This document shows positions 1 to 64,000 of a stretch of 64,000 bases of DNA, piece by piece (position 1 is the stretch's first letter; each line of letters opens with the position of its first letter). Where the stretch lies: the NCBI GenBank assembly GCA_001897425.1, contig MKSW01000033.1, forward strand, positions 1 to 64,000, in the 5' to 3' direction. The notes under the pieces were generated by a model. That model searched no databases. It had not been told where the DNA came from and saw nothing but the letters and a program-made list of their open reading frames with translations. The position numbers were made by a program, and so were the translations under genes. This DNA is from Actinobacteria bacterium 69-20. GTDB taxonomy: Bacteria; Actinomycetota; Actinomycetes; Mycobacteriales; Nakamurellaceae.

Positions 1-69
1 ACTGCTCCACCACCGTCATACACAGACGGTAGCCCGCGCGCCCACCGATCGTTCATATTATTTACATGC

Positions 70-1407
70 GTGTCCTTACCGCAGCGCCGGGTATCCGCGC
101 AGGTGGGTCTCGATGAGGCGTTGGACCGGTTCGACTCTGAGCTGCCGGACCGGCCCACCGACCCGGACAGCGTCATCGACGAGTTGGTCCGCCTGGCGGA
201 ACCCGGCATCACCTCCAGCGCCGGGCCGCGATTCTTCGGATTCGTGATCGGCGGCGCGCTGCCAGCCGCGTCCGCTGCGGACATTCTCGCGGTGGGTTGG
301 GATCAGACAGTGTTCAACGCGGTGCTCTCGCCCAGCGGGGCGGCCGTGGAACAGGCCGCCGGTCGGTGGATCAAGGATCTGCTCGGCATTCCGCAGCACG
401 CGACGGTCGGGTTCGTGACGGGCGCGCAGGCGTCGAACACAGTGGGGCTCGCCGCGGCTCGGCAGCACGTGCTGGCGCGCGCCGGTCACGATGTGTCCAC
501 GCGCGGTCTGATCGGGGCGCCGGCCGTCCGGGTGGTGGCGGGCACGGAGCGGCACGCGACCATCGACGCGTCGTTGCGGTTGCTGGGTCTGGGCACGGAC
601 TGCATCGAGCCCGTGGCCACTCTGCCCAACGGCGAGATCGATACCGCGGATCTGGCGCGGGTTCTCGCGGAGGGGTCGACAGGGGCTTCCGAGGCTTCCG
701 AGCGGCCGACGATCGTGTGCCTGCAGGCAGGGAACGTCAACACCGGCGCCTTCGACGATCTGCGCGCGGGCTGCGACATCGCGCATACGTACGACGCCTG
801 GGTCCATGTGGACGGGGCGTTCGGCCTCTGGGCCGGGGCGTCGCCGACGCTGCGTCATCTGGTCGACGGGGTGGATCTCGCCGACTCCTGGTGCATGGAT
901 GCGCACAAGTGGCTCAACGTCCCCTACGACTCGGCGCTGGCGATCTGCGCCCATCCCGACGCGCAGGTCGCGGCCATGTCCTATTCCGCGGCCTACCTCA
1001 CCGGCTCGGAGCAGGCATCCTATGGGCCGGGCGATCTAGTGCCGGAGTCGTCAAGGCGCGCTAGGGGTTTCGCGGTCTGGGCGGCACTGAAGGAGCTCGG
1101 TCGGGACGGGGTCGCGGACCTCGTCGATCGGTGCTGCGCGCTGGCCCGGCGATTCGCCGAGGGGCTCGCGGCCGGCGGGGCCGAGATCGTGAATGACGTG
1201 GTGATCAACCAGGTGCTGATCGACTTCCCCGGTCGGGATGTGGATGCGATCGCGGCCGAGGTGCAGGCGGGCGGCACCTGCTGGCTCGGCGGCACGACCT
1301 GGCGAGGGCGCCGGCTACTGCGCGTGTCGGTGTCGAACTACGCGACGACCGAGGCGGACGTGGATATGTCCGTGGCCGCGATTCTGAAGGCCGCGGCCGG
1401 GCACTGA
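70..1407 (+). CDS. PLP-dependent group II decarboxylase
   Basis: A 445-residue protein with the pattern of group II PLP enzymes (aromatic-amino-acid, tyrosine and glutamate decarboxylases). The PLP lysine lies in DAHKWLNVPYDSA near residue 280, and the conserved Asp/Ala pair of the cofactor pocket is in HVDGAFGLWAG. The start is GTG at 70; the only nearby ATG, at 66, is out of frame. It is expected to be cytosolic and to decarboxylate an amino acid, but the substrate cannot be read from the sequence. It is convergent with hsp20, and a cluster of 49-bp repeats lies between the two genes. A related PLP lyase activity is possible. The family is confident, the substrate unknown. Confidence 0.85.
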   Translation: MSLPQRRVSAQVGLDEALDRFDSELPDRPTDPDSVIDELVRLAEPGITSSAGPRFFGFVIGGALPAASAADILAVGWDQTVFNAVLSPSGAAVEQAAGRWIKDLLGIPQHATVGFVTGAQASNTVGLAAARQHVLARAGHDVSTRGLIGAPAVRVVAGTERHATIDASLRLLGLGTDCIEPVATLPNGEIDTADLARVLAEGSTGASEASERPTIVCLQAGNVNTGAFDDLRAGCDIAHTYDAWVHVDGAFGLWAGASPTLRHLVDGVDLADSWCMDAHKWLNVPYDSALAICAHPDAQVAAMSYSAAYLTGSEQASYGPGDLVPESSRRARGFAVWAALKELGRDGVADLVDRCCALARRFAEGLAAGGAEIVNDVVINQVLIDFPGRDVDAIAAEVQAGGTCWLGGTTWRGRRLLRVSVSNYATTEADVDMSVAAILKAAAGH

Positions 1408-1875
1408 TCGGACTCGGGCCGCACTGTTCGAGCCCCATCTAACCTCGCGCGAGTGTGCGTAAAGCAGGGACATTCAGGACAGAATGCTGCAGGATGCACA
1501 CCCTTGTTTGTCTTGTCTGCCTCGGAGTGCGAGTGCTGCAGACGGGCGTGAGTAAAACAGGGACATTCCGGACGGAATGCTGCAGGATGCACACCGTTGT
1601 TTGCTTGGAGTGTGAGTGCTGCAGACGGGTGTGAGTAAAACCGGGACATTCAGGACAGAATGCTGCAGGATGCACACCGTTGTTTGTTTGGAGTGTGAGT
1701 GCTGCAGCAACCTGTCGCATTTGTCCCAGTTACATGCACACCCCGGAGGCATTACGCAGACGGCGCCGAAACATGCCGGACATCGCCCCGCAGCGCGCAC
1801 GGGGCACGGGCCGCGAACTTTCGCGACCCGGGCCCCGTGCCCATGAAGAGCCCGCCCACTACGAGCTACAGTCGG
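1408..1875. other. Intergenic stretch with 49-bp repeat cluster
   Basis: This is the gap between two convergent genes. It contains the four-unit 49-bp repeat cluster at 1453-1741 and, to its right, about 135 bases in which I see no gene and no clear terminator. The ORFs that cross it are translations of the repeat itself. Confidence 0.7.
1453..1741. repeat. Cluster A of 49-bp dispersed repeat (4 units)
   Basis: Four units of exactly 49 bp: 1453-1501, 1546-1594 and 1629-1677 read forward, and 1693-1741 reads in the opposite orientation. Each starts with GTGTG or a one-base variant and ends in CACAC; the interior carries a GGGACATTC block and GAATGCTGCAGGATG. The spacers are 44, 34 and 15 bp. 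The first two contain the beginning of another inverted unit (GAGTGCTGCAG, then ACGGG). The cluster therefore looks like a head-to-head pair whose left part was duplicated twice by slippage or recombination. Other copies are at 34704-34827, 49802-49914 and 50001-50049. The units are non-coding. Confidence 0.9.
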
Positions 1876-2409
1876 TCAGCCCTCATCCGCGGCATTCCCG
1901 GACTCCACCGGGCCAACTTCCACGGTGTCGGAATCCACGGTGCCGGAAGGCTTTCCGCCCGTGATCGTGATCTTCTGCGGCTCGGAGCCGGCATACGCGC
2001 CCGCCACGCGCACCGTCAGCACGCCCGCGTCGTAGCTCGCGGACAGCGCATCCGCGGTGACCCGCTCGGGAAGCGTGAACGACCGCCGGAAGGCGCCGTA
2101 GCGGAACTCCTTCAGGGAGCGGCCGTCCGAGTCGTCGGTGCGCTCGTCGCGCCGCTCGCCGGAGATCACCAGCGATGCGCCGTCCAGCTCGACGCTGATG
2201 TCCTTCTCGAAGTCGAGTCCGGGCAGGTCCAGCTTCACCAGTGCGTCGTCGCCGTCACGCACGATTTCCGCGGCGGGGGCGAAAGCGGCGAGCCGGCTCG
2301 TCATGGCGGAGCCCGTACGTACCGGGAACGGCCGTGCCGGGAAGGCGCGGCGGATCATGGCGTCGAACTCGGCGAACGGGTCACGACGGGTCATGAGAGT
2401 GAGGGACAT
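1876..2409 (-). CDS. hsp20: Hsp20/alpha-crystallin small heat-shock protein (Acr2-like)
   Basis: A 177-residue small heat-shock chaperone that binds unfolding proteins in the cytosol. An N-terminal segment (DPFAEFDAMIRRAF) precedes the alpha-crystallin domain at about residues 45-150, with the typical VKLDLPGLDFEKDISVELD and SYDAGVLTVRV strands. ATG at 2409 is preceded by AAGGAG at good spacing. The upstream region contains an almost perfect HspR operator. In M. tuberculosis the HspR-controlled small heat-shock protein is Acr2, so this is probably the equivalent gene; that assignment rests on the operator and general similarity. It is convergent with the decarboxylase and separated from it by the 49-bp repeats. 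Confidence 0.92.
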   Translation of the reverse strand: MSLTLMTRRDPFAEFDAMIRRAFPARPFPVRTGSAMTSRLAAFAPAAEIVRDGDDALVKLDLPGLDFEKDISVELDGASLVISGERRDERTDDSDGRSLKEFRYGAFRRSFTLPERVTADALSASYDAGVLTVRVAGAYAGSEPQKITITGGKPSGTVDSDTVEVGPVESGNAADEG

Positions 2410-2503
2410 GGCAGTTCTCCTTGCGGGGTCTGGTCGCGGGGATGCGACCGTGTGGTCCTCTTCCGATGAGCGTCGCGGTTGCTCAGCCCATCACCTTCCA
2501 TAA

Positions 2504-2524
2504 CTTGAGTCGACTCGACTCAAT
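2504..2524 (-). promoter_or_regulatory. HAIR-type HspR operator upstream of hsp20
   Basis: CTTGAGT-N7-ACTCAAT at 2504-2524 matches the published HspR-associated inverted repeat (CTTGAGT-N7-ACTCAAG) in all but the last base. Read on the minus strand it overlaps a plausible promoter: TTGAGT as -35 and TATGGA as -10, about 15-16 bases apart. It lies about 95 bp upstream of the hsp20 start. HspR repression relieved by heat is the expected control. No hspR gene is in the window. Confidence 0.8.
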
Positions 2525-2851
2525 TCCCGAAACGCGATCGCTGTGAGCGAACACGCCAGCCCGGATCAAAGTCCGTTCTGTCGGGTATGACGCTGTTCTC
2601 GGACCGGGCGCTGCGGGCACAGCCGGGCACGACCGGGCACCACGCAACCCGAGGCGCCGTGATCGCGCGCTGCGCGCGAACATCGTCATCAGCGGTGACC
2701 GCCTTCGGAGCGAACCGGCCCGTCGCGCGCAGCGCGCGAACAGCGTCATGGGCGGTTTTCGCAGCGCGCCGGGCCGACCCCCGTACCGACCGGGCCGATC
2801 GCACGCGGCATGCGCGCCCCACCTGCGCCCCGACGGGTAGCGTCGACGGAC
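2525..2851. repeat. Intergenic region with three GAACNNCGTCAT copies and GC palindromes
   Basis: The rest of the gap between hsp20 and the amidase gene. It carries three exact copies of the dispersed word: 2587-2598 (as ATGACGCTGTTC), 2678-2689 and 2738-2749. The last two are each directly preceded by a 13-bp palindrome, GCGCGCTGCGCGC or GCGCGCAGCGCGC, so a roughly 60-bp segment is repeated in tandem. I see no gene. The amidase promoter should lie at the right end. Confidence 0.8.
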
Positions 2852-4318
2852 ATGACGGAGATCCACGAAATGTCGGCACTCGAGCTCGCGGCCGCCTACC
2901 GCGCCGGGCAGGCAAGCCCGACCGAGGCCGTCGACGCGTTCATGGCGCGGATCGAGGCGCATTCCGACGCGCTCGGCGCGTTCGTCACGGTGACGGCCGA
3001 CGCGGCGCGGACCAAGGCGCAGCGGGCGACCGAGAAGCTGCGCGCCGCACTGGTTTCCGGCGACGCGCTGCCGCCGCTCTTCGGGATCCCTACGGCCGTC
3101 AAGGATCTCAACTCCACGGCGGGCGTGCGCACGACCTTCGGGTCCGTGGTGTTCGCGGACTTCGTGCCGACGGTCTCCGACGAGATCGTGCTGCGCATGG
3201 ACCGCGCGGGGATGATCTCGCTCGGCAAGACGAACACGCCCGAGTTCGGCTCGCCGTGTTACACCGAGCCGGACGTCGCCCCGCCTGCGCGCAGTGCCTA
3301 CGACCTCACCCGGTCGGCCGGCGGTTCGTCGGGCGGTGCGGCCGCTGCCGTGTCCGGCGGGCTGCTGCCGATCGCGCAGGCGTCGGACGGCGGGGGCTCG
3401 ATCCGCATTCCGGCCAGCGTCACCGGCCTGGTCGGGTTCAAGCCGAGCCGCGGCCGGGTGACCCGCGGGCCGGTGTTCGGGGATTTCACTGGGCTCTCCA
3501 CACCTGGCCCGATGGCCCGCACGGTACGCGACTCTGCTGCGCTGCTGGACGTTCTCGCGGGGCCGGCAGCCGGCGAGCCGAGTTGGGCGCCGCCGCTGCC
3601 GCCCGGCGAGACGTACCTCGGCTGGTGCGATCGCCCACCCGGGAGACTGCGGATCGCGCGGTGGTCGGATGCCGCGTTCACCGACGAACCGGTCGATCCG
3701 CAGGTGCGCACCGCCTACGAGCGGGCCGCCGCGCTACTGTCGGAGCTCGGTCACGAGATCGTCGACGTGGCACCGCCTATCGGACCGGACGTGCTGCCGA
3801 CGTTCGAGGTGGTGTGGTCGGTGTCCGCCGCGCTGATGCCCGTGCCGGATGAGGCCGAGCCGCTGCTCCGCCCGCTCACGCGCTGGCTGCGCTCGCGCGG
3901 GAATGCCGTCGCCGCACCGGATTTCGGCACCGCGCTGATCGCGCTGCGTCAGATCGCGGCCCGCGCTATCGTCGAACTCTCCGAATATGATGCCGTTCTC
4001 ACCCCCACGCTGGCGCGATTGCCCGCAGCCGTCGGACAATTGCGCGACGACGAGGACCCAGCCGCCGACTTCGCCGCCCAGGTGCAGTACACGCCGTTCA
4101 CCGCACAGTGGAACGTGACCGGCATGCCAGCGGTGTCGCTGCCGATGGGCTGGTCGGAGCCGACACCGTCCGGGGAGGTGTGGCCGATCGGGGTGATGCT
4201 GGCGGGCCGACCAGCGGCTGACCACCTGCTGTATTCGCTCGCGGCGCAGGTCGAGGAGGCGTGCAGCGATCCCGGCAATCCGTGGCGGCGGCCGGCGGTG
4301 GCGGTAGAGCTGCGCTGA
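2852..4318 (+). CDS. Amidase signature family hydrolase
   Basis: A 488-residue amidase of the Ser-cisSer-Lys class. The catalytic lysine is in TAVKDLNS, the serine-rich signature in RSAGGSSGGAAAAVSGG, and the cis-serine/nucleophile region in ASDGGGSIRIPAS. These enzymes hydrolyse carboxamides in the cytosol; the substrate cannot be told from sequence. The start is ATG at 2852 (MTEIHEMSALELAAAYR). An upstream in-frame start at 2810 would add only arginine- and proline-rich residues that do not look like a domain. The length is normal for the family. A one-mismatch copy of the dispersed word lies inside the gene at 3987. Confidence 0.9.
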   Translation: MTEIHEMSALELAAAYRAGQASPTEAVDAFMARIEAHSDALGAFVTVTADAARTKAQRATEKLRAALVSGDALPPLFGIPTAVKDLNSTAGVRTTFGSVVFADFVPTVSDEIVLRMDRAGMISLGKTNTPEFGSPCYTEPDVAPPARSAYDLTRSAGGSSGGAAAAVSGGLLPIAQASDGGGSIRIPASVTGLVGFKPSRGRVTRGPVFGDFTGLSTPGPMARTVRDSAALLDVLAGPAAGEPSWAPPLPPGETYLGWCDRPPGRLRIARWSDAAFTDEPVDPQVRTAYERAAALLSELGHEIVDVAPPIGPDVLPTFEVVWSVSAALMPVPDEAEPLLRPLTRWLRSRGNAVAAPDFGTALIALRQIAARAIVELSEYDAVLTPTLARLPAAVGQLRDDEDPAADFAAQVQYTPFTAQWNVTGMPAVSLPMGWSEPTPSGEVWPIGVMLAGRPAADHLLYSLAAQVEEACSDPGNPWRRPAVAVELR

Positions 4319-4474
4319 CGTCGCGCGAGACCGCGCGCGGCGCGGAAGCCACGCCTGACACGGAGTCCCTGATTGGGAAGACCCACGCGCCAGCGGTATG
4401 CGCCCAAGGCGCGAGCCGCAGTCCCGATCCCCCGGATCAGTCGCTCGGCAAGCACGCGTCACTACGCTCCAGAT

Positions 4475-5770
4475 ATGCATACGGCGATCGCGGGACCGGT
4501 CGCCGAGTCGATAGCGATCGCGCTGCTCCTGGCGAGCCTGGGGTTCGCCGTGCTCCGCCCGCGCGGTGCCAGCGAGGCCGTCGTCGCGGTGCCCGCCGCG
4601 CTCGCGGTGGTTGCCATCGGGATCGTGCCGTGGGCCGGTGCCTGGGACGTTCTGGCACGCTTCGGACCGACCGTCGTCTTCCTCGCCGGGATCCTGCTTT
4701 TCGGACACCTCGCCGCCGATGCCGGGGTGTTTCGTTACCTCGGCGCCGCGGCCGCGCGGGCCAGCCGCGGCCGCCCGACGCGGCTGCTCACGTTGGTGGT
4801 GCTGCTGGCGGCGCTTGTGACGGCCGTGCTGACTCTCGACGCGACCATCGTGCTCCTCACGCCCGTCATCCTTTCCGCGGCAACGGGTCTCGGCGTCGTA
4901 CCGCGACCGCACCTGTATGCGACCGTTCGGCTCGCGAACAGCGCCTCGGTGCTGTTGCCGATCTCCAACCTCACCAACCTGCTCGCGTTCGCGTCGTCGA
5001 GCCTGACCTTCGGGCGGTTCACCGCGCTGATGGCTCTGCCATGGGTCTTCGTGTGCGTGTGCGAATGGTGCGCGCTGCGCGTCTTCTTCCGTCGGGATCT
5101 CGCCGATGCGGACACCCGCACCCTGTCGCGGGGCGAGACTCGCGACCATGACGTAGTTCTCGCCGCTGCCAGTCCGCCACGCTACGCGCTCACCACCACG
5201 GGGCTCACCGTCGTCGGGTTCGTGGTGATGTCCGCGCTGCACGTATCCCCGGCCTGGGCGGCGTTCGCCGGCTCGGCGGCACTGCTCGCGCCGCAATGGA
5301 AGTCGCGATCCATGTCCCGCCGGACGCGAGCGCGCCGACTGGTCCATGCGGCGAACCTGCCGTTCTGCGCTTTTGTACTCGCGCTGGCGGTGATCGTGGA
5401 AGGCGTTCTGACGCACGGCCTCGCCGGCGCCCTGGGGCGGCTGATCCCGTCCGGCACTGGGCTTCTCGGGCTGCTAGGGATGGCATTCCTCGCGGCGGCG
5501 ATCGCGAATCTGGTGAACAACCTCCCGGCGACACTCGCGATGCTGCCGCTGGTGGCACCCTCCGGACCGCTCACCCTCGCGATGCTGCTCGGCGTGAATA
5601 TCGGACCGAACCTGTCCTATGCCGGTTCTCTCGCCACCATGCTCTGGCGACGGTTGCTGCCGCCTGCACATCGTCCGCGCGCCAAGCGCTTTCACACCCT
5701 GAGCGTCGCCACCGTGCCGCTGATGCTCGCCGGCGCAACGACGCTGCTGTGGGCGGCGCTGCAGCTCTGA
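4475..5770 (+). CDS. ArsB/NhaD-type membrane permease
   Basis: A 431-residue, very hydrophobic protein with about eleven membrane segments. Two inverted-repeat halves are marked by LTLDATIVLLTPVILS and VNNLPATLAMLPL, followed by GVNIGPNLSYAGSLATMLWRR. These match the ion-transporter superfamily that includes ArsB, NhaD and SLC13 carriers. It probably exchanges an anion or sodium ion across the plasma membrane. No arsenate reductase or ArsR gene lies nearby, so an arsenic role is not supported. ATG 4475 gives a natural membrane-protein N-terminus; the in-frame start at 4373 would add a charged, non-membrane stretch. An exact copy of the dispersed word lies at 5148, read as HDVVLA. Confidence 0.82.
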   Translation: MHTAIAGPVAESIAIALLLASLGFAVLRPRGASEAVVAVPAALAVVAIGIVPWAGAWDVLARFGPTVVFLAGILLFGHLAADAGVFRYLGAAAARASRGRPTRLLTLVVLLAALVTAVLTLDATIVLLTPVILSAATGLGVVPRPHLYATVRLANSASVLLPISNLTNLLAFASSSLTFGRFTALMALPWVFVCVCEWCALRVFFRRDLADADTRTLSRGETRDHDVVLAAASPPRYALTTTGLTVVGFVVMSALHVSPAWAAFAGSAALLAPQWKSRSMSRRTRARRLVHAANLPFCAFVLALAVIVEGVLTHGLAGALGRLIPSGTGLLGLLGMAFLAAAIANLVNNLPATLAMLPLVAPSGPLTLAMLLGVNIGPNLSYAGSLATMLWRRLLPPAHRPRAKRFHTLSVATVPLMLAGATTLLWAALQL

Positions 5771-5786
5771 CAGCTACGCGCGAGTA

Positions 5787-6128
5787 TCAGGTGCGGAGGA
5801 TCTTCTCCATCGTCCTGCCCTTCGCCAGTTCGTCCACGAGCTTGTCGAGGTAGCGGATCTGGCGCATCAGCGGGTCCGCGACCTCTTCGACCCGCACCCC
5901 GCACACCATCCCGGTGATGAGCCCCGCCTTCGGGTTGAGGCTTGCGCCGGCGAAGAAGTCCCGGAACGTGGTGCCGTCAGCGAGGTGGCGGCCGAGCGCC
6001 TCGTCGTCGAAACCCGTGAGCCAACAGATGATCTCGTCGACCTCGGCCTTGGTGCGGCCCTTGCGCTCCGCCTTGGCGACATAGTGCGGGTAGACCGAGG
6101 CCACGCTCGTGGTGAAGATCCGGCTCAT
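5787..6128 (-). CDS. DUF2200 family protein
   Basis: A 113-residue protein that matches what I recall of DUF2200 along its whole length: [20 protein letters not shown], then [13 protein letters not shown], and the C-terminal [17 protein letters not shown]. The family is small, cytosolic and without an assigned function. ATG 6128 gives the family's usual beginning ([13 protein letters not shown]); a start 15 codons upstream is open but would add non-conserved residues. It is convergent with the permease gene, leaving 16 bp between the stops. Confidence 0.88.
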
Positions 6129-6409
6129 AGCGATGAGGGTAGCGGCGAAGTCCGCTATGGGAGGTGGCCGCACGAGCTGGGCACGATGCCCCGCCGTATT
6201 CGACGGGCGGGGCCGGGGGCGCTGTCACCCGCGTGGTGCAGATGTCGGTCCATGACCGCAATGAGTCTGCGCCGGCGCAGGGCGGACCTTCCGTCCGCGA
6301 ACGTCGTCATACTCGGCGGTTCGACAACGGGGGTGCCGAAAGACCGGCAACTCACAGCACCTTGACGATATTCGCCCGATAGGCCCGGAATCGACTGCCA
6401 CCGACGCCG

Positions 6410-6862
6410 TCAGCCGATCACGCGGACATGCCGACGGTCGGCATGGAGGAGCGCTGCCGGAATCCGACGGTCGAACGTTGCGAGCACAGCGTCATGTACC
6501 GCGGCGAGATTGACGAGGTGCAGATCGGTGACCTGCCGATATCCCGCGAATCCGGACAACTGGATCGTCGGCTCGGCGAGGCTTGTGTCGTCGGCGAGAA
6601 ACACCGAGCGCGGATCGGCCCGAATACTCCGTAGCGACGCCAGCGCCGCGGCGGGCGATGCCGCCCGCGCGCCGACGACGGCCGTGTTGAGCGCGAGGCG
6701 CACCAGGCCGGCCTCGGTGACGGGCGTCGTCGCGAACCGCGCGGTACCGGCGAACCAGTCGCTCGCCTGTCGATGGTGGACATGGTCAGGATGGACAAGC
6801 GCCAGGAGGACATTGACGTCAGGGAGTTCGAGTCGGTCAATCGTCGGCGAGGGCATCGGCAA
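6410..6862 (-). CDS. vapC: VapC-type PIN-domain toxin
   Basis: A 150-residue PIN-domain ribonuclease, the toxin of a type II module. Acidic metal-binding positions are visible: Asp in LPDVNVLLALVHPDH, Glu in VTEAGLVRLALN, Asp in the FLADDTS region, and the C-terminal HDAVLATFDRRI. VapC toxins cleave tRNA or rRNA when the antitoxin is lost. The gene follows vapB on the minus strand with a short overlap; ATG 6862 or 6856 are both possible starts. A near copy of the dispersed word lies inside at 6484. The PIN assignment is confident, the RNA target unknown. Confidence 0.88.
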   Translation of the reverse strand: MPMPSPTIDRLELPDVNVLLALVHPDHVHHRQASDWFAGTARFATTPVTEAGLVRLALNTAVVGARAASPAAALASLRSIRADPRSVFLADDTSLAEPTIQLSGFAGYRQVTDLHLVNLAAVHDAVLATFDRRIPAALLHADRRHVRVIG

Positions 6863-7064
6863 CCATGTCGTCGGTGATCACATGCCCTGGTGTGCTGGGC
6901 AAGAGCACAAGTCCGCGCGGCGTCGACGGATTCGGCGGTGTTTCGCTCGCGAGTCCAGCAAGGGCGATCTCGGACACCGCGGAGCCGAGTGTGGTGCCAC
7001 GCGCACGCGCACGAGCCCGCGCCGCCACGAGCACCCGCTCGTCGAGGTCAATCGTCGTACGCAT
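6837..7064 (-). CDS. vapB: VapB-type antitoxin
   Basis: A 75-residue protein with an N-terminal ribbon-helix-helix DNA-binding domain (MRTTIDLDERVLVAARARAR) and a C-terminal tail ending ITDDMVADALADD that would wrap the toxin. It neutralises the adjacent VapC and should repress the pair's own promoter. The start chosen is ATG 7064, the normal beginning of this domain; an upstream in-frame ATG at 7085 adds seven residues. A palindrome covers the start codon region and is a likely operator. The two genes overlap by about 26 bp, as is common for such pairs. Confidence 0.85.
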   Translation of the reverse strand: MRTTIDLDERVLVAARARARARGTTLGSAVSEIALAGLASETPPNPSTPRGLVLLPSTPGHVITDDMVADALADD

Positions 7065-7077
7065 ACGCACAGCGTAT
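7063..7077 (-). promoter_or_regulatory. Candidate VapBC operator palindrome
   Basis: ATACGC-ACA-GCGTAT, a perfect 6-3-6 inverted repeat overlapping the vapB start codon. Its position fits autoregulation by the VapB ribbon-helix-helix protein. Only the palindrome is seen; binding is inferred. Confidence 0.55.
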
Positions 7078-7187
7078 CGCATCACGCATCAATGTGAGGC
7101 CGAGAGCGGAACAAGGCGCCGACACCGCAGGGGTCAACCGCGCATGTCGGCAATCCCGATCGGACAGGTGAGACCGGAGGCGCCGCC

Positions 7188-7202
7188 ATACACGTCGTGT
7201 AT
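7188..7202 (+). promoter_or_regulatory. Candidate operator upstream of the Xre-MNT gene
   Basis: ATACACG-T-CGTGTAT, a perfect 7-1-7 palindrome ending 10 bases before the ATG of the Xre-MNT antitoxin. The antitoxin carries its own Xre helix-turn-helix, so autoregulation at this site is the simplest reading. It differs from the vapB palindrome. Confidence 0.6.
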
Positions 7203-7212
7203 ATTTCCGTGC

Positions 7213-7656
7213 ATGAACGAGATTCGCGCGCTCCGCCGCGCGGCGGGGCTGTCGCAGGCCGCGCTGGCTGATCTGGTCGGCCTGTCGCAACCGAACATCT
7301 CGGCATACGAATCGGGGGTTCGGCAGCCAAGCGCGGAAACACTGGCGCGGATCGAAGTCGCGTGCCGTCCGCGGCCGTCAGCGGTGCTGACCGCGCACCG
7401 AGACGAGGTGCTGCGCATCGCCGATCGGCACAAGGCGAGCAATGTGCGCGTCTTTGGTTCGGTGGCACGCGGCGAGGACACCGCGGAATCCGACATCGAT
7501 CTCCTGGTTCGGTTCGCGGAGGGCACCAGCCTGCTCGATCTGGTCGGTCTAGTCGACGATCTGGAGCAATGCCTAGGCATTCACGTGGACGTCGTTTCCG
7601 AGAAAGCACTCGGCAAGCGGAATAATTCGATCCGCCGCGACGCGGTACCCGTGTAG
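7213..7656 (+). CDS. Xre helix-turn-helix fused to MNT nucleotidyltransferase (MntA-like antitoxin)
   Basis: 147 residues in two parts. Residues 1-50 are an Xre-type helix-turn-helix (IRALRRAAGLSQAALADLVG, then LSQPNISAYESG). Residues 60-147 are a minimal nucleotidyltransferase with VFGSVARGEDTAESDIDLLV, which holds the GS and DxD catalytic elements. In MntA/HepT modules the MNT protein adds AMP groups to the HEPN toxin and silences it. Here the antitoxin also carries its own DNA-binding domain, in line with the palindrome 10 bases upstream. ATG 7213 was chosen because upstream in-frame sequence is not domain-like. The HEPN gene follows after 21 bp. Confidence 0.85.
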   Translation: MNEIRALRRAAGLSQAALADLVGLSQPNISAYESGVRQPSAETLARIEVACRPRPSAVLTAHRDEVLRIADRHKASNVRVFGSVARGEDTAESDIDLLVRFAEGTSLLDLVGLVDDLEQCLGIHVDVVSEKALGKRNNSIRRDAVPV

Positions 7657-7677
7657 GCATCCGAATAGACCAGTGAA

Positions 7678-8082
7678 ATGACAAAGGGCACCGGCGAAGA
7701 GGGCCGCCGATCTCTTCTGGTCTCGCATTATGGCGAATCCGTGGTCGAATCCCTCGAAGCCGTCACCGACTACTGCGGGGAGGCCGCGCTTGTCGTAGCG
7801 AAAGGTCGCGTTGCATTCGACGAAGACATATTGCTGCGGAGGTCGGTCGAGGCGATCATCAACCGGATCGGCAACACCATCCGGCGGCAATTTCCGGAGC
7901 GCCTCCTCGCCGCTTTCCCGGGCCAGCCGTGGCAGGATATCGTCGCCATGCGCATACGGATGGCGCACATCGACGCGGAGAACGATCCCGACATCATGTG
8001 GGACACCATTGTCCGGGACGTACCGAAACTGCGTCGATACATCGACGAAAAAATCCTCGGCCGAGGGACTTCGATTCGGTAA
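7678..8082 (+). CDS. hepT: HepT-like HEPN-domain toxin
   Basis: 134 residues, all-helical in character, of the HepT/DUF86 type. The RNase motif R-x4-H is seen as RIRMAH near residue 98, followed by the helix that ends in YIDEKIL. HEPN toxins cleave RNA as dimers; in MntA/HepT systems they are inactivated by AMP addition. The canonical motif is usually followed by Tyr two residues after the His; here the next residues are IDA, so the usual modified tyrosine is not obvious. The gene is co-directional with and 21 bp after the Xre-MNT gene, and the 3' end faces msrA with a 19-bp gap. Confidence 0.82.
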   Translation: MTKGTGEEGRRSLLVSHYGESVVESLEAVTDYCGEAALVVAKGRVAFDEDILLRRSVEAIINRIGNTIRRQFPERLLAAFPGQPWQDIVAMRIRMAHIDAENDPDIMWDTIVRDVPKLRRYIDEKILGRGTSIR

Positions 8083-8101
8083 CCCTATTCCGACGCAGCG
8101 C

Positions 8102-8812
8102 CTACTCCGACCGCGCGGCTTGCTCGACTTCCATCCGGTGGATATCGAGCGTGCAGCCGTTGGGGCCGTGGTTGCAGTAGCCGGCCGGATTCTTGTGCAG
8201 GTACTGCTGGTGGTAGTCCTCGGCGTAGTAGAAGGTGCCGGCATCGGTCGCCGAACGGATCTCGGTGGCCGGCTCGCCGCGGCCGTGTTCGGCCAGGACC
8301 GTGGTGAAGGCGTCGCGAGTGGCCAGCGCGACATCCCGTTGCGCATCCGTCGTGTAGAAGATCGCGGACCGGTACTGGGTGCCGATGTCGTTGCCCTGCC
8401 GGTTGGCCGTGGTCGGATCGTGGTTCTCCCAGAACGCCTTGAGTATCGCGGCGAACGTCGTCATCTGCGGGTCGTACACCACGAGAACCGTTTCGGCATG
8501 GCCGGTTCGGCCGGTGCAGACCTCTTCGTAGGTCGGGTTCGGGGTGAACCCGCCCTGGTAGCCGGCGGCGGTCGTGATCACACCGGGCAGTCGCCAGAAG
8601 ATGCGCTCGGTGCCCCAGAAGCAGCCCATGGCCAGCGAGGCGACCTCGGCGCCTTCCGGCCACGGCGGCACGGTCGGCGTGCCCAGGACCGCATGGGTGC
8701 CGGCGTGCGGCATGAGGTCGGGCCGGCCGGGCAGGGCGGTCTCTGCGGTGATCGGCGGTGCGGTATTCGGTGCGGTATAGGCGGCGCTCACGGCGCTGGT
8801 GAACCAGGACAT
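8102..8812 (-). CDS. msrA: Peptide methionine sulfoxide reductase MsrA
   Basis: A 236-residue enzyme that reduces methionine-S-sulfoxide in proteins. The catalytic cysteine is in MGCFWGTERIFW; the fold is supported by AAGYQGGFTPNPTYEEV and TGRTGHAETVLVVYDP. A resolving cysteine pair is near the C-terminus (GYCNHGPNGC). The N-terminus is about 60 residues longer than the core, as in other long MsrA forms. An exact copy of the dispersed word lies inside at 8453 and is read as MTTFAA. The gene is divergent from the aldo-keto reductase. Family and function are confident. Confidence 0.95.
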   Translation of the reverse strand: MSWFTSAVSAAYTAPNTAPPITAETALPGRPDLMPHAGTHAVLGTPTVPPWPEGAEVASLAMGCFWGTERIFWRLPGVITTAAGYQGGFTPNPTYEEVCTGRTGHAETVLVVYDPQMTTFAAILKAFWENHDPTTANRQGNDIGTQYRSAIFYTTDAQRDVALATRDAFTTVLAEHGRGEPATEIRSATDAGTFYYAEDYHQQYLHKNPAGYCNHGPNGCTLDIHRMEVEQAARSE

Positions 8813-8915
8813 GCCCCCAGCGTAGGAGCATCGGCGCGGCGGGGCCGAGGCCGTGCATCACGCCGAAGCCCGCGACCGTGCCGAATCGGTTTTCGCGACG
8901 CCGTAGGCTGGCCGG

Positions 8916-9890
8916 GTGGCTGATTCGCAGATGACGTACCGCCGCCTCGGCACCTCCGGGCTCACGGTGTCCGCCGTGGGCCTCGGCTGCAACAACCTGG
9001 GCAGGCCGAACAGCGTCACGGCCGACCCGGCCGCCGCGACCGCGGTGGTGCGGGCCGCGCTGGACGCCGGGATCACCTTCTTCGACACGGCCGACGTGTA
9101 CGGCGCGCCGTGCGGACGCTCCGAGGAGTTGCTCGGCGCAGCTCTCGGCGCGGAGCGCGAGAACGTCGTCATTGCAACGAAGTTCGGCATGGACGCGCGC
9201 GGCGCGAACGGCCGCGACTTCGGCGCCCGCGGCTCGCGGCGGTATATCCGGCAGGCGGTGGAGGCGTCGCTGGGGCGCCTGAACACGGACTGGATCGATC
9301 TCTACCAACTGCACGAGCCCGACGCCGAGACGCCCCTCGAGGAGACGCTCGCCGCACTGGACGATCTGGTGCGCGCCGGAAAGGTCCGCTACCTCGGGCA
9401 CTCGAACTTCTCGGGGTGGCAGCTGGCGGACGCGGCCTGGACGGCCCAGTCGGCCTCGCGGACGCCGTTCATCTCGGCCCAGAACCACTACTCGCTACTG
9501 CACCGCGACGCGGAACGCAACCTGATCCCGGCCGCGCATGCGTTCGGGGTCGGTGTGCTGCCGTTCTTCCCGCTGGCCAACGGCCTGCTCACCGGCAAGT
9601 ACACGCGCGACCACGCGCCCGAGGACAGTCGGCTGCAGAAGTTCAAGCCGGCGCTACTCGAGTCCGCGCCGTGGGCGGCGCTGGGGAAGCTGCAGGTGTT
9701 CGCGGACGAGCGCGGCATCGGCATGGTCGACGTCGCGGTCGGCTGGCTGCTGGCCCAGCCGCAGGTCGCGTCGGTGATCGCCGGTGCGACCCGGCCCGAG
9801 CAGGTCGCCGCCAACGCCACGGCGACGTCCTGGCAACCCACCGACGAGGATCTTGCCGCGATCGACGAGATCCTGCCCCCGCCGGCGTGA
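8916..9890 (+). CDS. Aldo-keto reductase
   Basis: A 324-residue NAD(P)H-dependent (beta/alpha)8 oxidoreductase. The catalytic tetrad is visible: Asp and Tyr in FFDTADVYG, Lys in VIATKFGMD, and His in YLGHSNFSGWQ. The start is GTG 8916 (VADSQMTYRRLGTSGLTV). It is expected to reduce aldehydes or ketones in the cytosol; the physiological substrate is unknown. The stop overlaps the GTG start of the MFS gene (GTGA), so the two are probably cotranslated. The word at 9161 is read as ENVVIA. Confidence 0.9.
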   Translation: MADSQMTYRRLGTSGLTVSAVGLGCNNLGRPNSVTADPAAATAVVRAALDAGITFFDTADVYGAPCGRSEELLGAALGAERENVVIATKFGMDARGANGRDFGARGSRRYIRQAVEASLGRLNTDWIDLYQLHEPDAETPLEETLAALDDLVRAGKVRYLGHSNFSGWQLADAAWTAQSASRTPFISAQNHYSLLHRDAERNLIPAAHAFGVGVLPFFPLANGLLTGKYTRDHAPEDSRLQKFKPALLESAPWAALGKLQVFADERGIGMVDVAVGWLLAQPQVASVIAGATRPEQVAANATATSWQPTDEDLAAIDEILPPPA

Positions 9891-11218
9891 CCGGTCAGGC
9901 CTCACGGCGGCACGGCCACACGCCCGAACGACCCGCACCGCCCGAACAGCCCGCACCGCCCGCCACGTCGACCGTTCCCGCCCGTCCGCACCGGGCCGCC
10001 GTCGCCGCGGTGGCCGTCGTGTTCACGCTCAACGGGATCGCCATGGCCGCGGCCGTCTCCCGCATGCCCGACATCAAGGCGCACATCGGCGCGAGCCCCA
10101 CCGAACTGGCCTTTGCCCTCGTGTGCGTGGGCATAGGATCGGTCGTCGCCATGCCGTTCGCCGGACGGCTCGTGCAGCGGTTCGGCACCCGCGCGATCTG
10201 CCTCCTCTTCGCCACCGTCGCCGTCATCGCATGGTCGCTGGTGCCGCTCGCCGGGTCCGTTCCGCAGCTCGCCGTGATCCTGCTCTTCGCGGGAGCCGGG
10301 ATCGGCACCTGGGATGTCGCCATGAACGTGCAGGGCTCGATCGTGGAGCGGCATCGGCATCAGGTGCTCATGCCGCTCTGGCACGGGCTGTTCTCCGCGG
10401 GCGCGGTCGTCGGGGCGCTGATCGGCGCCGCCTCCGCGCGGCTGGGCATCATCATCGCGTGGCAGCTGCCGGTGGTGTCGATCGCGGTCTGGATCGGCGT
10501 GCTCGCGAGTACCGCCACGTTCGTCCCCAACGATCCCGTCGAGCCGAGCCCACTTCCGCGCGAAACCGTCGTTTATGACGATGTTCCCGCCGGCAAGCCG
10601 GCGAAAGACGTTGCCGCCCAACGTGAGCGGGGGGCAGCCAGATCCGGCATCACTCGGGTCGAGATCCTTTTGGGTCTCATCACTCTCGGCACCGCGCTGG
10701 GCGAGGGTGCCGCGAACGACTGGCTCGCTATCGCCCTGGTGGACGGGCGGGGCGCGCCGGCCGCGATAGGCGCGCTCACACTCGCCGGATTCAACGTGAC
10801 GATGGCGATCGGCCGCTTCGCCGGCGGGCCGATCATCGCCCGGATCGGGCGAGTCGCCGCACTGCGCGCCGCGGGGCTCATCGCGGCGTCCGGAGTCCTG
10901 GTGCTGTGCCTGATCCCGGCGACCTGGACCGCGTTCGTCGGCGCGGCCGCGTGGGGGTTGGGGCTGGCTATTGTGTTCCCGTCGGCGATGTCGGCGGCCG
11001 GCGAGGTGCCCGGGCGGCGCGGACGGGCGATCGCGACGGTGTCGACGATCGGGTACGGCGGGTTCCTGTTCGGTGCCCCGCTCATCGGGGTCCTGGCGCA
11101 CCTGATGCCGCTACTGCACGCGCTGTTGGCCGTTGCCGCCGTGGTGATGATCATCGTGATCCTGGCGCCGGCGGCCCGGGAGCGCGGCGGCGTGACGCGA
11201 ACCGTGGCCGAGGCATGA
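9887..11218 (+). CDS. MFS transporter
   Basis: 443 residues with about twelve membrane segments in two six-helix halves, and a charged cytosolic linker around residues 225-255 (YDDVPAGKPAKDVAAQRERG). The GRLVQRFGTRAI segment between helices 2 and 3 is the typical MFS loop. An N-terminal cytosolic tail is rich in Pro and Ala. The start GTG 9887 overlaps the preceding stop. It is a secondary transporter of the plasma membrane, substrate unknown. The next gene, cbiB, overlaps its stop (ATGA), so it may belong to the same transcript as the cobalamin block, but this alone does not make it a corrinoid or cobalt carrier. The dispersed word at 10575 lies in the linker. Confidence 0.85.
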   Translation: MTGQASRRHGHTPERPAPPEQPAPPATSTVPARPHRAAVAAVAVVFTLNGIAMAAAVSRMPDIKAHIGASPTELAFALVCVGIGSVVAMPFAGRLVQRFGTRAICLLFATVAVIAWSLVPLAGSVPQLAVILLFAGAGIGTWDVAMNVQGSIVERHRHQVLMPLWHGLFSAGAVVGALIGAASARLGIIIAWQLPVVSIAVWIGVLASTATFVPNDPVEPSPLPRETVVYDDVPAGKPAKDVAAQRERGAARSGITRVEILLGLITLGTALGEGAANDWLAIALVDGRGAPAAIGALTLAGFNVTMAIGRFAGGPIIARIGRVAALRAAGLIAASGVLVLCLIPATWTAFVGAAAWGLGLAIVFPSAMSAAGEVPGRRGRAIATVSTIGYGGFLFGAPLIGVLAHLMPLLHALLAVAAVVMIIVILAPAARERGGVTRTVAEA

Positions 11219-12291
11219 TGCGGCGCGCAGGCGGCGGGTGGGGTGTGGGCCGGAATTGGGAGCGGGCCTGCGGGCTGCTGCTCGGGGTGGCGCTCGATGC
11301 GCTGCTCGGGGACCCGCGACGCTGGCATCCGGTCGCGGGTTTCGGGCGCGCGGCAGGAACTTTGGAGCGCCGCATGTGGGCGGATTCCCGGATGCGGGGC
11401 GTCGTATTCACCGCCCTGTGCGTGGGGTCTGCGGTCGCGGCGAGCGCCGTGGCGAGCGCCGTGGCGGAGCGCGCGGCCGGCGGGCGCACGGCTCGAAACG
11501 GCACGGCCCGAAACGGCACTGCCCGCGGCCGGATCGCCCGGACAGGCATGACGGTGATCGCGACTTGGGCCGTGCTCGGCGGCAGGAGCCTGACGGCCGA
11601 GGGCCTGGCGCTACATGATCTCCTCGATCGCGGCGATCTGGCTGGCGCGCGGGAACGGGTGACGCATCTGGTTGGCCGTGACCCGTCCGGGCTGGACGCC
11701 GCCGAGATCGCCCGTGCGGGCGTCGAATCCGTGGCCGAGAACTGCTCGGACGCCGTCGTCGCCCCGCTGCTGTGGGGCGCTGTCGCCGGCGTGCCGGGCC
11801 TGATCGGCTACCGCGCGGTGAACACGCTCGACGCGATGGTTGGGCATCGCAGCCCGCGCTACGAGCGGTTCGGGTGGGCCTCGGCACGCCTGGACGACGT
11901 CGCGAACTACCTGCCCGCCCGGGTCTGCGCGGGACTGGTGGCGCTCGTGTCCGGACGGACACAGTCGGTGTGGCGCAGGACATCCCGCTACGCTCGGCAA
12001 CACCCGAGCCCCAACTCCGGCTGGTGCGAGGCGGCGTACGCGGCCGCGCTCGGGGTGCGGCTCGGCGGAACCAACGTCTACGCGGGGCGCACGGAAATGC
12101 GGCCACACCTCGGCACCGGACGCGCCCCGACGGCCGCGGATCTTCCGCGCGCCGCCCGGCTCACGAACAGCGTCATACTCGCTGCCGCGTCCGTGGCCGC
12201 CGGGGCTGCGCTTGCGTTCGGGTCTGCCGCGGGCAGGCTTTGTGGGGCGATGTGCCGGGGCGGCCGCGCCGATCGGGGTGCGCTACAGTAG
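11215..12291 (+). CDS. cbiB: Adenosylcobinamide-phosphate synthase CbiB
   Basis: A 358-residue membrane protein that joins adenosylcobyric acid to (R)-1-amino-2-propanol or its phosphate. The N-terminal DALLGDPRRWHPVAGFGRAA is the family's opening signature. Further conserved blocks are VESVAENCSDAVVAPLLWG, GLIGYRAVNTLDAMVGHRS and FGWASARLDDVANYLPARV. Four to five membrane segments are apparent. ATG 11215 overlaps the previous stop. A cobalamin riboswitch begins directly after its stop, so the genes downstream can be regulated separately from cbiB. The word at 12165 is read as TNSVILA. Confidence 0.95.
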   Translation: MMRRAGGGWGVGRNWERACGLLLGVALDALLGDPRRWHPVAGFGRAAGTLERRMWADSRMRGVVFTALCVGSAVAASAVASAVAERAAGGRTARNGTARNGTARGRIARTGMTVIATWAVLGGRSLTAEGLALHDLLDRGDLAGARERVTHLVGRDPSGLDAAEIARAGVESVAENCSDAVVAPLLWGAVAGVPGLIGYRAVNTLDAMVGHRSPRYERFGWASARLDDVANYLPARVCAGLVALVSGRTQSVWRRTSRYARQHPSPNSGWCEAAYAAALGVRLGGTNVYAGRTEMRPHLGTGRAPTAADLPRAARLTNSVILAAASVAAGAALAFGSAAGRLCGAMCRGGRADRGALQ

Positions 12292-12292
12292 C

Positions 12293-12445
12293 GATGCCCC
12301 GCGCACCTCGCCCGGGGTGGTACAAGGCCAGCGAAGACCGGTGAGATTCCGGCGCTGTCCCGCAACGGTAATGCCCCGAAGTTCTGGGGCGAGCCCGGAC
12401 GCCTGACTTGTGCCGCTAAACCAGTCCTCGGAGGAAGGGCGGTTC
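12293..12445 (+). ncRNA. Cobalamin riboswitch
   Basis: The conserved core is seen as GACCGGTGAGATTCCGGCGC, then TGTCCCGCAACGGTA, and the B12-box-like GAGCCCGGACGCCTGACTT at about 12391-12409. It lies in the 220-bp leader between cbiB and btuF, and is followed by GC-rich sequence with CCTCGG/GGAGG elements that could mask the ribosome site. Binding of adenosylcobalamin should lower expression of btuF and the genes after it. The exact edges were judged by eye. Confidence 0.88.
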
Positions 12446-12512
12446 GGCGGCGGCGCCCCAGGCGGCCGCGGCGGACGCACTTCGTCCTCCGCGTACCGAT
12501 GGAGGATGACGC

Positions 12513-13622
12513 ATGTCACTACATTCCCGCGCCCTGGCGGCATTAATCGCTGCCGCAACGTCTATGACGCTGTTCGCGGCCTGCGCCGGCACAGCGCCGG
12601 CGGACCAGAGTGCACAGAGTTCGGCACCGGGCTCGACGCCGAGTTCGGCAGACATTTCGACACAGTCGACGTCGCCGAACAATTCCGACAGCGGCACGTC
12701 GGTCGGCGAGAACACCAGCGCCGCAACAGGTTCCGATACCTCGGCGGGAGCGATGTCCGGCTCGTCATCCGCGCCGTCGTCGGCCAACGCCTTCCCGGTG
12801 ACGGTGAAGGCGTCGAACGGCGAGGTGACCGTCACCGCGAAACCGGCTGCCATTGCGTCACTCTCGCCGACCGCGACGGAGATGCTGTATGCGATCGGCG
12901 CCGGTGACCAGGTGAAGGTCGTCGACAGGGACTCCGACTACCCGGCCGGCCTGCCGAACGCCCGCGTCGACGCCTACCAACTGAACATCGAGTCGCTCAC
13001 CAGCTTCCGGCCGGACCTCGTCGTAATGAGCGACGTCGCCCCCGACCAGGAATCGAAGTTCAAGGCTCTGGGTATGACGGTGATCGCGGAGTCCGCGCCC
13101 ACGAACCTCGACGGCACGTATGCGCAGATCATCCAACTGGGCGAGGTCACCGGGCACGCGGAGCAGGCCCGGGCGCTGGTGGCGAAGATGAAGGGCGAGG
13201 TCGCGGCGATCATCGCCGAGGCGCCGAAGCCGGGCGGCACCGCGACGTACTACTACGAACTCGACCAGACCTACTACTCGGTCACCTCGGACACATTCAT
13301 CGGCCACATCCTCGGTCTGGTCGGCCTGAAGAGCATCGCCGACGCGGCGCCCGACGCGACGAAATCCGGTGGTTACCCGCAGCTGGATTCGGAGTTCATC
13401 CTCAAGGCGAATCCCGGTTACGTCTTCCTGGCCGATTCGAAGTGCTGCCAGCAGACACCGGCGACGGTCGGCGCCAGACCGGGGTGGTCCACGCTCGGCG
13501 CGGTCTCCGGCGGACGGGTGTTCCTGCTGGACGACGACATCGCGTCCCGCTGGGGTCCACGCACGGTCGATCTGCTGCGGGCGGTGGCCGACGACATGAA
13601 AGCACATCCGGTGCAGAAATGA
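12513..13622 (+). CDS. btuF: Corrinoid-binding lipoprotein BtuF
   Basis: A 369-residue substrate-binding lipoprotein for a corrinoid ABC importer. A signal peptide ends in a lipobox (LFAAC, Cys near residue 24). A Ser/Thr-rich linker of about 70 residues follows, then a periplasmic-binding fold of the helical-backbone type: ATEMLYAIGAGDQVKVVDRD, later FIGHILGLVGLKS. ATG 12513 has GGAGG upstream. The gene is first after the riboswitch and overlaps btuC by 4 bp. The dispersed word at 12564 encodes part of the signal peptide (SMTLF). Iron-siderophore binding proteins look similar, but riboswitch and neighbours support corrinoids. Confidence 0.9.
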   Translation: MSLHSRALAALIAAATSMTLFAACAGTAPADQSAQSSAPGSTPSSADISTQSTSPNNSDSGTSVGENTSAATGSDTSAGAMSGSSSAPSSANAFPVTVKASNGEVTVTAKPAAIASLSPTATEMLYAIGAGDQVKVVDRDSDYPAGLPNARVDAYQLNIESLTSFRPDLVVMSDVAPDQESKFKALGMTVIAESAPTNLDGTYAQIIQLGEVTGHAEQARALVAKMKGEVAAIIAEAPKPGGTATYYYELDQTYYSVTSDTFIGHILGLVGLKSIADAAPDATKSGGYPQLDSEFILKANPGYVFLADSKCCQQTPATVGARPGWSTLGAVSGGRVFLLDDDIASRWGPRTVDLLRAVADDMKAHPVQK

Positions 13623-14800
13623 CACTCGGTCGGGCGCTTCATAAGTCGGCGGCGCGCACGCCGCTGGCCGGCGATGCTGCGCGCTCGGCACAAGTCTCCG
13701 GGGTGGGCATGGCCGGGGCCGCGGCGGTCGTAGGGGCGGCCGCCACCGGCGCGGGCGCAGCAGAGGAATCGGTGCGCCGCGGGCGGGTCCGGCTTCCCGT
13801 GCTCGTCTCAGCGGTGATCCTGGTGCTGTCGATGGTGCTCAGCATCGCGCTCGGGGCCGTGACGATCAGCCCAGCCGATCAGATCTCTACGCTGCTCGGG
13901 CATTTGCCGCTGATCGGATTCCACTCCGGGGTCGCGCCGATCGAGCAGGCCATCATCTGGGACCTGCGGCTCCCGCGCGTGGTGCTCGCGGCGTTGGTGG
14001 GCGCCATGCTGGCTGGCGGAGGCGCCGCCTACCAGGGGGTGCTGCGGAACTCGCTGGCCGACCCGTACCTGCTGGGGGTGGCGGCGGGGGCGGGGCTCGG
14101 GGCGACGGTGGTGATCGTGCTCGGCGGGGCCGGAACGCCGATCCTGCCGGTCGCCGCGTTCGTCGGCGCCGTGGCGGCGGTCGCGCTCACCTACACCGTC
14201 GCGGCTGCGGGTACCGAACGCGCCGGCGGCTATGCGTTGATCCTGGCCGGTGTCGCCGCGGCCGCCATGCTCACGGCGATCCAGACGTATCTGCAACAGC
14301 AGCACGCCGACCAGATGCGGCAGATCTACAACTGGATCCTCGGGTCGTTCGCGGTGGCGTCGTGGTCCGACATCTGGATGGTGGCACCGTATATCGCGAT
14401 CAGCGTCGTCGTACTGCTCGCGCATCGCCGGATTCTCGACGTGCTGCGGGTGGGCGGTGACGAGGCGACCACGCTCGGCGTCGACCCACGCCGGGCGGGC
14501 CTGGCGATCATCGGGGCGGCGACGCTGGGCACCGCGGCCGCGGTATCCGTGAGCGGGCTGATCGGCTTTGTAGGCATCGTGGCGCCGCATGCGGTTCGCC
14601 TCGTGGCGGGGGCGAGTTACCGGGTGGTGCTGCCGGTGTCGATGATCTGCGGCGGCGCCTTCCTGGTGCTGGCGGACCTGGTCGCACGTACCGTCCAGGC
14701 GCCGGCGGAGGTGCCCATCGGCGTGATCACCGCCTTCGTCGGAGGACCGTTCTTCCTCCTAGTCCTTCGCTCCCGGCGCAGCCGGCACGGGGTGTTGTGA
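13619..14800 (+). CDS. btuC: Corrinoid ABC importer permease BtuC
   Basis: A 393-residue FecCD-family permease with about nine to ten membrane segments. Family blocks are RLPRVVLAALVGAMLAGGGA, YQGVLRNSLADPYLLGV and VSVSGLIGFVGIVAPHAVRL. An unusual N-terminal extension of about 55 residues, rich in Ala and Gly, precedes the first membrane segment. The start ATG 13619 overlaps the btuF stop. It forms the transmembrane channel with BtuD and receives corrinoid from BtuF. Confidence 0.92.
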   Translation: MTLGRALHKSAARTPLAGDAARSAQVSGVGMAGAAAVVGAAATGAGAAEESVRRGRVRLPVLVSAVILVLSMVLSIALGAVTISPADQISTLLGHLPLIGFHSGVAPIEQAIIWDLRLPRVVLAALVGAMLAGGGAAYQGVLRNSLADPYLLGVAAGAGLGATVVIVLGGAGTPILPVAAFVGAVAAVALTYTVAAAGTERAGGYALILAGVAAAAMLTAIQTYLQQQHADQMRQIYNWILGSFAVASWSDIWMVAPYIAISVVVLLAHRRILDVLRVGGDEATTLGVDPRRAGLAIIGAATLGTAAAVSVSGLIGFVGIVAPHAVRLVAGASYRVVLPVSMICGGAFLVLADLVARTVQAPAEVPIGVITAFVGGPFFLLVLRSRRSRHGVL

Positions 14801-14801
14801 C

Positions 14802-15746
14802 ATGCTCCGCTGTGCCGGCATCACGGTGTCCTACGGTTCGATCGACGCGATCGCCGGAGTGGATCTGACCGCGGCGGACGGGGAATGGGTCGGCCTGATC
14901 GGGCCGAACGGCGCCGGCAAGTCGACCCTGCTGCGCGTGGTCGCCGCCCTGCAACGGCACCGCGGAACGGTGCGGATCGACGGCCGGGCCGCCGCCGGCA
15001 TGTCCCGGCGGCACCATGCCCGGCTCGTCGCGTACGTTCCGCAACAACTCGAAAAGCCCGCCGGTATGACGGTTCTCGAGTACGCCATGCTCGGCCGCAC
15101 GCCGCATATCGGCTATCTCGGCGTCGAGTCCGCAGCCGATCGGCGGTTCTGCGCGGCCCTACTCGATCGGCTCGGCATTGCCGGCCTTGCCGGGCGCATG
15201 CTGCCGACGTTGTCCGGTGGGGAGATGCAGCGCGCGGCGCTGGCCCGTGCGCTCGCGCAGCAGGCACCGGTGCTGCTGCTCGACGAGCCGACGTCCGCGC
15301 TGGATCTGGGAAACCGCATCGACGCATTGGAACTCGTCGACGACCTCCGCCGCGAGCGGGGCCTGACCGTCGTCAGCGCGATCCACGACCTGACGCTCGC
15401 TGCGCAGTTCGCGGACCGACTGGTGCTGCTCTCCGACGGTCGGATCGTGACATCCGGTGCGCCGTGCGACGTATTGGACGAGCGGCGCCTTGGGCGCTAC
15501 TTCGGTGGCACGGTGCGGGTGATCGACGACGCCTCCGGGCACATGATCGTGGCGCCGGTCCGGCGACGCGAGCGGCCGGTGAACTTCGGCGGCGACGCAG
15601 GGGTCGGTTTCGGCGACGATGTGCCGGAAGGCTTCGGCGATGTGCCAGCGGGCCTCGGCGGCGATGGGCCGGCGGACCCGCGCGTTTCGCATTGCGCGGC
15701 CGGGGCGCCCGCCGACCTCGGCGCCGGGAGTGGGGTGCCGCGGTGA
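14802..15746 (+). CDS. btuD: Corrinoid ABC importer ATPase BtuD
   Basis: A 314-residue ABC ATPase. Walker A is GPNGAGKSTLL, the signature LSGGEMQRAALA, Walker B VLLLDEPTSAL, and the switch histidine is in SAIHDLT. The last 60 residues, beyond the ATPase core, are Gly/Asp-rich and internally repetitive (GFGDDVPEGFGDVPAGLGG), which is not a usual part of the family. It powers BtuC. One base separates it from btuC, and it overlaps the cobU start (GTGA). Confidence 0.93.
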   Translation: MLRCAGITVSYGSIDAIAGVDLTAADGEWVGLIGPNGAGKSTLLRVVAALQRHRGTVRIDGRAAAGMSRRHHARLVAYVPQQLEKPAGMTVLEYAMLGRTPHIGYLGVESAADRRFCAALLDRLGIAGLAGRMLPTLSGGEMQRAALARALAQQAPVLLLDEPTSALDLGNRIDALELVDDLRRERGLTVVSAIHDLTLAAQFADRLVLLSDGRIVTSGAPCDVLDERRLGRYFGGTVRVIDDASGHMIVAPVRRRERPVNFGGDAGVGFGDDVPEGFGDVPAGLGGDGPADPRVSHCAAGAPADLGAGSGVPR

Positions 15747-16273
15747 TCACCTTCGTGCTCGGCGGTGCCCGATCCGGGAAGTCGGCGTTGGCGGAGCGGC
15801 TCGCCGCGGCCAGTGCGCGTGGCGGAAGCCGCGTCGTCGAAAACCGCAGCAGCGTCACGTATGTGGCCACGATGATCGTCGGGGATGACGCCGTTCTCGC
15901 GGAGCGCGTGGCCGCGCACCGGGCCCGTCGACCGCCGGACTGGGCAACTGTCGAAGCCGGAGCGGATCTGCCAGATGTGATTGAAACACTATCGGGCACC
16001 GTGCTTCTCGACTCGCTCGGCCCATGGATCGCCGCCCAGCCGGATTTCGTGGTCGATGCCGACGCGCTGTGCGCGGCGCTCGCCGGACGCTCCGGCGACA
16101 CGATTGTGGTCTCCGACGAGGTGGGGCTCGGGGTGTATCCGGCCACCGATCTCGGCGGCGCGTTCCGGGATGCGCTCGGCACGCTGAACCAGGCCGTGGC
16201 CGCGATCGCCGATCGGGTGCTCCTGACGGTAGCAGGGCGCGTCGTGACCCTCGATCGGCCACCGGACCGCTGA
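15743..16273 (+). CDS. cobU: Adenosylcobinamide kinase/guanylyltransferase CobU
   Basis: A 176-residue bifunctional enzyme that phosphorylates adenosylcobinamide and transfers GMP to make AdoCbi-GDP. The P-loop is [12 protein letters not shown]; the GMP-accepting histidine is in [11 protein letters not shown]; the C-terminal [20 protein letters not shown] is diagnostic. GTG 15743 overlaps the btuD stop. A short insert around residue 30 carries [11 protein letters not shown]. The dispersed word at 15885 is read as DDAVLAE. Confidence 0.94.
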
Positions 16274-16992
16274 TGCTGCAAGCGCTGTCGTTCCTCACGG
16301 TCCTCGGCCGCGGCGCGTCCCCCCGCTCGGGGGCGCTGCCGTACTTCCCGATCGTCGGGGCCCTCGTCGGCCTCGCCGTCGGATACGCGTGGTGGGGCGC
16401 CGCGCACGTGTGGGCGGCGCCCGTCGCGGCCGGAGTGGCGCTGGCCGTGGACGCCGCGCTCACCGGGATGCTGCACCTGGACGGCCTATCCGATTCGGCG
16501 GACGGGCTACTGCCGCCGATGGACCGCGCGCGGCGGCTCGCCGTGATGCACGATCCCGCCGTCGGTGCGTTCGGAGCCGTCACACTCATAATCGTTCTGC
16601 TGCTGAGGTTCTCGGCTTTAGCGTCGTCGACCCCCGCACCGTTGGCTGTCGCCGCGGTGTGGTGCGTGTCCCGCACCGCGATGGCGGTGATCTCGCTGTC
16701 CATGCGCTATGCCCGCACCGACGGCCTGGTCAGCGCGTTCCTGGGGGCACGAAGTCGGGTGGCGCTGACGGCTTCGGTCCTGCTCGGCGTCGTGATCTCG
16801 GTCCCCCTTGCTCTCCTGGAACTCCGCTGGTGGGGCTTGCTGGTGCTGGGGTGTGCGGCCGCCGGGTCGTGGCTGGTCGCCGCATTCGCCCGGGCTCGCA
16901 TCGGCGGATTCACCGGTGATGTGCTGGGCGCCGCCGGCGTGCTCGGGGAAACCGCGGGACTGCTTGCGCTGGCAGCGGTTCCGGGGGTGTGA
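16273..16992 (+). CDS. cobS: Adenosylcobinamide-GDP ribazoletransferase CobS
   Basis: A 239-residue integral membrane enzyme that joins AdoCbi-GDP to alpha-ribazole(-phosphate), the last condensation of cobalamin synthesis. The active-site signature is [14 protein letters not shown], with the later [12 protein letters not shown]. About six membrane segments. ATG 16273 shares its A with the cobU stop. It also overlaps the next gene by 4 bp, so the set is tightly coupled. Confidence 0.94.
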
Positions 16993-18329
16993 GCGCCATG
17001 CACGATGCTCACCTGACGAACGGCGTCATCCCCGCTGCCGGGACGCACGGCGGTGACGGCGCGGCGGTCGCGGCCGCGCTGGGAATGGCGCCGGACGAGA
17101 TGCTGGACCTCTCCGCATCGATGAACCCCGTCGCGCCGGATCCCGTGCCGATCCTCGCGCGGCACCTGCGCGCCGGGGTCAGCCGCTACCCGAACCCAGC
17201 CCGAGCCGAGGCGGCGCTCGCCGAGGTGATGGGCGTGGACCGCGAGCGCCTGCTGCTCACCAACGGCGGTGCCGAGGCGATCGCGCTCGTCGCGGCCGAG
17301 ATCGGTGGACACGTGGTCGAGCCGGAGTTCGCGCTGCATCCGCGCGGCGGCGGGCCGCTGTGGCGGTCCAACCCGCACAGCCCGTCAGGGCTGCTGGCCG
17401 GCGGCGCGGATCTAGGCGACGAGCGGGTCGCTGTCTGGGACGAGGCGTTCTACCAACTCGCGACGGGTGAATGGACGCGCGGCGACCGGGACGCCGTGGT
17501 GGTAGGATCACTCACCAAACTCCTTGCCGTGCCGGGACTTCGGGTCGGATACGTGCTCGCGGATCCAGGTCTGATCGCCGCGTGCCGGCGCCGACAGCCG
17601 GGCTGGTCGGTGAACGGATTGGTCTCAGCAGCCTTGCCGGATCTGCTCTCGACCGTGGATCTGGCGGCGTCGGCGCGCGGGGTCCGGGAACTCCGCGCGC
17701 AGCTCACTGACGTGTTGGCCAGGTACGGGATTGCCGCGCGGGCCTCGGACGCGAACTGGGTGCTGGTCGACTCCCCCGGCCTGCGCGAGCGGCTGGCGCC
17801 GCACGGCGTGCTGGTCCGCGACTGCGCGAGCTTCGGGATGACGGGTGTGGCTCGGATCGCGGTGCCGACGGCCGACGGGCTGGCCCGGCTGGACGCCGCA
17901 TTGGTGGCAGCGGAGGTGGCTGCGGACGTGACGGGGCAGATGGCGGGGCCGGTCGACCGCGCGGCCGCAGGCGCCGATCGCGATGCCCATGCCGCCCTAT
18001 TGCAAGATTCCCGCGGGCCGACTCCCGGTCAGCGGAAGGGCCGCGCGCCGACGATGCCAACTCGCTCCGCGTCGATGACGGCTGCGGAGGTGGCGGGGCC
18101 GGTTGACCGCGCGGCCGCAGGCACTGATCGCGATGCCCATGCCGCCCTGTTGCAGGGTTCCCATGGACCAACTCCAGGCGATCCGACGCCCCGCGAACGG
18201 CCAGGCCGCGCACCGGCAACACCGACCCGATCCACGACGACGGGTGGGCACCGACCGAGGCCGCGGTGCGCCGCCGAACCCGATCACCGCGAGACCTCCA
18301 GCCCGCCAACGGAAAGCGAAGCACCATGA
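16989..18329 (+). CDS. cobC: CobC/CobD-like threonine-phosphate decarboxylase with repetitive tail
   Basis: 446 residues. The first 310 form a fold-type I PLP aminotransferase-like enzyme: [10 protein letters not shown] in the cofactor region and the PLP lysine in [20 protein letters not shown]. In cobalamin synthesis this family makes aminopropanol phosphate from threonine phosphate, the partner of CbiB. The last 130 residues are extra, hydrophilic, and consist largely of two 50-residue repeats beginning [10 protein letters not shown]. Normal family members end before this tail. Start GTG 16989 overlaps cobS. The word at 17018 is read TNGVIP near the N-terminus. Confidence 0.87.
17942..18245 (+). 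repeat. Two-unit 150-bp tandem repeat inside the cobC tail
   Basis: GCGGGGCCGGTCGACCGCGC near 17943 recurs as GCGGGGCCGGTTGACCGCGC exactly 150 bases later. Similarity runs through CGATCGCGATGCCCATGCCG and weakens toward the end of each unit. The period is 50 codons, so the frame is kept: unit 1 encodes [20 protein letters not shown] and unit 2 [20 protein letters not shown]. Divergence is mainly silent or conservative in the first half. Confidence 0.9.
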
Positions 18330-19456
18330 CCCAGTTCACCGACGCCTGCGCCCTGGTGCGCCCGATCGACTCCGCGGGTGCGGGGGCCGCGGCGGATGCG
18401 CGCTCCGACCGGCTCACCAAACCTCGCGGGTCGCTCGGCCGGCTGGAGACACTGGGGACGCAGCTCGCGGCGATCGCCCGTACGTGTCCACCGCCGGTAC
18501 CGGAACACGTGGCGGTGTGCGTATTCGCCGGCGACCACGGCGTTCTCGCCCAGGGCGTGAGCCCCTGGCCGCGGGAGGTCACCGCGCAGATGGTGGCGAA
18601 CTTCCGCGCGGGCGGCGCGGCCGTCACGGTGCTGGCGCGCCAGACCGGAGCCGAGGTCGTAGTGGTCGACGTCGGGGTGGCTACGCCGATTCCGGAACCT
18701 GGTCCGCAGGCCGTTTCGGCGCCCGGCCCCAGACACAGCTCGGATGCGATCGCGCCCGCGCCGCAAATGCTCCTCCGTCGCAACGTCCGGCGCGGCACCG
18801 CCGACCTCGCTACCGGGCCGGCCATGACGCGCGAGGAAGCGTACGCCGCACTGGATGTCGGGGCGGGCGTCGCCGCGGACGCGCTGGCTGCCGGAGCACA
18901 GATGCTGGTGACCGGCGAGATGGGCATCGGCAACACGACGCCGGCCGCGGCGCTGATCGCGGCGCTGACGGGCGCGCCGGCAGATGACGTGACCGGCCGC
19001 GGCACGGGCATCGACGACGCGATGCTCTCCCACAAGACCGAGGTGGTGCGCGCCGCGGTCGCGCGGCTGGCCACGGGTGCGGGCTCAGTCGCGGACCCAG
19101 TCACCGTGCTCGCCGAGGTCGGCGGGCTGGAGATCGCCGCGCTGGCCGGGCTCATCGTCGGCGGAGCGGCGGCCGGCGTTCCGGTGCTTCTCGACGGAGT
19201 GATCGCCGCGAGCGCAGCGCTGGTCGCGTGCGCGCTGGTGCCGGACGTCCGCGGCTATCTGATCGCTGGGCACCTGTCGGCCGAGCCGGGCGCGACGATC
19301 GCGCTGCGCCATCTGGGTCTGGAGCCGCTGCTCGATCTGGGCATGCGGCTCGGCGAGGGCAGTGGGGCGACGCTGGCGATCCCGTTGGTGCAGGCTGCCG
19401 CGCGCATCCTGCGGGAGATGGCCACCTTCGAGGACGCCGATGTCACCGAGGTATGA
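18326..19456 (+). CDS. cobT: Nicotinate-nucleotide:DMB phosphoribosyltransferase CobT
   Basis: A 376-residue enzyme that makes alpha-ribazole phosphate, the lower ligand used by CobS. Diagnostic blocks: TKPRGSLGRLETLGTQLAAI, FAGDHGVLAQGVSPWPREV, GEMGIGNTTPAAALIAALTG and the C-terminal RLGEGSGATLAIPLVQAA, which holds the catalytic glutamate. ATG 18326 overlaps the cobC stop. An insert near residues 110-150 (ATPIPEPGPQAVSAPGPRHS) is longer than in compact family members. Confidence 0.95.
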   Translation: MTQFTDACALVRPIDSAGAGAAADARSDRLTKPRGSLGRLETLGTQLAAIARTCPPPVPEHVAVCVFAGDHGVLAQGVSPWPREVTAQMVANFRAGGAAVTVLARQTGAEVVVVDVGVATPIPEPGPQAVSAPGPRHSSDAIAPAPQMLLRRNVRRGTADLATGPAMTREEAYAALDVGAGVAADALAAGAQMLVTGEMGIGNTTPAAALIAALTGAPADDVTGRGTGIDDAMLSHKTEVVRAAVARLATGAGSVADPVTVLAEVGGLEIAALAGLIVGGAAAGVPVLLDGVIAASAALVACALVPDVRGYLIAGHLSAEPGATIALRHLGLEPLLDLGMRLGEGSGATLAIPLVQAAARILREMATFEDADVTEV

Positions 19457-19536
19457 CGCCGTGTTCGTGCTGCGCACCTGCGATCGGGCCGCGCGCGGCG
19501 GCGCGACGTGCAGACCGAACCGGTTCGCGGCGGTGA
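19453..19536 (+). CDS. Possible 27-residue Cys-rich small ORF
   Basis: An ATG overlapping the cobT stop (ATGA) opens a 27-codon frame, [20 protein letters not shown] and seven more basic or polar residues. It ends 4 bases before the ATG proposed for cbiZ. Three cysteines in four residues at the N-terminus are striking in an otherwise Arg/Ala-rich peptide. It could couple translation from cobT to cbiZ, be a metal-binding peptide, or be chance. No homologue is known to me. Confidence 0.25.
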   Translation: MTPCSCCAPAIGPRAAARRADRTGSRR

Positions 19537-19540
19537 CGAC

Positions 19541-20278
19541 ATGACCGGCGCTGCAGCAGATGTCGAGTTCTCGTCACACGCCGACGACGGTGCGGGGCAA
19601 CCCGCTCCGATGCTGCTGTGGCGGTTCGCCGGGCCGCAGCGCGCCGTGTCGAGCGCCATGCTCGGGGGCGGCCTGAAGGACATCTCATGGATCGTGAACG
19701 CGCACGTCCGCTCGGACTACAGGCGGATGGACCCGGATCGGCACCTGCGCGAGATCGCCCTAGGCGCCGGGCTCGACCCGGCTGCCGGCATCGGCCTGCT
19801 GACCGCCGCGAAGGTCGAGCGGAACGCCACGGCGGAGGACGGCGGCGTGCGATGCGATGCCACGGTGGGAGTGTCTTACCCCACCTGGGCCGCAGCTACC
19901 GACGACGACCCGCTACCCGACAACCCTTGGCGCCCCGGAACTATCAACATCGTGTGCCAGCTGCCGGTGCCGCTGTCGGACGCCGCGCTGGTGGGCGCCG
20001 TGATCACCGCGACCGAGGCGAAGACGCAGGCGCTGATCGAGGGCGGGGTCCCGGGTACAGGTACGGCCTCGGACGCGATCGTCATCTGCTGCCCGCGGCC
20101 CGACGAGCCCCGCCGCGCCGGCGGCTCGGGACTCACCGGCGCAGTCGCAGAACTCACCGGCGCAGCCGCCGAACTCACGAGCATCGTCCCGTTCGCAGGA
20201 CCCCGCTCACCGTGGGGCGCGCGCCTCGCCCGGGCGGTGCACGCTGCCGTCGCCCTGGGCCTGTCCCGATACGGCTGA
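19541..20278 (+). CDS. cbiZ: Adenosylcobinamide amidohydrolase CbiZ
   Basis: 245 residues. CbiZ cleaves the nucleotide loop or aminopropanol amide of imported corrinoids and returns adenosylcobyric acid, the substrate of CbiB. Conserved blocks: SSAMLGGGLKDISWIVNAHV, GIGLLTAAKVERNA, TATEAKTQALIEGGVPGTGT and the C-terminal GPRSPWGARLARAVHAAV. ATG 19541 is preferred; a GTG 33 bases upstream is also in frame. As last gene of the cobalamin block, it completes a salvage-and-remodelling set with btuFCD and cbiB. The stop faces a strong inverted repeat. Confidence 0.88.
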   Translation: MTGAAADVEFSSHADDGAGQPAPMLLWRFAGPQRAVSSAMLGGGLKDISWIVNAHVRSDYRRMDPDRHLREIALGAGLDPAAGIGLLTAAKVERNATAEDGGVRCDATVGVSYPTWAAATDDDPLPDNPWRPGTINIVCQLPVPLSDAALVGAVITATEAKTQALIEGGVPGTGTASDAIVICCPRPDEPRRAGGSGLTGAVAELTGAAAELTSIVPFAGPRSPWGARLARAVHAAVALGLSRYG

Positions 20279-20295
20279 TACCGAAGCGAACTCCC

Positions 20296-20361
20296 CCGCC
20301 GAGCGGTGCGAAATGCACCGTTTCGCGCCCGTTTTGCCGGATATTTCGCACCGCTCGGCGG
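20296..20361. terminator. 19-bp perfect inverted repeat between convergent cbiZ and pruA
   Basis: The left arm 20296-20314 (CCGCCGAGCGGTGCGAAAT) and right arm 20343-20361 are perfect complements around a 28-base loop. It sits between two convergent stops (20278 and 20368), so it probably terminates both transcripts. Neither side has a T tract, which fits the intrinsic terminators without U-runs described in actinobacteria. Inside, GGTGC-GAAAT-GCACC and GCGAAA/TTTCGC offer alternative pairings. Confidence 0.7.
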
Positions 20362-20367
20362 AGAAAA

Positions 20368-22002
20368 TCAGCGCTGGTGCGAGTAGCCGACAGCGCGCGG
20401 CGGCACGAAGTTCTCCTTGATGGCGCGCGGCGAGGTCCAGCGCATGAGATTGGCTGCGGAGCCTGCCTTGTCGTTGGTGCCGGACGCGCGGGCGCCGCCG
20501 AACGGCTGCTGGCCGACGACCGCCCCGGTGGGCTTGTCGTTGATGTAGAAGTTGCCCGCGGTGAAGCGCAGCTCCCGCATCGCCCGGGCGGCTGCGGCCC
20601 GGTCGTCGGCGATGATCGATCCGGTCAGCGCATACGGGGACGCGGTGTCCACGGCGCGCAGCACGTCGGAGAATCCGTCGGCGCGAGCGTCGTCATACAC
20701 GTGTATGGCGAGCAGCGGACCGAAGTATTCCGTGCAGAAGACCTCGTCGGCGGGATCGGTTCCGGTGACGATGGTGGGCCGGACGAAGTAGCCGACGGAA
20801 TCGTCGTAGGTGCCGCCGGCGATGACGTCGATGCCCGGCGTGACGTGGGCCCGGTCGATCGCGCGCTTGAGCTTGGCGAAAGCACGGTCGTCGATCACGG
20901 CGCTGGTGAAGTTGGCGAAATCCTCGACGTCGCCGACCTTCAGCGCTTCGGTCTCCGCGACGAGCGCGTCCTTGAGGCGCGGCCACAGCGACGCGGGAAC
21001 GTAGGCGCGCGAAGCCGCCGAGCACTTCTGCCCGGAATACTCGAACGCGCCGCGCACCAACGCCACCCGCAGCACGTCGACATCGGCCGAGGAATGCGCC
21101 ACCACGAAGTCCTTGCCGCCGGTCTCCCCCACCAGCCGCGGGTAGGCGCGGTACGCGGCGATGTTGGCGCCGACGGTGCCCCACATCTTCTGGAATACCG
21201 CGGTCGAGCCGGTGAAGTGGATACCGGCGAGATTCGCGTCCGCCAAAGCGATCTCGGAGATGTTCGGCCCGGCGCCCGGGAGCATGTTGACGACCCCCGG
21301 CGGCATCCCGGCGGCTTCAAGGAGGTCCATCGTCACGGAGGCGGCCAGCTGCTGGGTGTGCGACGGCTTCCACACCACCACGTTGCCCATGAGCGCGGGG
21401 GCGGTCGGCAGGTTCCCGGCGATCGACGTGAAGTTGAACGGCGTGACCGCGTAGACGAAGCCCTCCAGCGGCCGGTAATCCACCCGGTTCCACACGCCGC
21501 GGGAATTGGCCGGCGGCTGGTCCGCGAGGATCTGCCGCGCGAAATGCACGTTGAAGCGCCAGAAGTCGGCGAGTTCGCACGCGGCGTCGATCTCGGCCTG
21601 ATAGACGGTCTTGCCCTGGCCCAGCATGGCGGCGGCATTGATCCGCGCGCGCCAGGGGCCGGCGAGCAGGTCCGCCGCGCGCAGCAGCACGGCCGCGCGG
21701 TCGTCGAAGGAGAACTCGCGCCAGGCCGGCGCCGCCGCGAGCGCCGCGTCGATCGAGGCGCGCGCATCGGCCTGGTTGCCGTGCGCCGACCTGCCCAGGA
21801 CCCGGGCGTGGTGGTGCGGCGCGACGACCTCGAACGGCTCCCCGCCCGGCATGCGCCGCTGACCGCCGATGACGGCGGGAAGGTCCCGTGGCTCGGCGAA
21901 CTCGGCGAGCGCGGCGACGACGTCGGCCCGCTCCACGCTGCCGGGGGCGTAGTCCAGCACCGGTTCGTTCAGCGGTGTCGGCGGGTGGGTGATGGCATCC
22001 AT
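20368..22002 (-). CDS. pruA: L-glutamate gamma-semialdehyde dehydrogenase
   Basis: A 544-residue aldehyde dehydrogenase that oxidises glutamate semialdehyde (from P5C) to glutamate, the second step of proline breakdown. The catalytic cysteine is in FEYSGQKCSAASRAYVP; the general-base glutamate in RLVGETGGKDFVVAH; cofactor contacts are in AVTPFNFTSIAGNLPTAPAL. The start chosen is ATG 22002 because GAAGGAG stands 8 bases upstream; an in-frame ATG at 22029 has no ribosome site. It lies downstream of proline dehydrogenase, 138 bp from it, and one exact copy of the dispersed word is in the gap. Confidence 0.95.
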   Translation of the reverse strand: MDAITHPPTPLNEPVLDYAPGSVERADVVAALAEFAEPRDLPAVIGGQRRMPGGEPFEVVAPHHHARVLGRSAHGNQADARASIDAALAAAPAWREFSFDDRAAVLLRAADLLAGPWRARINAAAMLGQGKTVYQAEIDAACELADFWRFNVHFARQILADQPPANSRGVWNRVDYRPLEGFVYAVTPFNFTSIAGNLPTAPALMGNVVVWKPSHTQQLAASVTMDLLEAAGMPPGVVNMLPGAGPNISEIALADANLAGIHFTGSTAVFQKMWGTVGANIAAYRAYPRLVGETGGKDFVVAHSSADVDVLRVALVRGAFEYSGQKCSAASRAYVPASLWPRLKDALVAETEALKVGDVEDFANFTSAVIDDRAFAKLKRAIDRAHVTPGIDVIAGGTYDDSVGYFVRPTIVTGTDPADEVFCTEYFGPLLAIHVYDDARADGFSDVLRAVDTASPYALTGSIIADDRAAAARAMRELRFTAGNFYINDKPTGAVVGQQPFGGARASGTNDKAGSAANLMRWTSPRAIKENFVPPRAVGYSHQR

Positions 22003-22140
22003 GTCACGGGCTCCTTCGTGGTTCGACATTGTCGGCGTGCCAGATGTCTTGGCATGTCACGTGTTCGGCTACTTCCGGTCTAGCGCGAGTCCGGTCTTCC
22101 GGGGTGGGCGAGGGCGGTGAACAACGTCATACTCGATCGT

Positions 22141-23094
22141 CTAGCTGCGAGAGGCCAACGCGCGCAAGAAGAACAGCAGATTGGCGGGTTTCTCGGCGAG
22201 CCTCCTGGTGAAGTAGCCGTACCAGTCGGAGCCGTAGGGCACGTAGATGCGGACGGTGTGGCCGGCGGCGACCAGCCGCCGCTGCTCGTCGGCGCGGATC
22301 CCGTACAGCATCTGGTGTTCGTAGTCGTGCGGTCCGCGGCTCGCGCCGGTCGCGAGGCGGCCGGCGATGGCGATGATCCGCGGGTCGTGCGAGGCGACCA
22401 TGGGGTACCCGTCGCCGTTCATCAGCAGCTTCAGCGCGCGGACGTACGCGCGATCGATCTCGGCGGGCTCGGTGTAGGCGACCGACGCGGGCTCGTTGTA
22501 GGCGCCCTTGACGAGCCGGATCCGCGACCCCGATCCCGTGAGCCCGGCGAGGTCTGCCTCGGTGCGGTGCAGCATCGCCTGGATCGCCAGGCCGACGTCG
22601 GGCTGATCCGACCGCAGGGCCTTGAGCGTGCGCAGCGTCGCGTCGACGGTGGCGTGGTCCTCCATGTCGAGGGTGACGCGGGCGCCGGCGCCGTACGCCG
22701 CGTCGACGATGCGGCGCGCACCAGCCAGCGCATGCGCCTCGCCACCGTCCGGAACGTCGCGCGACACAGGCAATGTCGCCCCGACCGCGGACAGCTTCAC
22801 GGACATCTCGGCGCCCTCGGCGAGCCCGGCTTTGGCCAGCGCGTCGATCAGCGTGAGGTAGGCGGCGACGGTGCCGTCGGCCTGCTCGCGGGCGGTCGTG
22901 TCTTCGCCGAGGTGGTCGAGGGTGACGGCCAGACCGTCGGCTTTGAGGGCGGCGGTTGCGGCGAGGGCGTCGGCGGTCTGTTCGCCGGCGACGAAGCGGT
23001 CGACGACGGACCGGGTGATCGGCAGGCGGGTGATCAGATCCTTGACCGCCGCGCTCTTGGACAGCGCGAGGATCGGTGTGCGGAGCAGGAACAT
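22141..23094 (-). CDS. putB: Proline dehydrogenase
   Basis: A 317-residue FAD-dependent (beta/alpha)8 enzyme that oxidises proline to P5C and passes electrons to the respiratory chain. Conserved blocks: LAVTLDHLGEDT, EMSVKLSAVG, VTLDMEDHATVDATLRTL, RIRLVKGAYNEPASVAY and the substrate-binding Arg pair in DWYGYFTRRLAEKPANLLFF. ATG 23094 follows AAGGGGA. It is divergent from a TetR regulator across a 162-bp gap that holds a candidate operator. With pruA it forms the monofunctional-enzyme proline pathway usual in actinobacteria. Confidence 0.95.
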   Translation of the reverse strand: MFLLRTPILALSKSAAVKDLITRLPITRSVVDRFVAGEQTADALAATAALKADGLAVTLDHLGEDTTAREQADGTVAAYLTLIDALAKAGLAEGAEMSVKLSAVGATLPVSRDVPDGGEAHALAGARRIVDAAYGAGARVTLDMEDHATVDATLRTLKALRSDQPDVGLAIQAMLHRTEADLAGLTGSGSRIRLVKGAYNEPASVAYTEPAEIDRAYVRALKLLMNGDGYPMVASHDPRIIAIAGRLATGASRGPHDYEHQMLYGIRADEQRRLVAAGHTVRIYVPYGSDWYGYFTRRLAEKPANLLFFLRALASRS

Positions 23095-23130
23095 GGTGGT
23101 CCCCTTGTAGGCGGCGTGCCGGTCGGTTGC

Positions 23131-23152
23131 TAATCGTTCAATCGTCCGATTA
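23131..23152. promoter_or_regulatory. Candidate TetR operator in the putB/tetR divergent region
   Basis: TAATCG-N10-CGATTA lies between the divergent starts; within it AATCGTTC and AATCGTCC form a direct repeat. It is the only clearly AT-rich patch in the gap. Control of both genes by the TetR protein is inferred from position. Confidence 0.45.
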
Positions 23153-23256
23153 AGCTCTGACCGTAGGATAGCGGATTCCCGGGGCGCGTGTCACGGGTGG
23201 CACGGCCGGATCGATCGGAGCGGTCGGAGCGCTAGCCGGGAGCGGAGGTGACGCAC

Positions 23257-24009
23257 ATGGCCCCCTCGCACACCGACGCGCGCGCCGATTCGCACACCGA
23301 CGCGCACAGTGACGCACAGAGTGACCACCACCGGCCCGCCCGGCAGCGGCAGCCGCCCGAGGTCCGCCGCGCCATGATCATCGACGCGGCACGCGAACTC
23401 ATTGCGGCACAAGGGATGCACGCGACCACCATTCGGGACATCGCCGCCGCCGCGGGCGTGGCCGTGGGCACCGTCACCTATCACTTCTCCGGCATCGCCG
23501 AGGTTCTCGCCGGGGTGCTGCAGGCGGAGATGACGCAGTTCTCCGCCCCGGTCATGTCGGCCGCCGTAGCCGCCGCCACCGGCCGGCGCGGGCTCGACAT
23601 CCTCACCGACGGTCTGCTCGCTTCCGGGGACCGGGCGGCTGAGCACTGGAAACTGTGGCTGGACTTCTGGACGCTGGCCGCGCACCAGCCTCACTACGCC
23701 GACTGGCAGGCCGGCGTGTACGTGGACCTGCACTACCTCGCCGAGTCGCTGCTGCGGCGGGGCACCGCGGACGGCTCGCTGCGCGCTCCCGAACCCGCGC
23801 GCCAGGCCGTCGAGTACATCGCGCTCATGGACGGGCTGGTGGTCCAGGCGTATCTGCCGGACTCGCGGCTGAAGCCCGACCAGGCGAGGGCCATGCTCAC
23901 GAACTACGTCATCTCCGTTTTCACGGCGCCCGACACGACCACGGCGCAGGCAGCGACGAAAACGCCTGCTGCCGTTACGAAATCGGATCGGTCACGTCGA
24001 ACTCGATGA
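23257..24009 (+). CDS. TetR-family regulator, probably of proline catabolism
   Basis: 250 residues. The helix-turn-helix is in ATTIRDIAAAAGVAVGTVTY at about residues 58-80. The first 30 residues are a His/Asp-rich repeat (SHTDARADSHTDAHSDAQSD) that is not part of the fold and could bind metal or be disordered. The C-terminal ligand domain has the BetI-like features WKLWLDFWTLAAHQP. ATG 23257 has GGAGG upstream. It is divergent from proline dehydrogenase, so it is the likely local regulator. Its last 35 bases overlap the opposing gene. The word at 23901 is read TNYVIS. Confidence 0.85.
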   Translation: MAPSHTDARADSHTDAHSDAQSDHHRPARQRQPPEVRRAMIIDAARELIAAQGMHATTIRDIAAAAGVAVGTVTYHFSGIAEVLAGVLQAEMTQFSAPVMSAAVAAATGRRGLDILTDGLLASGDRAAEHWKLWLDFWTLAAHQPHYADWQAGVYVDLHYLAESLLRRGTADGSLRAPEPARQAVEYIALMDGLVVQAYLPDSRLKPDQARAMLTNYVISVFTAPDTTTAQAATKTPAAVTKSDRSRRTR

Positions 24010-24673
24010 CGGTGGAGAACCAGCCGCCGCCACCGCTGACCGTCGCGCGGTAGGTGCCCGCGGCGGTGTCGGCCGCCGTGTGGACGCGGACTGTGAGTTT
24101 CTCGAAGTCCCGCGGCCCGAGGACCAGGGTGGGCGGGGTGAAGGTGATCTGATCGACCCCGATGCCGTCGCCGGCGCCGCCGTTCACCGCCGAGACGCGC
24201 TGCACCCCGGTGGCGTCGAAGGCAAGCTCCGGCGTCGGGTCCGCGCCCGCGTTCTCGACGAGCAGCGGCACCCGCAGCACCGCACCGCGCGCCACCCGCG
24301 GGCGATCGGTGCCGCCGAACATCCCGGCCGGATCCTCCCGATGCGAAGGCGCCGGGGTCGGAGCGGCCGGCGTCATGGTCGACGCGAATCTCTCGGCGGT
24401 GCGCGCGGCGTCCATGGCGTAGCGGAAGAGGTTGCCGGCCGCCGCCGTCCCGAAGGTGACGATGTCCTCGAACGAGGTCGCGCCCCGCGGCGGAAGGTCC
24501 TTCGTGGTGCTGGCTGCGGCGGCGGAGCGGGCCATGGACGCGCCGGCATCGAGGGTGGTACGCACCATATCGCCGATGCGGCCCATCGCTCCGGCCGCGA
24601 GCCCGAGGGGATCGAACCCTGCGCCCTTCGATGTGGAGGCACCCTTCGATGCCGAAGCGTCGCGGTCGGTCAC
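23975..24673 (-). CDS. Unrecognised protein with C-terminal Ig-like domain (unknown locus, gene A)
   Basis: 232 residues; I do not recognise the family. The N-terminal third is low-complexity and helical (GAMGRIGDMVRTTLDAGASM, SAAAASTTK). A middle helix FRYAMDAARTAERFAS is amphipathic. The last 110 residues look like a beta-sandwich of the Ig/CARDB kind: RGAVLRVPLLVENAGADPTP, LVLGPRDFEKLTVRVHTAAD, GTYRATVSGG. No signal peptide. The start is GTG 24673, overlapping gene B's stop. It is last in the five-gene leftward operon and overlaps the tetR 3' end by 35 bp. Confidence 0.7.
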   Translation of the reverse strand: MTDRDASASKGASTSKGAGFDPLGLAAGAMGRIGDMVRTTLDAGASMARSAAAASTTKDLPPRGATSFEDIVTFGTAAAGNLFRYAMDAARTAERFASTMTPAAPTPAPSHREDPAGMFGGTDRPRVARGAVLRVPLLVENAGADPTPELAFDATGVQRVSAVNGGAGDGIGVDQITFTPPTLVLGPRDFEKLTVRVHTAADTAAGTYRATVSGGGGWFSTVIEFDVTDPIS

Positions 24674-25221
24674 GAAGGTCCTCCTGGGCGGACTTCGGCG
24701 GGCGGGCACGGCGGCTCGCAGGGTTGCGGGGTCGCGACCGTGGCGCCGGTGAGACGGATCCCGATGACGCGGTTGTTGCCCAGGTTCACCTCGAGCCGGT
24801 AGTCCGAGGCGATGTGCCACGGGTTGCAGAAGCGGACCTCGAGGGGCGTGCGCATCTGCAGCGCGTGGTGGATGGGCTTGGCCAGTCCGGTGTCGACGCG
24901 CAGGCTGTGGTCGATCGGGTCGACCGCGAGTGTCTGGTGGTGATCGTTCAGGAACTCGTGCTGCATCCGAAGGTGTACCGGCGCCTCGGGATCGCCGGCG
25001 ACGGTGAGCGTGCCGCGTACGTCGACCGGACAGGGGTCCTCCTGGTCCCAGCAGACCATGTGCACCAGCGGCCGGCCGGGCGCGGTGCCGTGCATCACCG
25101 CGCCGCTCACCTCGTGCCGGATCGCGGGCTCGGCATCGGCGCCGTGCAGCGCGAGCGCCCCGTGGTCCAGCGCGAAGCGGTCCCCCGGTTGCTGTTCGAT
25201 CAGCGTCGGGTCCTCGGCCAT
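24670..25221 (-). CDS. Unrecognised beta-rich protein (unknown locus, gene B)
   Basis: 183 residues, not recognised. It contains many His and Asp residues (HEFLNDHHQTLAVDPIDHSL) and ends in a Pro/Cys-rich tail (PQPCEPPCPPAEVRPGG). The pattern of alternating hydrophobic residues suggests beta structure, for example VHLRMQHEFL and YRLEVNLGNNRVIGIRL. ATG 25221 is chosen because GAGGGG lies 6-7 bases upstream; an in-frame ATG at 25239 is weaker. It sits between gene C (14-bp gap) and gene A (4-bp overlap), so it belongs to the same transcript. Confidence 0.7.
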   Translation of the reverse strand: MAEDPTLIEQQPGDRFALDHGALALHGADAEPAIRHEVSGAVMHGTAPGRPLVHMVCWDQEDPCPVDVRGTLTVAGDPEAPVHLRMQHEFLNDHHQTLAVDPIDHSLRVDTGLAKPIHHALQMRTPLEVRFCNPWHIASDYRLEVNLGNNRVIGIRLTGATVATPQPCEPPCPPAEVRPGGPS

Positions 25222-25235
25222 GTCATCCCCTCGCT

Positions 25236-26663
25236 TCACCGGATCCGGTAGACGTTGAGGTTGAAGTCAGTGTCGCACACGTAATCGGGGATGACGATCT
25301 TCACGCAATGGTCGCCGCCGAGGCAGGAGTAGGCGATCATGACGCCGGCGGTGCCGGAGTCGTAGACGCACAAGGGTTTTCCGTCGACCTCGATCGCGCA
25401 CCCCTGGGGGCCGGTGATCTCGAACCGGTAGATCCCGGGATTGAAGCAGCCGCAGCCCTTCCACTCGGCGGTGTACGGGATGCGCAGGTCGCGGAGGCTG
25501 CGCGGTTTGAGGCTGCTGGTGGGCAGACCGTCGGTGCAGCCGTCGGTCTCGTCCGGGCCGATATCGAGCAGATGGCGGTCGATGTGCAGCCACACGGGCC
25601 TGCTGGCCGAGGCGAGCGGCGCAAGCAGCTCGACCTCGGTGAGCAGCGCGGGCAGCGGTTCCGCTGTCGAAACCGCCGTCGAAACCGCCGTCGAATCCGT
25701 GGATGACGCGGTCTCGCCGACGGTGACGTGGGTGACCTCCTTCCGGGCGGCGCCCCGGGCCGGATCGCCCGTCGGCTTCGGACCCCGATCCGGCGGACCG
25801 GGCGGCGGCTGCGCCGTCACCGCATGGAACCGCACGCGGACGCGGAGGTTGTCCCGTAGGGCCGCCTCGAGCAGCGCGTACGGCACGGAGCCGCGCGCGA
25901 CGAACACCTCGAGAGCGGCGGGGTCGAACGGCGCCGGGTCGACCGTGCCGCCGTCGCCGGTGAGTTCCGGCGCCGTGGTGATCCGGGAAAGTGCCAGCGA
26001 TCCGTCCAGCGCATCCGTGCCCGCCGGCAGGATCACCCCGAGGGTCTCGACGAAACCCGATGCGGTGTCGCCGGTATCGGTGCCGCCGCCGTCGGCCGAC
26101 GCATCCGATCCGGCCCACACCGCGACGATCGTCGGCTGCTTCTCGCCGGTGTCGGAGGCGAGGAACTGCATGAGCTGGCCGGCAGCCTGGGCGTCCCGGA
26201 TCATGCCCAACTGCTGGGCGGCGACCTCGCGTTCCGGGATCTGCATCGGCAGGCGCAGCGTCATCGTCGAACCGGTGGTCGCGAGCACGGAGACGATCGC
26301 CTCGTCCGGCGCGTCGCCCTCACCCTCTACGACGTTCCGTGCGTGCAGCGCGACGCGGATCACCAGCCCGCCGCAGGTCTGCACGGCGCTCGGGAAGCCC
26401 AACTCGTCGCGAGAGATGCGGGCGATCCGGCCGATCTCCTGCCCCGCCGCCCCGTCCGTCGACTCGATCTCCACCGGGTCGGCACGGTTCATCGCGTCGC
26501 GCGCCAACGCGACCTTGGTCAGGCGTTCGTTGAAGCGTTCCGGATCCGCGTCGAGATCGGCGATCGTGAAGACCACCGGGCCGGTCGCGGTGATGACGCG
26601 GACCGAAACCATTCCCGCGCGCCCGATCTCGACGCGATCCACGAAGCCTCGGGTGGTTGTCAT
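25236..26663 (-). CDS. Unrecognised 475-residue protein with Cys-rich C-terminus (unknown locus, gene C)
   Basis: Not recognised. The N-terminal 60 residues begin MTTTRGFVDRVEIGRAGMVS and look like a small beta-barrel. A central region has beta-strand patterns such as STMTLRLPMQIPEREVAAQQ. A Ser/Thr linker (TASSTDSTAVSTAVSTA, encoded by a short DNA repeat) follows. The last 110 residues hold eight cysteines: GCTDG, EWKGCGCFNPGIYRF, GPQGCAIEVDGKPLC, YSCLGGDHC and YVCDTDFN. Such spacing suggests disulfides or metal, yet no signal peptide is seen. ATG 26663 has GAGGAG upstream. Confidence 0.72.
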   Translation of the reverse strand: MTTTRGFVDRVEIGRAGMVSVRVITATGPVVFTIADLDADPERFNERLTKVALARDAMNRADPVEIESTDGAAGQEIGRIARISRDELGFPSAVQTCGGLVIRVALHARNVVEGEGDAPDEAIVSVLATTGSTMTLRLPMQIPEREVAAQQLGMIRDAQAAGQLMQFLASDTGEKQPTIVAVWAGSDASADGGGTDTGDTASGFVETLGVILPAGTDALDGSLALSRITTAPELTGDGGTVDPAPFDPAALEVFVARGSVPYALLEAALRDNLRVRVRFHAVTAQPPPGPPDRGPKPTGDPARGAARKEVTHVTVGETASSTDSTAVSTAVSTAEPLPALLTEVELLAPLASASRPVWLHIDRHLLDIGPDETDGCTDGLPTSSLKPRSLRDLRIPYTAEWKGCGCFNPGIYRFEITGPQGCAIEVDGKPLCVYDSGTAGVMIAYSCLGGDHCVKIVIPDYVCDTDFNLNVYRIR

Positions 26664-26682
26664 CTGCTGCTCCTCGCATCGG

Positions 26683-26706
26683 GACCGCCCCGCGGGCGGG
26701 GCGGTC
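26683..26706. other. 10-bp GC stem-loop between genes D and C
   Basis: GACCGCCCCG-CGGG-CGGGGCGGTC, a perfect 10-bp stem with a 4-base loop in the 52-bp gap between two co-directional minus-strand genes. It has no T tract. It could lower expression of the downstream genes or protect the upstream mRNA. Confidence 0.6.
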
Positions 26707-26715
26707 GGGGGTCGT

Positions 26716-28488
26716 TCATGGCTGATCCGGGCGTGGCGTCGCGCCCTGCGACTGGAGATCGTCGAAACTCCGGCCGTCCCGGCGGATCCGCACGCTGCCG
26801 GGCAGTACGAACCCCTGCTGGGAGATGACGATGGTGTCCAGGCAGCACTCCATCTGCGCGATGCCGATCACCACCGTCGGCAGCGGCGAGACGACCTGGA
26901 CCGTGGCATCAGCCGTCTCGGTCGCGATCTGCCCGCCGATCTTGTCGATCAGGTTCTCGACCACGGCGAGCATGATCCACCCGACGATCGGGATCAGGAT
27001 GTCGAGCAACACGTCGCAACAGCTCTCGCCGACGTCGAAATCCCCCGCCCGAGGCTTCAGTTCGAGCCAGCATCCGGCCGGATCGTCCGGGTGCGGCGTG
27101 GCATCGATGAACACCGGGCCGCTGAACGAGACGTCCGGGTCGGGCCAGCAGTCGATGTGCACCTCTGCCTCGCCGGTGATCCACAGATGCCCGGGATGCT
27201 TGCCGTGTGCGCCGTCGTCGCTGGGCTCCGCGTGACAGGTCTTGAGCGTCGCATGGCCCTGCGGCCGGTTGATGTCGGCTCCGGATCCGGTGTTCACGCC
27301 GGGGAAGGCCGCGTCGATGACGGCGGTGCTCTTCTCGATCACGTTGTCCCGTCCGACGGCGAGAGCCACGTCGGCCGCGCCTCGGAAGTCGTCCGGTGCG
27401 ACGTCGTCGGCAGCGGTGCCGCTGCGGCGGTTCATCAGCACCGCAAGGGTTCCGGTGGCCGGAAGCAGGAAGCCGACGGGGGTCGACAGGGTCACGCCCT
27501 GCTGGTTGGACACCGGGGTGTAGAGCGCGAACTGTAGGTCGTGCAGGTAGTCGGCGATCTGCTGTTGGATGCGCGCGATGGCGGCGGCCTGGGAGTAGGC
27601 GGCAGAGGTCGGCGTGCCGAAGCCGCCCAATGCCTGGATCACCAGCGGGCGCAACTGGGCGAGGACCTGGTCATGTCCCGGGCTGGCGTTGTCGAGCACC
27701 ACCTGTGTCGCCACCGTGGGGTCCGCCGGCTCGTCGGCCATGTCGACGGTGATCGTGGTGTCGGTGCGCACGACCGCCCGCCAACAGGTGACGGTACTGA
27801 ACGACAGGTAGTGGTACGAGCCGTAGCCGGTCGGAACATCGACGTGTATCGGCACGGTGAGCTTGAGATACTCTGTGCCGCCGACGGTTTCGAGCGACCC
27901 AGTGATGGCGGGGCTGCCCGGCGCGGGTGGCAGGAGCGTGGTGTCAGCAGTGCCGTCATAGACGAGCAGTTCCGCGGTTCCGCCCGGTGCGGGAGCGGTG
28001 TACCGGTGCGGCAGGGTGAGGTACTTCGAGTGGATCGCGTCCGTGACCTGCTGGGCGCCGATCACCGGAACACCGGTCAGGCCGATGACGTCGACGTCCC
28101 CGGGGGTGACGTCGTCGAAGCGGATGCCCAGCCACGGCTGGCCGTCATCTCCGACCCAACTGTTCAGGCGGCCGGGAAACCGGGCAGTCGAGCTGAGGGT
28201 GATGCGGCTGAGGTTCGGGTCCGGCGCCGACGGGATCTCGATGGTGATGTCGTTGGGCACGTCGAACCGGATGTGTTTCGCGTCGGCGAAGGCGAGGTCC
28301 GCGGGCCGCGACTCGTCGTCGAGGACGGACACCATGACGGTGCCGGTGAGGCCGCCGCCCAGGTCGATGTCGATAGGCCCCACGGTGTGCGGGAACAGGT
28401 CCTCGTTCTTGAACGCGAGGTGGAAGATCTGCCGCACGGCGTCGAGGGACAGCTCGACGCAGTAGTCGAAGTTGGCGGTGTTGCTCAC
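26716..28488 (-). CDS. Unrecognised 590-residue protein, possibly a lipid-binding TULIP-like fold (unknown locus, gene D)
   Basis: 590 residues, family not recognised. It opens with NFDYCVELSLDAVRQIFHLA. Long beta-strand stretches follow, a helix IARIQQQIADYLHDLQFALY near the middle, and a hydrophobic segment CCDVLLDILIPIVGWIMLAV near residue 510 followed by an amphipathic NLIDKIGGQIATETADATVQ. Strands around two long helices recall TULIP-type lipid-binding proteins such as clostridial P47, but this is a pattern judgement only. The GTG start at 28488 overlaps gene E's stop. Confidence 0.7.
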   Translation of the reverse strand: MSNTANFDYCVELSLDAVRQIFHLAFKNEDLFPHTVGPIDIDLGGGLTGTVMVSVLDDESRPADLAFADAKHIRFDVPNDITIEIPSAPDPNLSRITLSSTARFPGRLNSWVGDDGQPWLGIRFDDVTPGDVDVIGLTGVPVIGAQQVTDAIHSKYLTLPHRYTAPAPGGTAELLVYDGTADTTLLPPAPGSPAITGSLETVGGTEYLKLTVPIHVDVPTGYGSYHYLSFSTVTCWRAVVRTDTTITVDMADEPADPTVATQVVLDNASPGHDQVLAQLRPLVIQALGGFGTPTSAAYSQAAAIARIQQQIADYLHDLQFALYTPVSNQQGVTLSTPVGFLLPATGTLAVLMNRRSGTAADDVAPDDFRGAADVALAVGRDNVIEKSTAVIDAAFPGVNTGSGADINRPQGHATLKTCHAEPSDDGAHGKHPGHLWITGEAEVHIDCWPDPDVSFSGPVFIDATPHPDDPAGCWLELKPRAGDFDVGESCCDVLLDILIPIVGWIMLAVVENLIDKIGGQIATETADATVQVVSPLPTVVIGIAQMECCLDTIVISQQGFVLPGSVRIRRDGRSFDDLQSQGATPRPDQP

Positions 28489-29306
28489 GGCGGGGCGGCC
28501 TTCCGCGAGCCCCGCGGGAACGTCACGGACTCGATCCAGTCGGTGAGGCCGCCGGTCTGGCCGCCGTCCCGGACCTTCGCGAACGCGCCGGGCGGCAGGA
28601 CGGGCATGACGCTGACCTCGAGGATGCCCAATTCCAGGAGCGGCCGCACGAGTTCGTGGGAGGGGAGGTAGAACCACAGTTCGGGGAGCGTGACCTGCTT
28701 CGGCCGGGAGCGCGCCCGGGGCAGCGGCGGCACGGGCGCGTCGAGATCCAGCCGCCATACCGGAGGAGGGCGCGTGGGCGGTGCTGTCGGCGCTGTCGGC
28801 TCTGTCGGCGGGGTCGGCACGCTGCGCGCGGGCAGGCGGTGGTCGGGAGTCGGGAGCAGCGCCCGGAGCCTGTCCTGCGATGCGGCCGGGATCGCGGGCA
28901 GGTAGGTCGGCTGCCGGCCAGCGGTGGCCAGCGGGTGCAGATGCAAAGCCCCGAACAGGATCTCGGCGAGGCGCGCGGGATCGGACGGGTGCGGCGCGGT
29001 GCCTAGGTCCTTGGTGAGCGCGGTGATGAGTTCCGCACGCCGGCTGCGGACCTCGGCCGGTTGCTGTACGGCGTGCAGGATGTGGTCGGCGATGGCGGGT
29101 GACAGCTGGACACCGACCGCCCGGAGGGCCAGCGCGGGGTTCGCGGCGAGCATCCGCGAGCTGCGCGGGTCCGCGGCGAGCGCGGCGATGATCGCCGTAC
29201 GCTCGCCGACGAGCGCCCGGTGGGTGGTGATCTTCAGAGCCGGCGGTCCGGCGGCGGGCGGAGCCGGCCGTGACTTTCCCGTACCTGAGTCGCTACGCTT
29301 CGCCAT
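28485..29306 (-). CDS. Unrecognised protein with leader-peptide-like N-terminal helices (unknown locus, gene E)
   Basis: 273 residues, first gene of the leftward operon. Residues 30-75 (IIAALAADPRSSRMLAANPA, then LALRAVGVQLSPAIADHILH) recall the nitrile-hydratase-type leader domain found on some RiPP precursors and sensor proteins. Residues 155-205 form a Pro/Thr-rich linker (PTPPTEPTAPTAPPTRPPP). The C-terminal part has ELWFYLPSHELVRPLLELGI and ends in a basic tail. No catalytic motif is visible. It is divergent from gene F across 76 bp, which must hold both promoters. Confidence 0.7.
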   Translation of the reverse strand: MAKRSDSGTGKSRPAPPAAGPPALKITTHRALVGERTAIIAALAADPRSSRMLAANPALALRAVGVQLSPAIADHILHAVQQPAEVRSRRAELITALTKDLGTAPHPSDPARLAEILFGALHLHPLATAGRQPTYLPAIPAASQDRLRALLPTPDHRLPARSVPTPPTEPTAPTAPPTRPPPVWRLDLDAPVPPLPRARSRPKQVTLPELWFYLPSHELVRPLLELGILEVSVMPVLPPGAFAKVRDGGQTGGLTDWIESVTFPRGSRKAAPP

Positions 29307-29382
29307 GCTGGACCCTCCGGTCCGGTCTTTCAGGGCACGAAGAGCGTACCGCGATTCTCCGGCTTTGGGCAGGTGAGAAACG

Positions 29383-30390
29383 TTGTTGCCGAACCTCGGG
29401 CCCGTCGGGCCGTTCCCGGACGCGCCGCTGGGTGACCACCTGGAGCGTCGGTGGTTGCACTATGCGTTTCGGTCACCGTCGGGGGACGTATCGGTGATCG
29501 CCAACCTCTCGACCCTGGGCTCGTCCGGGCCCGCCGCGGTGGGCCAGTCGATGTCGATCCTGTTGGTACACGATCGCGAAGCCGGCTGGCATAGCAGCCA
29601 GTTCAATGCGAGCGTCACGCCGCGGGCTTGGTCGTCCTTCGGCGCATCGAAAAGCCCGTCCCGCATGCGCATCTCGAGTCCGACCCACGGTCCGAGCGTC
29701 GACCTGCGGCTGACCCGCACCGGTCGTCCGTGCACGTCGCAATGTGCTCCGTTCGGGCTCGATCAGCACCTGCGGTGGCAGTCCGAGCCGGGAATCCGCG
29801 CCACCGGCGTGACCGCGGCGAGCGGAGGCGATGAGCGGCCGGTCCGCCTGGTCGGCTACCACGAACGGGTGCGCGGACGCTGGGGTTGGCCGGACCTGGG
29901 TGGATGGGTCTTCGGATTCGTCAACGACACCCCTGCGCCGTCTGGCCCGCCGGCGTACTCGGTCGTCTTCACGCTCATCACGCCGCGCGACAATGCCGAC
30001 GCCGCAACCGGTTCGGTGATGCTCTGGAGATCGGGCCGGCTCGTTCGGCATTTCCCGCGCCGGCGGATCGATGTCGCTGTCTCGGGGTCGCTGTCGCGCG
30101 ACGACGTCCACGTCCTACCGCCGCTGGCCGCGACACTCGGTACGGCGCCGACCGCCGAGGTACCGGCCCGGCTGGTGATCGTGGCGCAGACCGGCGATGA
30201 TCGGCTGTGCATCGACGTGGACGCACGGACGGCCGGCCGGATCGTCAACTCGTCCGAGCTCGGCCTCGCGCCGTTCAGCGTTCACGAGGTCCTCGGCCCG
30301 GCCGTCGTCACCGGGCACGTCGGCGGCCGGCAGCTCGGCTTCACGGCCGGTGCGGTTGTCGAGTTCGCCGGCGGTGCCCATGCCGACTGA
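29383..30390 (+). CDS. CrtC/AttH-like lipocalin-type protein (unknown locus, gene F)
   Basis: 335 residues. RRWLHYAFRSPSGDVSVIAN, GWHSSQFNASVTPRA and the C-terminal VHEVLGPAVVTGHVGGRQLG recall the CrtC (carotenoid 1,2-hydratase)/AttH group, whose double lipocalin-like barrels bind or convert isoprenoid-type substrates. No signal peptide. The start is uncertain: a stop at 29374 leaves only TTG 29383 or 29386 before the conserved region, and AGGTGAG is upstream. It overlaps gene G by 11 bp. Next to a prenyl diphosphate synthase, a role in isoprenoid conversion is plausible but unproven. Confidence 0.72.
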   Translation: MLPNLGPVGPFPDAPLGDHLERRWLHYAFRSPSGDVSVIANLSTLGSSGPAAVGQSMSILLVHDREAGWHSSQFNASVTPRAWSSFGASKSPSRMRISSPTHGPSVDLRLTRTGRPCTSQCAPFGLDQHLRWQSEPGIRATGVTAASGGDERPVRLVGYHERVRGRWGWPDLGGWVFGFVNDTPAPSGPPAYSVVFTLITPRDNADAATGSVMLWRSGRLVRHFPRRRIDVAVSGSLSRDDVHVLPPLAATLGTAPTAEVPARLVIVAQTGDDRLCIDVDARTAGRIVNSSELGLAPFSVHEVLGPAVVTGHVGGRQLGFTAGAVVEFAGGAHAD

Positions 30391-32128
30391 CCACGCCTCG
30401 ACCTCGCCCGGTCCGCAGCGCGCAGCCACAGATTCCGACGGTCCAGAACCCGACGGTCCAGATTCCGACGGTCCTGAACCCACTGGAGCGGACGTCTTCA
30501 CGGCGACCGTGCACGAACTCACCCAGCGCGCGCCCGCCATCGTCGCCGCCGCGGCTGCCGAACTCGGCGCGATCAGCCTGGCGCTCCACTTCGGCGACGG
30601 CACGGCCGGCGCGCTCAGCGCGCACCGATCGCGCCTGATCGCGGCCGCGCACTCGCCGGCTTCGGCCGACGTCGAGGTGTACTTCGACGCCCGCGCTATG
30701 AACCTGATCTTCGACCTGGCCTCGCGACCGATCGACGAGGTGCTGCCGGGCAGCCTCGATGTCCGCGGGCCGCGAGACCAGGTACTCGCGGTCTGGCGAG
30801 CGATGCGGCTGCTGTCCCAGCGCGCCGCGGGACTGCGTGCGGTACAAGAACTCTGGAGATCCTACCGCGACGCTTCGCCGCATCTGTGGGGGAAGCCGCC
30901 CGGCGCCACGAACAACGTCATCGACGGAACCGCGGCCGACGGATGGGCAGCGCCGCGCGATACCGGTTGGCGCGCACTGGATTTCTTCGACCATCGGCAG
31001 CCGACCGGAGACCGGCCGCTCGTCGGCGGAACCGTCGCCAGCGCGCCGCGCAGCCTCTGGGACGGGACGCGGGCCACCGGATGGTGGCTCCCCGAGCCGG
31101 TCGCGGATGCCGACCTCGTCGACGTGATGACCGCCTGCCGCGATCGAGTCCGGCGCGAGATGAACCGGCTCATCCCGGACCGGCAACCGAAATCCTCACT
31201 GTACGAACTGATCCGCGCGTATCCCACCCGGCAGGGCAAGGGTCTGCGCCCGACGTTGACCTTGGCGGCGTGCGCGGCGTTCGGCGGCAGACCGGACGAC
31301 GCGGTCCGCGTGGCCGCCGCACTCGAGTTGTTCCACAACGGGTTCCTGATCCACGACGACATCGCGGACGAGTCGACACACCGCCGCGGGCGGCCGACCC
31401 TGCACACCGAGCACGGCGTGGGGCTTGCCGTGAACGCGGGGGACGGCATCAACCTGCTCGCGGTCGACGCGGTGCTGTCCAACCTCGAGACTCTCGGCCT
31501 GGCACGCACTCTCGGCCTGATCCACGAGGTGCTGCACATGTGCAGGGAGACCGTCGAGGGGCAGGCCATCGAGCTGGAATGGATCCGGCGCGCCACCGTC
31601 CCCCGGTCGGACCAGGCCTACTACCGGATGAGCACGAAGAAGACCGGCTGGTACACGTGCATCTCGCCGTGCCGGCTCGGTGCCGTGTGCGCCGGCGAGA
31701 GCGGGCCGGCACTGGACGTCTTCAACGAGGCATTCCGCTGGATCGGCATCGCCTTCCAGATCCAGGACGACGTCCTCAACCTGATCGGCGAGGAGGCGCT
31801 CTACGGCAAGGAGCCGCTGGGCGATCTCCTCGAGGGCAAGCGGACGGTGATGCTGATCCACCTGATGCGCACTGCCGACGATCGCGACCGCGCCAGACTG
31901 GCCGAACTGCTGGCGCGCCCGCGGCAAGGTCGCGCGCAGGAGGATGCAGCGGAAATACTTGCCGCCATGCAGCATTACGGATCGATCGACTACGCCATCG
32001 ACCTCGCCGACCGGCTCGCGCGGCGCGGCACGCAGCGGTTCGAGCGGGACCTGCGCGCCGTCCCGGAGAACGAGGGCAAGGCGCTGCTCCGCCAGATCGC
32101 CAACTACGTGACCACGAGGCCGCTGTGA
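30380..32128 (+). CDS. Polyprenyl diphosphate synthase with long N-terminal domain (unknown locus, gene G)
   Basis: 582 residues. Residues 245-582 are a trans-prenyl diphosphate synthase: the first Asp-rich motif DDIAD is at 326-330 in FLIHDDIADESTHRRGRPT, and the second reads DDVLN at 463-467 in FQIQDDVLNLIGE. A DDxxN second motif is usual in eukaryotic-type GGPP synthases and less so in bacterial ones. Residues 20-37 are an acidic repeat (DGPEPDGPDSDGPEPTG). Residues 38-165 form an extra domain with some resemblance to SCP2-like sterol carriers (low confidence). Chain length of the product cannot be deduced. The word at 30910 lies in the linker (TNNVIDG). Confidence 0.85.
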   Translation: MPTDHASTSPGPQRAATDSDGPEPDGPDSDGPEPTGADVFTATVHELTQRAPAIVAAAAAELGAISLALHFGDGTAGALSAHRSRLIAAAHSPASADVEVYFDARAMNLIFDLASRPIDEVLPGSLDVRGPRDQVLAVWRAMRLLSQRAAGLRAVQELWRSYRDASPHLWGKPPGATNNVIDGTAADGWAAPRDTGWRALDFFDHRQPTGDRPLVGGTVASAPRSLWDGTRATGWWLPEPVADADLVDVMTACRDRVRREMNRLIPDRQPKSSLYELIRAYPTRQGKGLRPTLTLAACAAFGGRPDDAVRVAAALELFHNGFLIHDDIADESTHRRGRPTLHTEHGVGLAVNAGDGINLLAVDAVLSNLETLGLARTLGLIHEVLHMCRETVEGQAIELEWIRRATVPRSDQAYYRMSTKKTGWYTCISPCRLGAVCAGESGPALDVFNEAFRWIGIAFQIQDDVLNLIGEEALYGKEPLGDLLEGKRTVMLIHLMRTADDRDRARLAELLARPRQGRAQEDAAEILAAMQHYGSIDYAIDLADRLARRGTQRFERDLRAVPENEGKALLRQIANYVTTRPL

Positions 32129-32685
32129 CATCGACGCGCGGCCGCGCAGAGACCGGCCCCACCGCAGGCGAGGACACGCTCGGTGACGCGGACCGCGCCG
32201 TGCTGGCGCGCATCGACGAGGGGAACACGTGGCTCCGCGCGGTGCTCTGCACCCTCGCGCGGCGCGGAACCCTGTTGCGCCAGGAGGAGCCCGAGCGAGC
32301 CGCGACGTTGATCGAGGCCCTGTCCCGGTGGCCGTGGTTCAAGGGCGGGCAGTTCCTGTTCGATCTGATGGAGTGGGAGGACTTCATGGTCGACGGCCCG
32401 CCCCCGCCGCTGGTCGCGTCGGTGCTGGGCAGCGGCAGCGTCCGCCGGATCGCGTCCGCCCTCGCCGGGACGCGCGCCCTGCTCGACGACGCTGCGGCCC
32501 GAGCATTCGACGATGCGCGGCGCGCGTACGAGCAGCTCACCGTCGACATCGCCGCCGCTGAGGAGCACTTACCCGCCCTGCAGCCGGGACTCTACCTCTA
32601 CCGCGACGTCGTTCTCGGGGTCGTCGTCAGCGTCGGCCCGATCGTGGCGGAGGCCGACCGGTCCAGCGACGCCCCACCGTCGTGA
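32125..32685 (+). CDS. Unrecognised helical protein (unknown locus, gene H)
   Basis: 186 residues, mainly helical, family not recognised. Conserved-looking segments are IDEGNTWLRAVLCTLARRGT and FKGGQFLFDLMEWEDFMVDG. GTG 32125 overlaps the stop of the prenyl synthase (GTGA), which ties it to that enzyme. No membrane segment. The final 88 bases overlap the opposing DUF4031 gene. Confidence 0.7.
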   Translation: MTSTRGRAETGPTAGEDTLGDADRAVLARIDEGNTWLRAVLCTLARRGTLLRQEEPERAATLIEALSRWPWFKGGQFLFDLMEWEDFMVDGPPPPLVASVLGSGSVRRIASALAGTRALLDDAAARAFDDARRAYEQLTVDIAAAEEHLPALQPGLYLYRDVVLGVVVSVGPIVAEADRSSDAPPS

Positions 32686-32984
32686 CATCCGCGCGGCCGG
32701 GGCACGTCCTCTGCCGGGACCTTGCGGCGGCGTAGTCCGGACGCTAATAGCCGGGCGAGCAATTCGCGTGAGGAGACCTCGGTCGCCCCTGATGCGACGA
32801 GGCCGGCGTAACGCGCGACCGGCACGTCGTAGTGGTCTCGATCGAACGCCCGGCCCGGGAGGTCATGGTGGGCCGCGAACGCGTGCAGCTCGACCACGCT
32901 CACGTCGCTGACCAGGTGCGAGAACAACGTGCCGTGCGCCGGCCAGTTCGGCGGATCGATCAGGATGGCCACGCACCCCACCAT
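32598..32984 (-). CDS. DUF4031 family protein
   Basis: 128 residues. ILIDPPNWPAHGTLFSHLVS, then VVELHAFAAHHDLPGRAFDR, DHYDVPVARYAGLVASGA and SSRELLARLLASGL match the DUF4031 pattern known from many actinobacteria; the function is unknown. ATG 32984 has GGAG about 7 bases upstream. The last 20 residues (beyond LRRRKVPAEDV) run into the end of the opposing gene H and may be unconserved. Confidence 0.85.
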   Translation of the reverse strand: MVGCVAILIDPPNWPAHGTLFSHLVSDVSVVELHAFAAHHDLPGRAFDRDHYDVPVARYAGLVASGATEVSSRELLARLLASGLRRRKVPAEDVPRPRGCHDGGASLDRSASATIGPTLTTTPRTTSR

Positions 32985-33085
32985 AGGTCGCTCCGTCAGA
33001 GCGCGCCGGATTCTTCGCCCCGGGGCGCAGGTCCACCGCGGCACGGCTACCTCGATGTCGGCAGACACGTGTGACCCGGCGGTCA

Positions 33086-33643
33086 CTATTCGCGTATGAC
33101 GTTGTCCCCGTCGATGCGTACGTCGATCGGTGGCAGTGGTTTCGTGGCGGGCCCACGCAGGACCTGTCCGGTCAACAGCTCGAAACGGGAGCCGTGGCAC
33201 GGACACAGCAGCCCGTCACCGGCGGAGACGACGGTGCACCCGCGATGCGGGCATATCGCCGAGAACGCCCGCACGGTCGTGTCGTCCGAACGCGCGACGA
33301 AGGCCGGATGTCGGTCGATGGTCACGGCGACGACTCCGCCGACCGGGACTTTGTCGAGTGCGATGAGCGCTGTGCCGGACCCGGTTGCTCCGGAGGTGGA
33401 CCGGTCGTCCGATCCGCTGTTGGCGCAGGCGGCGAGCGCGGCGGCCGCCCCGATGGCCGGCACCGCCAGCCCCGCGCGGAGCACGGCGCGTCGGCCGGCG
33501 TTCGCCGGTTCCGTCTCAAACCCACGCTCCGTCTCGAACCGATCCGCAACGGGCATGTGGAACGCAGCCCCATCCGAAGGGCGCCCGCCCGAAGCAGGCT
33601 CGTGTCGGCCGCCGCGACTCCGCTCACATGTGCGCTCTGACAC
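33086..33643 (-). CDS. Rieske [2Fe-2S] lipoprotein
   Basis: 185 residues. A twin-arginine-like signal (RRAVLRAGLAVPAIGAAAAL) ends in a lipobox, LAAC, so the protein is probably exported folded and lipid-anchored. The Rieske cluster ligands are CPHRGC and CPCHGSRF. The cluster-binding domain fills the rest and ends in PPIDVRIDGDNVIRE. It is an electron-transfer protein with unknown partners; a cytochrome bc1 complex is not nearby. GTG 33643 has GAGAGG at ideal distance; ATG 33556 is an alternative that still contains the signal. Confidence 0.9.
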   Translation of the reverse strand: MSERTCERSRGGRHEPASGGRPSDGAAFHMPVADRFETERGFETEPANAGRRAVLRAGLAVPAIGAAAALAACANSGSDDRSTSGATGSGTALIALDKVPVGGVVAVTIDRHPAFVARSDDTTVRAFSAICPHRGCTVVSAGDGLLCPCHGSRFELLTGQVLRGPATKPLPPIDVRIDGDNVIRE

Positions 33644-33904
33644 GCCGTCACCTCTCTGATCCACATCCCGGGCGGGCCCGAGCCTAGGCGCTACCATCCG
33701 CCGGCTTCATCGCGACGCCTCGGCAACATCTCAGAGCATCACCGCGACGTGAGTCGACCGCGCCACGGCAACGCGCCGAGCGCAGGCGACGCCCGCACTG
33801 CTGGGCCGATGGGCGACGCGCGGGTACGGTGCAGCGCCGTGCGCCCGGTTGCTCGCGCTCCCCCGCCGATGAGCGATGACGACCGGATCCCGTAGCCTCC
33901 CGAT

Positions 33905-34669
33905 ATGGAACTCCCCGGAACTTCTGCCATTGTGACCGGTGCCGCCTCCGGTCTAGGTGCCGCCACCGCGGCCGCGCTTGCCGGCGCGGGCGCCGTCGTG
34001 GTCGGTATCGATCTGCCAGCGGGGTGGGCGAAGGCGGGCTCGCCGCCGAACGGCGTCATACCCGTCGACGCGGACGTGACGAGCGAGACGGACGTCGCCC
34101 GCGCGGTCGCTGCGGCGGTCGATTCGGGCCGCCCGCTTCGAGTGGTTGTGAACTGCGCCGGGGTCGCTTGGGCCGCAAGGATTCTCGGCCGAAAGGGCGT
34201 GCACGACCTCGACCTGTTCCGAAACGTGGTGGGGATCAACCTGATCGGCCCGTTCAACGTGCTTCGCCTTGCGGCCCAGGCGATGTCGGCGACCGAGCCC
34301 GCGGACGAGTCCGGCCAGCGGGGCCTCATCGTGAACACGGCGAGCGTCGCGGCGTTCGACGGCCAGGTCGGGCAGATCGCCTACGCCGCCTCGAAGGGCG
34401 GTATCGCGGCGATGACGCTGCCGGCGGCCCGCGACCTCGCCCAGTACGGCGTGCGGGTGATGGCGATCGCGCCCGGGATCATGGACACGCCGATGATGGC
34501 GTCGATCACCGACGAGTTCCGCGCCGCGCTCGAGGCGACCGTCCCGTTCCCGGCACGACTCGGCCGACCGGAAGAGTATGCGGCGCTGGTGCTGTCGCTG
34601 GTATCGCTGGACTACCTCAACGGCGAGGTGATCCGGCTCGACGGCAGCCTGCGGATGCCGCCGCGGTAG
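33905..34669 (+). CDS. SDR oxidoreductase, type 2 hydroxyacyl-CoA dehydrogenase-like
   Basis: 254 residues of the classical short-chain dehydrogenase/reductase fold. The dinucleotide motif is VTGAASGLGAATAAALAG; the catalytic Tyr-Lys is in YAASKGGIAAMTLPAARDLA, with Ser in VNTASVAAFDGQVG. DLAQYGVRVMAIAPGIMDTP resembles HSD17B10-type 3-hydroxyacyl-CoA dehydrogenases. Probable role in fatty-acid or steroid side-chain oxidation; the substrate is uncertain. Word at 34048 read as PNGVIPV. Confidence 0.88.
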   Translation: MELPGTSAIVTGAASGLGAATAAALAGAGAVVVGIDLPAGWAKAGSPPNGVIPVDADVTSETDVARAVAAAVDSGRPLRVVVNCAGVAWAARILGRKGVHDLDLFRNVVGINLIGPFNVLRLAAQAMSATEPADESGQRGLIVNTASVAAFDGQVGQIAYAASKGGIAAMTLPAARDLAQYGVRVMAIAPGIMDTPMMASITDEFRAALEATVPFPARLGRPEEYAALVLSLVSLDYLNGEVIRLDGSLRMPPR

Positions 34670-34703
34670 CGGGCGCGCACCCTGGCATGCGACCCCACTT
34701 CGG

Positions 34704-34827
34704 GTGTGCATAGAACTGGGGCATTTCGGACATAATGCTGCTAGATGCACACTGTCCGTCTCTATGTCCGTCTTTAGAGTGTGAATGCTGCAGCATTCTG
34801 TCGCATTTATCCCAGTTCTACTCACAC
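34704..34827. repeat. Pair B of 49-bp dispersed repeat, head to head
   Basis: Unit 34704-34752 is forward and unit 34779-34827 inverted, with a 26-base spacer. The forward unit has perfectly complementary ends, GTGTGCAT and ATGCACAC. The inverted one contains the 16-bp perfect palindrome GAATGCTGCAGCATTC (34783-34798). The pair sits between two co-directional genes and could form a long hairpin. Non-coding. Confidence 0.9.
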
Positions 34828-34937
34828 TCGGCTGGTTATCCCGCTGATCCCCCTGCAGCGGATACGCGACGCCTGGGTTTCCTACCTGCGACCCAGATGT
34901 CTGGCGAGGCACCGAGATCCGTGGTCTACTCACCCGC

Positions 34938-35519
34938 ATGGCCCTTGACAACGACGCGGCGACGAGCACGCCGATGAGCACCGCTGCTGGCACGATCCCG
35001 CTCGCGCATGTCGTGCAGGGGAACGGTCCGCTGCTCGTGCTCATCCACGGCATCACCGAGAACCGCCACAGCTTCGATCCGCTGCTGCCGATGCTGCAAA
35101 GCCGCTACCGCGTCCTGGCGGTGGATCTGCGCGGGCACGGCGACTCGCCGCCTGCGGCCGAGTATCCGCTGGACGCCATGGCCGCCGATGTGGCCGCCGA
35201 GGTCGCCCAGGTGGTGGACGGTCTCGGCAGCGAATCAGGCGAGCCGGGGCAGGCGCCGCTGGTCGTAGGCCACTCGCTGGGCGGGATCGTCGCCGCTGCT
35301 TACGCCGTACGGTTCCCGGTGCGCGGAGTCGTGAACATCGACCAGTCGTTGGATCTCGCCGCGATGCAGGAGCAGGTACAGGCGGTCGAGGGCCTGTTGC
35401 GCAGCGATGCGTTCCCCGCCGTCATCACCGGTATGTTCGCTCAAATGACGGGACAGCTCCCGCCGGACGAGCAGCAGCGCGTCGGGGCGCGCGTGACGGA
35501 GTTCGATCCGGCGGTGTGA
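34938..35519 (+). pseudogene. Alpha/beta hydrolase lacking its C-terminus
   Basis: 193 residues where the family usually has about 260-280. The oxyanion strand LIHGITENRHSF, the LRGHGDSPP turn and the nucleophile elbow VGHSLGGIVAAAYA are intact. The open frame stops after EFDPAV, before the region that carries the catalytic histidine. The 167 bases up to the next gene hold no recognisable remainder in any frame. It may be a decaying gene or a non-catalytic product. It lies directly downstream of repeat pair B. Confidence 0.75.
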
Positions 35520-35686
35520 CGGCGCGGTATCACAGCGCTACGCGAACGGCTATGACGGCGCGGCACCGCCACGCGACACAACCCCGTGGGCGCACCGACA
35601 CGCTCTCGTCCCGCGGGCAGCGCATGACGTCACACTGCGGCCCGGAACATCGTCATACCAGCCGGCGGTCGCCGGAATCGGTTGCG

Positions 35687-36844
35687 TCACTTGAGGAGCG
35701 CGCGGGCCATCACCAAGCGCTGCACCTGGTTGGTGCCTTCGTAGATCTGGGTGATCTTCGCGTCGCGCATCATCCGCTCGACGGGGAAGTCTCGGGTGAA
35801 GCCGTAACCGCCGAGCAGTTGCACGGCGTCCGTGGTGACGTCCATCGCGACGTCCGACGCGAAGCACTTGGCGGCAGAGGCGAGGAAGCCCTTGTTCTCG
35901 TCGCCCCGCTCCGTGGCGGCCGCCGCCTGGTAGACGAGGGTGCGGGCGGCCTCGACCCGCATCGCGGCATCCGCGATCATGAACTGCAGCGCCTGGAAAT
36001 CGGCGAGTCGTTTGCCGAACTGCTTGCGCTCCTTGACATATCCGATCGCGACGTCGAGTGCACCCTGTGCGATCCCGACGGCCTGCGCGCCGATGGTCGG
36101 CCTGGTGTGGTCCAGCGTCTTCAGCGCCGTCTTGAACCCGGTGCCCGGTTCGCCGATGATCCGATCCCCGGGGATCCGGCAGTTCTCGAAGTGGATCTCC
36201 CGGGTCGGCGAACCCTTGATGCCCATCTTGCGTTCCTTGCTGCCGACCACGAATCCGGGGTCGTCTTGGTGCACGACGAATGCCGAGATCCCGTTCGCCT
36301 TATGCGAAGTCGCTGCCGCATCGGGATCCGACACGGCCATGACGGTGTACCAGGCCGACACCCCCGCGTTGGTGATCCAGCACTTGGTGCCGTTCAGGAC
36401 CCAGTCGTCGCCGTCGCGAACAGCGCGGGTTCGCATGGCAGCCGCATCGGAACCGGCCTCGCGCTCGGACAGGGCGTAGGAGATCATCGCCGATCCATCC
36501 GCGATCGACGGCAGCACCTGTCGCTTCAACTCCTCGGACGCGGAAAGCAGGATCGGCATCGATCCCAGCTTGTTCACGGCCGGGATCAGCGACGACGCCG
36601 CACAGACCCGGGCGACCTCCTCGATCACGATCACCGTGGTGACGGCGTCGGCCCCCGCGCCGCCGTACTCCTCGGGGATGTGTACGGCCTGGAACCCTGC
36701 CGACGTGAGCGCCTTCTGCGCCTCGACCGGGTAGCGCTCCTGTTCGTCGCACTCGGCGGCGTACGGCGCGATCTCCTTCTCGGCGATCTCCCGGATCGCG
36801 GCGCGGACGTCGCTCTGATCGTCGGTCAACGTGAACTGTGGCAC
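35687..36844 (-). CDS. fadE25: Acyl-CoA dehydrogenase (FadE25-like)
   Basis: A 385-residue flavoprotein for the first step of beta-oxidation. Typical blocks: HIPEEYGGAGADAV, MISYALSEREAGSDAAAMRT, VLNGTKCWITNAGVS and the C-terminal GYGFTRDFPVERMMRDAKIT followed by IYEGTNQVQRLVMARALL, with the catalytic glutamate in YEGT. Start 36844. I name it after the mycobacterial gene that stands next to purE-purK in the same order; acyl chain preference is not known. Confidence 0.92.
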   Translation of the reverse strand: MPQFTLTDDQSDVRAAIREIAEKEIAPYAAECDEQERYPVEAQKALTSAGFQAVHIPEEYGGAGADAVTTVIVIEEVARVCAASSLIPAVNKLGSMPILLSASEELKRQVLPSIADGSAMISYALSEREAGSDAAAMRTRAVRDGDDWVLNGTKCWITNAGVSAWYTVMAVSDPDAAATSHKANGISAFVVHQDDPGFVVGSKERKMGIKGSPTREIHFENCRIPGDRIIGEPGTGFKTALKTLDHTRPTIGAQAVGIAQGALDVAIGYVKERKQFGKRLADFQALQFMIADAAMRVEAARTLVYQAAAATERGDENKGFLASAAKCFASDVAMDVTTDAVQLLGGYGFTRDFPVERMMRDAKITQIYEGTNQVQRLVMARALLK

Positions 36845-36961
36845 GGCGCGCTCCTTCAGGGGTCCTGCGGTGACGCCATCGTAGGCCGCGCAGCCGACAA
36901 CCCGCCCGTTTGCGCGCAGTGCCGGGCGGCTCTTCGTCAGGGCCGTTGGTCGAGAATCGCC

Positions 36962-37537
36962 CTAGCCCAAGCGCTCTCGCTGGACCCTTTCGGTGAGAGC
37001 GCGGTCCTTCGCGAGTACCGAGGCCTGGAGGTCGTCGGCGTAGGCGGCGAGTTCTGCCGCCAGCGTGCGGCCGCCCTCGTCCGGCGTCGCCGCGAGCATC
37101 CGAACCGCGAGCAACGCCGCGTTGGCGGCGCCGTCGATCGATACGGTGGCGACCGGAACCCCTTGTGGCATCTGCACGATCGAAAGCAGCGAGTCCAGCC
37201 CGTCCAGCGACGCCAGCTTCACCGGAACGCCGATCACCGGAAGCGTAGTCGCGGCGGCCACCATGCCGGGCAGGTGCGCCGCCCCGCCGGCCCCGGCGAT
37301 GATCAGGCGCAGCCCGCGACCGGCTGCCGTCGACGCGTAGTCCAGCATGCGCTGCGGCGTGCGGTGCGCAGAGTAGACACCGACCTCGTAGGGCACCGCA
37401 AAATCATCGAGAACCGTTGCGGCGGCGCTCATCACGCGCCAGTCGGAGTCTGATCCCATCACGATGCCGACGAGCGGCGCGCGGTCGGTGCGGGGGTCCA
37501 CCGTCGATGACGATATGTCTGTTCCGAGCTCCGTCAT
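36962..37537 (-). CDS. purE: N5-carboxyaminoimidazole ribonucleotide mutase PurE
   Basis: A 191-residue class I PurE of purine synthesis. Signatures: [32 protein letters not shown] with the catalytic His, and [20 protein letters not shown]. The N-terminus carries about 20 extra polar residues. ATG 37537 overlaps... purK ends at 37534, so the pair shares ATGA. It takes N5-CAIR from PurK and makes CAIR. Confidence 0.95.
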
Positions 37538-38940
37538 ATCCGCCCCTGCCCTTCGTGCCTGACGGTCGACACACCGTGCCGCCCGGTGAGCCCGTCGGCG
37601 CGGCGCAACACCTGCCGGTCGCCGACGGGATGGATCTGGTAACCGTCGGCCCAGACCCCTGAGCCGAGCCACTCCGCGGCGAGGGCGGCACGGCGGCGGA
37701 GCGCACCGGCATCGTCACCGGTCACGGTGACGTGCCCGAGCTTGCGGCCGGGCCGAAAAGCCTTGCCGTACAAGTGAACCTTGACGTCCGGGAAGCGTGC
37801 GGCGAGGTGGTGCACGCGTTCGTCCATGCCGATCGATCCGCCGTCCGGGGCCTCGTCTCCAGCCCCGGCTCCCGCCGCGGCTCCGTCCCCGCCTCCGCCC
37901 ACTTCGCCGACCCCGTCCCCCGCGGCGCCACCGAGCACGTTCGCCATCACGGTGACGGGCGCGACCGGCACGGTGCTGCCGAGCGGGTAGTCGAGGACCG
38001 CCCGCAGGTGCTGTTCGAACTGGCTGGTGACCGAGCCGTCGATGGTCCAGTGGCCGGAGTTGTGCGGCCGCATGGCCAGCTCGTTGACCAGGAGCCCGTC
38101 CGGCGCGGCGGCGGACGGCGGCACCTCGAAGAGTTCGACCGCCAGCACACCCACCACGCCTAGTGCGTCGGCGATGCGGAGTGCCAACTCGGTGGCAGCC
38201 GCCGCTCGCGCGGGATCAAGACCCTGGGCGGGCGCGACGACCTCGACGCACATCCCGTCCCGCTGAACGGTTTCCACCACCGGCCAGGCGGCCGCCTGCC
38301 CGAACGGCGAGCGGGCCACCACCGCCGCGAGCTCACGGACGAGCGGGACGCGCTGCTCCAGCACCACGATCGCTTCGGGTGGGATGGGCGGGAAAGTTGG
38401 CGCAGCTGGGACTGCAGGTATCTCGGACGGGCCATCGACCATCCACACGCCGTGCCCGTCGTACCCGCCGCGCGCTACCTTGACGACGACCGGCCACCCG
38501 TTCTTCTCGGCGAAGGTCGTGATGCGGCCGGGCATCTCGCCGGCGGCGCACACCTCGAAGGCCGGCACGGGGATGCCGAGCTCGGCGAGCCGCCGGCGCA
38601 TGTGCGCCTTGTCCTGCGCGTAGATCAGCGCGTCCGGCGACGGGTACACGGCAACGCCCTCGGACTGCAGCGTGCGCAGCATCTCACCCGGAACATGCTC
38701 GTGATCGAAGGTGAGCACATCGCAATGGGCCGCGAACGCGCGCAGGGCGGCGAGATCGTTCGGCGCACCAACGGAGACGTCGCGGCACACCAGCGCCGCA
38801 GAATCGTCCGGCGATTCCGCGAGCACGGCCAGCGACTGGCCGAGCGCGATCGCCGCCTGCTGCGTCATCCGCGCGAGCTGGCCGCCGCCGACCATGCCGA
38901 CGATCGGCAGCTGCGTGCGAGTGTCCACGGCTGAAAACAC
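37534..38940 (-). CDS. purK: N5-carboxyaminoimidazole ribonucleotide synthase PurK
   Basis: A 468-residue ATP-grasp enzyme that carboxylates AIR. Visible blocks: [57 protein letters not shown] and [21 protein letters not shown] Gly/Ala/Asp-rich insert of about 40 residues ([20 protein letters not shown]) interrupts the C-terminal part. Start GTG 38940 is chosen; the open frame extends to 39033 but that stretch covers an inverted repeat. Upstream of purE in one transcript. Confidence 0.94.
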
Positions 38941-38981
38941 TATCGCCCGTCCGGCGGCGGTCCGCGGCCGCGGCACGCGTC

Positions 38982-39035
38982 GAGTGGGAGTCCTGCAGAG
39001 TATGGGCGCCTCAAGACTCTGCAGGACTCCCACTC
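38982..39035. repeat. 20-bp perfect inverted repeat in the purK/gtrA divergent gap
   Basis: Left arm 38982-39001 (GAGTGGGAGTCCTGCAGAGT) and right arm 39016-39035 are perfect complements around a 14-base loop. It lies 41 bp upstream of the purK start and 90 bp upstream of gtrA. It may be an operator for both or an RNA hairpin in one leader. GAGTGGGAGTCCTGCAG is loosely similar to the GTGTGAGTGCTGCAG end of the 49-bp repeat. Confidence 0.8.
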
Positions 39036-39125
39036 AACAGGGCGACCGACCGACGGAGCCGCCGCAGCGCAGGGTTGCCGCCCGAGGCGCGAACGGAAGC
39101 CAAGCGCGAACCGTAGACTCGCAAG

Positions 39126-39626
39126 GTGAGTCTTGTCGACCAGGTGCGCGCGATCCTCCCGCCGAGGTACCGCGAGTTCGCGAAGTTCCTGGTGGTCGGC
39201 GGCGTCGCGTGGGTGGTGGACGCGGGCCTGTTCACGATCCTGACGCACACGGTGCTGGACAACAAGGTGTTGACCTGCAAGATCATCTCGATGTTGGTCT
39301 CCACGATCGTGTCGTACGTGCTCAACCGGGAGTGGTCCTTCAGCGGCCGCGGCGGGCGGGAGATGCACCACGAGGCGCTGCTGTTCTTCCTGTTCAACGG
39401 GCTCGGCTTCGCGATCAACCTCGCACCGCTGGCCACCAGCCACTACCTGCTCGGCATCAACCTGAGCCACGGATATTCGCGGTTCACCGTGTCGGTCGCG
39501 GACTGGGTGGCGGCCAACATCGTGGGCACCCTCATCGCGATGATCTTCCGGTACTGGTCGTATCGCCGGTTCGTGTTCCCACACGAGATCGCCGCGCCCG
39601 CGCCCGATGCGGCGGGGGTGGAATAG
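39126..39626 (+). CDS. GtrA-family membrane protein
   Basis: 166 residues with four membrane segments: FAKFLVVGGVAWVVDAGLFT, then SMLVSTIVSYVLNREWSFSG, ALLFFLFNGLGFAINLAPLA and ADWVAANIVGTLIAMIFRYW. GtrA proteins are thought to move or present polyprenyl-linked sugars for cell-wall glycan assembly. GTG 39126 is the only reasonable start. Its place next to purK mirrors the mycobacterial order. Confidence 0.9.
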   Translation: MSLVDQVRAILPPRYREFAKFLVVGGVAWVVDAGLFTILTHTVLDNKVLTCKIISMLVSTIVSYVLNREWSFSGRGGREMHHEALLFFLFNGLGFAINLAPLATSHYLLGINLSHGYSRFTVSVADWVAANIVGTLIAMIFRYWSYRRFVFPHEIAAPAPDAAGVE

Positions 39627-39673
39627 CAGACACGGCGAGGCGCCGGCTCGGGCGCGGGAGTCCGCAGCCCTAC

Positions 39674-41068
39674 CTACTCGGCGCGTGCCGCGTCCGCGGT
39701 CGCCAGGTCGTCGGCGCTCCCCTCGGCCGCGCGGCCGGACGCGCCGCCTACATCGGACGCCGCCCCGGAGCCAGCCACGCTCGCGCCCGCCGAGCCTGCG
39801 CCGCCCGCCCCGACATCCTCGCCGTCTTGCGACTCCGGCCCCCGACCCGCAACCAGAAACACCCCGAAGATCGGCGGCCGGGCCCGCCGGAGCGCCAGCC
39901 GTCCACCGTCCGCCTCGATGAACGCGCGCGCGAGGCCCAGTCCGATCCCGGTCGAGTCAGCCGTCGACACGCCCCGGTCGAAGATGTGCCCGACCAGCGC
40001 GTCCGCCACCCCCGGCCCCTCGTCCGCCACCTCGACCACCACCATCGTCGGACCCGGCCGGACCGTGATGCGCACCGTTCCCGCCCCATGCTTGAGCGCG
40101 TTGTCGACGAGCACGCCGATCGCCTCGCGGAGCCGCACCCCCGTGGCGTGCACGGTGGTGCGGCGCGGGCAGCGCACCTGCAGCGTGCGGCCGGCGGCGG
40201 TGAACGCCGACTCCCATTCGGTGCGTACCTCCGCGAGTTCGTCGGCCAATCGGAGTTCCGTCGCCCCCGCGGCCCGCCGCGAGCGGGCATTGGCGAGCAG
40301 GTCGTCGACCACCGTGACGAGCCGGTCGGTCTGATCGAGGGCCGCGTGCACCTCGCTCACCACGTCCGGATCCGGATGCTGCGCCAGCTCTTCGAGGCGC
40401 AGCCGCAGGCCCGTCAATCTGGTCCGCAGCTGGTGCGAGATGTCGCTGGCCAGGTCCCGCTCGCGCCGGATCAGTGCGGCGATGTCGGTGGCCGAGGAAT
40501 CGAGTACCTCGGCGACCCGATCGAGTTCGCTGATGCCGTAGCGCCGCGACGACGTGCGGAAATCGCCGGCACCGAGTCTGGCGGCCCGCCGCGCTACGTC
40601 CGTCATCGGCGTCGCGAGGCGTCGCGCGGTGATGATGGCGATCACGGTGCCGACCAGGATCGAGAGCAGCACCGCCAGCCCGACGAGCCCGAGTGCCTCG
40701 TACTGCTCGGCGCGCACCGCATCGGCCGGAACGGTGAGGCGCAGTTCGCCGCCGCCCGTCATGACGAGCTTCTCGCTGATCGACTCGCCGGCGACGCGGT
40801 CCCCCACGGTCTGGTCGATGTGCCCCGGCATCTTGATGACGAGCCGCCCGCCCTGCGGCACCAGGAAGTCGAGGCGGCTCAGGTGCGGGTCCTGACCCTC
40901 CGCGATCTGCGCCGTGAGCACCTTGGAGATCGAGTCGAGACGGCTGGCGAGATCCTGATGCATCATGTCGGCGACCAGCCGCCAGGACACCACGGACAAC
41001 GGCACGCCGAGCGTGAGCACCGTGGCGGCGACCACCAGGAGGATCGAGATCAGGATGCGCCGGCGCAC
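39674..41068 (-). CDS. Sensor histidine kinase
   Basis: 464 residues. Membrane segments at about 5-30 and 125-148 bracket a 95-residue extracellular sensor domain. HAMP follows, then the H box SDISHQLRTRLTGL with His212, the N box DNALKHGAG, and G boxes DEGPGV and GIGLGLA. The last 55 residues are an unusual Gly/Ala/Asp-rich tail. It phosphorylates the response regulator encoded 15 bp upstream on the same strand. The signal is unknown. Confidence 0.92.
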   Translation of the reverse strand: MRRRILISILLVVAATVLTLGVPLSVVSWRLVADMMHQDLASRLDSISKVLTAQIAEGQDPHLSRLDFLVPQGGRLVIKMPGHIDQTVGDRVAGESISEKLVMTGGGELRLTVPADAVRAEQYEALGLVGLAVLLSILVGTVIAIITARRLATPMTDVARRAARLGAGDFRTSSRRYGISELDRVAEVLDSSATDIAALIRRERDLASDISHQLRTRLTGLRLRLEELAQHPDPDVVSEVHAALDQTDRLVTVVDDLLANARSRRAAGATELRLADELAEVRTEWESAFTAAGRTLQVRCPRRTTVHATGVRLREAIGVLVDNALKHGAGTVRITVRPGPTMVVVEVADEGPGVADALVGHIFDRGVSTADSTGIGLGLARAFIEADGGRLALRRARPPIFGVFLVAGRGPESQDGEDVGAGGAGSAGASVAGSGAASDVGGASGRAAEGSADDLATADAARAE

Positions 41069-41083
41069 GGTGAACCCGGCCGA

Positions 41084-41755
41084 TCAGCCCGCGTCGAAGC
41101 GGAAGCCGACACCGCGCACGGTCGCGATCCGGCGATCGAGGTCGCTGGAATCTCCGGCGAGCTTGCGGCGCAGCCAGGACATGTGCATATCGAGGGTCTT
41201 GGAGGTCTTCATGCCCGGGTCGTTCCACACCTCGGCGAGGATCTCCTCGCGGGTGACGACCTGACCCGCGCGGGCCATCAGGACGCGCAACAGCTCGAAC
41301 TCCTTGTTCGCGAGCCCGATCTCCTCGCCGTCCACCATCACCCGGCGCGCGCCGGTCTCCATGCGCACACCGCCGATCTCGATCACCTCGGGGGCGCGGC
41401 GGCGCAGCAGCGCCCGCACCCGCGCGAGCAGCTCGGCAAGCCGGAACGGTTTGCCGACGTAGTCGTCGGCGCCGGCGTCGAGTCCGACCACGAAATCGAC
41501 CTCGTCGGTGCGCGCGGTGAGCATCAGCACCGGGATGTCCCGACCGGACGCGCGGATCCGGCGGCACACCTCGAGCCCGTCGACCTGCGGCAGGCCGAGA
41601 TCCAGGATCACCAGCCCGATGTCGCCGGCGAGCGCCGCGTCGACGGCCGCCGCGCCGTCCGGTGCCGCGATCACGCTATAGCCCTCGCGCTCGAGTGCCC
41701 GCGACAGCGGCTCCGCGATTGCCGGGTCGTCTTCTGCCAGAAGTACCGTCGCCAC
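41084..41755 (-). CDS. OmpR-family response regulator
   Basis: 223 residues. The receiver domain has LLAEDDPAIAEPLS, phosphoacceptor Asp52 in VILDLGLPQVDGLEV, Thr in MLTARTDEVD and Lys in GKPFRLAELLAR. The winged-helix output domain ends with SKTLDMHMSWLRRKLAGD and TVRGVGFRFDAG. GTG 41755 is chosen over GTG 41764. It is first in the pair with the histidine kinase. Confidence 0.92.
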   Translation of the reverse strand: MATVLLAEDDPAIAEPLSRALEREGYSVIAAPDGAAAVDAALAGDIGLVILDLGLPQVDGLEVCRRIRASGRDIPVLMLTARTDEVDFVVGLDAGADDYVGKPFRLAELLARVRALLRRRAPEVIEIGGVRMETGARRVMVDGEEIGLANKEFELLRVLMARAGQVVTREEILAEVWNDPGMKTSKTLDMHMSWLRRKLAGDSSDLDRRIATVRGVGFRFDAG

Positions 41756-41911
41756 GAGGACCACTTTACTTTTCGGCGCAGGTTTCGCCGATTCCCGCGC
41801 GTGTCCCGTCCTGTTTCGTCAAAAGTGAGTGACCGAGTATGACGCCGTTCGCGGCCTGCCGTCCGCCCGTCCGACGGCCGGGGCGGGCCGGGGAAAGGTG
41901 ATGCGGGCGAT

Positions 41912-43591
41912 CTACACCGGGCTGACGCCGTGCCGACGGCGGGAGAACGATCGGTCCTTGCCGCGGGCAGCCGCAAGCCGGGCGATGAGCTCGGCGCGCA
42001 GGTCCTCCGGCTCGACGATCGTGTCGACGACCAGTTCGGAGGCCAGCCGGACGACGTCGATGTCCGCGTCGTACTCCGTTCGGAGCCTTTCGACGGTCTC
42101 GTCGCGAACGGCGTCATCGGCGATAGCCGCGAGCTTCTTCGCATACACCGCATTGACGGCGGCCTCGGCCCCCATCACGGCGATCTTCGTGGTGGGCAGA
42201 GCGATGGTGGCGTCGGGGTCGAAACCGGGGCCGGCCATCGCATAGAGCCCGGCGCCGTAGGCCTTTCGCACCACCACGCAGAGTTTCGGGACCGTGGCCT
42301 CGGAGACCGCGGTGATCATCTTCGCGCCGTGCCGGATGATGCCCTGGCGTTCCACCGCGGCGCCCACCATGAACCCGGGCACGTCCGACAGGAACACCAG
42401 CGGGATATTGAACGCGTCGCACAGTTGGATGAAATGCGTTGCCTTGTCGGCAGAGTCGACGAACAGCACGCCGCCGCGGAAGAGCGAGTTGTTGCCGAGG
42501 AAGCCGACCACCTCGCCGTCCAACCGGCCGAAGGCCACGGTGAGCTCGCGCGCCCAGCCGGGGTGGATCTCGAACAGCGAGCCGTCGTCCGCGAGAGCCT
42601 TGATGTACCGCCGCATGTCGAACGCCTGGCGCTCGGAATCGGGCACCAGCGCGCGCAGGTCGCCCTTGCCCGGCCCGGCCGGCTGTGCCCTCGGCGGCTG
42701 TTCGGTGTAGTTGCCCGGGACGTAGGAGAGGTATCGGCGGACGGCCGCGAGCGCCTCGTCCTCGGTTTGCACTAGCAGGTGGCCGACGCCGGAGACGGTG
42801 GTGTGCATCTTCGCGCCGCCCATCTCCTCGAGCGTCGTCTTCTCGCCGGTCACCATCTCGACCATGCGATCCGAGCCCAGGTACATGGACGCGTTGCCGT
42901 CGACCATGATCACGATGTCGCAGAAGGCCGGGATGTAGGCGCCGCCCGCCGCCGACGGCCCGAACAGCGCGCAGACCTGCGGAATCGAGCCGGAGGCGCG
43001 CACCTGGGTGTGGAAGATCTTGCCGGCGCCGCGGCGGCCGGGGAACAGGTCGACCTGGTCGGTGATCCGCGCCCCGGCGGAGTCCACCAGGTAGATCATG
43101 GGAACGCCGGTGGCATAGGCCTTCTCGATGATCCGGATGATCTTCTCGACGGTACGCGCACCCCACGAGCCGGCCTTGACGGTGGAGTCGTTGGCCATCA
43201 GCGCGACCGGCCGGCCGTCGATGCGCGCGGTCCCGGTGATGACACCGTCCGCGGGCAGATCGCCGGCAAGCGCGTTTGCGAACTGGCCGTCCTCGACGAA
43301 GCTGCCCTCGTCGACGAGGAGCGAGATGCGTTGCCGCGCAAAGAGCTTGCCCTTGGCGGCGTTCGCCTGGTGATACTTCAGCGCGCCGCCGGACAGGATC
43401 TGCTCGCGCAGCGCGGCGGCCGAACGCTGGGTCGCCGGTGGGGTCGACGCAGGCGGTGGGGTCGCCGCGGGTCGGGTCGACGGCTGTGGTGCTGGCGCAG
43501 CCCGCGCCTGGGTGTCCGATCCGGATCCGCCGTCGGCACCAACACCGGCATTGGCATCGGAGATGACGCTGTTCTCGGGTGTGGCCGCCAT
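41912..43591 (-). CDS. Acyl-CoA carboxylase beta (carboxyltransferase) subunit
   Basis: 559 residues. After a 70-residue low-complexity N-terminus (Pro/Ala/Thr-rich) comes the crotonase-like carboxyltransferase pair. GPSAAGGAYIPAFCDIVIMV is the first oxyanion region; LFVDSADKATHFIQLCDAFN, IPLVFLSDVPGFMVG and KAYGAGLYAMAGPGF belong to the second half. It transfers CO2 from a biotinylated alpha subunit to an acyl-CoA. With VOC and HMG-CoA lyase genes upstream, a role in branched-chain catabolism (methylcrotonyl-CoA) is likely; propionyl-CoA is an alternative. The alpha subunit is not in the window. Dispersed words at 42106 and 43563. Confidence 0.9.
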   Translation of the reverse strand: MAATPENSVISDANAGVGADGGSGSDTQARAAPAPQPSTRPAATPPPASTPPATQRSAAALREQILSGGALKYHQANAAKGKLFARQRISLLVDEGSFVEDGQFANALAGDLPADGVITGTARIDGRPVALMANDSTVKAGSWGARTVEKIIRIIEKAYATGVPMIYLVDSAGARITDQVDLFPGRRGAGKIFHTQVRASGSIPQVCALFGPSAAGGAYIPAFCDIVIMVDGNASMYLGSDRMVEMVTGEKTTLEEMGGAKMHTTVSGVGHLLVQTEDEALAAVRRYLSYVPGNYTEQPPRAQPAGPGKGDLRALVPDSERQAFDMRRYIKALADDGSLFEIHPGWARELTVAFGRLDGEVVGFLGNNSLFRGGVLFVDSADKATHFIQLCDAFNIPLVFLSDVPGFMVGAAVERQGIIRHGAKMITAVSEATVPKLCVVVRKAYGAGLYAMAGPGFDPDATIALPTTKIAVMGAEAAVNAVYAKKLAAIADDAVRDETVERLRTEYDADIDVVRLASELVVDTIVEPEDLRAELIARLAAARGKDRSFSRRRHGVSPV

Positions 43592-43632
43592 GTCGCCCAC
43601 GCTAGTTCACGCCGCTGCCGGTCCCCGGGGCA

Positions 43633-43986
43633 CTACCGCGGGAGCGGGCTGTAGAAGACGAGGCCGTTGCCCGTGTTGTCGAACGCGACCACGCGTCGCT
43701 CGTGCGCGTCGTTGTAGGGACCCCGCACGACGGCCCCGCCGCTCGCCTCGATCGCCGCGGCGGCCGCATCGACGTCGGCCGTCTTGATGCCGACCACGAC
43801 CTGCCCTGGAACAGGGTGGTCGATCTTCGTCGCGAGCGCGATGGTGACCGAGCCCCCGTCGATCGCCGCGAAATGGGTGCCGTCGCGGAATCTGAGGGGC
43901 ATGCCCAGGGTTTCCGTGTAGAACCGCACCGACTCCTCAATATCGTCGGTGGACAGCACCACCATGCGGACGTCGTGATCGCTCAC
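43633..43986 (-). CDS. VOC/glyoxalase-fold protein
   Basis: 117 residues with one vicinal-oxygen-chelate module pair: MVVLSTDDIEESVRFYTETL, LRFRDGTHFAAIDGGSVTIA and the C-terminal VVAFDNTGNGLVFYSPL. It might be an epimerase, dioxygenase-like or binding protein; metal ligands cannot be assigned with certainty. GTG 43986 has AGGGAG upstream. It lies between the HMG-CoA lyase and carboxylase genes, which hints at a CoA-ester substrate. Confidence 0.8.
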   Translation of the reverse strand: MSDHDVRMVVLSTDDIEESVRFYTETLGMPLRFRDGTHFAAIDGGSVTIALATKIDHPVPGQVVVGIKTADVDAAAAAIEASGGAVVRGPYNDAHERRVVAFDNTGNGLVFYSPLPR

Positions 43987-44069
43987 ATCGGGCTCCCTGT
44001 GCACGTTGTGTTCCCGCGATCACGATAGTCCGGCGGAGCCCGCGGGTTATGACCCGAGCGCCCGAACTG

Positions 44070-45011
44070 TCACATCGCGCCGGACGCAAGCGCCCGGACG
44101 ACGGCCGACGGGCTAGGCCGGCCGAGCAGGCGCGCCATCCACACGCTCGTCGCCACCAGCGCCGGAAGGTCGACACCGTGCTCGATGCCGAGGCCGGTGA
44201 GCGCCCAGACCAGGTCCTCGGTGGCGAGGTTGCCCGTCGCGGACTTCGCATACGGGCAGCCGCCGAGGCCGCCCGCGCTGGCATCGACGGTCGCGACCCC
44301 GAACCGCAGCGCGGCGAGCGTGTTCGCCAGCGCCTGCCCGTAGGTGTCGTGGAAGTGCACGGCCAGCCGATCCGGCCCCACGCCCGCCTCGGCGAACGCG
44401 CCGAGCAGCGCGGAGACCTGCCCGGCCGTCGCGACCCCGATCGTGTCGCCGAGCGACAGCTCGGCGCAGCCGAGGTCCAGCAGCCGCTTGCCGGCTCTAA
44501 CGACGTCATAGGCGGGGACGGGGCCCTCCCACGGGTCGCCGAAGCACATCGACAGGTAGCCCCGCACCCGCATGCCCCGCTCCAGCGCGCCGTCCACCAC
44601 CGGGCGGAACATGTCGAACTGCCGCTCGAACGTGCTGGCCAGGTTCTTGCGCGCGAACGTCTCGGTGGCCGATCCGAAGACGGCGATCTCCGACGCGCCG
44701 GCGGCGACGGCCCGCTGGAAGCCCCGCATGTTCGGCACCAGCACCGGGTAGCGCACGCCGGGCCGCCGGGCGATGGCGGGGAACACCTGCCCCGCGTCGG
44801 CGAGCTGCGGCACCCAGCCGGGGTCAACGAAGCTGGTCGACTCGATCACCGTGAGCCCCGCAGCGCCCAGCCGGTCGATGAACTCGATCTTCGCGGCGGC
44901 GTCGATGGGCTTCGATTCGTTCTGCAGTCCGTCCCGCGGGCCTACCTCAACGATCTGGATCCGCGACGGCAGGTCGGCCGCAGGCACCACATCGGGCAGT
45001 CCCGCTGTCAC
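44070..45011 (-). CDS. Hydroxymethylglutaryl-CoA lyase
   Basis: A 313-residue (beta/alpha)8 enzyme that splits HMG-CoA into acetyl-CoA and acetoacetate, the last step of leucine breakdown. IVEVGPRDGLQNESKPI opens the barrel; SLGDTIGVATAGQV and the catalytic-loop block GLGGCPYAKSATGNLATEDL are diagnostic. GTG 45011 overlaps the stop of the PH-domain gene. The carboxylase beta chain downstream would supply the preceding step. Confidence 0.93.
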   Translation of the reverse strand: MTAGLPDVVPAADLPSRIQIVEVGPRDGLQNESKPIDAAAKIEFIDRLGAAGLTVIESTSFVDPGWVPQLADAGQVFPAIARRPGVRYPVLVPNMRGFQRAVAAGASEIAVFGSATETFARKNLASTFERQFDMFRPVVDGALERGMRVRGYLSMCFGDPWEGPVPAYDVVRAGKRLLDLGCAELSLGDTIGVATAGQVSALLGAFAEAGVGPDRLAVHFHDTYGQALANTLAALRFGVATVDASAGGLGGCPYAKSATGNLATEDLVWALTGLGIEHGVDLPALVATSVWMARLLGRPSPSAVVRALASGAM

Positions 45012-45592
45012 CGCCCACTCGCCTCCGGCTGATCCTCGCCGGAGGGCCTGTTCGTCATGCGCGTGTCGCCGAGGTCCGGGTCGGGGAACCGGTCGCGGTC
45101 GTCCGAGATCAACTGGTTCAGCGTGCCCTGGATGTGGCTGAGCGACGCGACGTTGGAGAACTCGAGCGGCTCGTCGGCCGCCGAGTCGACGATGAGCGTG
45201 CCGTAGCCGAAGATGCGGCCCCAGAACGTCACGATCGTCTCGATGTTCTGCACCCGGATCAGCGGGATCTGATGCTGGCGCCGGTGCAGGATCCCGGTGC
45301 GGAAGAAGACGTGCGCGGTGGTCAGCACGAAATGCTCGGTGGCCCAGCGCAGGTACGGGACGAGGCAGAGCGCGACGAACAGCACCGCCGCCACGGCGGA
45401 CACCGCCAGATACCACCAGCGGTGTGTGGTGAGGCCGGTGTCGTCCCACTTGCCGATCCACACGATCATGAAGGCCAAGGCCGCCACGATCGCCAGGAAC
45501 AGCACGGTGGGGAAGACCAGCACCTTCCAGTGCGGATGCTTGTGCACCACGACGCGCTCGCCGCGGGACATGAGACCGTCGGGAAAGGCCAT
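45008..45592 (-). CDS. Membrane PH-domain protein (Rv3278c-like)
   Basis: 194 residues. Two membrane segments (VLVFPTVLFLAIVAALAFMI and WYLAVSAVAAVLFVALCLVP) are followed by a bacterial PH domain: FVLTTAHVFFRTGILHRRQH, QIPLIRVQNIETIVTFWGRI, FGYGTLIVDSAADEPLEF. Function unknown. A homologue sits beside purK and the GtrA gene in M. tuberculosis as I recall; here the two-component system and carboxylase genes separate them. Confidence 0.88.
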   Translation of the reverse strand: MAFPDGLMSRGERVVVHKHPHWKVLVFPTVLFLAIVAALAFMIVWIGKWDDTGLTTHRWWYLAVSAVAAVLFVALCLVPYLRWATEHFVLTTAHVFFRTGILHRRQHQIPLIRVQNIETIVTFWGRIFGYGTLIVDSAADEPLEFSNVASLSHIQGTLNQLISDDRDRFPDPDLGDTRMTNRPSGEDQPEASGR

Positions 45593-45703
45593 GGGATCTC
45601 CTGCTGACCTCGGGCGGATCGCCGACGGATCGTCGACTCGAGCCTCACGCTACCGTCCGGGGCCGTCGCCGGAGAAGAGCCGGGAAACTGGCACGATGTC
45701 CGC

Positions 45704-46285
45704 ATGAGCGCGCACCCGGATCCGATCGCGGCCGCCGAATCTGTCGGCGAATCCGTCGGCGAATCCGTCGGCGCGTCCGCTGCACCGCCGCGAGCGCGAG
45801 TCCGGTTGCCGTTCGCCGCGCTCATCGCTCCGCTGGTGACCCTGTTCTGTGTGCTGCCACTGGCGACCGCAGGAGGTGCGTGGGCGGTGGCGTTCCTGCT
45901 GCCGATCACCGTGTTGGTGCTGGTGGCGGCCGGTGGCACCACGGCGACTTCGCGGGGTCTGTCGACCCGGTGGTGGAACGGGCGCCGCCGGATCCCGTGG
46001 GATCAGCTGGACCGCCTCGAGTTTCCGGGGTCGCGGTGGGCGGTCGCCGTCACCCACTCGGGCCTGCGCCTGACCCTGCCGGGCGTGCGGCCGAAGGACC
46101 TCCCTGGCCTGGTGCGCGCGGCGGGCGGGCGGCTATTCCTGCAGCGGCCCGCTCTCGGCGACACTGTCGGCGGCGCCGCTGGGGTCGACAGCACCGGGGC
46201 CGACAGCACCGTTGCCGAGAACACCGTCACGGCCCAGCCCGAGAACGTCGTCATCGACGAGATTTCCGGCACCGACCCCGCGTAG
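45704..46285 (+). CDS. cfp6: Low-molecular-weight antigen CFP-6-like PH-domain protein
   Basis: 193 residues. Two membrane segments at about 35-80 and a short PH6-type domain: RGLSTRWWNGRRRIPWDQLD, RLEFPGSRWAVAVTHSGLRL. An ESVGESVGESVG repeat stands near the N-terminus. The last 50 residues are a Thr/Val/Asp-rich tail that overlaps the opposing tetR gene by 153 bp. Its nearness to an lppZ-like gene supports the CFP-6 identification. The word at 46243 lies in the tail (ENVVID). Confidence 0.8.
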   Translation: MSAHPDPIAAAESVGESVGESVGASAAPPRARVRLPFAALIAPLVTLFCVLPLATAGGAWAVAFLLPITVLVLVAAGGTTATSRGLSTRWWNGRRRIPWDQLDRLEFPGSRWAVAVTHSGLRLTLPGVRPKDLPGLVRAAGGRLFLQRPALGDTVGGAAGVDSTGADSTVAENTVTAQPENVVIDEISGTDPA

Positions 46286-46852
46286 CACGAAATCGGTGCA
46301 CACGCTGATCGCATGATCGAGCGCGTCCCCGGTGAGCCCCACGGTGAATCGCGCGGCGGTAATCGACGAGATCATCATCGATACGGTCGGCACGTCCTGC
46401 TCGGGGATGTCACCCGCGGCGATCGCGTCCGTCAGAGTGCCTTGCAGGGTCTCCATCATCGGGGCGATGTGCTCCCGGATGCGAGCGCGGCCCTCCGCCG
46501 ACAGCGCGGTCCCGATTCCGGCCATGCGAGTGTGGTGCCCGGCGAGCTCGGTCATCTGCATGCGCAGGAAGGTCCGCAGCTTCGCCAGCGGGGCGTCGTC
46601 GTCGGCCATCGCGGCCCGCAGACGGACCAGGTAACGCTCCGTCGCGTCATCCGCCATGGCGAGCAGCACGGATTCCTTGTCCGGAAAGTGGTTGTACACG
46701 GCCGTGCGGCCGACACCGGCTGCGGCAGCAACGTCCGCGAGCGTCACAGTGTCGTATCCCTGTTCGACGATGAGCTGCATCATCGACTCGAACAACCGCT
46801 GGCGGACCTGATCGCGGTGGTCGGCGAGCGAGCTCCCGATAATCTTCGGCAC
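46133..46852 (-). CDS. TetR-family regulator
   Basis: 239 residues. The helix-turn-helix is TVTLADVAAAAGVGRTAVYN followed by HFPDKESVLLAMAD. The C-terminal domain is helical; its last 45 residues (after FVLRGVGAG) are Gly/Asp-rich and lie in the overlap with the cfp6-like gene. The targets are unknown. The natural family end is near residue 190, so the overlapping tail may be a recent extension. Confidence 0.88.
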   Translation of the reverse strand: MPKIIGSSLADHRDQVRQRLFESMMQLIVEQGYDTVTLADVAAAAGVGRTAVYNHFPDKESVLLAMADDATERYLVRLRAAMADDDAPLAKLRTFLRMQMTELAGHHTRMAGIGTALSAEGRARIREHIAPMMETLQGTLTDAIAAGDIPEQDVPTVSMMISSITAARFTVGLTGDALDHAISVCTDFVLRGVGAGNLVDDDVLGLGRDGVLGNGAVGPGAVDPSGAADSVAESGPLQE

Positions 46853-47166
46853 GCGCCTATTCTGACACCTCGGCGCTATGCCGGCATCACCATTGGGGCT
46901 GTGTCTTATGGGGGTCTTGGGGCCGTGTCCTTGGTCATCCGCTCCGTCATCGCTTCGGCTACCGCTGTGGTCGGCTCTGCCGTCATCTCGGTCGACACGG
47001 CAGGCGCCACGGCAGGCGCCGCTGCGACCGCCGCCGTGGGACGTGCCGCGGACCGGCGATTCGCCACGTACGGTGGAACGCGATGATCACGCGCCGCCGC
47101 ATCCGCGCAGTGGGGCGCCCCGGGCCGGCAGCGGAGCGCCGTCGCGGCCGAGCACCGTCACCGCGT
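46853..47166 (+). other. 314-bp intergenic stretch, no gene recognised
   Basis: Between the divergent tetR and lppZ-like genes. A GTG-started frame of about 60 codons ending at 47086 is hydrophobic and Ala/Val-rich (IASATAVVGSAVISVDTAG), but has no ribosome site or known relatives. Direct repeats of GGCAGGCGCC occur near 47000. I see no clear operator. Confidence 0.5.
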
Positions 47167-48576
47167 ATGACGACGCCGGCCGCGTGTCTGCTGAGCTGCG
47201 TGGTCGCGGCCTGGGCGCTGGCGGGCTGCGCCTCCTTCCCCGATTCCCCGGCGGACTTCTCCGTCCAGCCGCATCTCACCCCGAACGTCGCGAGTGTGGT
47301 GCCGCCGACGCCGGTGGCTGCAACGGGAACGACGTCATCGGAGGGCGGAGCCCCGACGCAGCCGGACGGCGGCGGCCAGGCGACCACCCGCACGCCCGAC
47401 ACCACACGCACTACCGGCACCACGGCACCGACCGAGCCCCCGGCGGGCGGCACCGAGGCGTCCGATCCGTGCGCGCCACCCGCGTTGCCGGTGGTGGCCG
47501 TGTGCCTCGACGATCCGTGGGGTCTCGCGCCGCTGCCGGACGGCCAGTCCGCGTTGGTCGGTGAGCGGACGAGCGGGCGGATCCTCACGGTGGCGGCCGG
47601 GCAGCAGCCGCGGCTGGTCGCGACGATCGCCGGCGTGGACGCGTCGCGCGGCGGCGGGCTGCTGGGGATCGCGCTGTCGCCGTACTACGTCGAGGATTCG
47701 CTGGTCTATGCCTATGTGACGACGGCGACCGACGCGCGGATCGTGCGCATCGCGCCGAAGGGCGAGCCGAAGGTGATCGTGAGCGGGCTGCCGGCCGGCG
47801 GCGCGCATCCGGGCGGTGCCATCGCCTTCGGCTCGGACGGGCTGCTGTATGTCGCGACGGGGAGCGGTGACGGCGGCGGGTCGGGCGGGGCGGGGTCGAG
47901 CGGCGGCGGGTCGAGCGCCGGCGGGTCGGGCGGCGGTAAGTCGGGCGCCGGCGGGTCGGGCGCGGCAGGCTCCGCGGAGGCGCTGTCCGTGCTCAGGTTC
48001 GACACCTTCGGCAAGCCGGCCGGTGCAGGCGCGCGGGCCACCACGAGCACTCCCGGCGACGCGAAAACCGCTGTAGTCGCAACGGGTTTCGCCGACCCGA
48101 CCGGGATCTGCCCGATTCCGGGGGGGCGGATCGCCGTCGTCGACCACCGCGGCACCGGCGACGCTTTGATCCTCGTCCGGGACGGTGCGGACTACCGGAC
48201 ACTGGCCGACGGCGACACGCTCTGGACCTTCGGCGTCGGTGACGGCGGCGCGTCCGACTGCGCCGTGTCGGACGGGGCGCTACTGGCGACCGGACGCACG
48301 ACGCAGCGCGTGACGCGCATCCAGATGCGTTCCGGCGGCGGGTTCAGCGGCGAGCCGGAGGCGCTTCTCGACCGGGAATACGGACTGCTGCGCACCGTCG
48401 TCACCGGCCCGGGTGAGCAGGCCTGGCTGACAACCGCCAATCGGCCCGCCGGGATCGGATATGACGGCGCCGCACGCGATCCGGGCCCCGCACCTCCGCG
48501 CACACCAGGCCCGTCCGACGACCGGGTGATCGTTCTGCCGCCCGGCGGTGGCGGTGGCGACGGCGGGGTGGACTGA
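47167..48576 (+). CDS. lppZ: LppZ-like lipoprotein, soluble glucose-dehydrogenase fold
   Basis: 469 residues. The signal peptide MTTPAACLLSCVVAAWALAG ends in a lipobox with Cys at residue 21. A Thr/Pro-rich linker leads to a six-bladed propeller related to PQQ sugar dehydrogenases: DDPWGLAPLPDGQSALVGER, GGGLLGIALSPYYVEDSLVY, GAIAFGSDGLLYVATGSGDG. A Gly/Ser repeat (GGSGGAGSSGGGSSAGGSGG) interrupts one blade region. Catalytic PQQ residues are not clear, so it may be structural or binding. ATG 47167 puts the signal peptide at the start; ATG 47083 is further upstream. Confidence 0.85.
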   Translation: MTTPAACLLSCVVAAWALAGCASFPDSPADFSVQPHLTPNVASVVPPTPVAATGTTSSEGGAPTQPDGGGQATTRTPDTTRTTGTTAPTEPPAGGTEASDPCAPPALPVVAVCLDDPWGLAPLPDGQSALVGERTSGRILTVAAGQQPRLVATIAGVDASRGGGLLGIALSPYYVEDSLVYAYVTTATDARIVRIAPKGEPKVIVSGLPAGGAHPGGAIAFGSDGLLYVATGSGDGGGSGGAGSSGGGSSAGGSGGGKSGAGGSGAAGSAEALSVLRFDTFGKPAGAGARATTSTPGDAKTAVVATGFADPTGICPIPGGRIAVVDHRGTGDALILVRDGADYRTLADGDTLWTFGVGDGGASDCAVSDGALLATGRTTQRVTRIQMRSGGGFSGEPEALLDREYGLLRTVVTGPGEQAWLTTANRPAGIGYDGAARDPGPAPPRTPGPSDDRVIVLPPGGGGGDGGVD

Positions 48577-48629
48577 CCGGGTCGTCGCCGTCGTCTTCCC
48601 GTGCCCTGCCGGTCTGCGACGATGTCCCG

Positions 48630-49580
48630 GTGACCATCGCGCGCAGGCCGGCCGTGACCGTGGTGATCAATCCCGCCGCCGGACGCGGTGCCGCTATCGG
48701 CCTGGGGGAACGGGCCGCACGTGCGCTGGCGCTCGGCGCCGACGTCACGGTCCTGCGGCCATCCGGCGGGGCTGCCGGGTCGCTCGACGCGCTGCGCGCC
48801 GCGGCCCGGGCCGTGCCCGACGCGGTGGTGGTATGCGGCGGGGACGGCATCGTGCACCTGGCGGCCAATGTGCTGGCCGGCGGGCACGTCCCGCTGGCGG
48901 TGATCCCCGCGGGCAGTGGCAACGACACCGCGACCGCGCTCGGCATGTCCGGTGACGCGGAGCGCGCCGCCGCGCAGGTGCTTGCCGCGCTGACCGCCGG
49001 TTCGTTTCGACGTATCGATGTCGGGCGATGCGACGGCCCGGAGCTGCTCGCCGGAACGCCGCGCGCCTTCGTGGGGCTGGTGTACGCCGGTTTCGATTCG
49101 ATCGTCAACGATCTCGCCAACCGCCTGCGCTGGCCGCGCGGCGCAGCACGGTACAACTTTGCGCTGGCGATCGAGACCGCGCGGTTGCGCGCCCGAACGT
49201 TCGAGATCGCCGAGGCAGGACGACTCTGGCGCGTGCCCGCGACGTTGATCGCCGTCGGCAATGGCTCGCACTACGGCGGCGGCAAGTGGATCGCACCGCA
49301 CGCCCACTGGGACGACGGGCTTCTGGGGATGACGGTGATCGGTCCGGTCTCGCGATGGACACTGGCGCGCCTCGCGCCCACGCTGCCGCACGCCGGTCAC
49401 GCGACGCACCCGCGAGTGCTGCTGCGATCCGTGCGTGAAGTCATTGTCGACGCACCGCATGACCGAGGCGTGGTTGCTTACGCCGATGGGGAGCGGGTCG
49501 GGCCGTTACCGCTGCGGGTATGGACCGAGCCGGCCGGCCTGCTCGTCGTCGCCCCGGCAGCACCGCACCCCCGGCCGTAA
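48630..49580 (+). CDS. Diacylglycerol kinase catalytic-domain lipid kinase
   Basis: 316 residues. VTVVINPAAGRGAAIGLG, the nucleotide-binding VCGGDGIVHLAANVLAGG and VIPAGSGNDTATALGMSG are the DAGK family signature. The second domain has VGNGSHYGGGKWIAPHA and DDGLLGMTVIGPV. It phosphorylates diacylglycerol or a similar lipid at the membrane. GTG 48630 follows lppZ by 54 bp. Confidence 0.9.
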   Translation: MTIARRPAVTVVINPAAGRGAAIGLGERAARALALGADVTVLRPSGGAAGSLDALRAAARAVPDAVVVCGGDGIVHLAANVLAGGHVPLAVIPAGSGNDTATALGMSGDAERAAAQVLAALTAGSFRRIDVGRCDGPELLAGTPRAFVGLVYAGFDSIVNDLANRLRWPRGAARYNFALAIETARLRARTFEIAEAGRLWRVPATLIAVGNGSHYGGGKWIAPHAHWDDGLLGMTVIGPVSRWTLARLAPTLPHAGHATHPRVLLRSVREVIVDAPHDRGVVAYADGERVGPLPLRVWTEPAGLLVVAPAAPHPRP

Positions 49581-49801
49581 CCGAGGACGCGTCATCCTGC
49601 GCAATCCCGGCTCCGGACGGCGGCCCGGAGCCGGGTGGAGGCCCGGAGCCGGGTGCGGCATTCGGCGATCGGTGCGCGGTAAGTTCCCCGTCATAGGAGG
49701 CGGCGCGGCGGTTCCACTCGCCAGCGCCGTCCGACTGTGCATCCACCGTGCATGACACCGTCGGAGCGAACCACGACACGCTGGCCCTGCCTCCGCCTGG
49801 A

Positions 49802-49914
49802 GTGTGTATAGGACCGGGACATTTCGGGCATCCTGCTGCTGGATGCACACTCCCAAAAGAGTAAAGTGTGAATGCTGCAGCAATCTGTCGCATTTGTCCC
49901 TGTTCTATGCACAC
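49802..49914. repeat. Pair C of 49-bp dispersed repeat, head to head
   Basis: Forward unit 49802-49850 and inverted unit 49866-49914 with a 15-base spacer (TCCCAAAAGAGTAAA). The forward unit contains a compact inner hairpin GCATCC-TGCTGCT-GGATGC next to its CACAC end. The inverted unit carries AATGCTGCAGCAA and GTCGCATTTGTCCC like the inverted units of A and B. Confidence 0.9.
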
Positions 49915-50000
49915 CCCAACGTGCGGTGCCACGTCCGCGAACCGACCACGCGCGACTCCATTGGCGCGAATCGCGGCACCCTGCCCGTGCCCAGCCTGGG

Positions 50001-50049
50001 GTGTGAGTAAAACCGGGCCATTTCGGGCATCCTGCTGCTAGACTCACAC
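50001..50049. repeat. Single unit D of 49-bp dispersed repeat
   Basis: GTGTGAGT at the left and ACTCACAC at the right are perfect complements, and the pairing extends outward by CTGGG/CCCAG. The interior resembles pair C (GGGCATCCTGCTGCT). It is the only unit without a partner nearby; the next unit is 87 bp away. Confidence 0.88.
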
Positions 50050-50155
50050 CCCAGCGTGTGGGTCGGCGTGCCGGGCGCTCCGGACACCGCTTCCGGAGCG
50101 GAGACAGGCAGCGAAGTCAGCCAGCGGCGACAGGCAGCGAAGTCAGGCAACGGTG

Positions 50156-52057
50156 TCAGGCGGCGGTCGTGGCTCGCTGCCGGGCGGATTGCGGCGCCGG
50201 GACAGCCGCAGCGGATGCCGACACCGGAAGGTCCGCCGGCCCCGGTGATTCCTGGATGGCGGCCAGAATGGTTTCGGCGGGCTGCGGCCGCGCGTACCAG
50301 AAGCCTTGGCCGCACTCGATTCCGACGGCGGTCACCTGCCGGGCGACGTCCTCCGTCTCGATCCCCTCGGCAACCACGGTCGCGCCGAGCGTGTGGCCGG
50401 CGTGCGTCATCAACTCGACCAGCGCCCACCGGCTCGGGTCCGCGGACCCGATGAAGGACCGGTCGATCTTCAGCACGTCCACCGGCATGGCGAGCAGCTG
50501 AGCGACCGACGTGAACCCGGTTCCGAAATCGTCGATCGAGATCCGCACGCCCAGATCGTGAAGCCGGTCGAGGTGCTCGATCGCGGCGGTATTGCCGACG
50601 AGCACCGTTTCCGTCACCTCGATGATGAGCCTGTCCGCCGAGATGCCGGCAGCAGTCAACGCGCTTTCGACGTCCGCGACGATGCGGTCGCTGGCCAGGT
50701 GGCGGCCGGAGATGTTGACGGCCATAGACAGTCGTCGGGTTCCGGTGCGCGTGTCCCAGGCGGCGAGCTGCCGGGTGGCTTCGGCAAGTACCCACCGACC
50801 GATGTCGTGGATCAGGTGGCTGGTCTCGGAGTGCGGAATGAACTCGTCCGGCGGCACGAGCCCACGGGTCGGGTGCGCCCAGCGGATCAGCGCCTCGACG
50901 CCGTACACCGCTCGGGTGTTCAGATCGACGAGGGGCTGGTAGTGCAGGACGAACTGGCCGGCGTCGAGTCCGGCCTCGATCTCGGCATCGAGCCGCGCGC
51001 GCTGATCGAGCTCGGCGCGCAGGTCCTCGTCGAACAGGATGACTCGACCGCGCCCGTCATGCTTCGCCTTATAGGCGGCGGTATCCGCGTCGCGCAACAT
51101 CCGGTCCGCATCCAGGCCGGCATCGACGGACACCACCAGGCCGACACTCGCGCCGACCCGAACGCTGACGTCGCCGATGCGCAGCGGTCGCTCGATGTCG
51201 GCCACGAGTCACGCGGCGACACCCATGGCGACCTGCGGGCTTTCGATGCTTTCGAGGAACACGACGAACTCGTCACCGCCCAGTCGGGCCGCCACATCCC
51301 CCCGCCTGATAGCCGCGGACATGCGCGTCGCCGTGGTAGCGAGCACGGCATCGCCGGCCCGGTGCCCGTGCGTGTCGTTGACCTGCTTGAAGTAGTCGAG
51401 GTCGATGAACAACAGGGCACACAGCCCGCGATTGCGGTGCGCGCGGGCCAGCCCCGCCTCGATCAGCCGGATCGCCTCGGTCCGATTCACCAACCCCGTC
51501 AACGGGTCGGTCGCGGCCCCACGGCGCAACCGCCTGGCCGGCGTCGCGATCACGATCACCGCAGCCAGGCAAGTGCCCAGGGTGAGCAGGACCTGCGACA
51601 CTACCGCCGGATCGCCGGCGCCGGAGAGCGCGATCGCCTCCGCCGTGCACGAGACCGTGATGTGCGCGATCGCGACACTCAATCGGAAATACAGGCCGGA
51701 GAACACGGCGATCCACACGTACAGCAGGCCGACCGCGATGGCGGCCCGCGGGTCGCCGACCACCGCCTGAATCGCCGCGACCGTGATCGATGTGCCGACG
51801 CCGATGACGTGAATGATCTCCGGCGGAAGCCAGCGCGACAGCGCCCAGAACAACGCCCCGATGGCGGAAGCGCCCAGGAGGGCCACCGTGACACGGCCCC
51901 GGTCCACCTCCCATCCGGGGATGGCGACGAAGGCCAGCAACCCGAGCGCGGCGCCCGCGAGGAAGAGTCCCGCCACGAACCGGGTGCGCTCGCGACGGAC
52001 GGCAGGCGTCCCGTCCACCTGCAGCCAACTCGCCAGCTCCGACAACGCGCGCACCAT
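50156..52057 (-). pseudogene. GGDEF-EAL cyclic-di-GMP enzyme interrupted by one in-frame TGA
   Basis: A membrane-bound diguanylate cyclase/phosphodiesterase of about 630 codons. The N-terminus has five to six membrane segments. The GGDEF motif is intact (RLGGDEFVVFLES). The EAL domain has YGVEALIRWAHP, NISGRHLASD, EVTETVLVG, IDDFGTGFTSVAQ, KIDRSFIG and VAEGIET, all catalytic residues present. The frame is cut at 51209-51211 by TGA, inside the GGDEF domain; one codon later GTG 51205 continues the same frame with DIERPLRIGDVSVRVGASVG. A CGA-to-TGA change would explain it. Either the gene is inactive, or two products are made, the second with a complete EAL domain. Start near 52057 is uncertain. 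Confidence 0.85.
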
Positions 52058-52148
52058 AACGGAACGATCGGTCAGGAAACATGAAAGCTGAACACCACTC
52101 CGGAACCCGCCGGCGATCCGCGCTGATCGGTTGCCGGCCACCGACGCT

Positions 52149-52205
52149 ACCGGTTGCCGGACCCGCCGCCGGTTGCCGCACCCGCCGCCGGTTGCCACTA
52201 CGGTT
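52149..52205. repeat. Short 19-bp tandem repeat upstream of the TMEM175 gene
   Basis: CGGTTGCCGGACCCGCCGC is followed by CGGTTGCCGCACCCGCCGC and a partial third unit CGGTTGCCACTACGG. It is in the 177-bp gap between divergent genes, where both promoters must lie. Confidence 0.75.
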
Positions 52206-52234
52206 CCGGCTGCCGTTGCGGCAGAATCTCACCC

Positions 52235-52858
52235 GTGCCGACCAACAGACTCGAGGCGTTCAGCGATGGTGTGATGGCCGTGATCATCACGATCATGGTG
52301 TTGGACCTGCACGTGCCCGACGGCGACACCTTCGCCGCGTTCGCCAGTACCCTCGGCACCGGGCTCGCCACCTACCTGCTGAGCTTCGTCTACATCGGCA
52401 TCTACTGGAACAACCACCACCATCTCTTCCAGATCGCCGAGCGCACCACCGGCGCCGTGCTGTGGGCGAATCTCCATCTGCTGCTCTGGCTCTCGCTGCT
52501 ACCGCTGACCACCGCGTGGATGGATGCCACCGGCTTCGCCCGGGCGCCGGTGGTCGTCTACGGCATTGACCTGGCCGCGGCCGCCATCGCCTACTGGATC
52601 CTGCAGCAGGCCATCATCCACGGCGAGGGTGCCGGGTCCGGGCTGCGGCAGGCACTCGGCCGGGATGCCAAGGGCAAGGTCTCGCCGGCGATCTACGCGG
52701 CCGCGATACTCGTTGCGCTGCTTGTTGTTCCGCATTGGCGCGCCGGGGTGTGGATATCGGTGGCGTGCTACGTCGCAGCCGCGTTGCTGTGGCTCGTGCC
52801 GGATCGCCGCATCGAGCGTTACCTCGCCGCACGCCGCACCGAATCGGAGATGACGTAG
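52235..52858 (+). CDS. TMEM175-family potassium channel
   Basis: 207 residues with six membrane segments. The first helix has the family signature RLEAFSDGVMAVIITIMVLD (RxxxFSDG). Later helices include LSFVYIGIYWNNHHHLFQI and the C-terminal ISVACYVAAALLWLVPD. Bacterial TMEM175 proteins form tetrameric K+-permeable leak channels. GTG 52235 gives the standard N-terminus. The stop codon is inside a copy of the dispersed word: ATG ACG TAG GTT-type order at 52850-52861. Confidence 0.92.
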   Translation: MPTNRLEAFSDGVMAVIITIMVLDLHVPDGDTFAAFASTLGTGLATYLLSFVYIGIYWNNHHHLFQIAERTTGAVLWANLHLLLWLSLLPLTTAWMDATGFARAPVVVYGIDLAAAAIAYWILQQAIIHGEGAGSGLRQALGRDAKGKVSPAIYAAAILVALLVVPHWRAGVWISVACYVAAALLWLVPDRRIERYLAARRTESEMT

Positions 52859-53014
52859 TTCGCGGCGCTCCCGCGCCGATCACCTATTTCGGGAGGCCCG
52901 CACCCCCCGCAGCTGAGCAGCAAAATGATCGCTCACCTTTGTCCGGAACCCGTCGATAGGTGGCATGAAGAAGTCTCACAGGACAACGCACCTCACGACT
53001 GCAAGGAGGCAGCC

Positions 53015-53659
53015 ATGGCGCGACAACAGGACGTTGGCCACCGGAGGCGGTGGTTTGCGCTAGCAGTATTGCCGATCGCGGTGATCGGCTCGGCGGTATT
53101 GGTATGGAGCGCGTCGCAGGAGGCGTTCTCCGGTTCCACCGACAGCCCCGGGAACCAATGGACGGCGGGCAGCCTGGCGCTCAAGAACGACACGACCGGC
53201 ACCTACGCCACCACCGGCACGTTCATGTTCAACCCGGGCAATGTGTTCCCCGGCGATACCGGCCAGTGGTGTGTGAACGTGAAGAACGCCGGCACCGGCG
53301 ACGCCACGGCGACCAACCCGGTGAAGTTCTACGCCCCCGCCCCGGCGAACCTGGCGAGCAACTCGCTGGCGCAATACCTCATGCTCACGGTGGAGCAGTC
53401 CACGGACACCGTCACGGGCGGCAGCACCGGGGACTGTAATGGGTTCACCACCGGCACGACCGTCTATAACGCCAACATCGCCGGTCTGCCCTCGGACTAC
53501 ACGACCACGGTCGCTCCTCCGGGCACTGGCCTGTTGGCAGTCGGGGCGACCATGGCCTACCGATTGACCTGGACCCTGCCCGCCAGCACGCCCGACAGCA
53601 TCGCCAGTCAAACCTTGACCGGTGTCGACTTCGCCTGGGCGACTCAGATCGGCTCGTAG
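53015..53659 (+). CDS. Camelysin/TasA-like secreted protein
   Basis: 214 residues. A signal segment WFALAVLPIAVIGSAVLVWS is followed by SASQEAFSGSTDSPGNQWTA, the type of cleavage region processed by SipW-like peptidases. The mature part is beta-rich: DTGQWCVNVKNAGTGDATAT, YLMLTVEQSTDTVTGG, VGATMAYRLTWTLPAS, with two cysteines about 60 residues apart. Such proteins can form surface fibres. ATG 53015 has AAGGAGG. The peptidase gene begins 21 bp after its stop. Confidence 0.8.
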   Translation: MARQQDVGHRRRWFALAVLPIAVIGSAVLVWSASQEAFSGSTDSPGNQWTAGSLALKNDTTGTYATTGTFMFNPGNVFPGDTGQWCVNVKNAGTGDATATNPVKFYAPAPANLASNSLAQYLMLTVEQSTDTVTGGSTGDCNGFTTGTTVYNANIAGLPSDYTTTVAPPGTGLLAVGATMAYRLTWTLPASTPDSIASQTLTGVDFAWATQIGS

Positions 53660-53680
53660 CCCACACCCCGATCGACGGGT

Positions 53681-54215
53681 ATGACGATGACCGACGAGAC
53701 CACTCCCGGGCCCGCCCGGTCGGGCTGGCTGAGCCATCCCGACCGGGCGGGCTGGGCTGTGCTACTGGTCGGCACCGTCGCGCGCACGATCCTCGCGACC
53801 GTGCTGCTGCTCGTGGTCTGGTCGGTCGTCCCGGCCTGCTTCGGCTGGTCCGCGCACATGGTGATGAGCGGATCCATGGCGCCGCACATCCGACCCGGCG
53901 ACGTGGTGCTGACCTCCCCGGTCGATCCGTCAAGTCTGCGGGCCGGGCAGATCATCGCGTTCACCAGCCCGGGCAACCGACAGGTCAACCTGATCCACCG
54001 CTTCCAGCGCATCAACCCCGGACGGAAAGCTCGTCACTCGGGGCGACGCCAATCCGACGGCCGACCCATCACCGGTCCTTCCTGGGGACGTCACAGGGCT
54101 GGGCCGCCTGCGGGTGCCGTGGGTGGCGCTTCCAGTGGTGTGGGCCACCGAACATCGCTGGGTACCGCTCGCGGCGCTCATCGCCGCCCTCGCCGCTGCC
54201 GTCGCGCTCTCGACA
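53681..54215 (+). pseudogene. sipW: SipW-like ER-type signal peptidase, frameshifted
   Basis: S26B-type signal peptidase. After a membrane helix (AVLLVGTVARTILATVLLLV) comes the nucleophile Ser65 in VMSGSMAPHIRPGDVV and His106 in VNLIHRFQRIN, the Ser-His arrangement of ER-type enzymes. At 54016-54021 (CCCCGG) the frame slips: removing one base restores DGKLVTRGDANPTADPSPVL, the conserved C-terminal part, and a second membrane helix VPLAALIAALAAAVALS. As given, the original frame runs on to 54592 as arginine-rich nonsense. Sequencing error, real mutation and a true +1 shift are all possible. The corrected frame enters the RCC1 protein without a stop. Confidence 0.82.
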
Positions 54216-55838
54216 GTGGATCGACCCATCCGTGCCGGAGACGCTGCTCGGCGGGGACGGCACCGGGTCCGCCCCTCCCGGATCGCCCCAGCGGCCCTCC
54301 GCGCGGGGCCGGCCGCGCTGACCGTGATCGCATTGGTGGCCGGGATCGGCGTAGCCACGATAACCCGGTCCGGGGCCGCATTCGCCGCCACGACCGCCAG
54401 CACCAGCAACTCCTGGGGCGCGGCCACGATCAGCCCGCCCACGGGCTTGGCGGCCGGCATCACGTGCGGGAACGGTGGCGTCCCGTCCGCCGACCTCACC
54501 TGGACCCCGTCGGTGACGGGCGCGGTGACCGGGTACCAACTCACCCGCGACGCCGGCGCCCCGGTGGGGATCACTCCACGCACGGCCAGTAGCTACATCG
54601 ACGGTGGACTGCCCAACAACGCCAGCCATACCTGGAACCTCGCCGCTCTGGCCGCCGGTTGGTCCTCCGCACCCGCGACGGTCAGCGCCACCGCGAATTG
54701 CCCACCAGTGGCACAAGCCTGGGGGTCGAACCAATATCAGCAGCTCGGCGACGGCACCACCACCGACCGTGACGTTCCGGCCAACGTGTCGCTCCCGGCC
54801 GGCGTCACGATCACCGCCGTCGCCGGCGGCAGCAACTTCAGCCTGGCATTGACCTCGAGCGGGAAGGTCTACGCCTGGGGCTACAACGCAGAGGGAGAAT
54901 TCGGGAACGGCATCACCTCCGTCCCAGGGGGCCCGGTCCTGGTGAACATCCCGGGCGGCGTCACGGTCACGGCGATCGCCGCAGGCGGCAGCCATGGTCT
55001 GGCATTGACCTCGACCGGCGCCGTCTACGCCTGGGGCATGAACACCTCAGGCCAACTCGGCGACAACACCACCACCAACCAAACATCCCCCGTCCAGGTG
55101 AAAGGCGTCGGCGGAACCGGAACGTTAGCGAACATCAAAGCGATCGCCGCCGGTGGCAGCCACAGCCTCGCGCTCAGCAACACCGGCACCGTCTACGCCT
55201 GGGGCTCGAACACGTACGGCCAGCTCGGCGACAACACCACCACCAACCGGCTGGTCCCCGTCCAGGTGAAAGGCGTCGGCGGCTCCGGCACCTTGACGAG
55301 CATCACCGCGATCTCCGCAGGCACCAGCCACAGCCTCGCGGCCAACGGCAGCGGCGCCGCCTACGCCTGGGGCCTGAACAGCTCCAGCCAACTCGGGGAC
55401 ACCACGACCACCCAGCAGAATGCGCCGGTCAGGGTGAGAGCCGTCAGCGGTACCGGCAACCTGACGGGCATCAAGTCGGTCGCCGCCGGCGAGACGCACA
55501 GCCTCGCCGTCACGACCACCGGTTTGATGTACGCCTGGGGCTACAACTCCAAGGGCGAACTCGGCGACGGCACCACCACCAGCACGGTGAGACCGGTCAA
55601 GGTGTCGCTGCCGGTCGGCGTCACCGTCAGCGCGGCCGACGCCGGAACCGAACTCAGCGTGGCCCTCACCTCGTCGGGTCAAGCCCTGGCGTGGGGATGG
55701 AACAACTCCGGTCAGCTCGGCGACAGCAGCACGACGAACCGCACCGCACCGGTGACCGTGTCCCTGCCCGCCGGAACCACCGCCACCGCGGTCGCCGCCG
55801 GTCGCGCCCACAGTCTCTCGGTCACCGTCGCGAGCTGA
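54216..55838 (+). CDS. Secreted FN3-like plus seven-repeat RCC1 propeller protein
   Basis: 540 residues from GTG 54216; the same frame is open upstream through the peptidase C-terminus, so it may be made as a fusion. A hydrophobic segment ALTVIALVAGIGVATITRSG and AAFAATTASTSNSWGAATIS form a SipW-type signal region. An FN3-like domain (ADLTWTPSVTGAVTGYQLTR) follows. Then come seven RCC1 repeats, each with an AWG[SYMLW]N element, as in VYAWGYNAEGEFGNG and VYAWGMNTSGQLGDN. Seven matches one complete propeller. It is predicted to sit outside the cell with the camelysin-like protein; a ligand is not known. Confidence 0.82.
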   Translation: MDRPIRAGDAARRGRHRVRPSRIAPAALRAGPAALTVIALVAGIGVATITRSGAAFAATTASTSNSWGAATISPPTGLAAGITCGNGGVPSADLTWTPSVTGAVTGYQLTRDAGAPVGITPRTASSYIDGGLPNNASHTWNLAALAAGWSSAPATVSATANCPPVAQAWGSNQYQQLGDGTTTDRDVPANVSLPAGVTITAVAGGSNFSLALTSSGKVYAWGYNAEGEFGNGITSVPGGPVLVNIPGGVTVTAIAAGGSHGLALTSTGAVYAWGMNTSGQLGDNTTTNQTSPVQVKGVGGTGTLANIKAIAAGGSHSLALSNTGTVYAWGSNTYGQLGDNTTTNRLVPVQVKGVGGSGTLTSITAISAGTSHSLAANGSGAAYAWGLNSSSQLGDTTTTQQNAPVRVRAVSGTGNLTGIKSVAAGETHSLAVTTTGLMYAWGYNSKGELGDGTTTSTVRPVKVSLPVGVTVSAADAGTELSVALTSSGQALAWGWNNSGQLGDSSTTNRTAPVTVSLPAGTTATAVAAGRAHSLSVTVAS

Positions 55839-55880
55839 ACCCCGCCGGCCGCCCTCGCCCGTGCCGCGAGGCAACGAGCA

Positions 55881-55893
55881 GTTGTCAGACAAC
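55881..55893. promoter_or_regulatory. GntR operator upstream of gntR
   Basis: GTTGTC-A-GACAAC, a perfect 6-1-6 palindrome (7-1-7 with the flanking A and T), 24 bases before the gntR start chosen here. The same half-sites occur upstream of the first SDR gene at 56762. Two identical sites next to a GntR gene strongly suggest autoregulation. Confidence 0.8.
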
Positions 55894-55917
55894 TCGGCTG
55901 CTGTCAGGATGGTCGTC

Positions 55918-56643
55918 ATGATGGCCGCGCCGCGAAAGACGCTCGCTGACGACATCGTGCGGCGGCTGAAGGAAGACATCCACGCCGGCACGTACCCGCC
56001 GGGGAGCCGACTGCCCACCGAGGCCGAGTTGTGCGCCGAGTTCGGGGTGTCCCGGCCCACCGTACGGGCCGCCGTGAAGGAGCTCGACGTACTCGGGTTG
56101 TCGCAGACCCGGCACGGGGTCGGGACGTTCGTGCGCTCGCGTCCGTCCGTCACCGACGGCCTGGAGCGGATGGGCTCGATCAGCGAGTCCATCCGGGCGA
56201 GCGGCAAGACGCCCGGGCACGACTACGCGCGGCGGGCGCTGCGCCAGGTGACCCCGGACGAGGCGGAGCGGATGGGCGTCCCGGCGGACACGGAGGTCCT
56301 GGAGCTGCGGCGGCGGATCACCGCCGACGACCAGGTGGTCGCCTATTCCTACGACATGATCCCGAGCCGGCTGCTGCCGGCCGACTTCGCGCCGGAGGAC
56401 ATGGACGGCTCGATGTTCGACTACTTCGAGACCACACTCGGGCTGCACCCGACCCTGGGCGTCGCGCAGGTTCACGCCGTGGACTCGGCGCACATCGCCT
56501 GGGGCGCCGAGGCGGCGCGGCACCGACTGTTCATCCTGCTCGATCAGTTGCACTACACGGCCGAGCACGAACTCCTCGCCTACTCGCGCACGTACTTCGT
56601 GGAGGGCGCCTACGCGTTCGCCATCGTGCGGCGCAGCGCCTGA
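55918..56643 (+). CDS. GntR-family (HutC subfamily) regulator
   Basis: 241 residues. The winged helix is KTLADDIVRRLKEDIHAGTY followed by PPGSRLPTEAELCAEFGVSR and PTVRAAVKELDVLGLSQTRH. The C-terminal UTRA ligand domain has RRRITADDQVVAYSYDMIPS. The start is one of ATG 55909, 55918 or 55921. It is directly upstream of, and co-directional with, the salvage operon; the shared operators make it the likely repressor. Ligand unknown, perhaps a nucleoside or sugar phosphate of the pathway. Confidence 0.9.
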   Translation: MMAAPRKTLADDIVRRLKEDIHAGTYPPGSRLPTEAELCAEFGVSRPTVRAAVKELDVLGLSQTRHGVGTFVRSRPSVTDGLERMGSISESIRASGKTPGHDYARRALRQVTPDEAERMGVPADTEVLELRRRITADDQVVAYSYDMIPSRLLPADFAPEDMDGSMFDYFETTLGLHPTLGVAQVHAVDSAHIAWGAEAARHRLFILLDQLHYTAEHELLAYSRTYFVEGAYAFAIVRRSA

Positions 56644-56735
56644 CCCGGCACCCCACCGAGCCTCCGACCGAGCCTCCGACCGAGCGCCTGGCCCAGCGCC
56701 GAAATCCCCAGACGGTGCGGCGGCGCGCGACGCAC

Positions 56736-56774
56736 TTGACGCGGCCGCCGCTCGCCCATAGGTTGTCTGACAAC
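56736..56774 (+). promoter_or_regulatory. Promoter with overlapping GntR operator for the salvage operon
   Basis: TTGACG at 56736-56741, then 17 bases, then TAGGTT at 56759-56764 fits a -35/-10 pair of the TANNNT type. The palindrome GTTGTC-T-GACAAC at 56762-56774 overlaps the -10, so the bound regulator would block RNA polymerase. AGGGAG and ATG 56802 follow. Confidence 0.72.
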
Positions 56775-56801
56775 TACCGCGTGTCGATCGAGGGAGTACA
56801 C

Positions 56802-57602
56802 ATGACGCGCCGCGACCCAGCATTGCCCGATCTGTCCGGCACCGTCGCCGTGATCACCGGGGCCGGTGGCGGCATCGGCGGTGGGATCGCGCGACGCCTC
56901 GCGGCAGCGGGGGCGGACGTCGTTCTGGGTTATCGCACGAGCGCTGGCGCGGCGCAGGCCCTGGCTGACGAGCTGACGGTCACCGGGGCGAACGCCGTCG
57001 CGGCGCAGGCCGACATCACCGACCCCGCAGCCTGTTCCGCGCTCATGTCGCTCGCCGTCGACCGCTTCGGCCGACTGGACGTGCTGGTCAACAACGCCGG
57101 CGTCCAGCCCGTACAGGGCCTCGCCGACATGAGCGTCGACGACTGGCGCGAGGTGATCGACGCGAACCTCACCGGAACGTTCGTCGCCACCCAGGCCGCG
57201 GTCGCCGCCATGCGGGCGCACCACACGCACGCGGACAACCCCCGCCGCGGCAGCATCATCCACATCGCCTCGATCGAGGGATCGCACCCGGCCTTCGCGC
57301 ACGCGCACTACTGCGCGTCGAAGGCAGCGATCATCATGCACGCGAAAACCGCTGCGCTGGAATACGGCCCGCTGGGTATCCGGGTGAACGCGGTCTCCCC
57401 CGGACTCATCGACCGCGAGGGCCTGGCCGACGCCTGGCCGGACGGCGTGGGGCGGTTCACCGGCGCGGCGCCGCTCGGCCGACTCGGACGGGCCGACGAG
57501 ATCGGTGACGCCTGCGTGTTTTTGGCCTCGGGGATGTCCGCCTGGATCACCGGCCAGAACCTGGTCGTGGACGGCGGGGTGTCCGTCCACCCGACCTGGT
57601 AG
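56802..57602 (+). CDS. SDR oxidoreductase, salvage operon gene 1
   Basis: 266 residues. AVITGAGGGIGGGIARRLAA binds NAD(P); NNAGVQPVQ, the Ser in IHIASIEGSHPAFAHA and Tyr-Lys in HYCASKAAIIMHAKTAALEY are the active site; IDREGLADAWPDGVGRFTGA replaces the usual substrate lid. ATG 56802 has AGGGAG. It is likely to oxidise or reduce a sugar or sugar-derived intermediate. First gene after the GntR-controlled promoter. Confidence 0.88.
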   Translation: MTRRDPALPDLSGTVAVITGAGGGIGGGIARRLAAAGADVVLGYRTSAGAAQALADELTVTGANAVAAQADITDPAACSALMSLAVDRFGRLDVLVNNAGVQPVQGLADMSVDDWREVIDANLTGTFVATQAAVAAMRAHHTHADNPRRGSIIHIASIEGSHPAFAHAHYCASKAAIIMHAKTAALEYGPLGIRVNAVSPGLIDREGLADAWPDGVGRFTGAAPLGRLGRADEIGDACVFLASGMSAWITGQNLVVDGGVSVHPTW

Positions 57603-57755
57603 CAGGCCGAGCGGCGTCATGCCTCACGACAGCGCCCAACCTAAGAACATCGTCATACTCGAAACCCCGCCACGGAAGTCCGCAACGTATCAATCCCCCA
57701 AACGCCATCAAAAGCATTACTCACAGCCATGTTTCGAACAACTCAGGAGGTTACG

Positions 57756-58532
57756 GTGCGGCTGAAGGACACGGTCGTGGCGGTGACCGGCGCGGCCGGC
57801 GGCATCGGTGAGGGCATCGCCCGGATCCTGCTCGCGGAGGGTGCGCGCATGGCCCTATGGGACCTGTCGGCCGAGGCGACCGCCGCCGTCGCCGCGCGCA
57901 TCGACCCGGCTGGCGATCGCACCCTCGCACTCGCCGTCGACGTGACCGACGAGTCGGCCGTGGCGCGCGGTATCGACAGCACCGCAACGCATTTCGGGCG
58001 GCTGGACGGCCTGGTGAACAACGCCGGAACCATCACCATGAACGCCGCCTGGGACGCGACCGCGGCGGAATGGCAGCGCCACCTCGCGGTGAACGTCACC
58101 GGGACCTTCCTCTGCGCGCAGGCCGCCGGGCGGTACTTCAAGCAGCACGGCGGCGGCCGGATCGTGAACGTGGCCTCCAACGCGGGCAAGGTCGGCTACC
58201 AGAACATGGCGGCCTATAACGCCAGCAAGGCCGCCGTGATCAGCCTGACTCGGTCGCTCGCACTGGAATGGTCGGGCGAGAACATCAACGTGAACGCCGT
58301 CTGCCCGGGCGGAGTCGACACGCCCATGCTGGCGCAGGTCGCCGAGTGGTTGTCGCCGCGGCTGGACGTTCCCGCCGCCGAACTCCTGGCGGGCATGGGC
58401 GCCTCCGGGCTGGGCGGGCGCCGCATCCAGCCGGACGAGGTCGCGCGGGTGATCGCGTTCCTGCTGAGCGACGACGCGATCATCATCCGCGGGCAGTCCA
58501 TCAGCGTGGACGGCGGCGACACGCCGTACTGA
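57756..58532 (+). CDS. SDR oxidoreductase, salvage operon gene 2
   Basis: 258 residues. VAVTGAAGGIGEGIARILLA, LVNNAGTITMNAAWD, VNVASNAGKVGYQNMAAYNA with SKAAV completing the Tyr-x3-Lys. GTG 57756 is fixed by GGAGG 5 bases upstream. A gap of 153 bp before it holds the dispersed word at 57645. Substrate likely a polyol or deoxy-sugar derivative; this is inferred from neighbours. Confidence 0.88.
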   Translation: MRLKDTVVAVTGAAGGIGEGIARILLAEGARMALWDLSAEATAAVAARIDPAGDRTLALAVDVTDESAVARGIDSTATHFGRLDGLVNNAGTITMNAAWDATAAEWQRHLAVNVTGTFLCAQAAGRYFKQHGGGRIVNVASNAGKVGYQNMAAYNASKAAVISLTRSLALEWSGENINVNAVCPGGVDTPMLAQVAEWLSPRLDVPAAELLAGMGASGLGGRRIQPDEVARVIAFLLSDDAIIIRGQSISVDGGDTPY

Positions 58533-58637
58533 CACGCGGATCTCGCCGGCGCGGCCCGCCCGCGCACCCCTCCCGACGGCGCCACCGCGCGGTCACCAGA
58601 CGGTCACAGCGCGGTCACCACAGAAAGGCCGGAAAAG

Positions 58638-60623
58638 TTGCGTAACGAGTGGAACGACGCCGAGGCTCCCGCCGATGACGATGTTCTCGGGCAATGCGTC
58701 TACGGATCTCGCCTACTCGGCGGGGCGCCCGACCTGGTACTGCACGGCGGCGGCAACACCTCCGTCAAGACGACCACGACGGATGTGCTCGGCACGCGGG
58801 TGGACACGCTCTACGTGAAGGGCAGCGGCTGGGACCTGGCCACGATCGAGGCAGCCGGGTTCGCACCGCTGCGGCTGTCCCGGATGCGCGAGCTGATCGG
58901 CGCGACCGAGCTGCGTGACACGCAGATGATGAACGAGTTCCGTTGCGCCCTACTGGATTCCGGCGCGCCGAACCCGTCCGTGGAGTCCCTGGTGCACGCG
59001 TTCCTGCCGCATGTCGCCGTGCAGCATTCGCACGCCGACCCGATCGTCACGCTGACCAACCTCGCCGACGGGCCGGAGCGGGTGCGCGAGGTGTTCGGCG
59101 ATGCGGTGGTCGTCGTCCCCTACCGGATGCCGGGATTCGACCTGGTGCAGGCCGTGTCCGCCGCGTGGCCGGCGCAGGCCGGAGACGGGACGATCGGGAT
59201 GGTGCTGCTCGGCCACGGCCTGTTCACGTTCGGGGACACCACCAGGGAGGCCTACGCGCGGCATATCGACCTGATCACGCGGGCCGAGGAATACCTCGCC
59301 GCCCACGCCGCTCCGCGCCACGCAGCCGCATCCGGCGCCGCAACGGGCTCAGCCCTGCCCGCCGTAGCCCCGGTCGAGCTGGCCCGCCTGCGCGCGGCGA
59401 TCAGCGCCGCCGCCGGAGCACCGATGATCGTCTCCCGGCACGCCGACGAGCGCGTTGCCGCCTTCGTCTCCCGCGACGATCTCGCCGCGGTCAGCGGGCG
59501 CGGCCCGGCCACCCCGGACCACATCATCCGCACCAAGCTCCGCCCGATGGTCGGCACGGACGTCGACGCATATGTCCGCGACTACCGCGCCTACTTCGAC
59601 CGCAACGCGGGTCGCAGCGCCGATCCCCTCACCATGCTCGATCCGGCCCCGCGGGTGGTGCTCGACCCGGTGCTCGGCCTGCTCACCGTCGGGCAGCGCG
59701 CGAGGGATGCCGCTATCGCCGAGGACATCTACCGGCACACCATGGACATCATCGACCGCGGCGAAGCGCTGGGCGGCTACCGTGCGCTGCCCGAGGCGGA
59801 CCTGTTCGATGTCGAGTACTGGGATCTCGAACAGGCGAAACTGCGGCGCGGAGGGAAACCGCCGGCACTCGCCGGTCAGGTCGCGCTGGTGACGGGGGCG
59901 GCGTCCGGTATCGGCCGGGCCTGCGCGAAGGCGCTGCTCGCCGCCGGCGCGTCGGTGATCGGCCTGGACCTGTCGGCCGAGATTGCCACCACTTTCGGCG
60001 GTCCCGAGTACCTGGGCATCCCGACCGATGTGACGGACGCCGACGCGGTCGATCGCGCGCTCCGCGCCGGGGTGGAGCGGTTCGGCGGGCTGGACATCCT
60101 CGTGGTGTCCGCCGGGATCTTCCCGGAGAGCGAGCCGATCGCGCGGCTGCACATGGACCAGTGGCGGCGCGCCATGGCCGTGAACGTCGATGCGGTGGCG
60201 GCGCTGCTGCAGGCCTCTCATCCCCTGCTGGCGCTGGCGCCCGCCGGCGGGTCGGTCGTGCTGATCGCCTCCAAGAACGTGCCGGCGCCCGGCCCCGGAG
60301 CAGCGTCATACTCGGCATCGAAGGGGGCGCTCACGCAACTCGGCCGAGTGGCCGCGCTGGAATGGGCGGGCGACGGGATCCGGGTCAACATGGTGCACCC
60401 CGACGCCGTGTTCGACACCGCGCTGTGGACGCCCGAGTTGCTCGCGCAGCGCGCCGCCAAGTACGGGCTGAGCGTCGAGGACTACAAGCGCCGAAACCTG
60501 TTGCGCCGTGAGGTATCCAGCGACATCGTCGCGAGCATGACGCTGGCCATGTGCCAGGGCGCGTTCTCCTGCACCACGGGCGCGCAGGTTCCCGTCGACG
60601 GGGGCAACGACCGTGTCGTCTGA
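58638..60623 (+). CDS. Bifunctional class II aldolase/SDR protein, salvage operon gene 3
   Basis: 661 residues. Residues 1-390 are a class II aldolase of the RhaD/FucA superfamily: LVLHGGGNTSVK, YVKGSGWDLATIEAAG, and the zinc-binding HAFLPHVAVQHSHADP, with a later HGLFTFGDTTREAY. Residues 410-661 are an SDR with ALVTGAASGIGRACAKALLA and SYSASKGALTQLGRVAALEW. The start is TTG 58638. The aldolase could cleave a 5-deoxypentulose phosphate to DHAP and an aldehyde, with the SDR acting on the aldehyde or the sugar. The word at 58675 is read DDDVLGQ. Confidence 0.88.
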   Translation: MRNEWNDAEAPADDDVLGQCVYGSRLLGGAPDLVLHGGGNTSVKTTTTDVLGTRVDTLYVKGSGWDLATIEAAGFAPLRLSRMRELIGATELRDTQMMNEFRCALLDSGAPNPSVESLVHAFLPHVAVQHSHADPIVTLTNLADGPERVREVFGDAVVVVPYRMPGFDLVQAVSAAWPAQAGDGTIGMVLLGHGLFTFGDTTREAYARHIDLITRAEEYLAAHAAPRHAAASGAATGSALPAVAPVELARLRAAISAAAGAPMIVSRHADERVAAFVSRDDLAAVSGRGPATPDHIIRTKLRPMVGTDVDAYVRDYRAYFDRNAGRSADPLTMLDPAPRVVLDPVLGLLTVGQRARDAAIAEDIYRHTMDIIDRGEALGGYRALPEADLFDVEYWDLEQAKLRRGGKPPALAGQVALVTGAASGIGRACAKALLAAGASVIGLDLSAEIATTFGGPEYLGIPTDVTDADAVDRALRAGVERFGGLDILVVSAGIFPESEPIARLHMDQWRRAMAVNVDAVAALLQASHPLLALAPAGGSVVLIASKNVPAPGPGAASYSASKGALTQLGRVAALEWAGDGIRVNMVHPDAVFDTALWTPELLAQRAAKYGLSVEDYKRRNLLRREVSSDIVASMTLAMCQGAFSCTTGAQVPVDGGNDRVV

Positions 60624-61968
60624 GATCCGGCTGACCGGCGGCGCTATCGTCATGCAGGACGCCGCGCGGCGGGTGATCGAGCGCGGCGAGGTGGCCTTCG
60701 ACCCGGCAACGGGAAGGATCACCTACGCCGGTGAGGTGCGGGGTGACGGTGACGCCGCCGGCTCCGGAAGGCTCGGCGCCGCAACCGATGTGACGGGCTG
60801 CGTGGTGATGCCCGGCCTGGTGAACGCGCACACCCACTCCGGCATGACCCCCCTGCGCGGCTACGCCGAGGACATGAACCTGCAGGACTGGCTGGCCAAG
60901 GTGCGCGCCTTCGAGGTGCGGCTCGGCGCCGAGGATCTGCGCGCCGGGCTGGAGCTCGCGCTCATCGAGATGCTGAAGACCGGGACCACCACCTTCGCGG
61001 ACATGTTCCTGTGGGATCGCCGGATGCTCGAATCCGTGGTCACCTCCGGGATGCGGGTGCTCGCCGCGCCCGCGGTTTTCGGATATGACGCCGTCGGATA
61101 TCCCGCCGCGAGCCCCTCCGACGGGCGCGCGGTGCTCGACCTGACAGAGCGCCTCGCAGCCGAGTTCGCCGGGGACGGGCAGATCCGCCTGGCCTTCGGC
61201 CCACACGCCCCCTACACGTGCACCCCGGAGATGCTGGCCGACGTCGCCGCGCGTGCCGGCCGGCTCGGCCTGCCGATCCAGATCCACCTGTCGGAGTCGG
61301 CGCCCGAGGTGGACAGCTGTCTGCGCGATTACGGCCGCACGCCGGTGGCCCACGCCGCGGCGTGCGGCATCTTCGACCATCCGGTTCTGGTGGCGCACTG
61401 CACCCATCCGACCGACGCGGAGATCGAGCTGCTGGCCGGGGCGGACGCGGCGGTCGCGCACAACCCGGTGAGCAACCTCAAGCTCGGCGCGGGGATCGCG
61501 CCGGTCCGTCGCTTCCTGGACGCGGGCGTGCGGCTCGGCCTCGGCACGGATTCGGTGGCCAGCAACAACAATCTCGACCTGTTCGAGGAGATCAAGACCG
61601 GCATCCTGATGCAGCGCGGAGTGCACCGAAGCCCGGATATCGTCCGCTCGGGCGACTTCCTGGACATGGCGACCTGCGGAGGGGCTGCGGCCGTCCGTTT
61701 CCCCGAAGTGGGGGTCCTTGAGGCCGGAAGGCCTGCGGACATCGTCATACTCGATGCGACCGGCACCCGGGCGACCCCGCTGTACGACGCGGCCTCCTAC
61801 CTGGCCTTCGCGGCATCGGGCAGCGCGGACGTGCGGGACGTGTACGTGGCCGGGCGGCACGTCGTCGCGGGCGGCCGGGTGACCAGCCTCGACGAGGCGG
61901 CCGTGCGCGAACGCGTCGCGCACACCGCCGCGCGCGTGCGCCGCGAGCTCGCCGCCCCAGCGACATGA
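60613..61968 (+). CDS. MTA/SAH/5'-deoxyadenosine deaminase-type amidohydrolase
   Basis: 451 residues of the amidohydrolase superfamily. Metal ligands: HTHSGMTPLRG, HLSES, HCTH and the Asp in GLGTDSVASNNNLDLFEE. GPHAPYTCTPEMLADVA and AHNPVSNLKLGAGIAPVRRF match MTA/SAH deaminases (MtaD/DadD). It would turn 5'-methylthio- or 5'-deoxyadenosine into the inosine form for phosphorolysis by the next genes. GTG 60613 overlaps the previous stop. Near-copies of the dispersed word lie at 60298 and 61737. Confidence 0.9.
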   Translation: MSSEIRLTGGAIVMQDAARRVIERGEVAFDPATGRITYAGEVRGDGDAAGSGRLGAATDVTGCVVMPGLVNAHTHSGMTPLRGYAEDMNLQDWLAKVRAFEVRLGAEDLRAGLELALIEMLKTGTTTFADMFLWDRRMLESVVTSGMRVLAAPAVFGYDAVGYPAASPSDGRAVLDLTERLAAEFAGDGQIRLAFGPHAPYTCTPEMLADVAARAGRLGLPIQIHLSESAPEVDSCLRDYGRTPVAHAAACGIFDHPVLVAHCTHPTDAEIELLAGADAAVAHNPVSNLKLGAGIAPVRRFLDAGVRLGLGTDSVASNNNLDLFEEIKTGILMQRGVHRSPDIVRSGDFLDMATCGGAAAVRFPEVGVLEAGRPADIVILDATGTRATPLYDAASYLAFAASGSADVRDVYVAGRHVVAGGRVTSLDEAAVRERVAHTAARVRRELAAPAT

Positions 61969-62789
61969 GCGGCGACATGAGCGGCGGCATGCGCGGCGGC
62001 GAGGGGCGGGGCGTGATCGGCATCATCGGCGGGTCCGGGCTCTACCAGCTGCTCGACGGCGCGCGGGATGCCGTGGTGGACACGCCGTACGGCCCGCCGT
62101 CCAGCCCGGTGTCGCGCGGTGTGATCGATTCACGCGAGGTCGCCTTCATCACGCGGCACGGTCGCAACCACGACATCGCGCCGCACGCCATCAACTACCG
62201 CGCGAACCTGTGGGCGCTGCGATCCCTCGGATGCGACACCGTCCTGACCTCGTCGGCTGTCGGCAGTCTGCGATCGACATTCGCGCCGGGCGATTTCGTG
62301 CTGTGCGACCAATTCGTCGACCGTACCAGGGGCCGAGTGGACACGTTCTTCGACGGGCCGCGAGTGGTGCATGTGTCGATGGCCGACCCGTATTGCCCGG
62401 CATTGCGCGCTGCCGCGCAGCAGGTGCTGTCCGCAGCGGCCGAGACGTTCCATCCGACCGGGACCGCCGTCGTGATCCAGGGGCCGCGGTTTTCCACACG
62501 CGCCGAGTCTGCGTGGTTCCGCCAGATGGGCGCGGACGTACTGAGCATGACGCAGCATCCGGAGACGACGCTGGCCCGCGAACTCGAGATGTGCTGCGTC
62601 AACCTGTCTTTCGTTACCGACTATGACGGCGGCGTCGAGGGGACGGACGAGGCGGCCGTCACCGGCGGAGCCGTCTGGCGGCGGCTGGCCGAGCATGCGG
62701 ACCGCATCCGCCGGACGATCGGAGCCATCGTCGCCGCGATCCCGGACGAGCGCGGGTGCGGCTGCCGATCCGCGCTCGCCGACACCTGA
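61965..62789 (+). CDS. S-methyl-5'-thioadenosine/thioinosine phosphorylase
   Basis: 274 residues of the MTAP/PNP trimeric phosphorylase family. IIGGSGLYQLLDGARD, FITRHGRNHDIAPHAINYRA, TSSAVGSLRSTFAPGDFVL, VIQGPRFSTRAESAWFRQMG and MTQHPETTLARELEMCC are diagnostic. The purine-contact region reads VTDYDGG. With a deaminase just upstream, inosine-type substrates are likely. The product would be 5-(methylthio)- or 5-deoxyribose 1-phosphate. ATG 61965 overlaps the previous stop; ATGs at 61977 and 61989 are alternatives. Confidence 0.88.
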   Translation: MSGDMSGGMRGGEGRGVIGIIGGSGLYQLLDGARDAVVDTPYGPPSSPVSRGVIDSREVAFITRHGRNHDIAPHAINYRANLWALRSLGCDTVLTSSAVGSLRSTFAPGDFVLCDQFVDRTRGRVDTFFDGPRVVHVSMADPYCPALRAAAQQVLSAAAETFHPTGTAVVIQGPRFSTRAESAWFRQMGADVLSMTQHPETTLARELEMCCVNLSFVTDYDGGVEGTDEAAVTGGAVWRRLAEHADRIRRTIGAIVAAIPDERGCGCRSALADT

Positions 62790-62847
62790 GCCGGCCCGGA
62801 TCCATCAACGATCGCCAACACCCCTGACCACCGAGAAGGAGAACCCC

Positions 62848-63600
62848 ATGGCCCCGCAGTTCGACGACGACTACGTCCTGCCGCTCACGCGCGTGCGGGT
62901 GGGTGACGTGCCGACGCGCGTGCTCGCCGTGGGCGATCCGGCCCGGGTGCGCAAGGCGGCGACGCGGCTGACCGACGTGCGCGAGGCCGGTTCGAATCGC
63001 GAGTACGTCACCGTCATCGGCAGGTACTGCGGCACCGAGGTCGCGATCGTGTCGCACGGGGTCGGCTCGGCCGGCGCGGCCGTGTGCTTCGAGGAGATGT
63101 GCCGCGGGGGCGCGCAGCGGATCATCCGCTCCGGCACCGCGGGCGGACTACAACCCGAGGTTCGGGACGGGTCGGTGGTGGTGGCCACCGGCGCGGTGCG
63201 CGAGGAGGGCATCAGCCGGCAGCTGGTGCCGCTCGCCTTCCCGGCGGTGGCGGATCCCGCCCTGGTGATGTCGCTGCGGGGCCATGCCGCCGACGCGGGC
63301 GTCCCGGTGCACGGCGGGATCGTGCTCACGTCGGACTGCTTCTATCCCGGTCCGGTGCTCGACGTGGATCACCGCCTGTGGCAGCGCGCCGGGTGCGTCG
63401 CCGTGGAGATGGAGCTGGCGGCGCTGTTCGTGACCGCTGCGTTGCACGGGGTGCAGGCCGGCGGCATTCTCGCGATCGACGGAAACCCGTTGGACGAGAA
63501 CGATTCCGACATGTCGAACTACGAGCCGTTCCGCGACGTGGTGGACCGCGCGGTCGATGCCGCCCTCGAGGCGGCGCTCGCCGCGCTCATCGACGCATAG
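62848..63600 (+). CDS. Nucleoside phosphorylase, uridine-phosphorylase/DeoD type
   Basis: 250 residues of the NP-I hexameric family. RVLAVGDPARVRKAATRLTD, VSHGVGSAGAAVCFEEMCRG, IIRSGTAGGLQPEVRDGSVV and VAVEMELAALFVTAALHGV are the conserved phosphate- and sugar-binding blocks. ATG 62848 has AAGGAG. Base specificity cannot be read with confidence; it is the second phosphorylase in one operon, so it may act on a different 5'-modified nucleoside. Last gene of the operon. Confidence 0.88.
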   Translation: MAPQFDDDYVLPLTRVRVGDVPTRVLAVGDPARVRKAATRLTDVREAGSNREYVTVIGRYCGTEVAIVSHGVGSAGAAVCFEEMCRGGAQRIIRSGTAGGLQPEVRDGSVVVATGAVREEGISRQLVPLAFPAVADPALVMSLRGHAADAGVPVHGGIVLTSDCFYPGPVLDVDHRLWQRAGCVAVEMELAALFVTAALHGVQAGGILAIDGNPLDENDSDMSNYEPFRDVVDRAVDAALEAALAALIDA

Positions 63601-63865
63601 CCGGCCGGGCGGCGCCTACCGCTCCGCGCGAACATCGTCATCCTCGTTGTCTGCGGAAATGATCGGACGGGTTTGGTCGCCATACTGAAGCCGACCAGCG
63701 CCGACACAACGGCGCGTCGGAGGGCCGCAATCTCGCGGATCTCACGCCAGCAGATCAGCGGAACCAACCACTCACGGTGACCGCCTCGGCCCAGTACGTC
63801 GAGCGGTGCGTAGTACCCGCGGGGGATCGGCGAGCGGTCACTTTACGTGCAGCGGCGCGTGCTGG
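63601..63865. other. Intergenic stretch at the right end
   Basis: Between the phosphorylase stop and the convergent RelE stop. It contains an exact copy of the dispersed word at 63630-63641 with the full GCGC left flank. No gene or clear terminator is seen. Confidence 0.6.
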
Positions 63866-64000
63866 TCAGTGTCTCCGATATATCTCGCGACGATGGCCGA
63901 CGCTCAGGACCAGGACCACCAATTGCTGGTCCTGGATCTCATAGATGATTCGGTAATCGCCCGTCCGTACTCTCCACTCGCCAGCGCCACCGACAAGTTG
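63866..64000 (-). CDS. RelE/ParE-type toxin, C-terminal part (runs off the window)
   Basis: The last 44 codons of a RelE-fold toxin: [38 protein letters not shown]. These are the final three strands and the catalytic Arg/His region of RelE mRNA interferases. Stop TGA at 63866-63868. The N-terminus and the antitoxin gene, expected upstream on the minus strand, are outside the window. Confidence 0.85.

What the first reader, a model, noticed from the sequence alone, without database searches (positions are those of the whole stretch)
2587..63641. A 12-base bipartite word, GAACNNCGTCAT, is hugely over-represented across the window
I counted 26 exact copies on the two strands (17 as GAACNNCGTCAT, 9 as ATGACGNNGTTC) and about 16 with one mismatch. 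With ten fixed bases and about 70% GC, chance predicts far less than one. The central NN varies while the flanks stay constant, and intergenic copies share a longer consensus, GCGAACNNCGTCATACTCG. Nine or ten of the 26 lie in or touch intergenic DNA, which is only about a tenth of the window. Copies inside genes occur in different genes of unrelated function, with more than one frame used. This resembles highly iterated signals such as DNA uptake sequences, HIP1 or a chromosome-organising protein site, but I know of no such word described for this group.
Basis: seen in the sequence. Interest (0 to 1): 0.88.

Follow-up and report, generated by a model that had tools for sequence, protein, structure and literature searches.

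The report
Iterated DNA word in two Nakamurella
A roughly 20-letter DNA word is written about 900 times across the chromosome of an environmental actinobacterium, is held nearly constant in its sister species and is missing from the other relatives examined; it is most likely a self-recognition tag for taking up DNA, a kind of signal best known from two groups of Gram-negative bacteria.

Summary
GAACNNCGTCAT occurs 27 times in the window and 898 times in the 4.48 Mb draft genome (451/447 by strand; reversed control word 4). In the genus (Nakamurella by a 95% protein match) only one other of 17 genomes carries it in excess, the ~90% identical sister G014 (798); the other 15 have 11-54. Besides these two, no genome in an order sample (397) or phylum sample (396) exceeds 22 for the extended word.

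The full consensus is CGCGAACAKCGTCATACYCG. Its fixed bases are conserved between the sisters, third codon positions included, while the NN drifts. Copies lie in genes and, three times more densely, between genes, with no clear tie to promoters or gene direction. Unexpectedly, same-orientation copies avoid each other within about 1 kb while inverted copies do not (replicated more weakly).

Both word-bearing species have a type IV pilus operon and ComEC. Best reading: a DNA-uptake-type self-recognition word, the first I know of in Actinomycetota. A RecBCD Chi site, Dnd phosphorothioation, REP elements and gene regulation are excluded or disfavoured. The reader protein is unidentified.

The parts
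2587..2598 (-). word copy, divergent intergenic (cluster of three)
2678..2689 (+). word copy, divergent intergenic (cluster of three)
2738..2749 (+). word copy, divergent intergenic (cluster of three)
5148..5159 (-). word copy, in a called gene
6299..6310 (+). word copy, intergenic; followed by ACTCG as in the full consensus
8453..8464 (+). word copy, in a called gene; fixed bases conserved in G014
9161..9172 (+). word copy, in a called gene; conserved in G014
10575..10586 (-). word copy, in a called gene; conserved in G014
12165..12176 (+). word copy, in a called gene; conserved in G014 although NN changed
12564..12575 (-). word copy at the start of a called gene; conserved in G014
15885..15896 (-). 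word copy, in a called gene; conserved in G014 although NN changed
17018..17029 (+). word copy, in a called gene; conserved in G014 although both NN letters changed
22119..22130 (+). word copy, intergenic; conserved in G014 although NN changed
23530..23541 (-). word copy, in a called gene; conserved in G014
23901..23912 (+). word copy, in a called gene; conserved in G014 although NN changed
30910..30921 (+). word copy, in a called gene
34048..34059 (+). word copy, in a called gene
35645..35656 (+). word copy, convergent intergenic
41839..41850 (-). word copy, intergenic; followed by ACTCG
42106..42117 (+). word copy, in a called gene
43563..43574 (-). word copy, in a called gene
46243..46254 (+). 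word copy, in a called gene
47327..47338 (+). word copy, in a called gene
52850..52861 (-). word copy overlapping a gene's stop codon
57645..57656 (+). word copy, intergenic; followed by ACTCG
58675..58686 (-). word copy, in a called gene
63630..63641 (+). word copy beyond the last called gene of the window

Best explanation
The word (full form CGCGAACAKCGTCATACYCG; rigid part CGTCAT plus the trailing CG, tolerant part GAAC) is a genome-wide self-recognition tag of the DNA-uptake-sequence type. A surface receptor, most simply part of the type IV pilus encoded by both word-bearing species, prefers double-stranded DNA carrying the word; the pilus retracts, ComEA/ComEC import one strand, and it recombines into the chromosome. 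Because word-bearing alleles are taken up and recombined more often than mutated ones, the word accumulates wherever the sequence tolerates it and is kept constant. SHOWN here: the iteration, its restriction to two sister species among the genomes examined, conservation at the DNA level, the placement pattern, the presence of pilus and com genes. NOT EXPLAINED by the simple model: same-orientation copies exclude each other within about 1 kb whereas inverted copies do not; if uptake is the function, it must be orientation-sensitive.
For: 898 and 798 copies in the two sisters, 11-54 in the 15 other genomes of the genus; order sample 397 and phylum sample 396: none above 22 besides these two. Conservation: 34 of 42 G000-anchored copies intact in G014 over 121 kb aligned; fixed columns differ in 1-7% (8 of 10 in 1-2%), the second N in 28%, flanks in about 11% (my average of the printed columns); third codon positions inside the word differ in 3 of 96 against 118 of 783 in flanks, p=4.6e-4; 33 of 41 copies conserved against 794 of 1657 random words of equal GC. 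Placement: 231 sites in 1.036 Mb, 0.163/kb coding, 0.517/kb intergenic; 0.71 per 10 kb in the 7 bins below 66% GC against 2.0-2.6 in the classes of the other 93; similar density in tandem, divergent and convergent gaps and little relation to gene direction; no strand bias (C3 41/36, C1 19/20). Rigid and tolerant parts recall the essential CTG core of DUS (PMC3630211, passages). Type IV pilin motif in 5 of 17 genomes including both word-bearers; in G000 an operon with PilM, two T2SSE ATPases and two N_methyl pilins by Pfam and further parts by position, same operon in G014; ComEC in 17 of 17; in G000 a ComEA-like HHH protein beside it.
Against: Three genomes of the genus with type IV pilins (G004, G011, G013) lack this word, and 200 kb of each shows no other dispersed genic word of this kind, so pili do not predict it. 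The four pilin-like proteins of G000 have acidic soluble parts (pI 5.0-5.7, crude cut), those of G014 pI 4.6-6.3, while the minor pilins of word-less G004 and G013 are more basic (8.8, 7.8); DNA-binding pilins such as ComP and FimT are described as electropositive (PMC12616744, passages). Same-orientation exclusion without inverted exclusion is not predicted: uptake in H. influenzae did not depend on orientation (PMC1939737, passages). No uptake experiment exists; no receptor identified; the pilus-word association rests on one origin.
Confidence: 0.5

Rival explanations
1. A polar recombination or DNA-processing site, working like Chi but for an enzyme other than RecBCD: each orientation serves enzymes travelling in one direction, so a second copy in the same orientation within about 1 kb is redundant while an inverted one is not.
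For: Same-orientation pairs under 1 kb: 9 against 28.8 +- 5.4 expected, inverted 35 against 28.8 (231 sites of G000); in G014 4 against 15.5, inverted 14 against 15.0 (99 sites); neighbours under 3 kb inverted 80 against 57.7 +- 5.2, 0 of 5000 permutations; replicated in fresh 400 kb, 13 same against 30 inverted, p=0.014. Two of the three genomes lacking RecC carry the word; what remains there is a tandem pair of large PDDEXK proteins that I take for AdnAB (name recalled). The strict word occurs about once per 5 kb.
Against: RecC was not found in either word-bearing genome (drafts, 98% and 96% complete), so it is no RecBCD Chi. The tandem pair is seen in 16 of 17 genomes, and in G005 as two halves on two contigs, but the word in 2. 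G003 also lacks RecC and has no word excess. Known Chi sites are short and contiguous and mostly strand-biased (recalled); this is a 20-bp bipartite word without strand bias.
Confidence: 0.22
2. Binding site of an abundant chromosome-organising or nucleoid protein peculiar to these two species.
For: Genome-wide, no clear tie to transcription, conserved footprint of about 20 bp.
Against: No candidate protein found; spacing of all copies is near random (CV 1.14) rather than regular; same-orientation exclusion is odd for a scaffold; so narrow a phylogenetic range is unusual. MatP/ParB-type readers not tested.
Confidence: 0.15
3. Recognition site linked to base or backbone modification (HIP1-like methylation, GAAC phosphorothioation).
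For: HIP1 in cyanobacteria is a precedent for extreme iteration tied to methyltransferases (PMC4390886, start of abstract in search listing only). GAAC is a known phosphorothioate motif (recalled).
Against: The word is not palindromic and is longer than usual methylase sites (recalled); DndC was not found in either word-bearer. Methyltransferases were not surveyed.
Confidence: 0.06
4. Transcriptional regulatory site, terminator or mobile/REP-type repeat.
For: Three-fold intergenic enrichment; a few close inverted pairs could form hairpins.
Against: 142 of 231 copies are inside genes; densities similar in divergent, tandem and convergent gaps; little orientation relation to genes; of the 15 sites present in one sister only, 12 differ by base substitutions alone and 3 contain gaps, so copies do not come and go as insertions. 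The REP-like element of this genome is a different sequence.
Confidence: 0.03

Closest known systems
DNA uptake sequence (DUS) of Neisseriaceae
   Same: Hundreds to thousands of copies, clade-specific form, genic and intergenic, rigid short core with tolerant rest, type IV pilus and ComEC present.
   Different: DUS are contiguous 10-12-mers with known receptor ComP; this is a bipartite 20-bp word in an actinobacterium, without known receptor, with same-orientation exclusion out to about 1 kb.
Uptake signal sequence (USS) of Pasteurellaceae
   Same: Similar copy number; both strands; more copies outside genes than expected; one strand form commoner in reading frames (here 79 antisense, 63 sense) and copies concentrated at a gene end (50 of 142 in the first fifth), compare PMC2346458.
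   Different: Different sequence, phylum and base composition; USS uptake reported not to depend on orientation (PMC1939737).
Chi recombination hotspots
   Same: Similar density to E. coli Chi (recalled); polar behaviour is suggested by the spacing rule.
   Different: No RecC found; no strand bias; longer, gapped word; only two species.
HIP1 (GCGATCGC) of cyanobacteria
   Same: Extreme iteration in a limited clade.
   Different: HIP1 is a short palindrome linked to methyltransferases; this word is asymmetric.
REP/BIME repeats
   Same: Dispersed short repeats; the same genomes also have a REP-like element.
   Different: REPs are intergenic hairpins (recalled); the word is mostly genic and not self-complementary.

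Membership tests
DNA uptake sequence (DUS/USS) | Copy number far beyond composition expectation, genome-wide | tested here: met
   898 against 4 for the reversed word; other genomes of the genus 11-54
DNA uptake sequence (DUS/USS) | Clade-specific form that follows phylogeny | tested here: met
   Only G000 and its 89-92% identical sister G014 among 17 genomes of the genus and in order/phylum samples
DNA uptake sequence (DUS/USS) | In genes and between genes, intergenic excess, no strand bias, not tied to promoters | tested here: met
   the window alone is 17 to 10 by strand
DNA uptake sequence (DUS/USS) | Frequent inverted pairs forming terminator hairpins | tested here: inconclusive
   Inverted pairs prevail at short range, but only three pairs in 1.04 Mb of G000 and one in 356 kb of G014 lie within 50 bp
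DNA uptake sequence (DUS/USS) | Type IV filament and ComEC uptake machinery | tested here: met
   presence only, function untested
DNA uptake sequence (DUS/USS) | Cognate DNA-binding minor pilin or other receptor | tested here: inconclusive
   Pilin-like proteins acidic; AlphaFold model of the 215-aa pilin poor, pLDDT 53; no receptor identified
DNA uptake sequence (DUS/USS) | Uptake independent of word orientation | not testable with these tools
   Spacing rule hints at orientation dependence
DNA uptake sequence (DUS/USS) | DNA with the word is taken up preferentially | not testable with these tools
   Needs a transformation assay
DNA uptake sequence (DUS/USS) | Over-representation in genome-maintenance genes | not tested
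   No annotation of enough genes was possible
Chi site of RecBCD | RecBCD present | tested here: not met
   RecC PF04257 not found in G000 and G014, found in 14 of 17
Chi site of RecBCD | Strand bias along the replichore | tested here: not met
   41/36 and 19/20 on two contigs; 25 of 53 and 15 of 30 on + in two more stretches
FtsK-orienting (KOPS) type | Strong strand bias towards the terminus | tested here: not met
   Same counts
HIP1 | Palindromic octamer GCGATCGC | tested here: not met
   Consensus asymmetric
Dnd phosphorothioation at GAAC/GTTC | DndC present | tested here: not met
   1 of 17 genomes (G011), neither word-bearer
REP element | Intergenic hairpin repeat | tested here: not met
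   142 of 231 copies in genes, word not self-complementary
MatP/matS or ParB/parS type | Cognate DNA-binding protein | not tested

The most novel reading that the evidence does not exclude
A new kind of genome-wide, orientation-aware self-marking word in Actinomycetota: each strand carries its own set of copies that keep about 1 kb apart, read by an undiscovered polar reader (an orientation-sensitive uptake receptor or a non-RecBCD recombination machine), that arose and filled the genome in the ancestor of two sister species, in a lineage that has also lost RecBCD.
Probability: 0.3. Interest if true: 0.92.

Novelty: new variant of a known kind. Interest (0 to 1): 0.82.

Why it matters
Species-specific uptake words are known to me only from Neisseriaceae and Pasteurellaceae. 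An independent case in a high-GC actinobacterium, present in one pair of sister species and absent in 15 other genomes of the genus, would let the origin and spread of such words be followed by comparing close relatives, with an uptake assay as a direct test. The same-orientation exclusion is a quantitative clue to mechanism that can be checked in existing Neisseria and Haemophilus genomes, which I could not reach.

Tried and rejected
Dialects: the 25 best de novo gapped 5+5 words printed for G000 are all parts of this motif (top z=60 in 464 kb); it also tops 200 kb of G000 (z=23) and 195 kb of G014 (z=32), while 200 kb each of G004, G013, G011 and 100 kb each of G005, G001 gave tops of z=8.8-14.5. 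The 14.5 is a part of TGGATCAACTT in G013, shown to belong to an intergenic inverted-pair repeat of G011 and G013 (94 and 106 copies of TGGATCAACTTC), not a dialect.

RecBCD Chi: rejected, no RecC found. Phosphorothioation: rejected, no DndC found. Promoter/terminator function: disfavoured. General avoidance of direct repeats as cause of the orientation rule: rejected, since exact 12-mer direct repeats 18-1000 bp apart (words of at most 8 GC, this motif left out) are in excess (813 direct, 229 inverted) and other abundant 4-N2-6 words show 1107 same against 745 inverted under 1 kb.

Against my reading of the orientation rule: the replication gave a weaker deficit (4 same against about 9.7 expected, 17 of 400 simulations as low); counted over all pairs it fades beyond about 1 kb; the variant words alone do not show it (G000, neighbours under 2 kb: 7 same, 4 inverted); the G014 counts share orthologous sites with G000 and are not independent. 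In G014 convergent gaps the orientation was 1 against 7 (small numbers).

Minor-pilin structure too poor to search. Gene-function bias and lineage-specific reader genes could not be tested with the sequence available. Looking for an autoregulated binder beside clusters of copies gave nothing clear: the window's triple cluster sits between an HSP20-family gene and an amidase-family gene.
Full report
WHAT WAS CHECKED. The window holds 27 exact GAACNNCGTCAT (17 on +, 10 on -) and 49 at one mismatch or fewer, against 4.37 expected from shuffles. The window is part of contig C33 of a 4,475,503-base draft genome in which the word occurs 451 + 447 times, its reversed control 0 + 4.

EXTENT OF THE WORD. 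From 124 copies in 464 kb the informative columns run from -3 to +16: CG.GAAC RK CGTCAT MYY CG, consensus CGCGAACAKCGTCATACYCG. Substitution counts on 1.13 Mb of G000 and G014 against 0.40 Mb of other genomes of the genus show that the CGTCAT half tolerates little, CGTCAC at most, whereas GATC, GGAC, GAGC and GAAT in the first half are clearly enriched and GCAC and GAAG mildly. In a de novo search for gapped words the 25 best words printed for G000 are all parts of this motif, and it is again at the top in G014.

PHYLOGENETIC RANGE. Of 17 genomes of the genus (which is the whole family here), only G000 (898) and G014 (798) carry it in excess; the other 15 have 11-54 copies. With the trailing CG added, 397 genomes of the order give 766 and 669 for these two and at most 22 elsewhere; 396 genomes of the phylum, partly the same ones, give no further case. 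These are samples of larger groups. G014 is 89-92% identical to G000 in the two blocks covering most of the 20 kb compared; the others are 70-77% in their best blocks. So the word filled the genome in the lineage of these two sisters or was lost elsewhere; the former is simpler.

SELECTION ON THE DNA. 792 kb of G000 and 336 kb of G014 were compared, which gave 121 kb of alignment (blocks under 800 bp or at most 80% identical dropped, blocks overlapping a longer one by more than a fifth dropped, sites within about 40-50 letters of a block end skipped). 34 of 42 G000 copies and 34 of 41 G014 copies are intact in the other genome. Columns 6-11 differ in 1-2%, columns 0-3 in 2-7%, the first N in 11%, the second N in 28%, the surroundings in about 11%. 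Inside genes, third codon positions within the fixed columns differ in 3 of 96 cases, in flanks in 118 of 783 (p = 4.6e-4); genic copies conserved 21 of 26, non-genic 12 of 15, random words of equal GC 794 of 1657. Four of the 15 unshared copies differ by a coupled change between GAAC-NN and GGAC-AG, itself an enriched variant.

PLACEMENT. In 1.036 Mb (231 copies; genes called by a home-made finder) density is 0.163/kb in genes (142 copies) and 0.517/kb between genes (85); 4 copies sit on gene edges. Ten-kb bins below 66% GC (7 of 100) hold 0.71 copies on average, the other classes 2.0-2.6 (rank correlation 0.20, p = 0.04), as expected if recently acquired DNA lacks the word. Tandem, divergent and convergent gaps have similar densities (42 in 79.2 kb, 25 in 40.3 kb, 17 in 25.5 kb) and orientation shows little relation to neighbouring genes in G000. 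In genes five of six frames are used. 50 of 142 genic copies lie in the first fifth of the gene; part of this may be wrong start codons. There is no strand bias on long contigs, although the window itself is 17 to 10.

A SPACING RULE. Neighbouring copies less than 3 kb apart are inverted 80 times and parallel 35 times in G000 (57.7 +- 5.2 inverted expected by permutation, 0 of 5000 as high); beyond 3 kb 50 parallel, 51 inverted; in G014 37 inverted and 19 parallel under 3 kb. Counting all pairs under 1 kb against 300 simulations that respect genic and intergenic densities: parallel 9 (expected 28.8 +- 5.4), inverted 35 (28.8); in G014 parallel 4 (15.5), inverted 14 (15.0). I then took 400 kb of fresh G000 sequence with the prediction noted first: neighbours under 3 kb 13 parallel, 30 inverted (p = 0.014); under 1 kb parallel 4 (about 9.7 expected; 17 of 400 simulations as low), inverted 15 (about 10). 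So the rule replicates, more weakly and with a slight excess of inverted pairs. The variant words taken alone do not show it. It is not a general avoidance of direct repeats: direct 12-mer repeats under 1 kb are in excess, and other abundant words are more often parallel than inverted at that range. Parallel copies thus behave as mutually redundant and inverted ones as independent, which points to a polar reader.

MACHINERY. ComEC is found in all 17 genomes. The type IV pilin N-terminal motif is found in 5 of 17: G000, G014, G004, G011, G013. In G000 it lies in an operon on C17 (about 68.7-82.1 kb) with a PilM-type gene, two T2SSE ATPases, a 215-aa pilin and a 614-aa pilin with Ig-like domains (Pfam), and genes that I read as PilC, PilN, PilO, major pilin and a 528-aa PilX-like protein from position and sequence. 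G014 has the same operon, G004 and G013 a related one, G011 a more distant one. In G000 a ComEA-like protein with HHH and SLBB domains stands before ComEC. RecC is found in 14 of 17 and not in G000, G014 and G003. A tandem pair of large PDDEXK proteins, AdnAB by my reading, is seen in 16 of 17, in G005 as two halves on two contigs. DndC is found in G011 only.

HOW IT PROBABLY WORKS. The pattern of copy number, placement, clade specificity, core structure and machinery is that of uptake words. [quoted passage not shown] influenzae (PMC1939737, passages); copies concentrate at gene ends in Pasteurellaceae and one strand form prevails in reading frames (PMC2346458, first of three parts); Neisseriaceae have eight dialects congruent with phylogeny, a rigid CTG core and frequent inverted pairs (PMC3630211, passages). 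In Actinomycetota natural transformation is known from Micrococcus luteus, where it needs Flp pili; the phrases searched for uptake sequences do not occur in that paper (PMC4322843, passages). A Chi-like role for another enzyme explains the spacing rule best but lacks an enzyme and a strand bias (0.22).

WHAT IS IN PRINT. Nakamurella with DNA uptake sequence: 0 papers. Uptake sequence with Actinobacteria, overrepresented and competence: 0. Two of three of DNA uptake sequence / uptake signal sequence / Actinobacteria: 46 papers, 20 listed; [quoted passage not shown] Overrepresented or highly iterated words: 140 papers, 10 listed. Nakamurella with type IV pilus: 1, unrelated by title. None of what I saw describes this word. 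The library holds open-licence PMC papers only.

Noticed in passing
window 20296-20361: A REP-like hairpin repeat (20-bp stem, MFE -44.4 kcal/mol, z -5.8) in the gap of a convergent gene pair, found at 17 places in 1.436 Mb of G000 and 21 in 356 kb of G014 (most of those G014 contigs were picked because they hold it), 0 in 800 kb of other genomes of the genus.
   Followed up: partly
G011 and G013, e.g. L270 about 18180-18275, L060 about 1980-2055: A different dispersed repeat: TGGATCAACTTC in inverted pairs about 62 bp apart with 19-bp satellites, 94 and 106 copies, 0-2 in the other 15 genomes.
   Followed up: partly
genus-wide: RecC (RecBCD) is not found in three of 17 genomes, including both word-bearers.
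   Followed up: partly
window 12308-12424: Cobalamin riboswitch upstream of the gene at 12564-13622 (Rfam RF00174, 40.1 bits); a word copy overlaps the start of that gene.
   Followed up: no
window 2587-2749: Three word copies in one divergent gap between an HSP20-family gene and an amidase-family gene, the only triple cluster in the 1.04 Mb searched for clusters.
   Followed up: partly
L050 (G005) 12168-14769: Three GTTCCACGTGGAAC palindromes within 2.6 kb, resembling a parS cluster (from memory).
   Followed up: no
G011:C1:730531-731832: A DndC-type phosphorothioation gene in one genome of the genus only.
   Followed up: no
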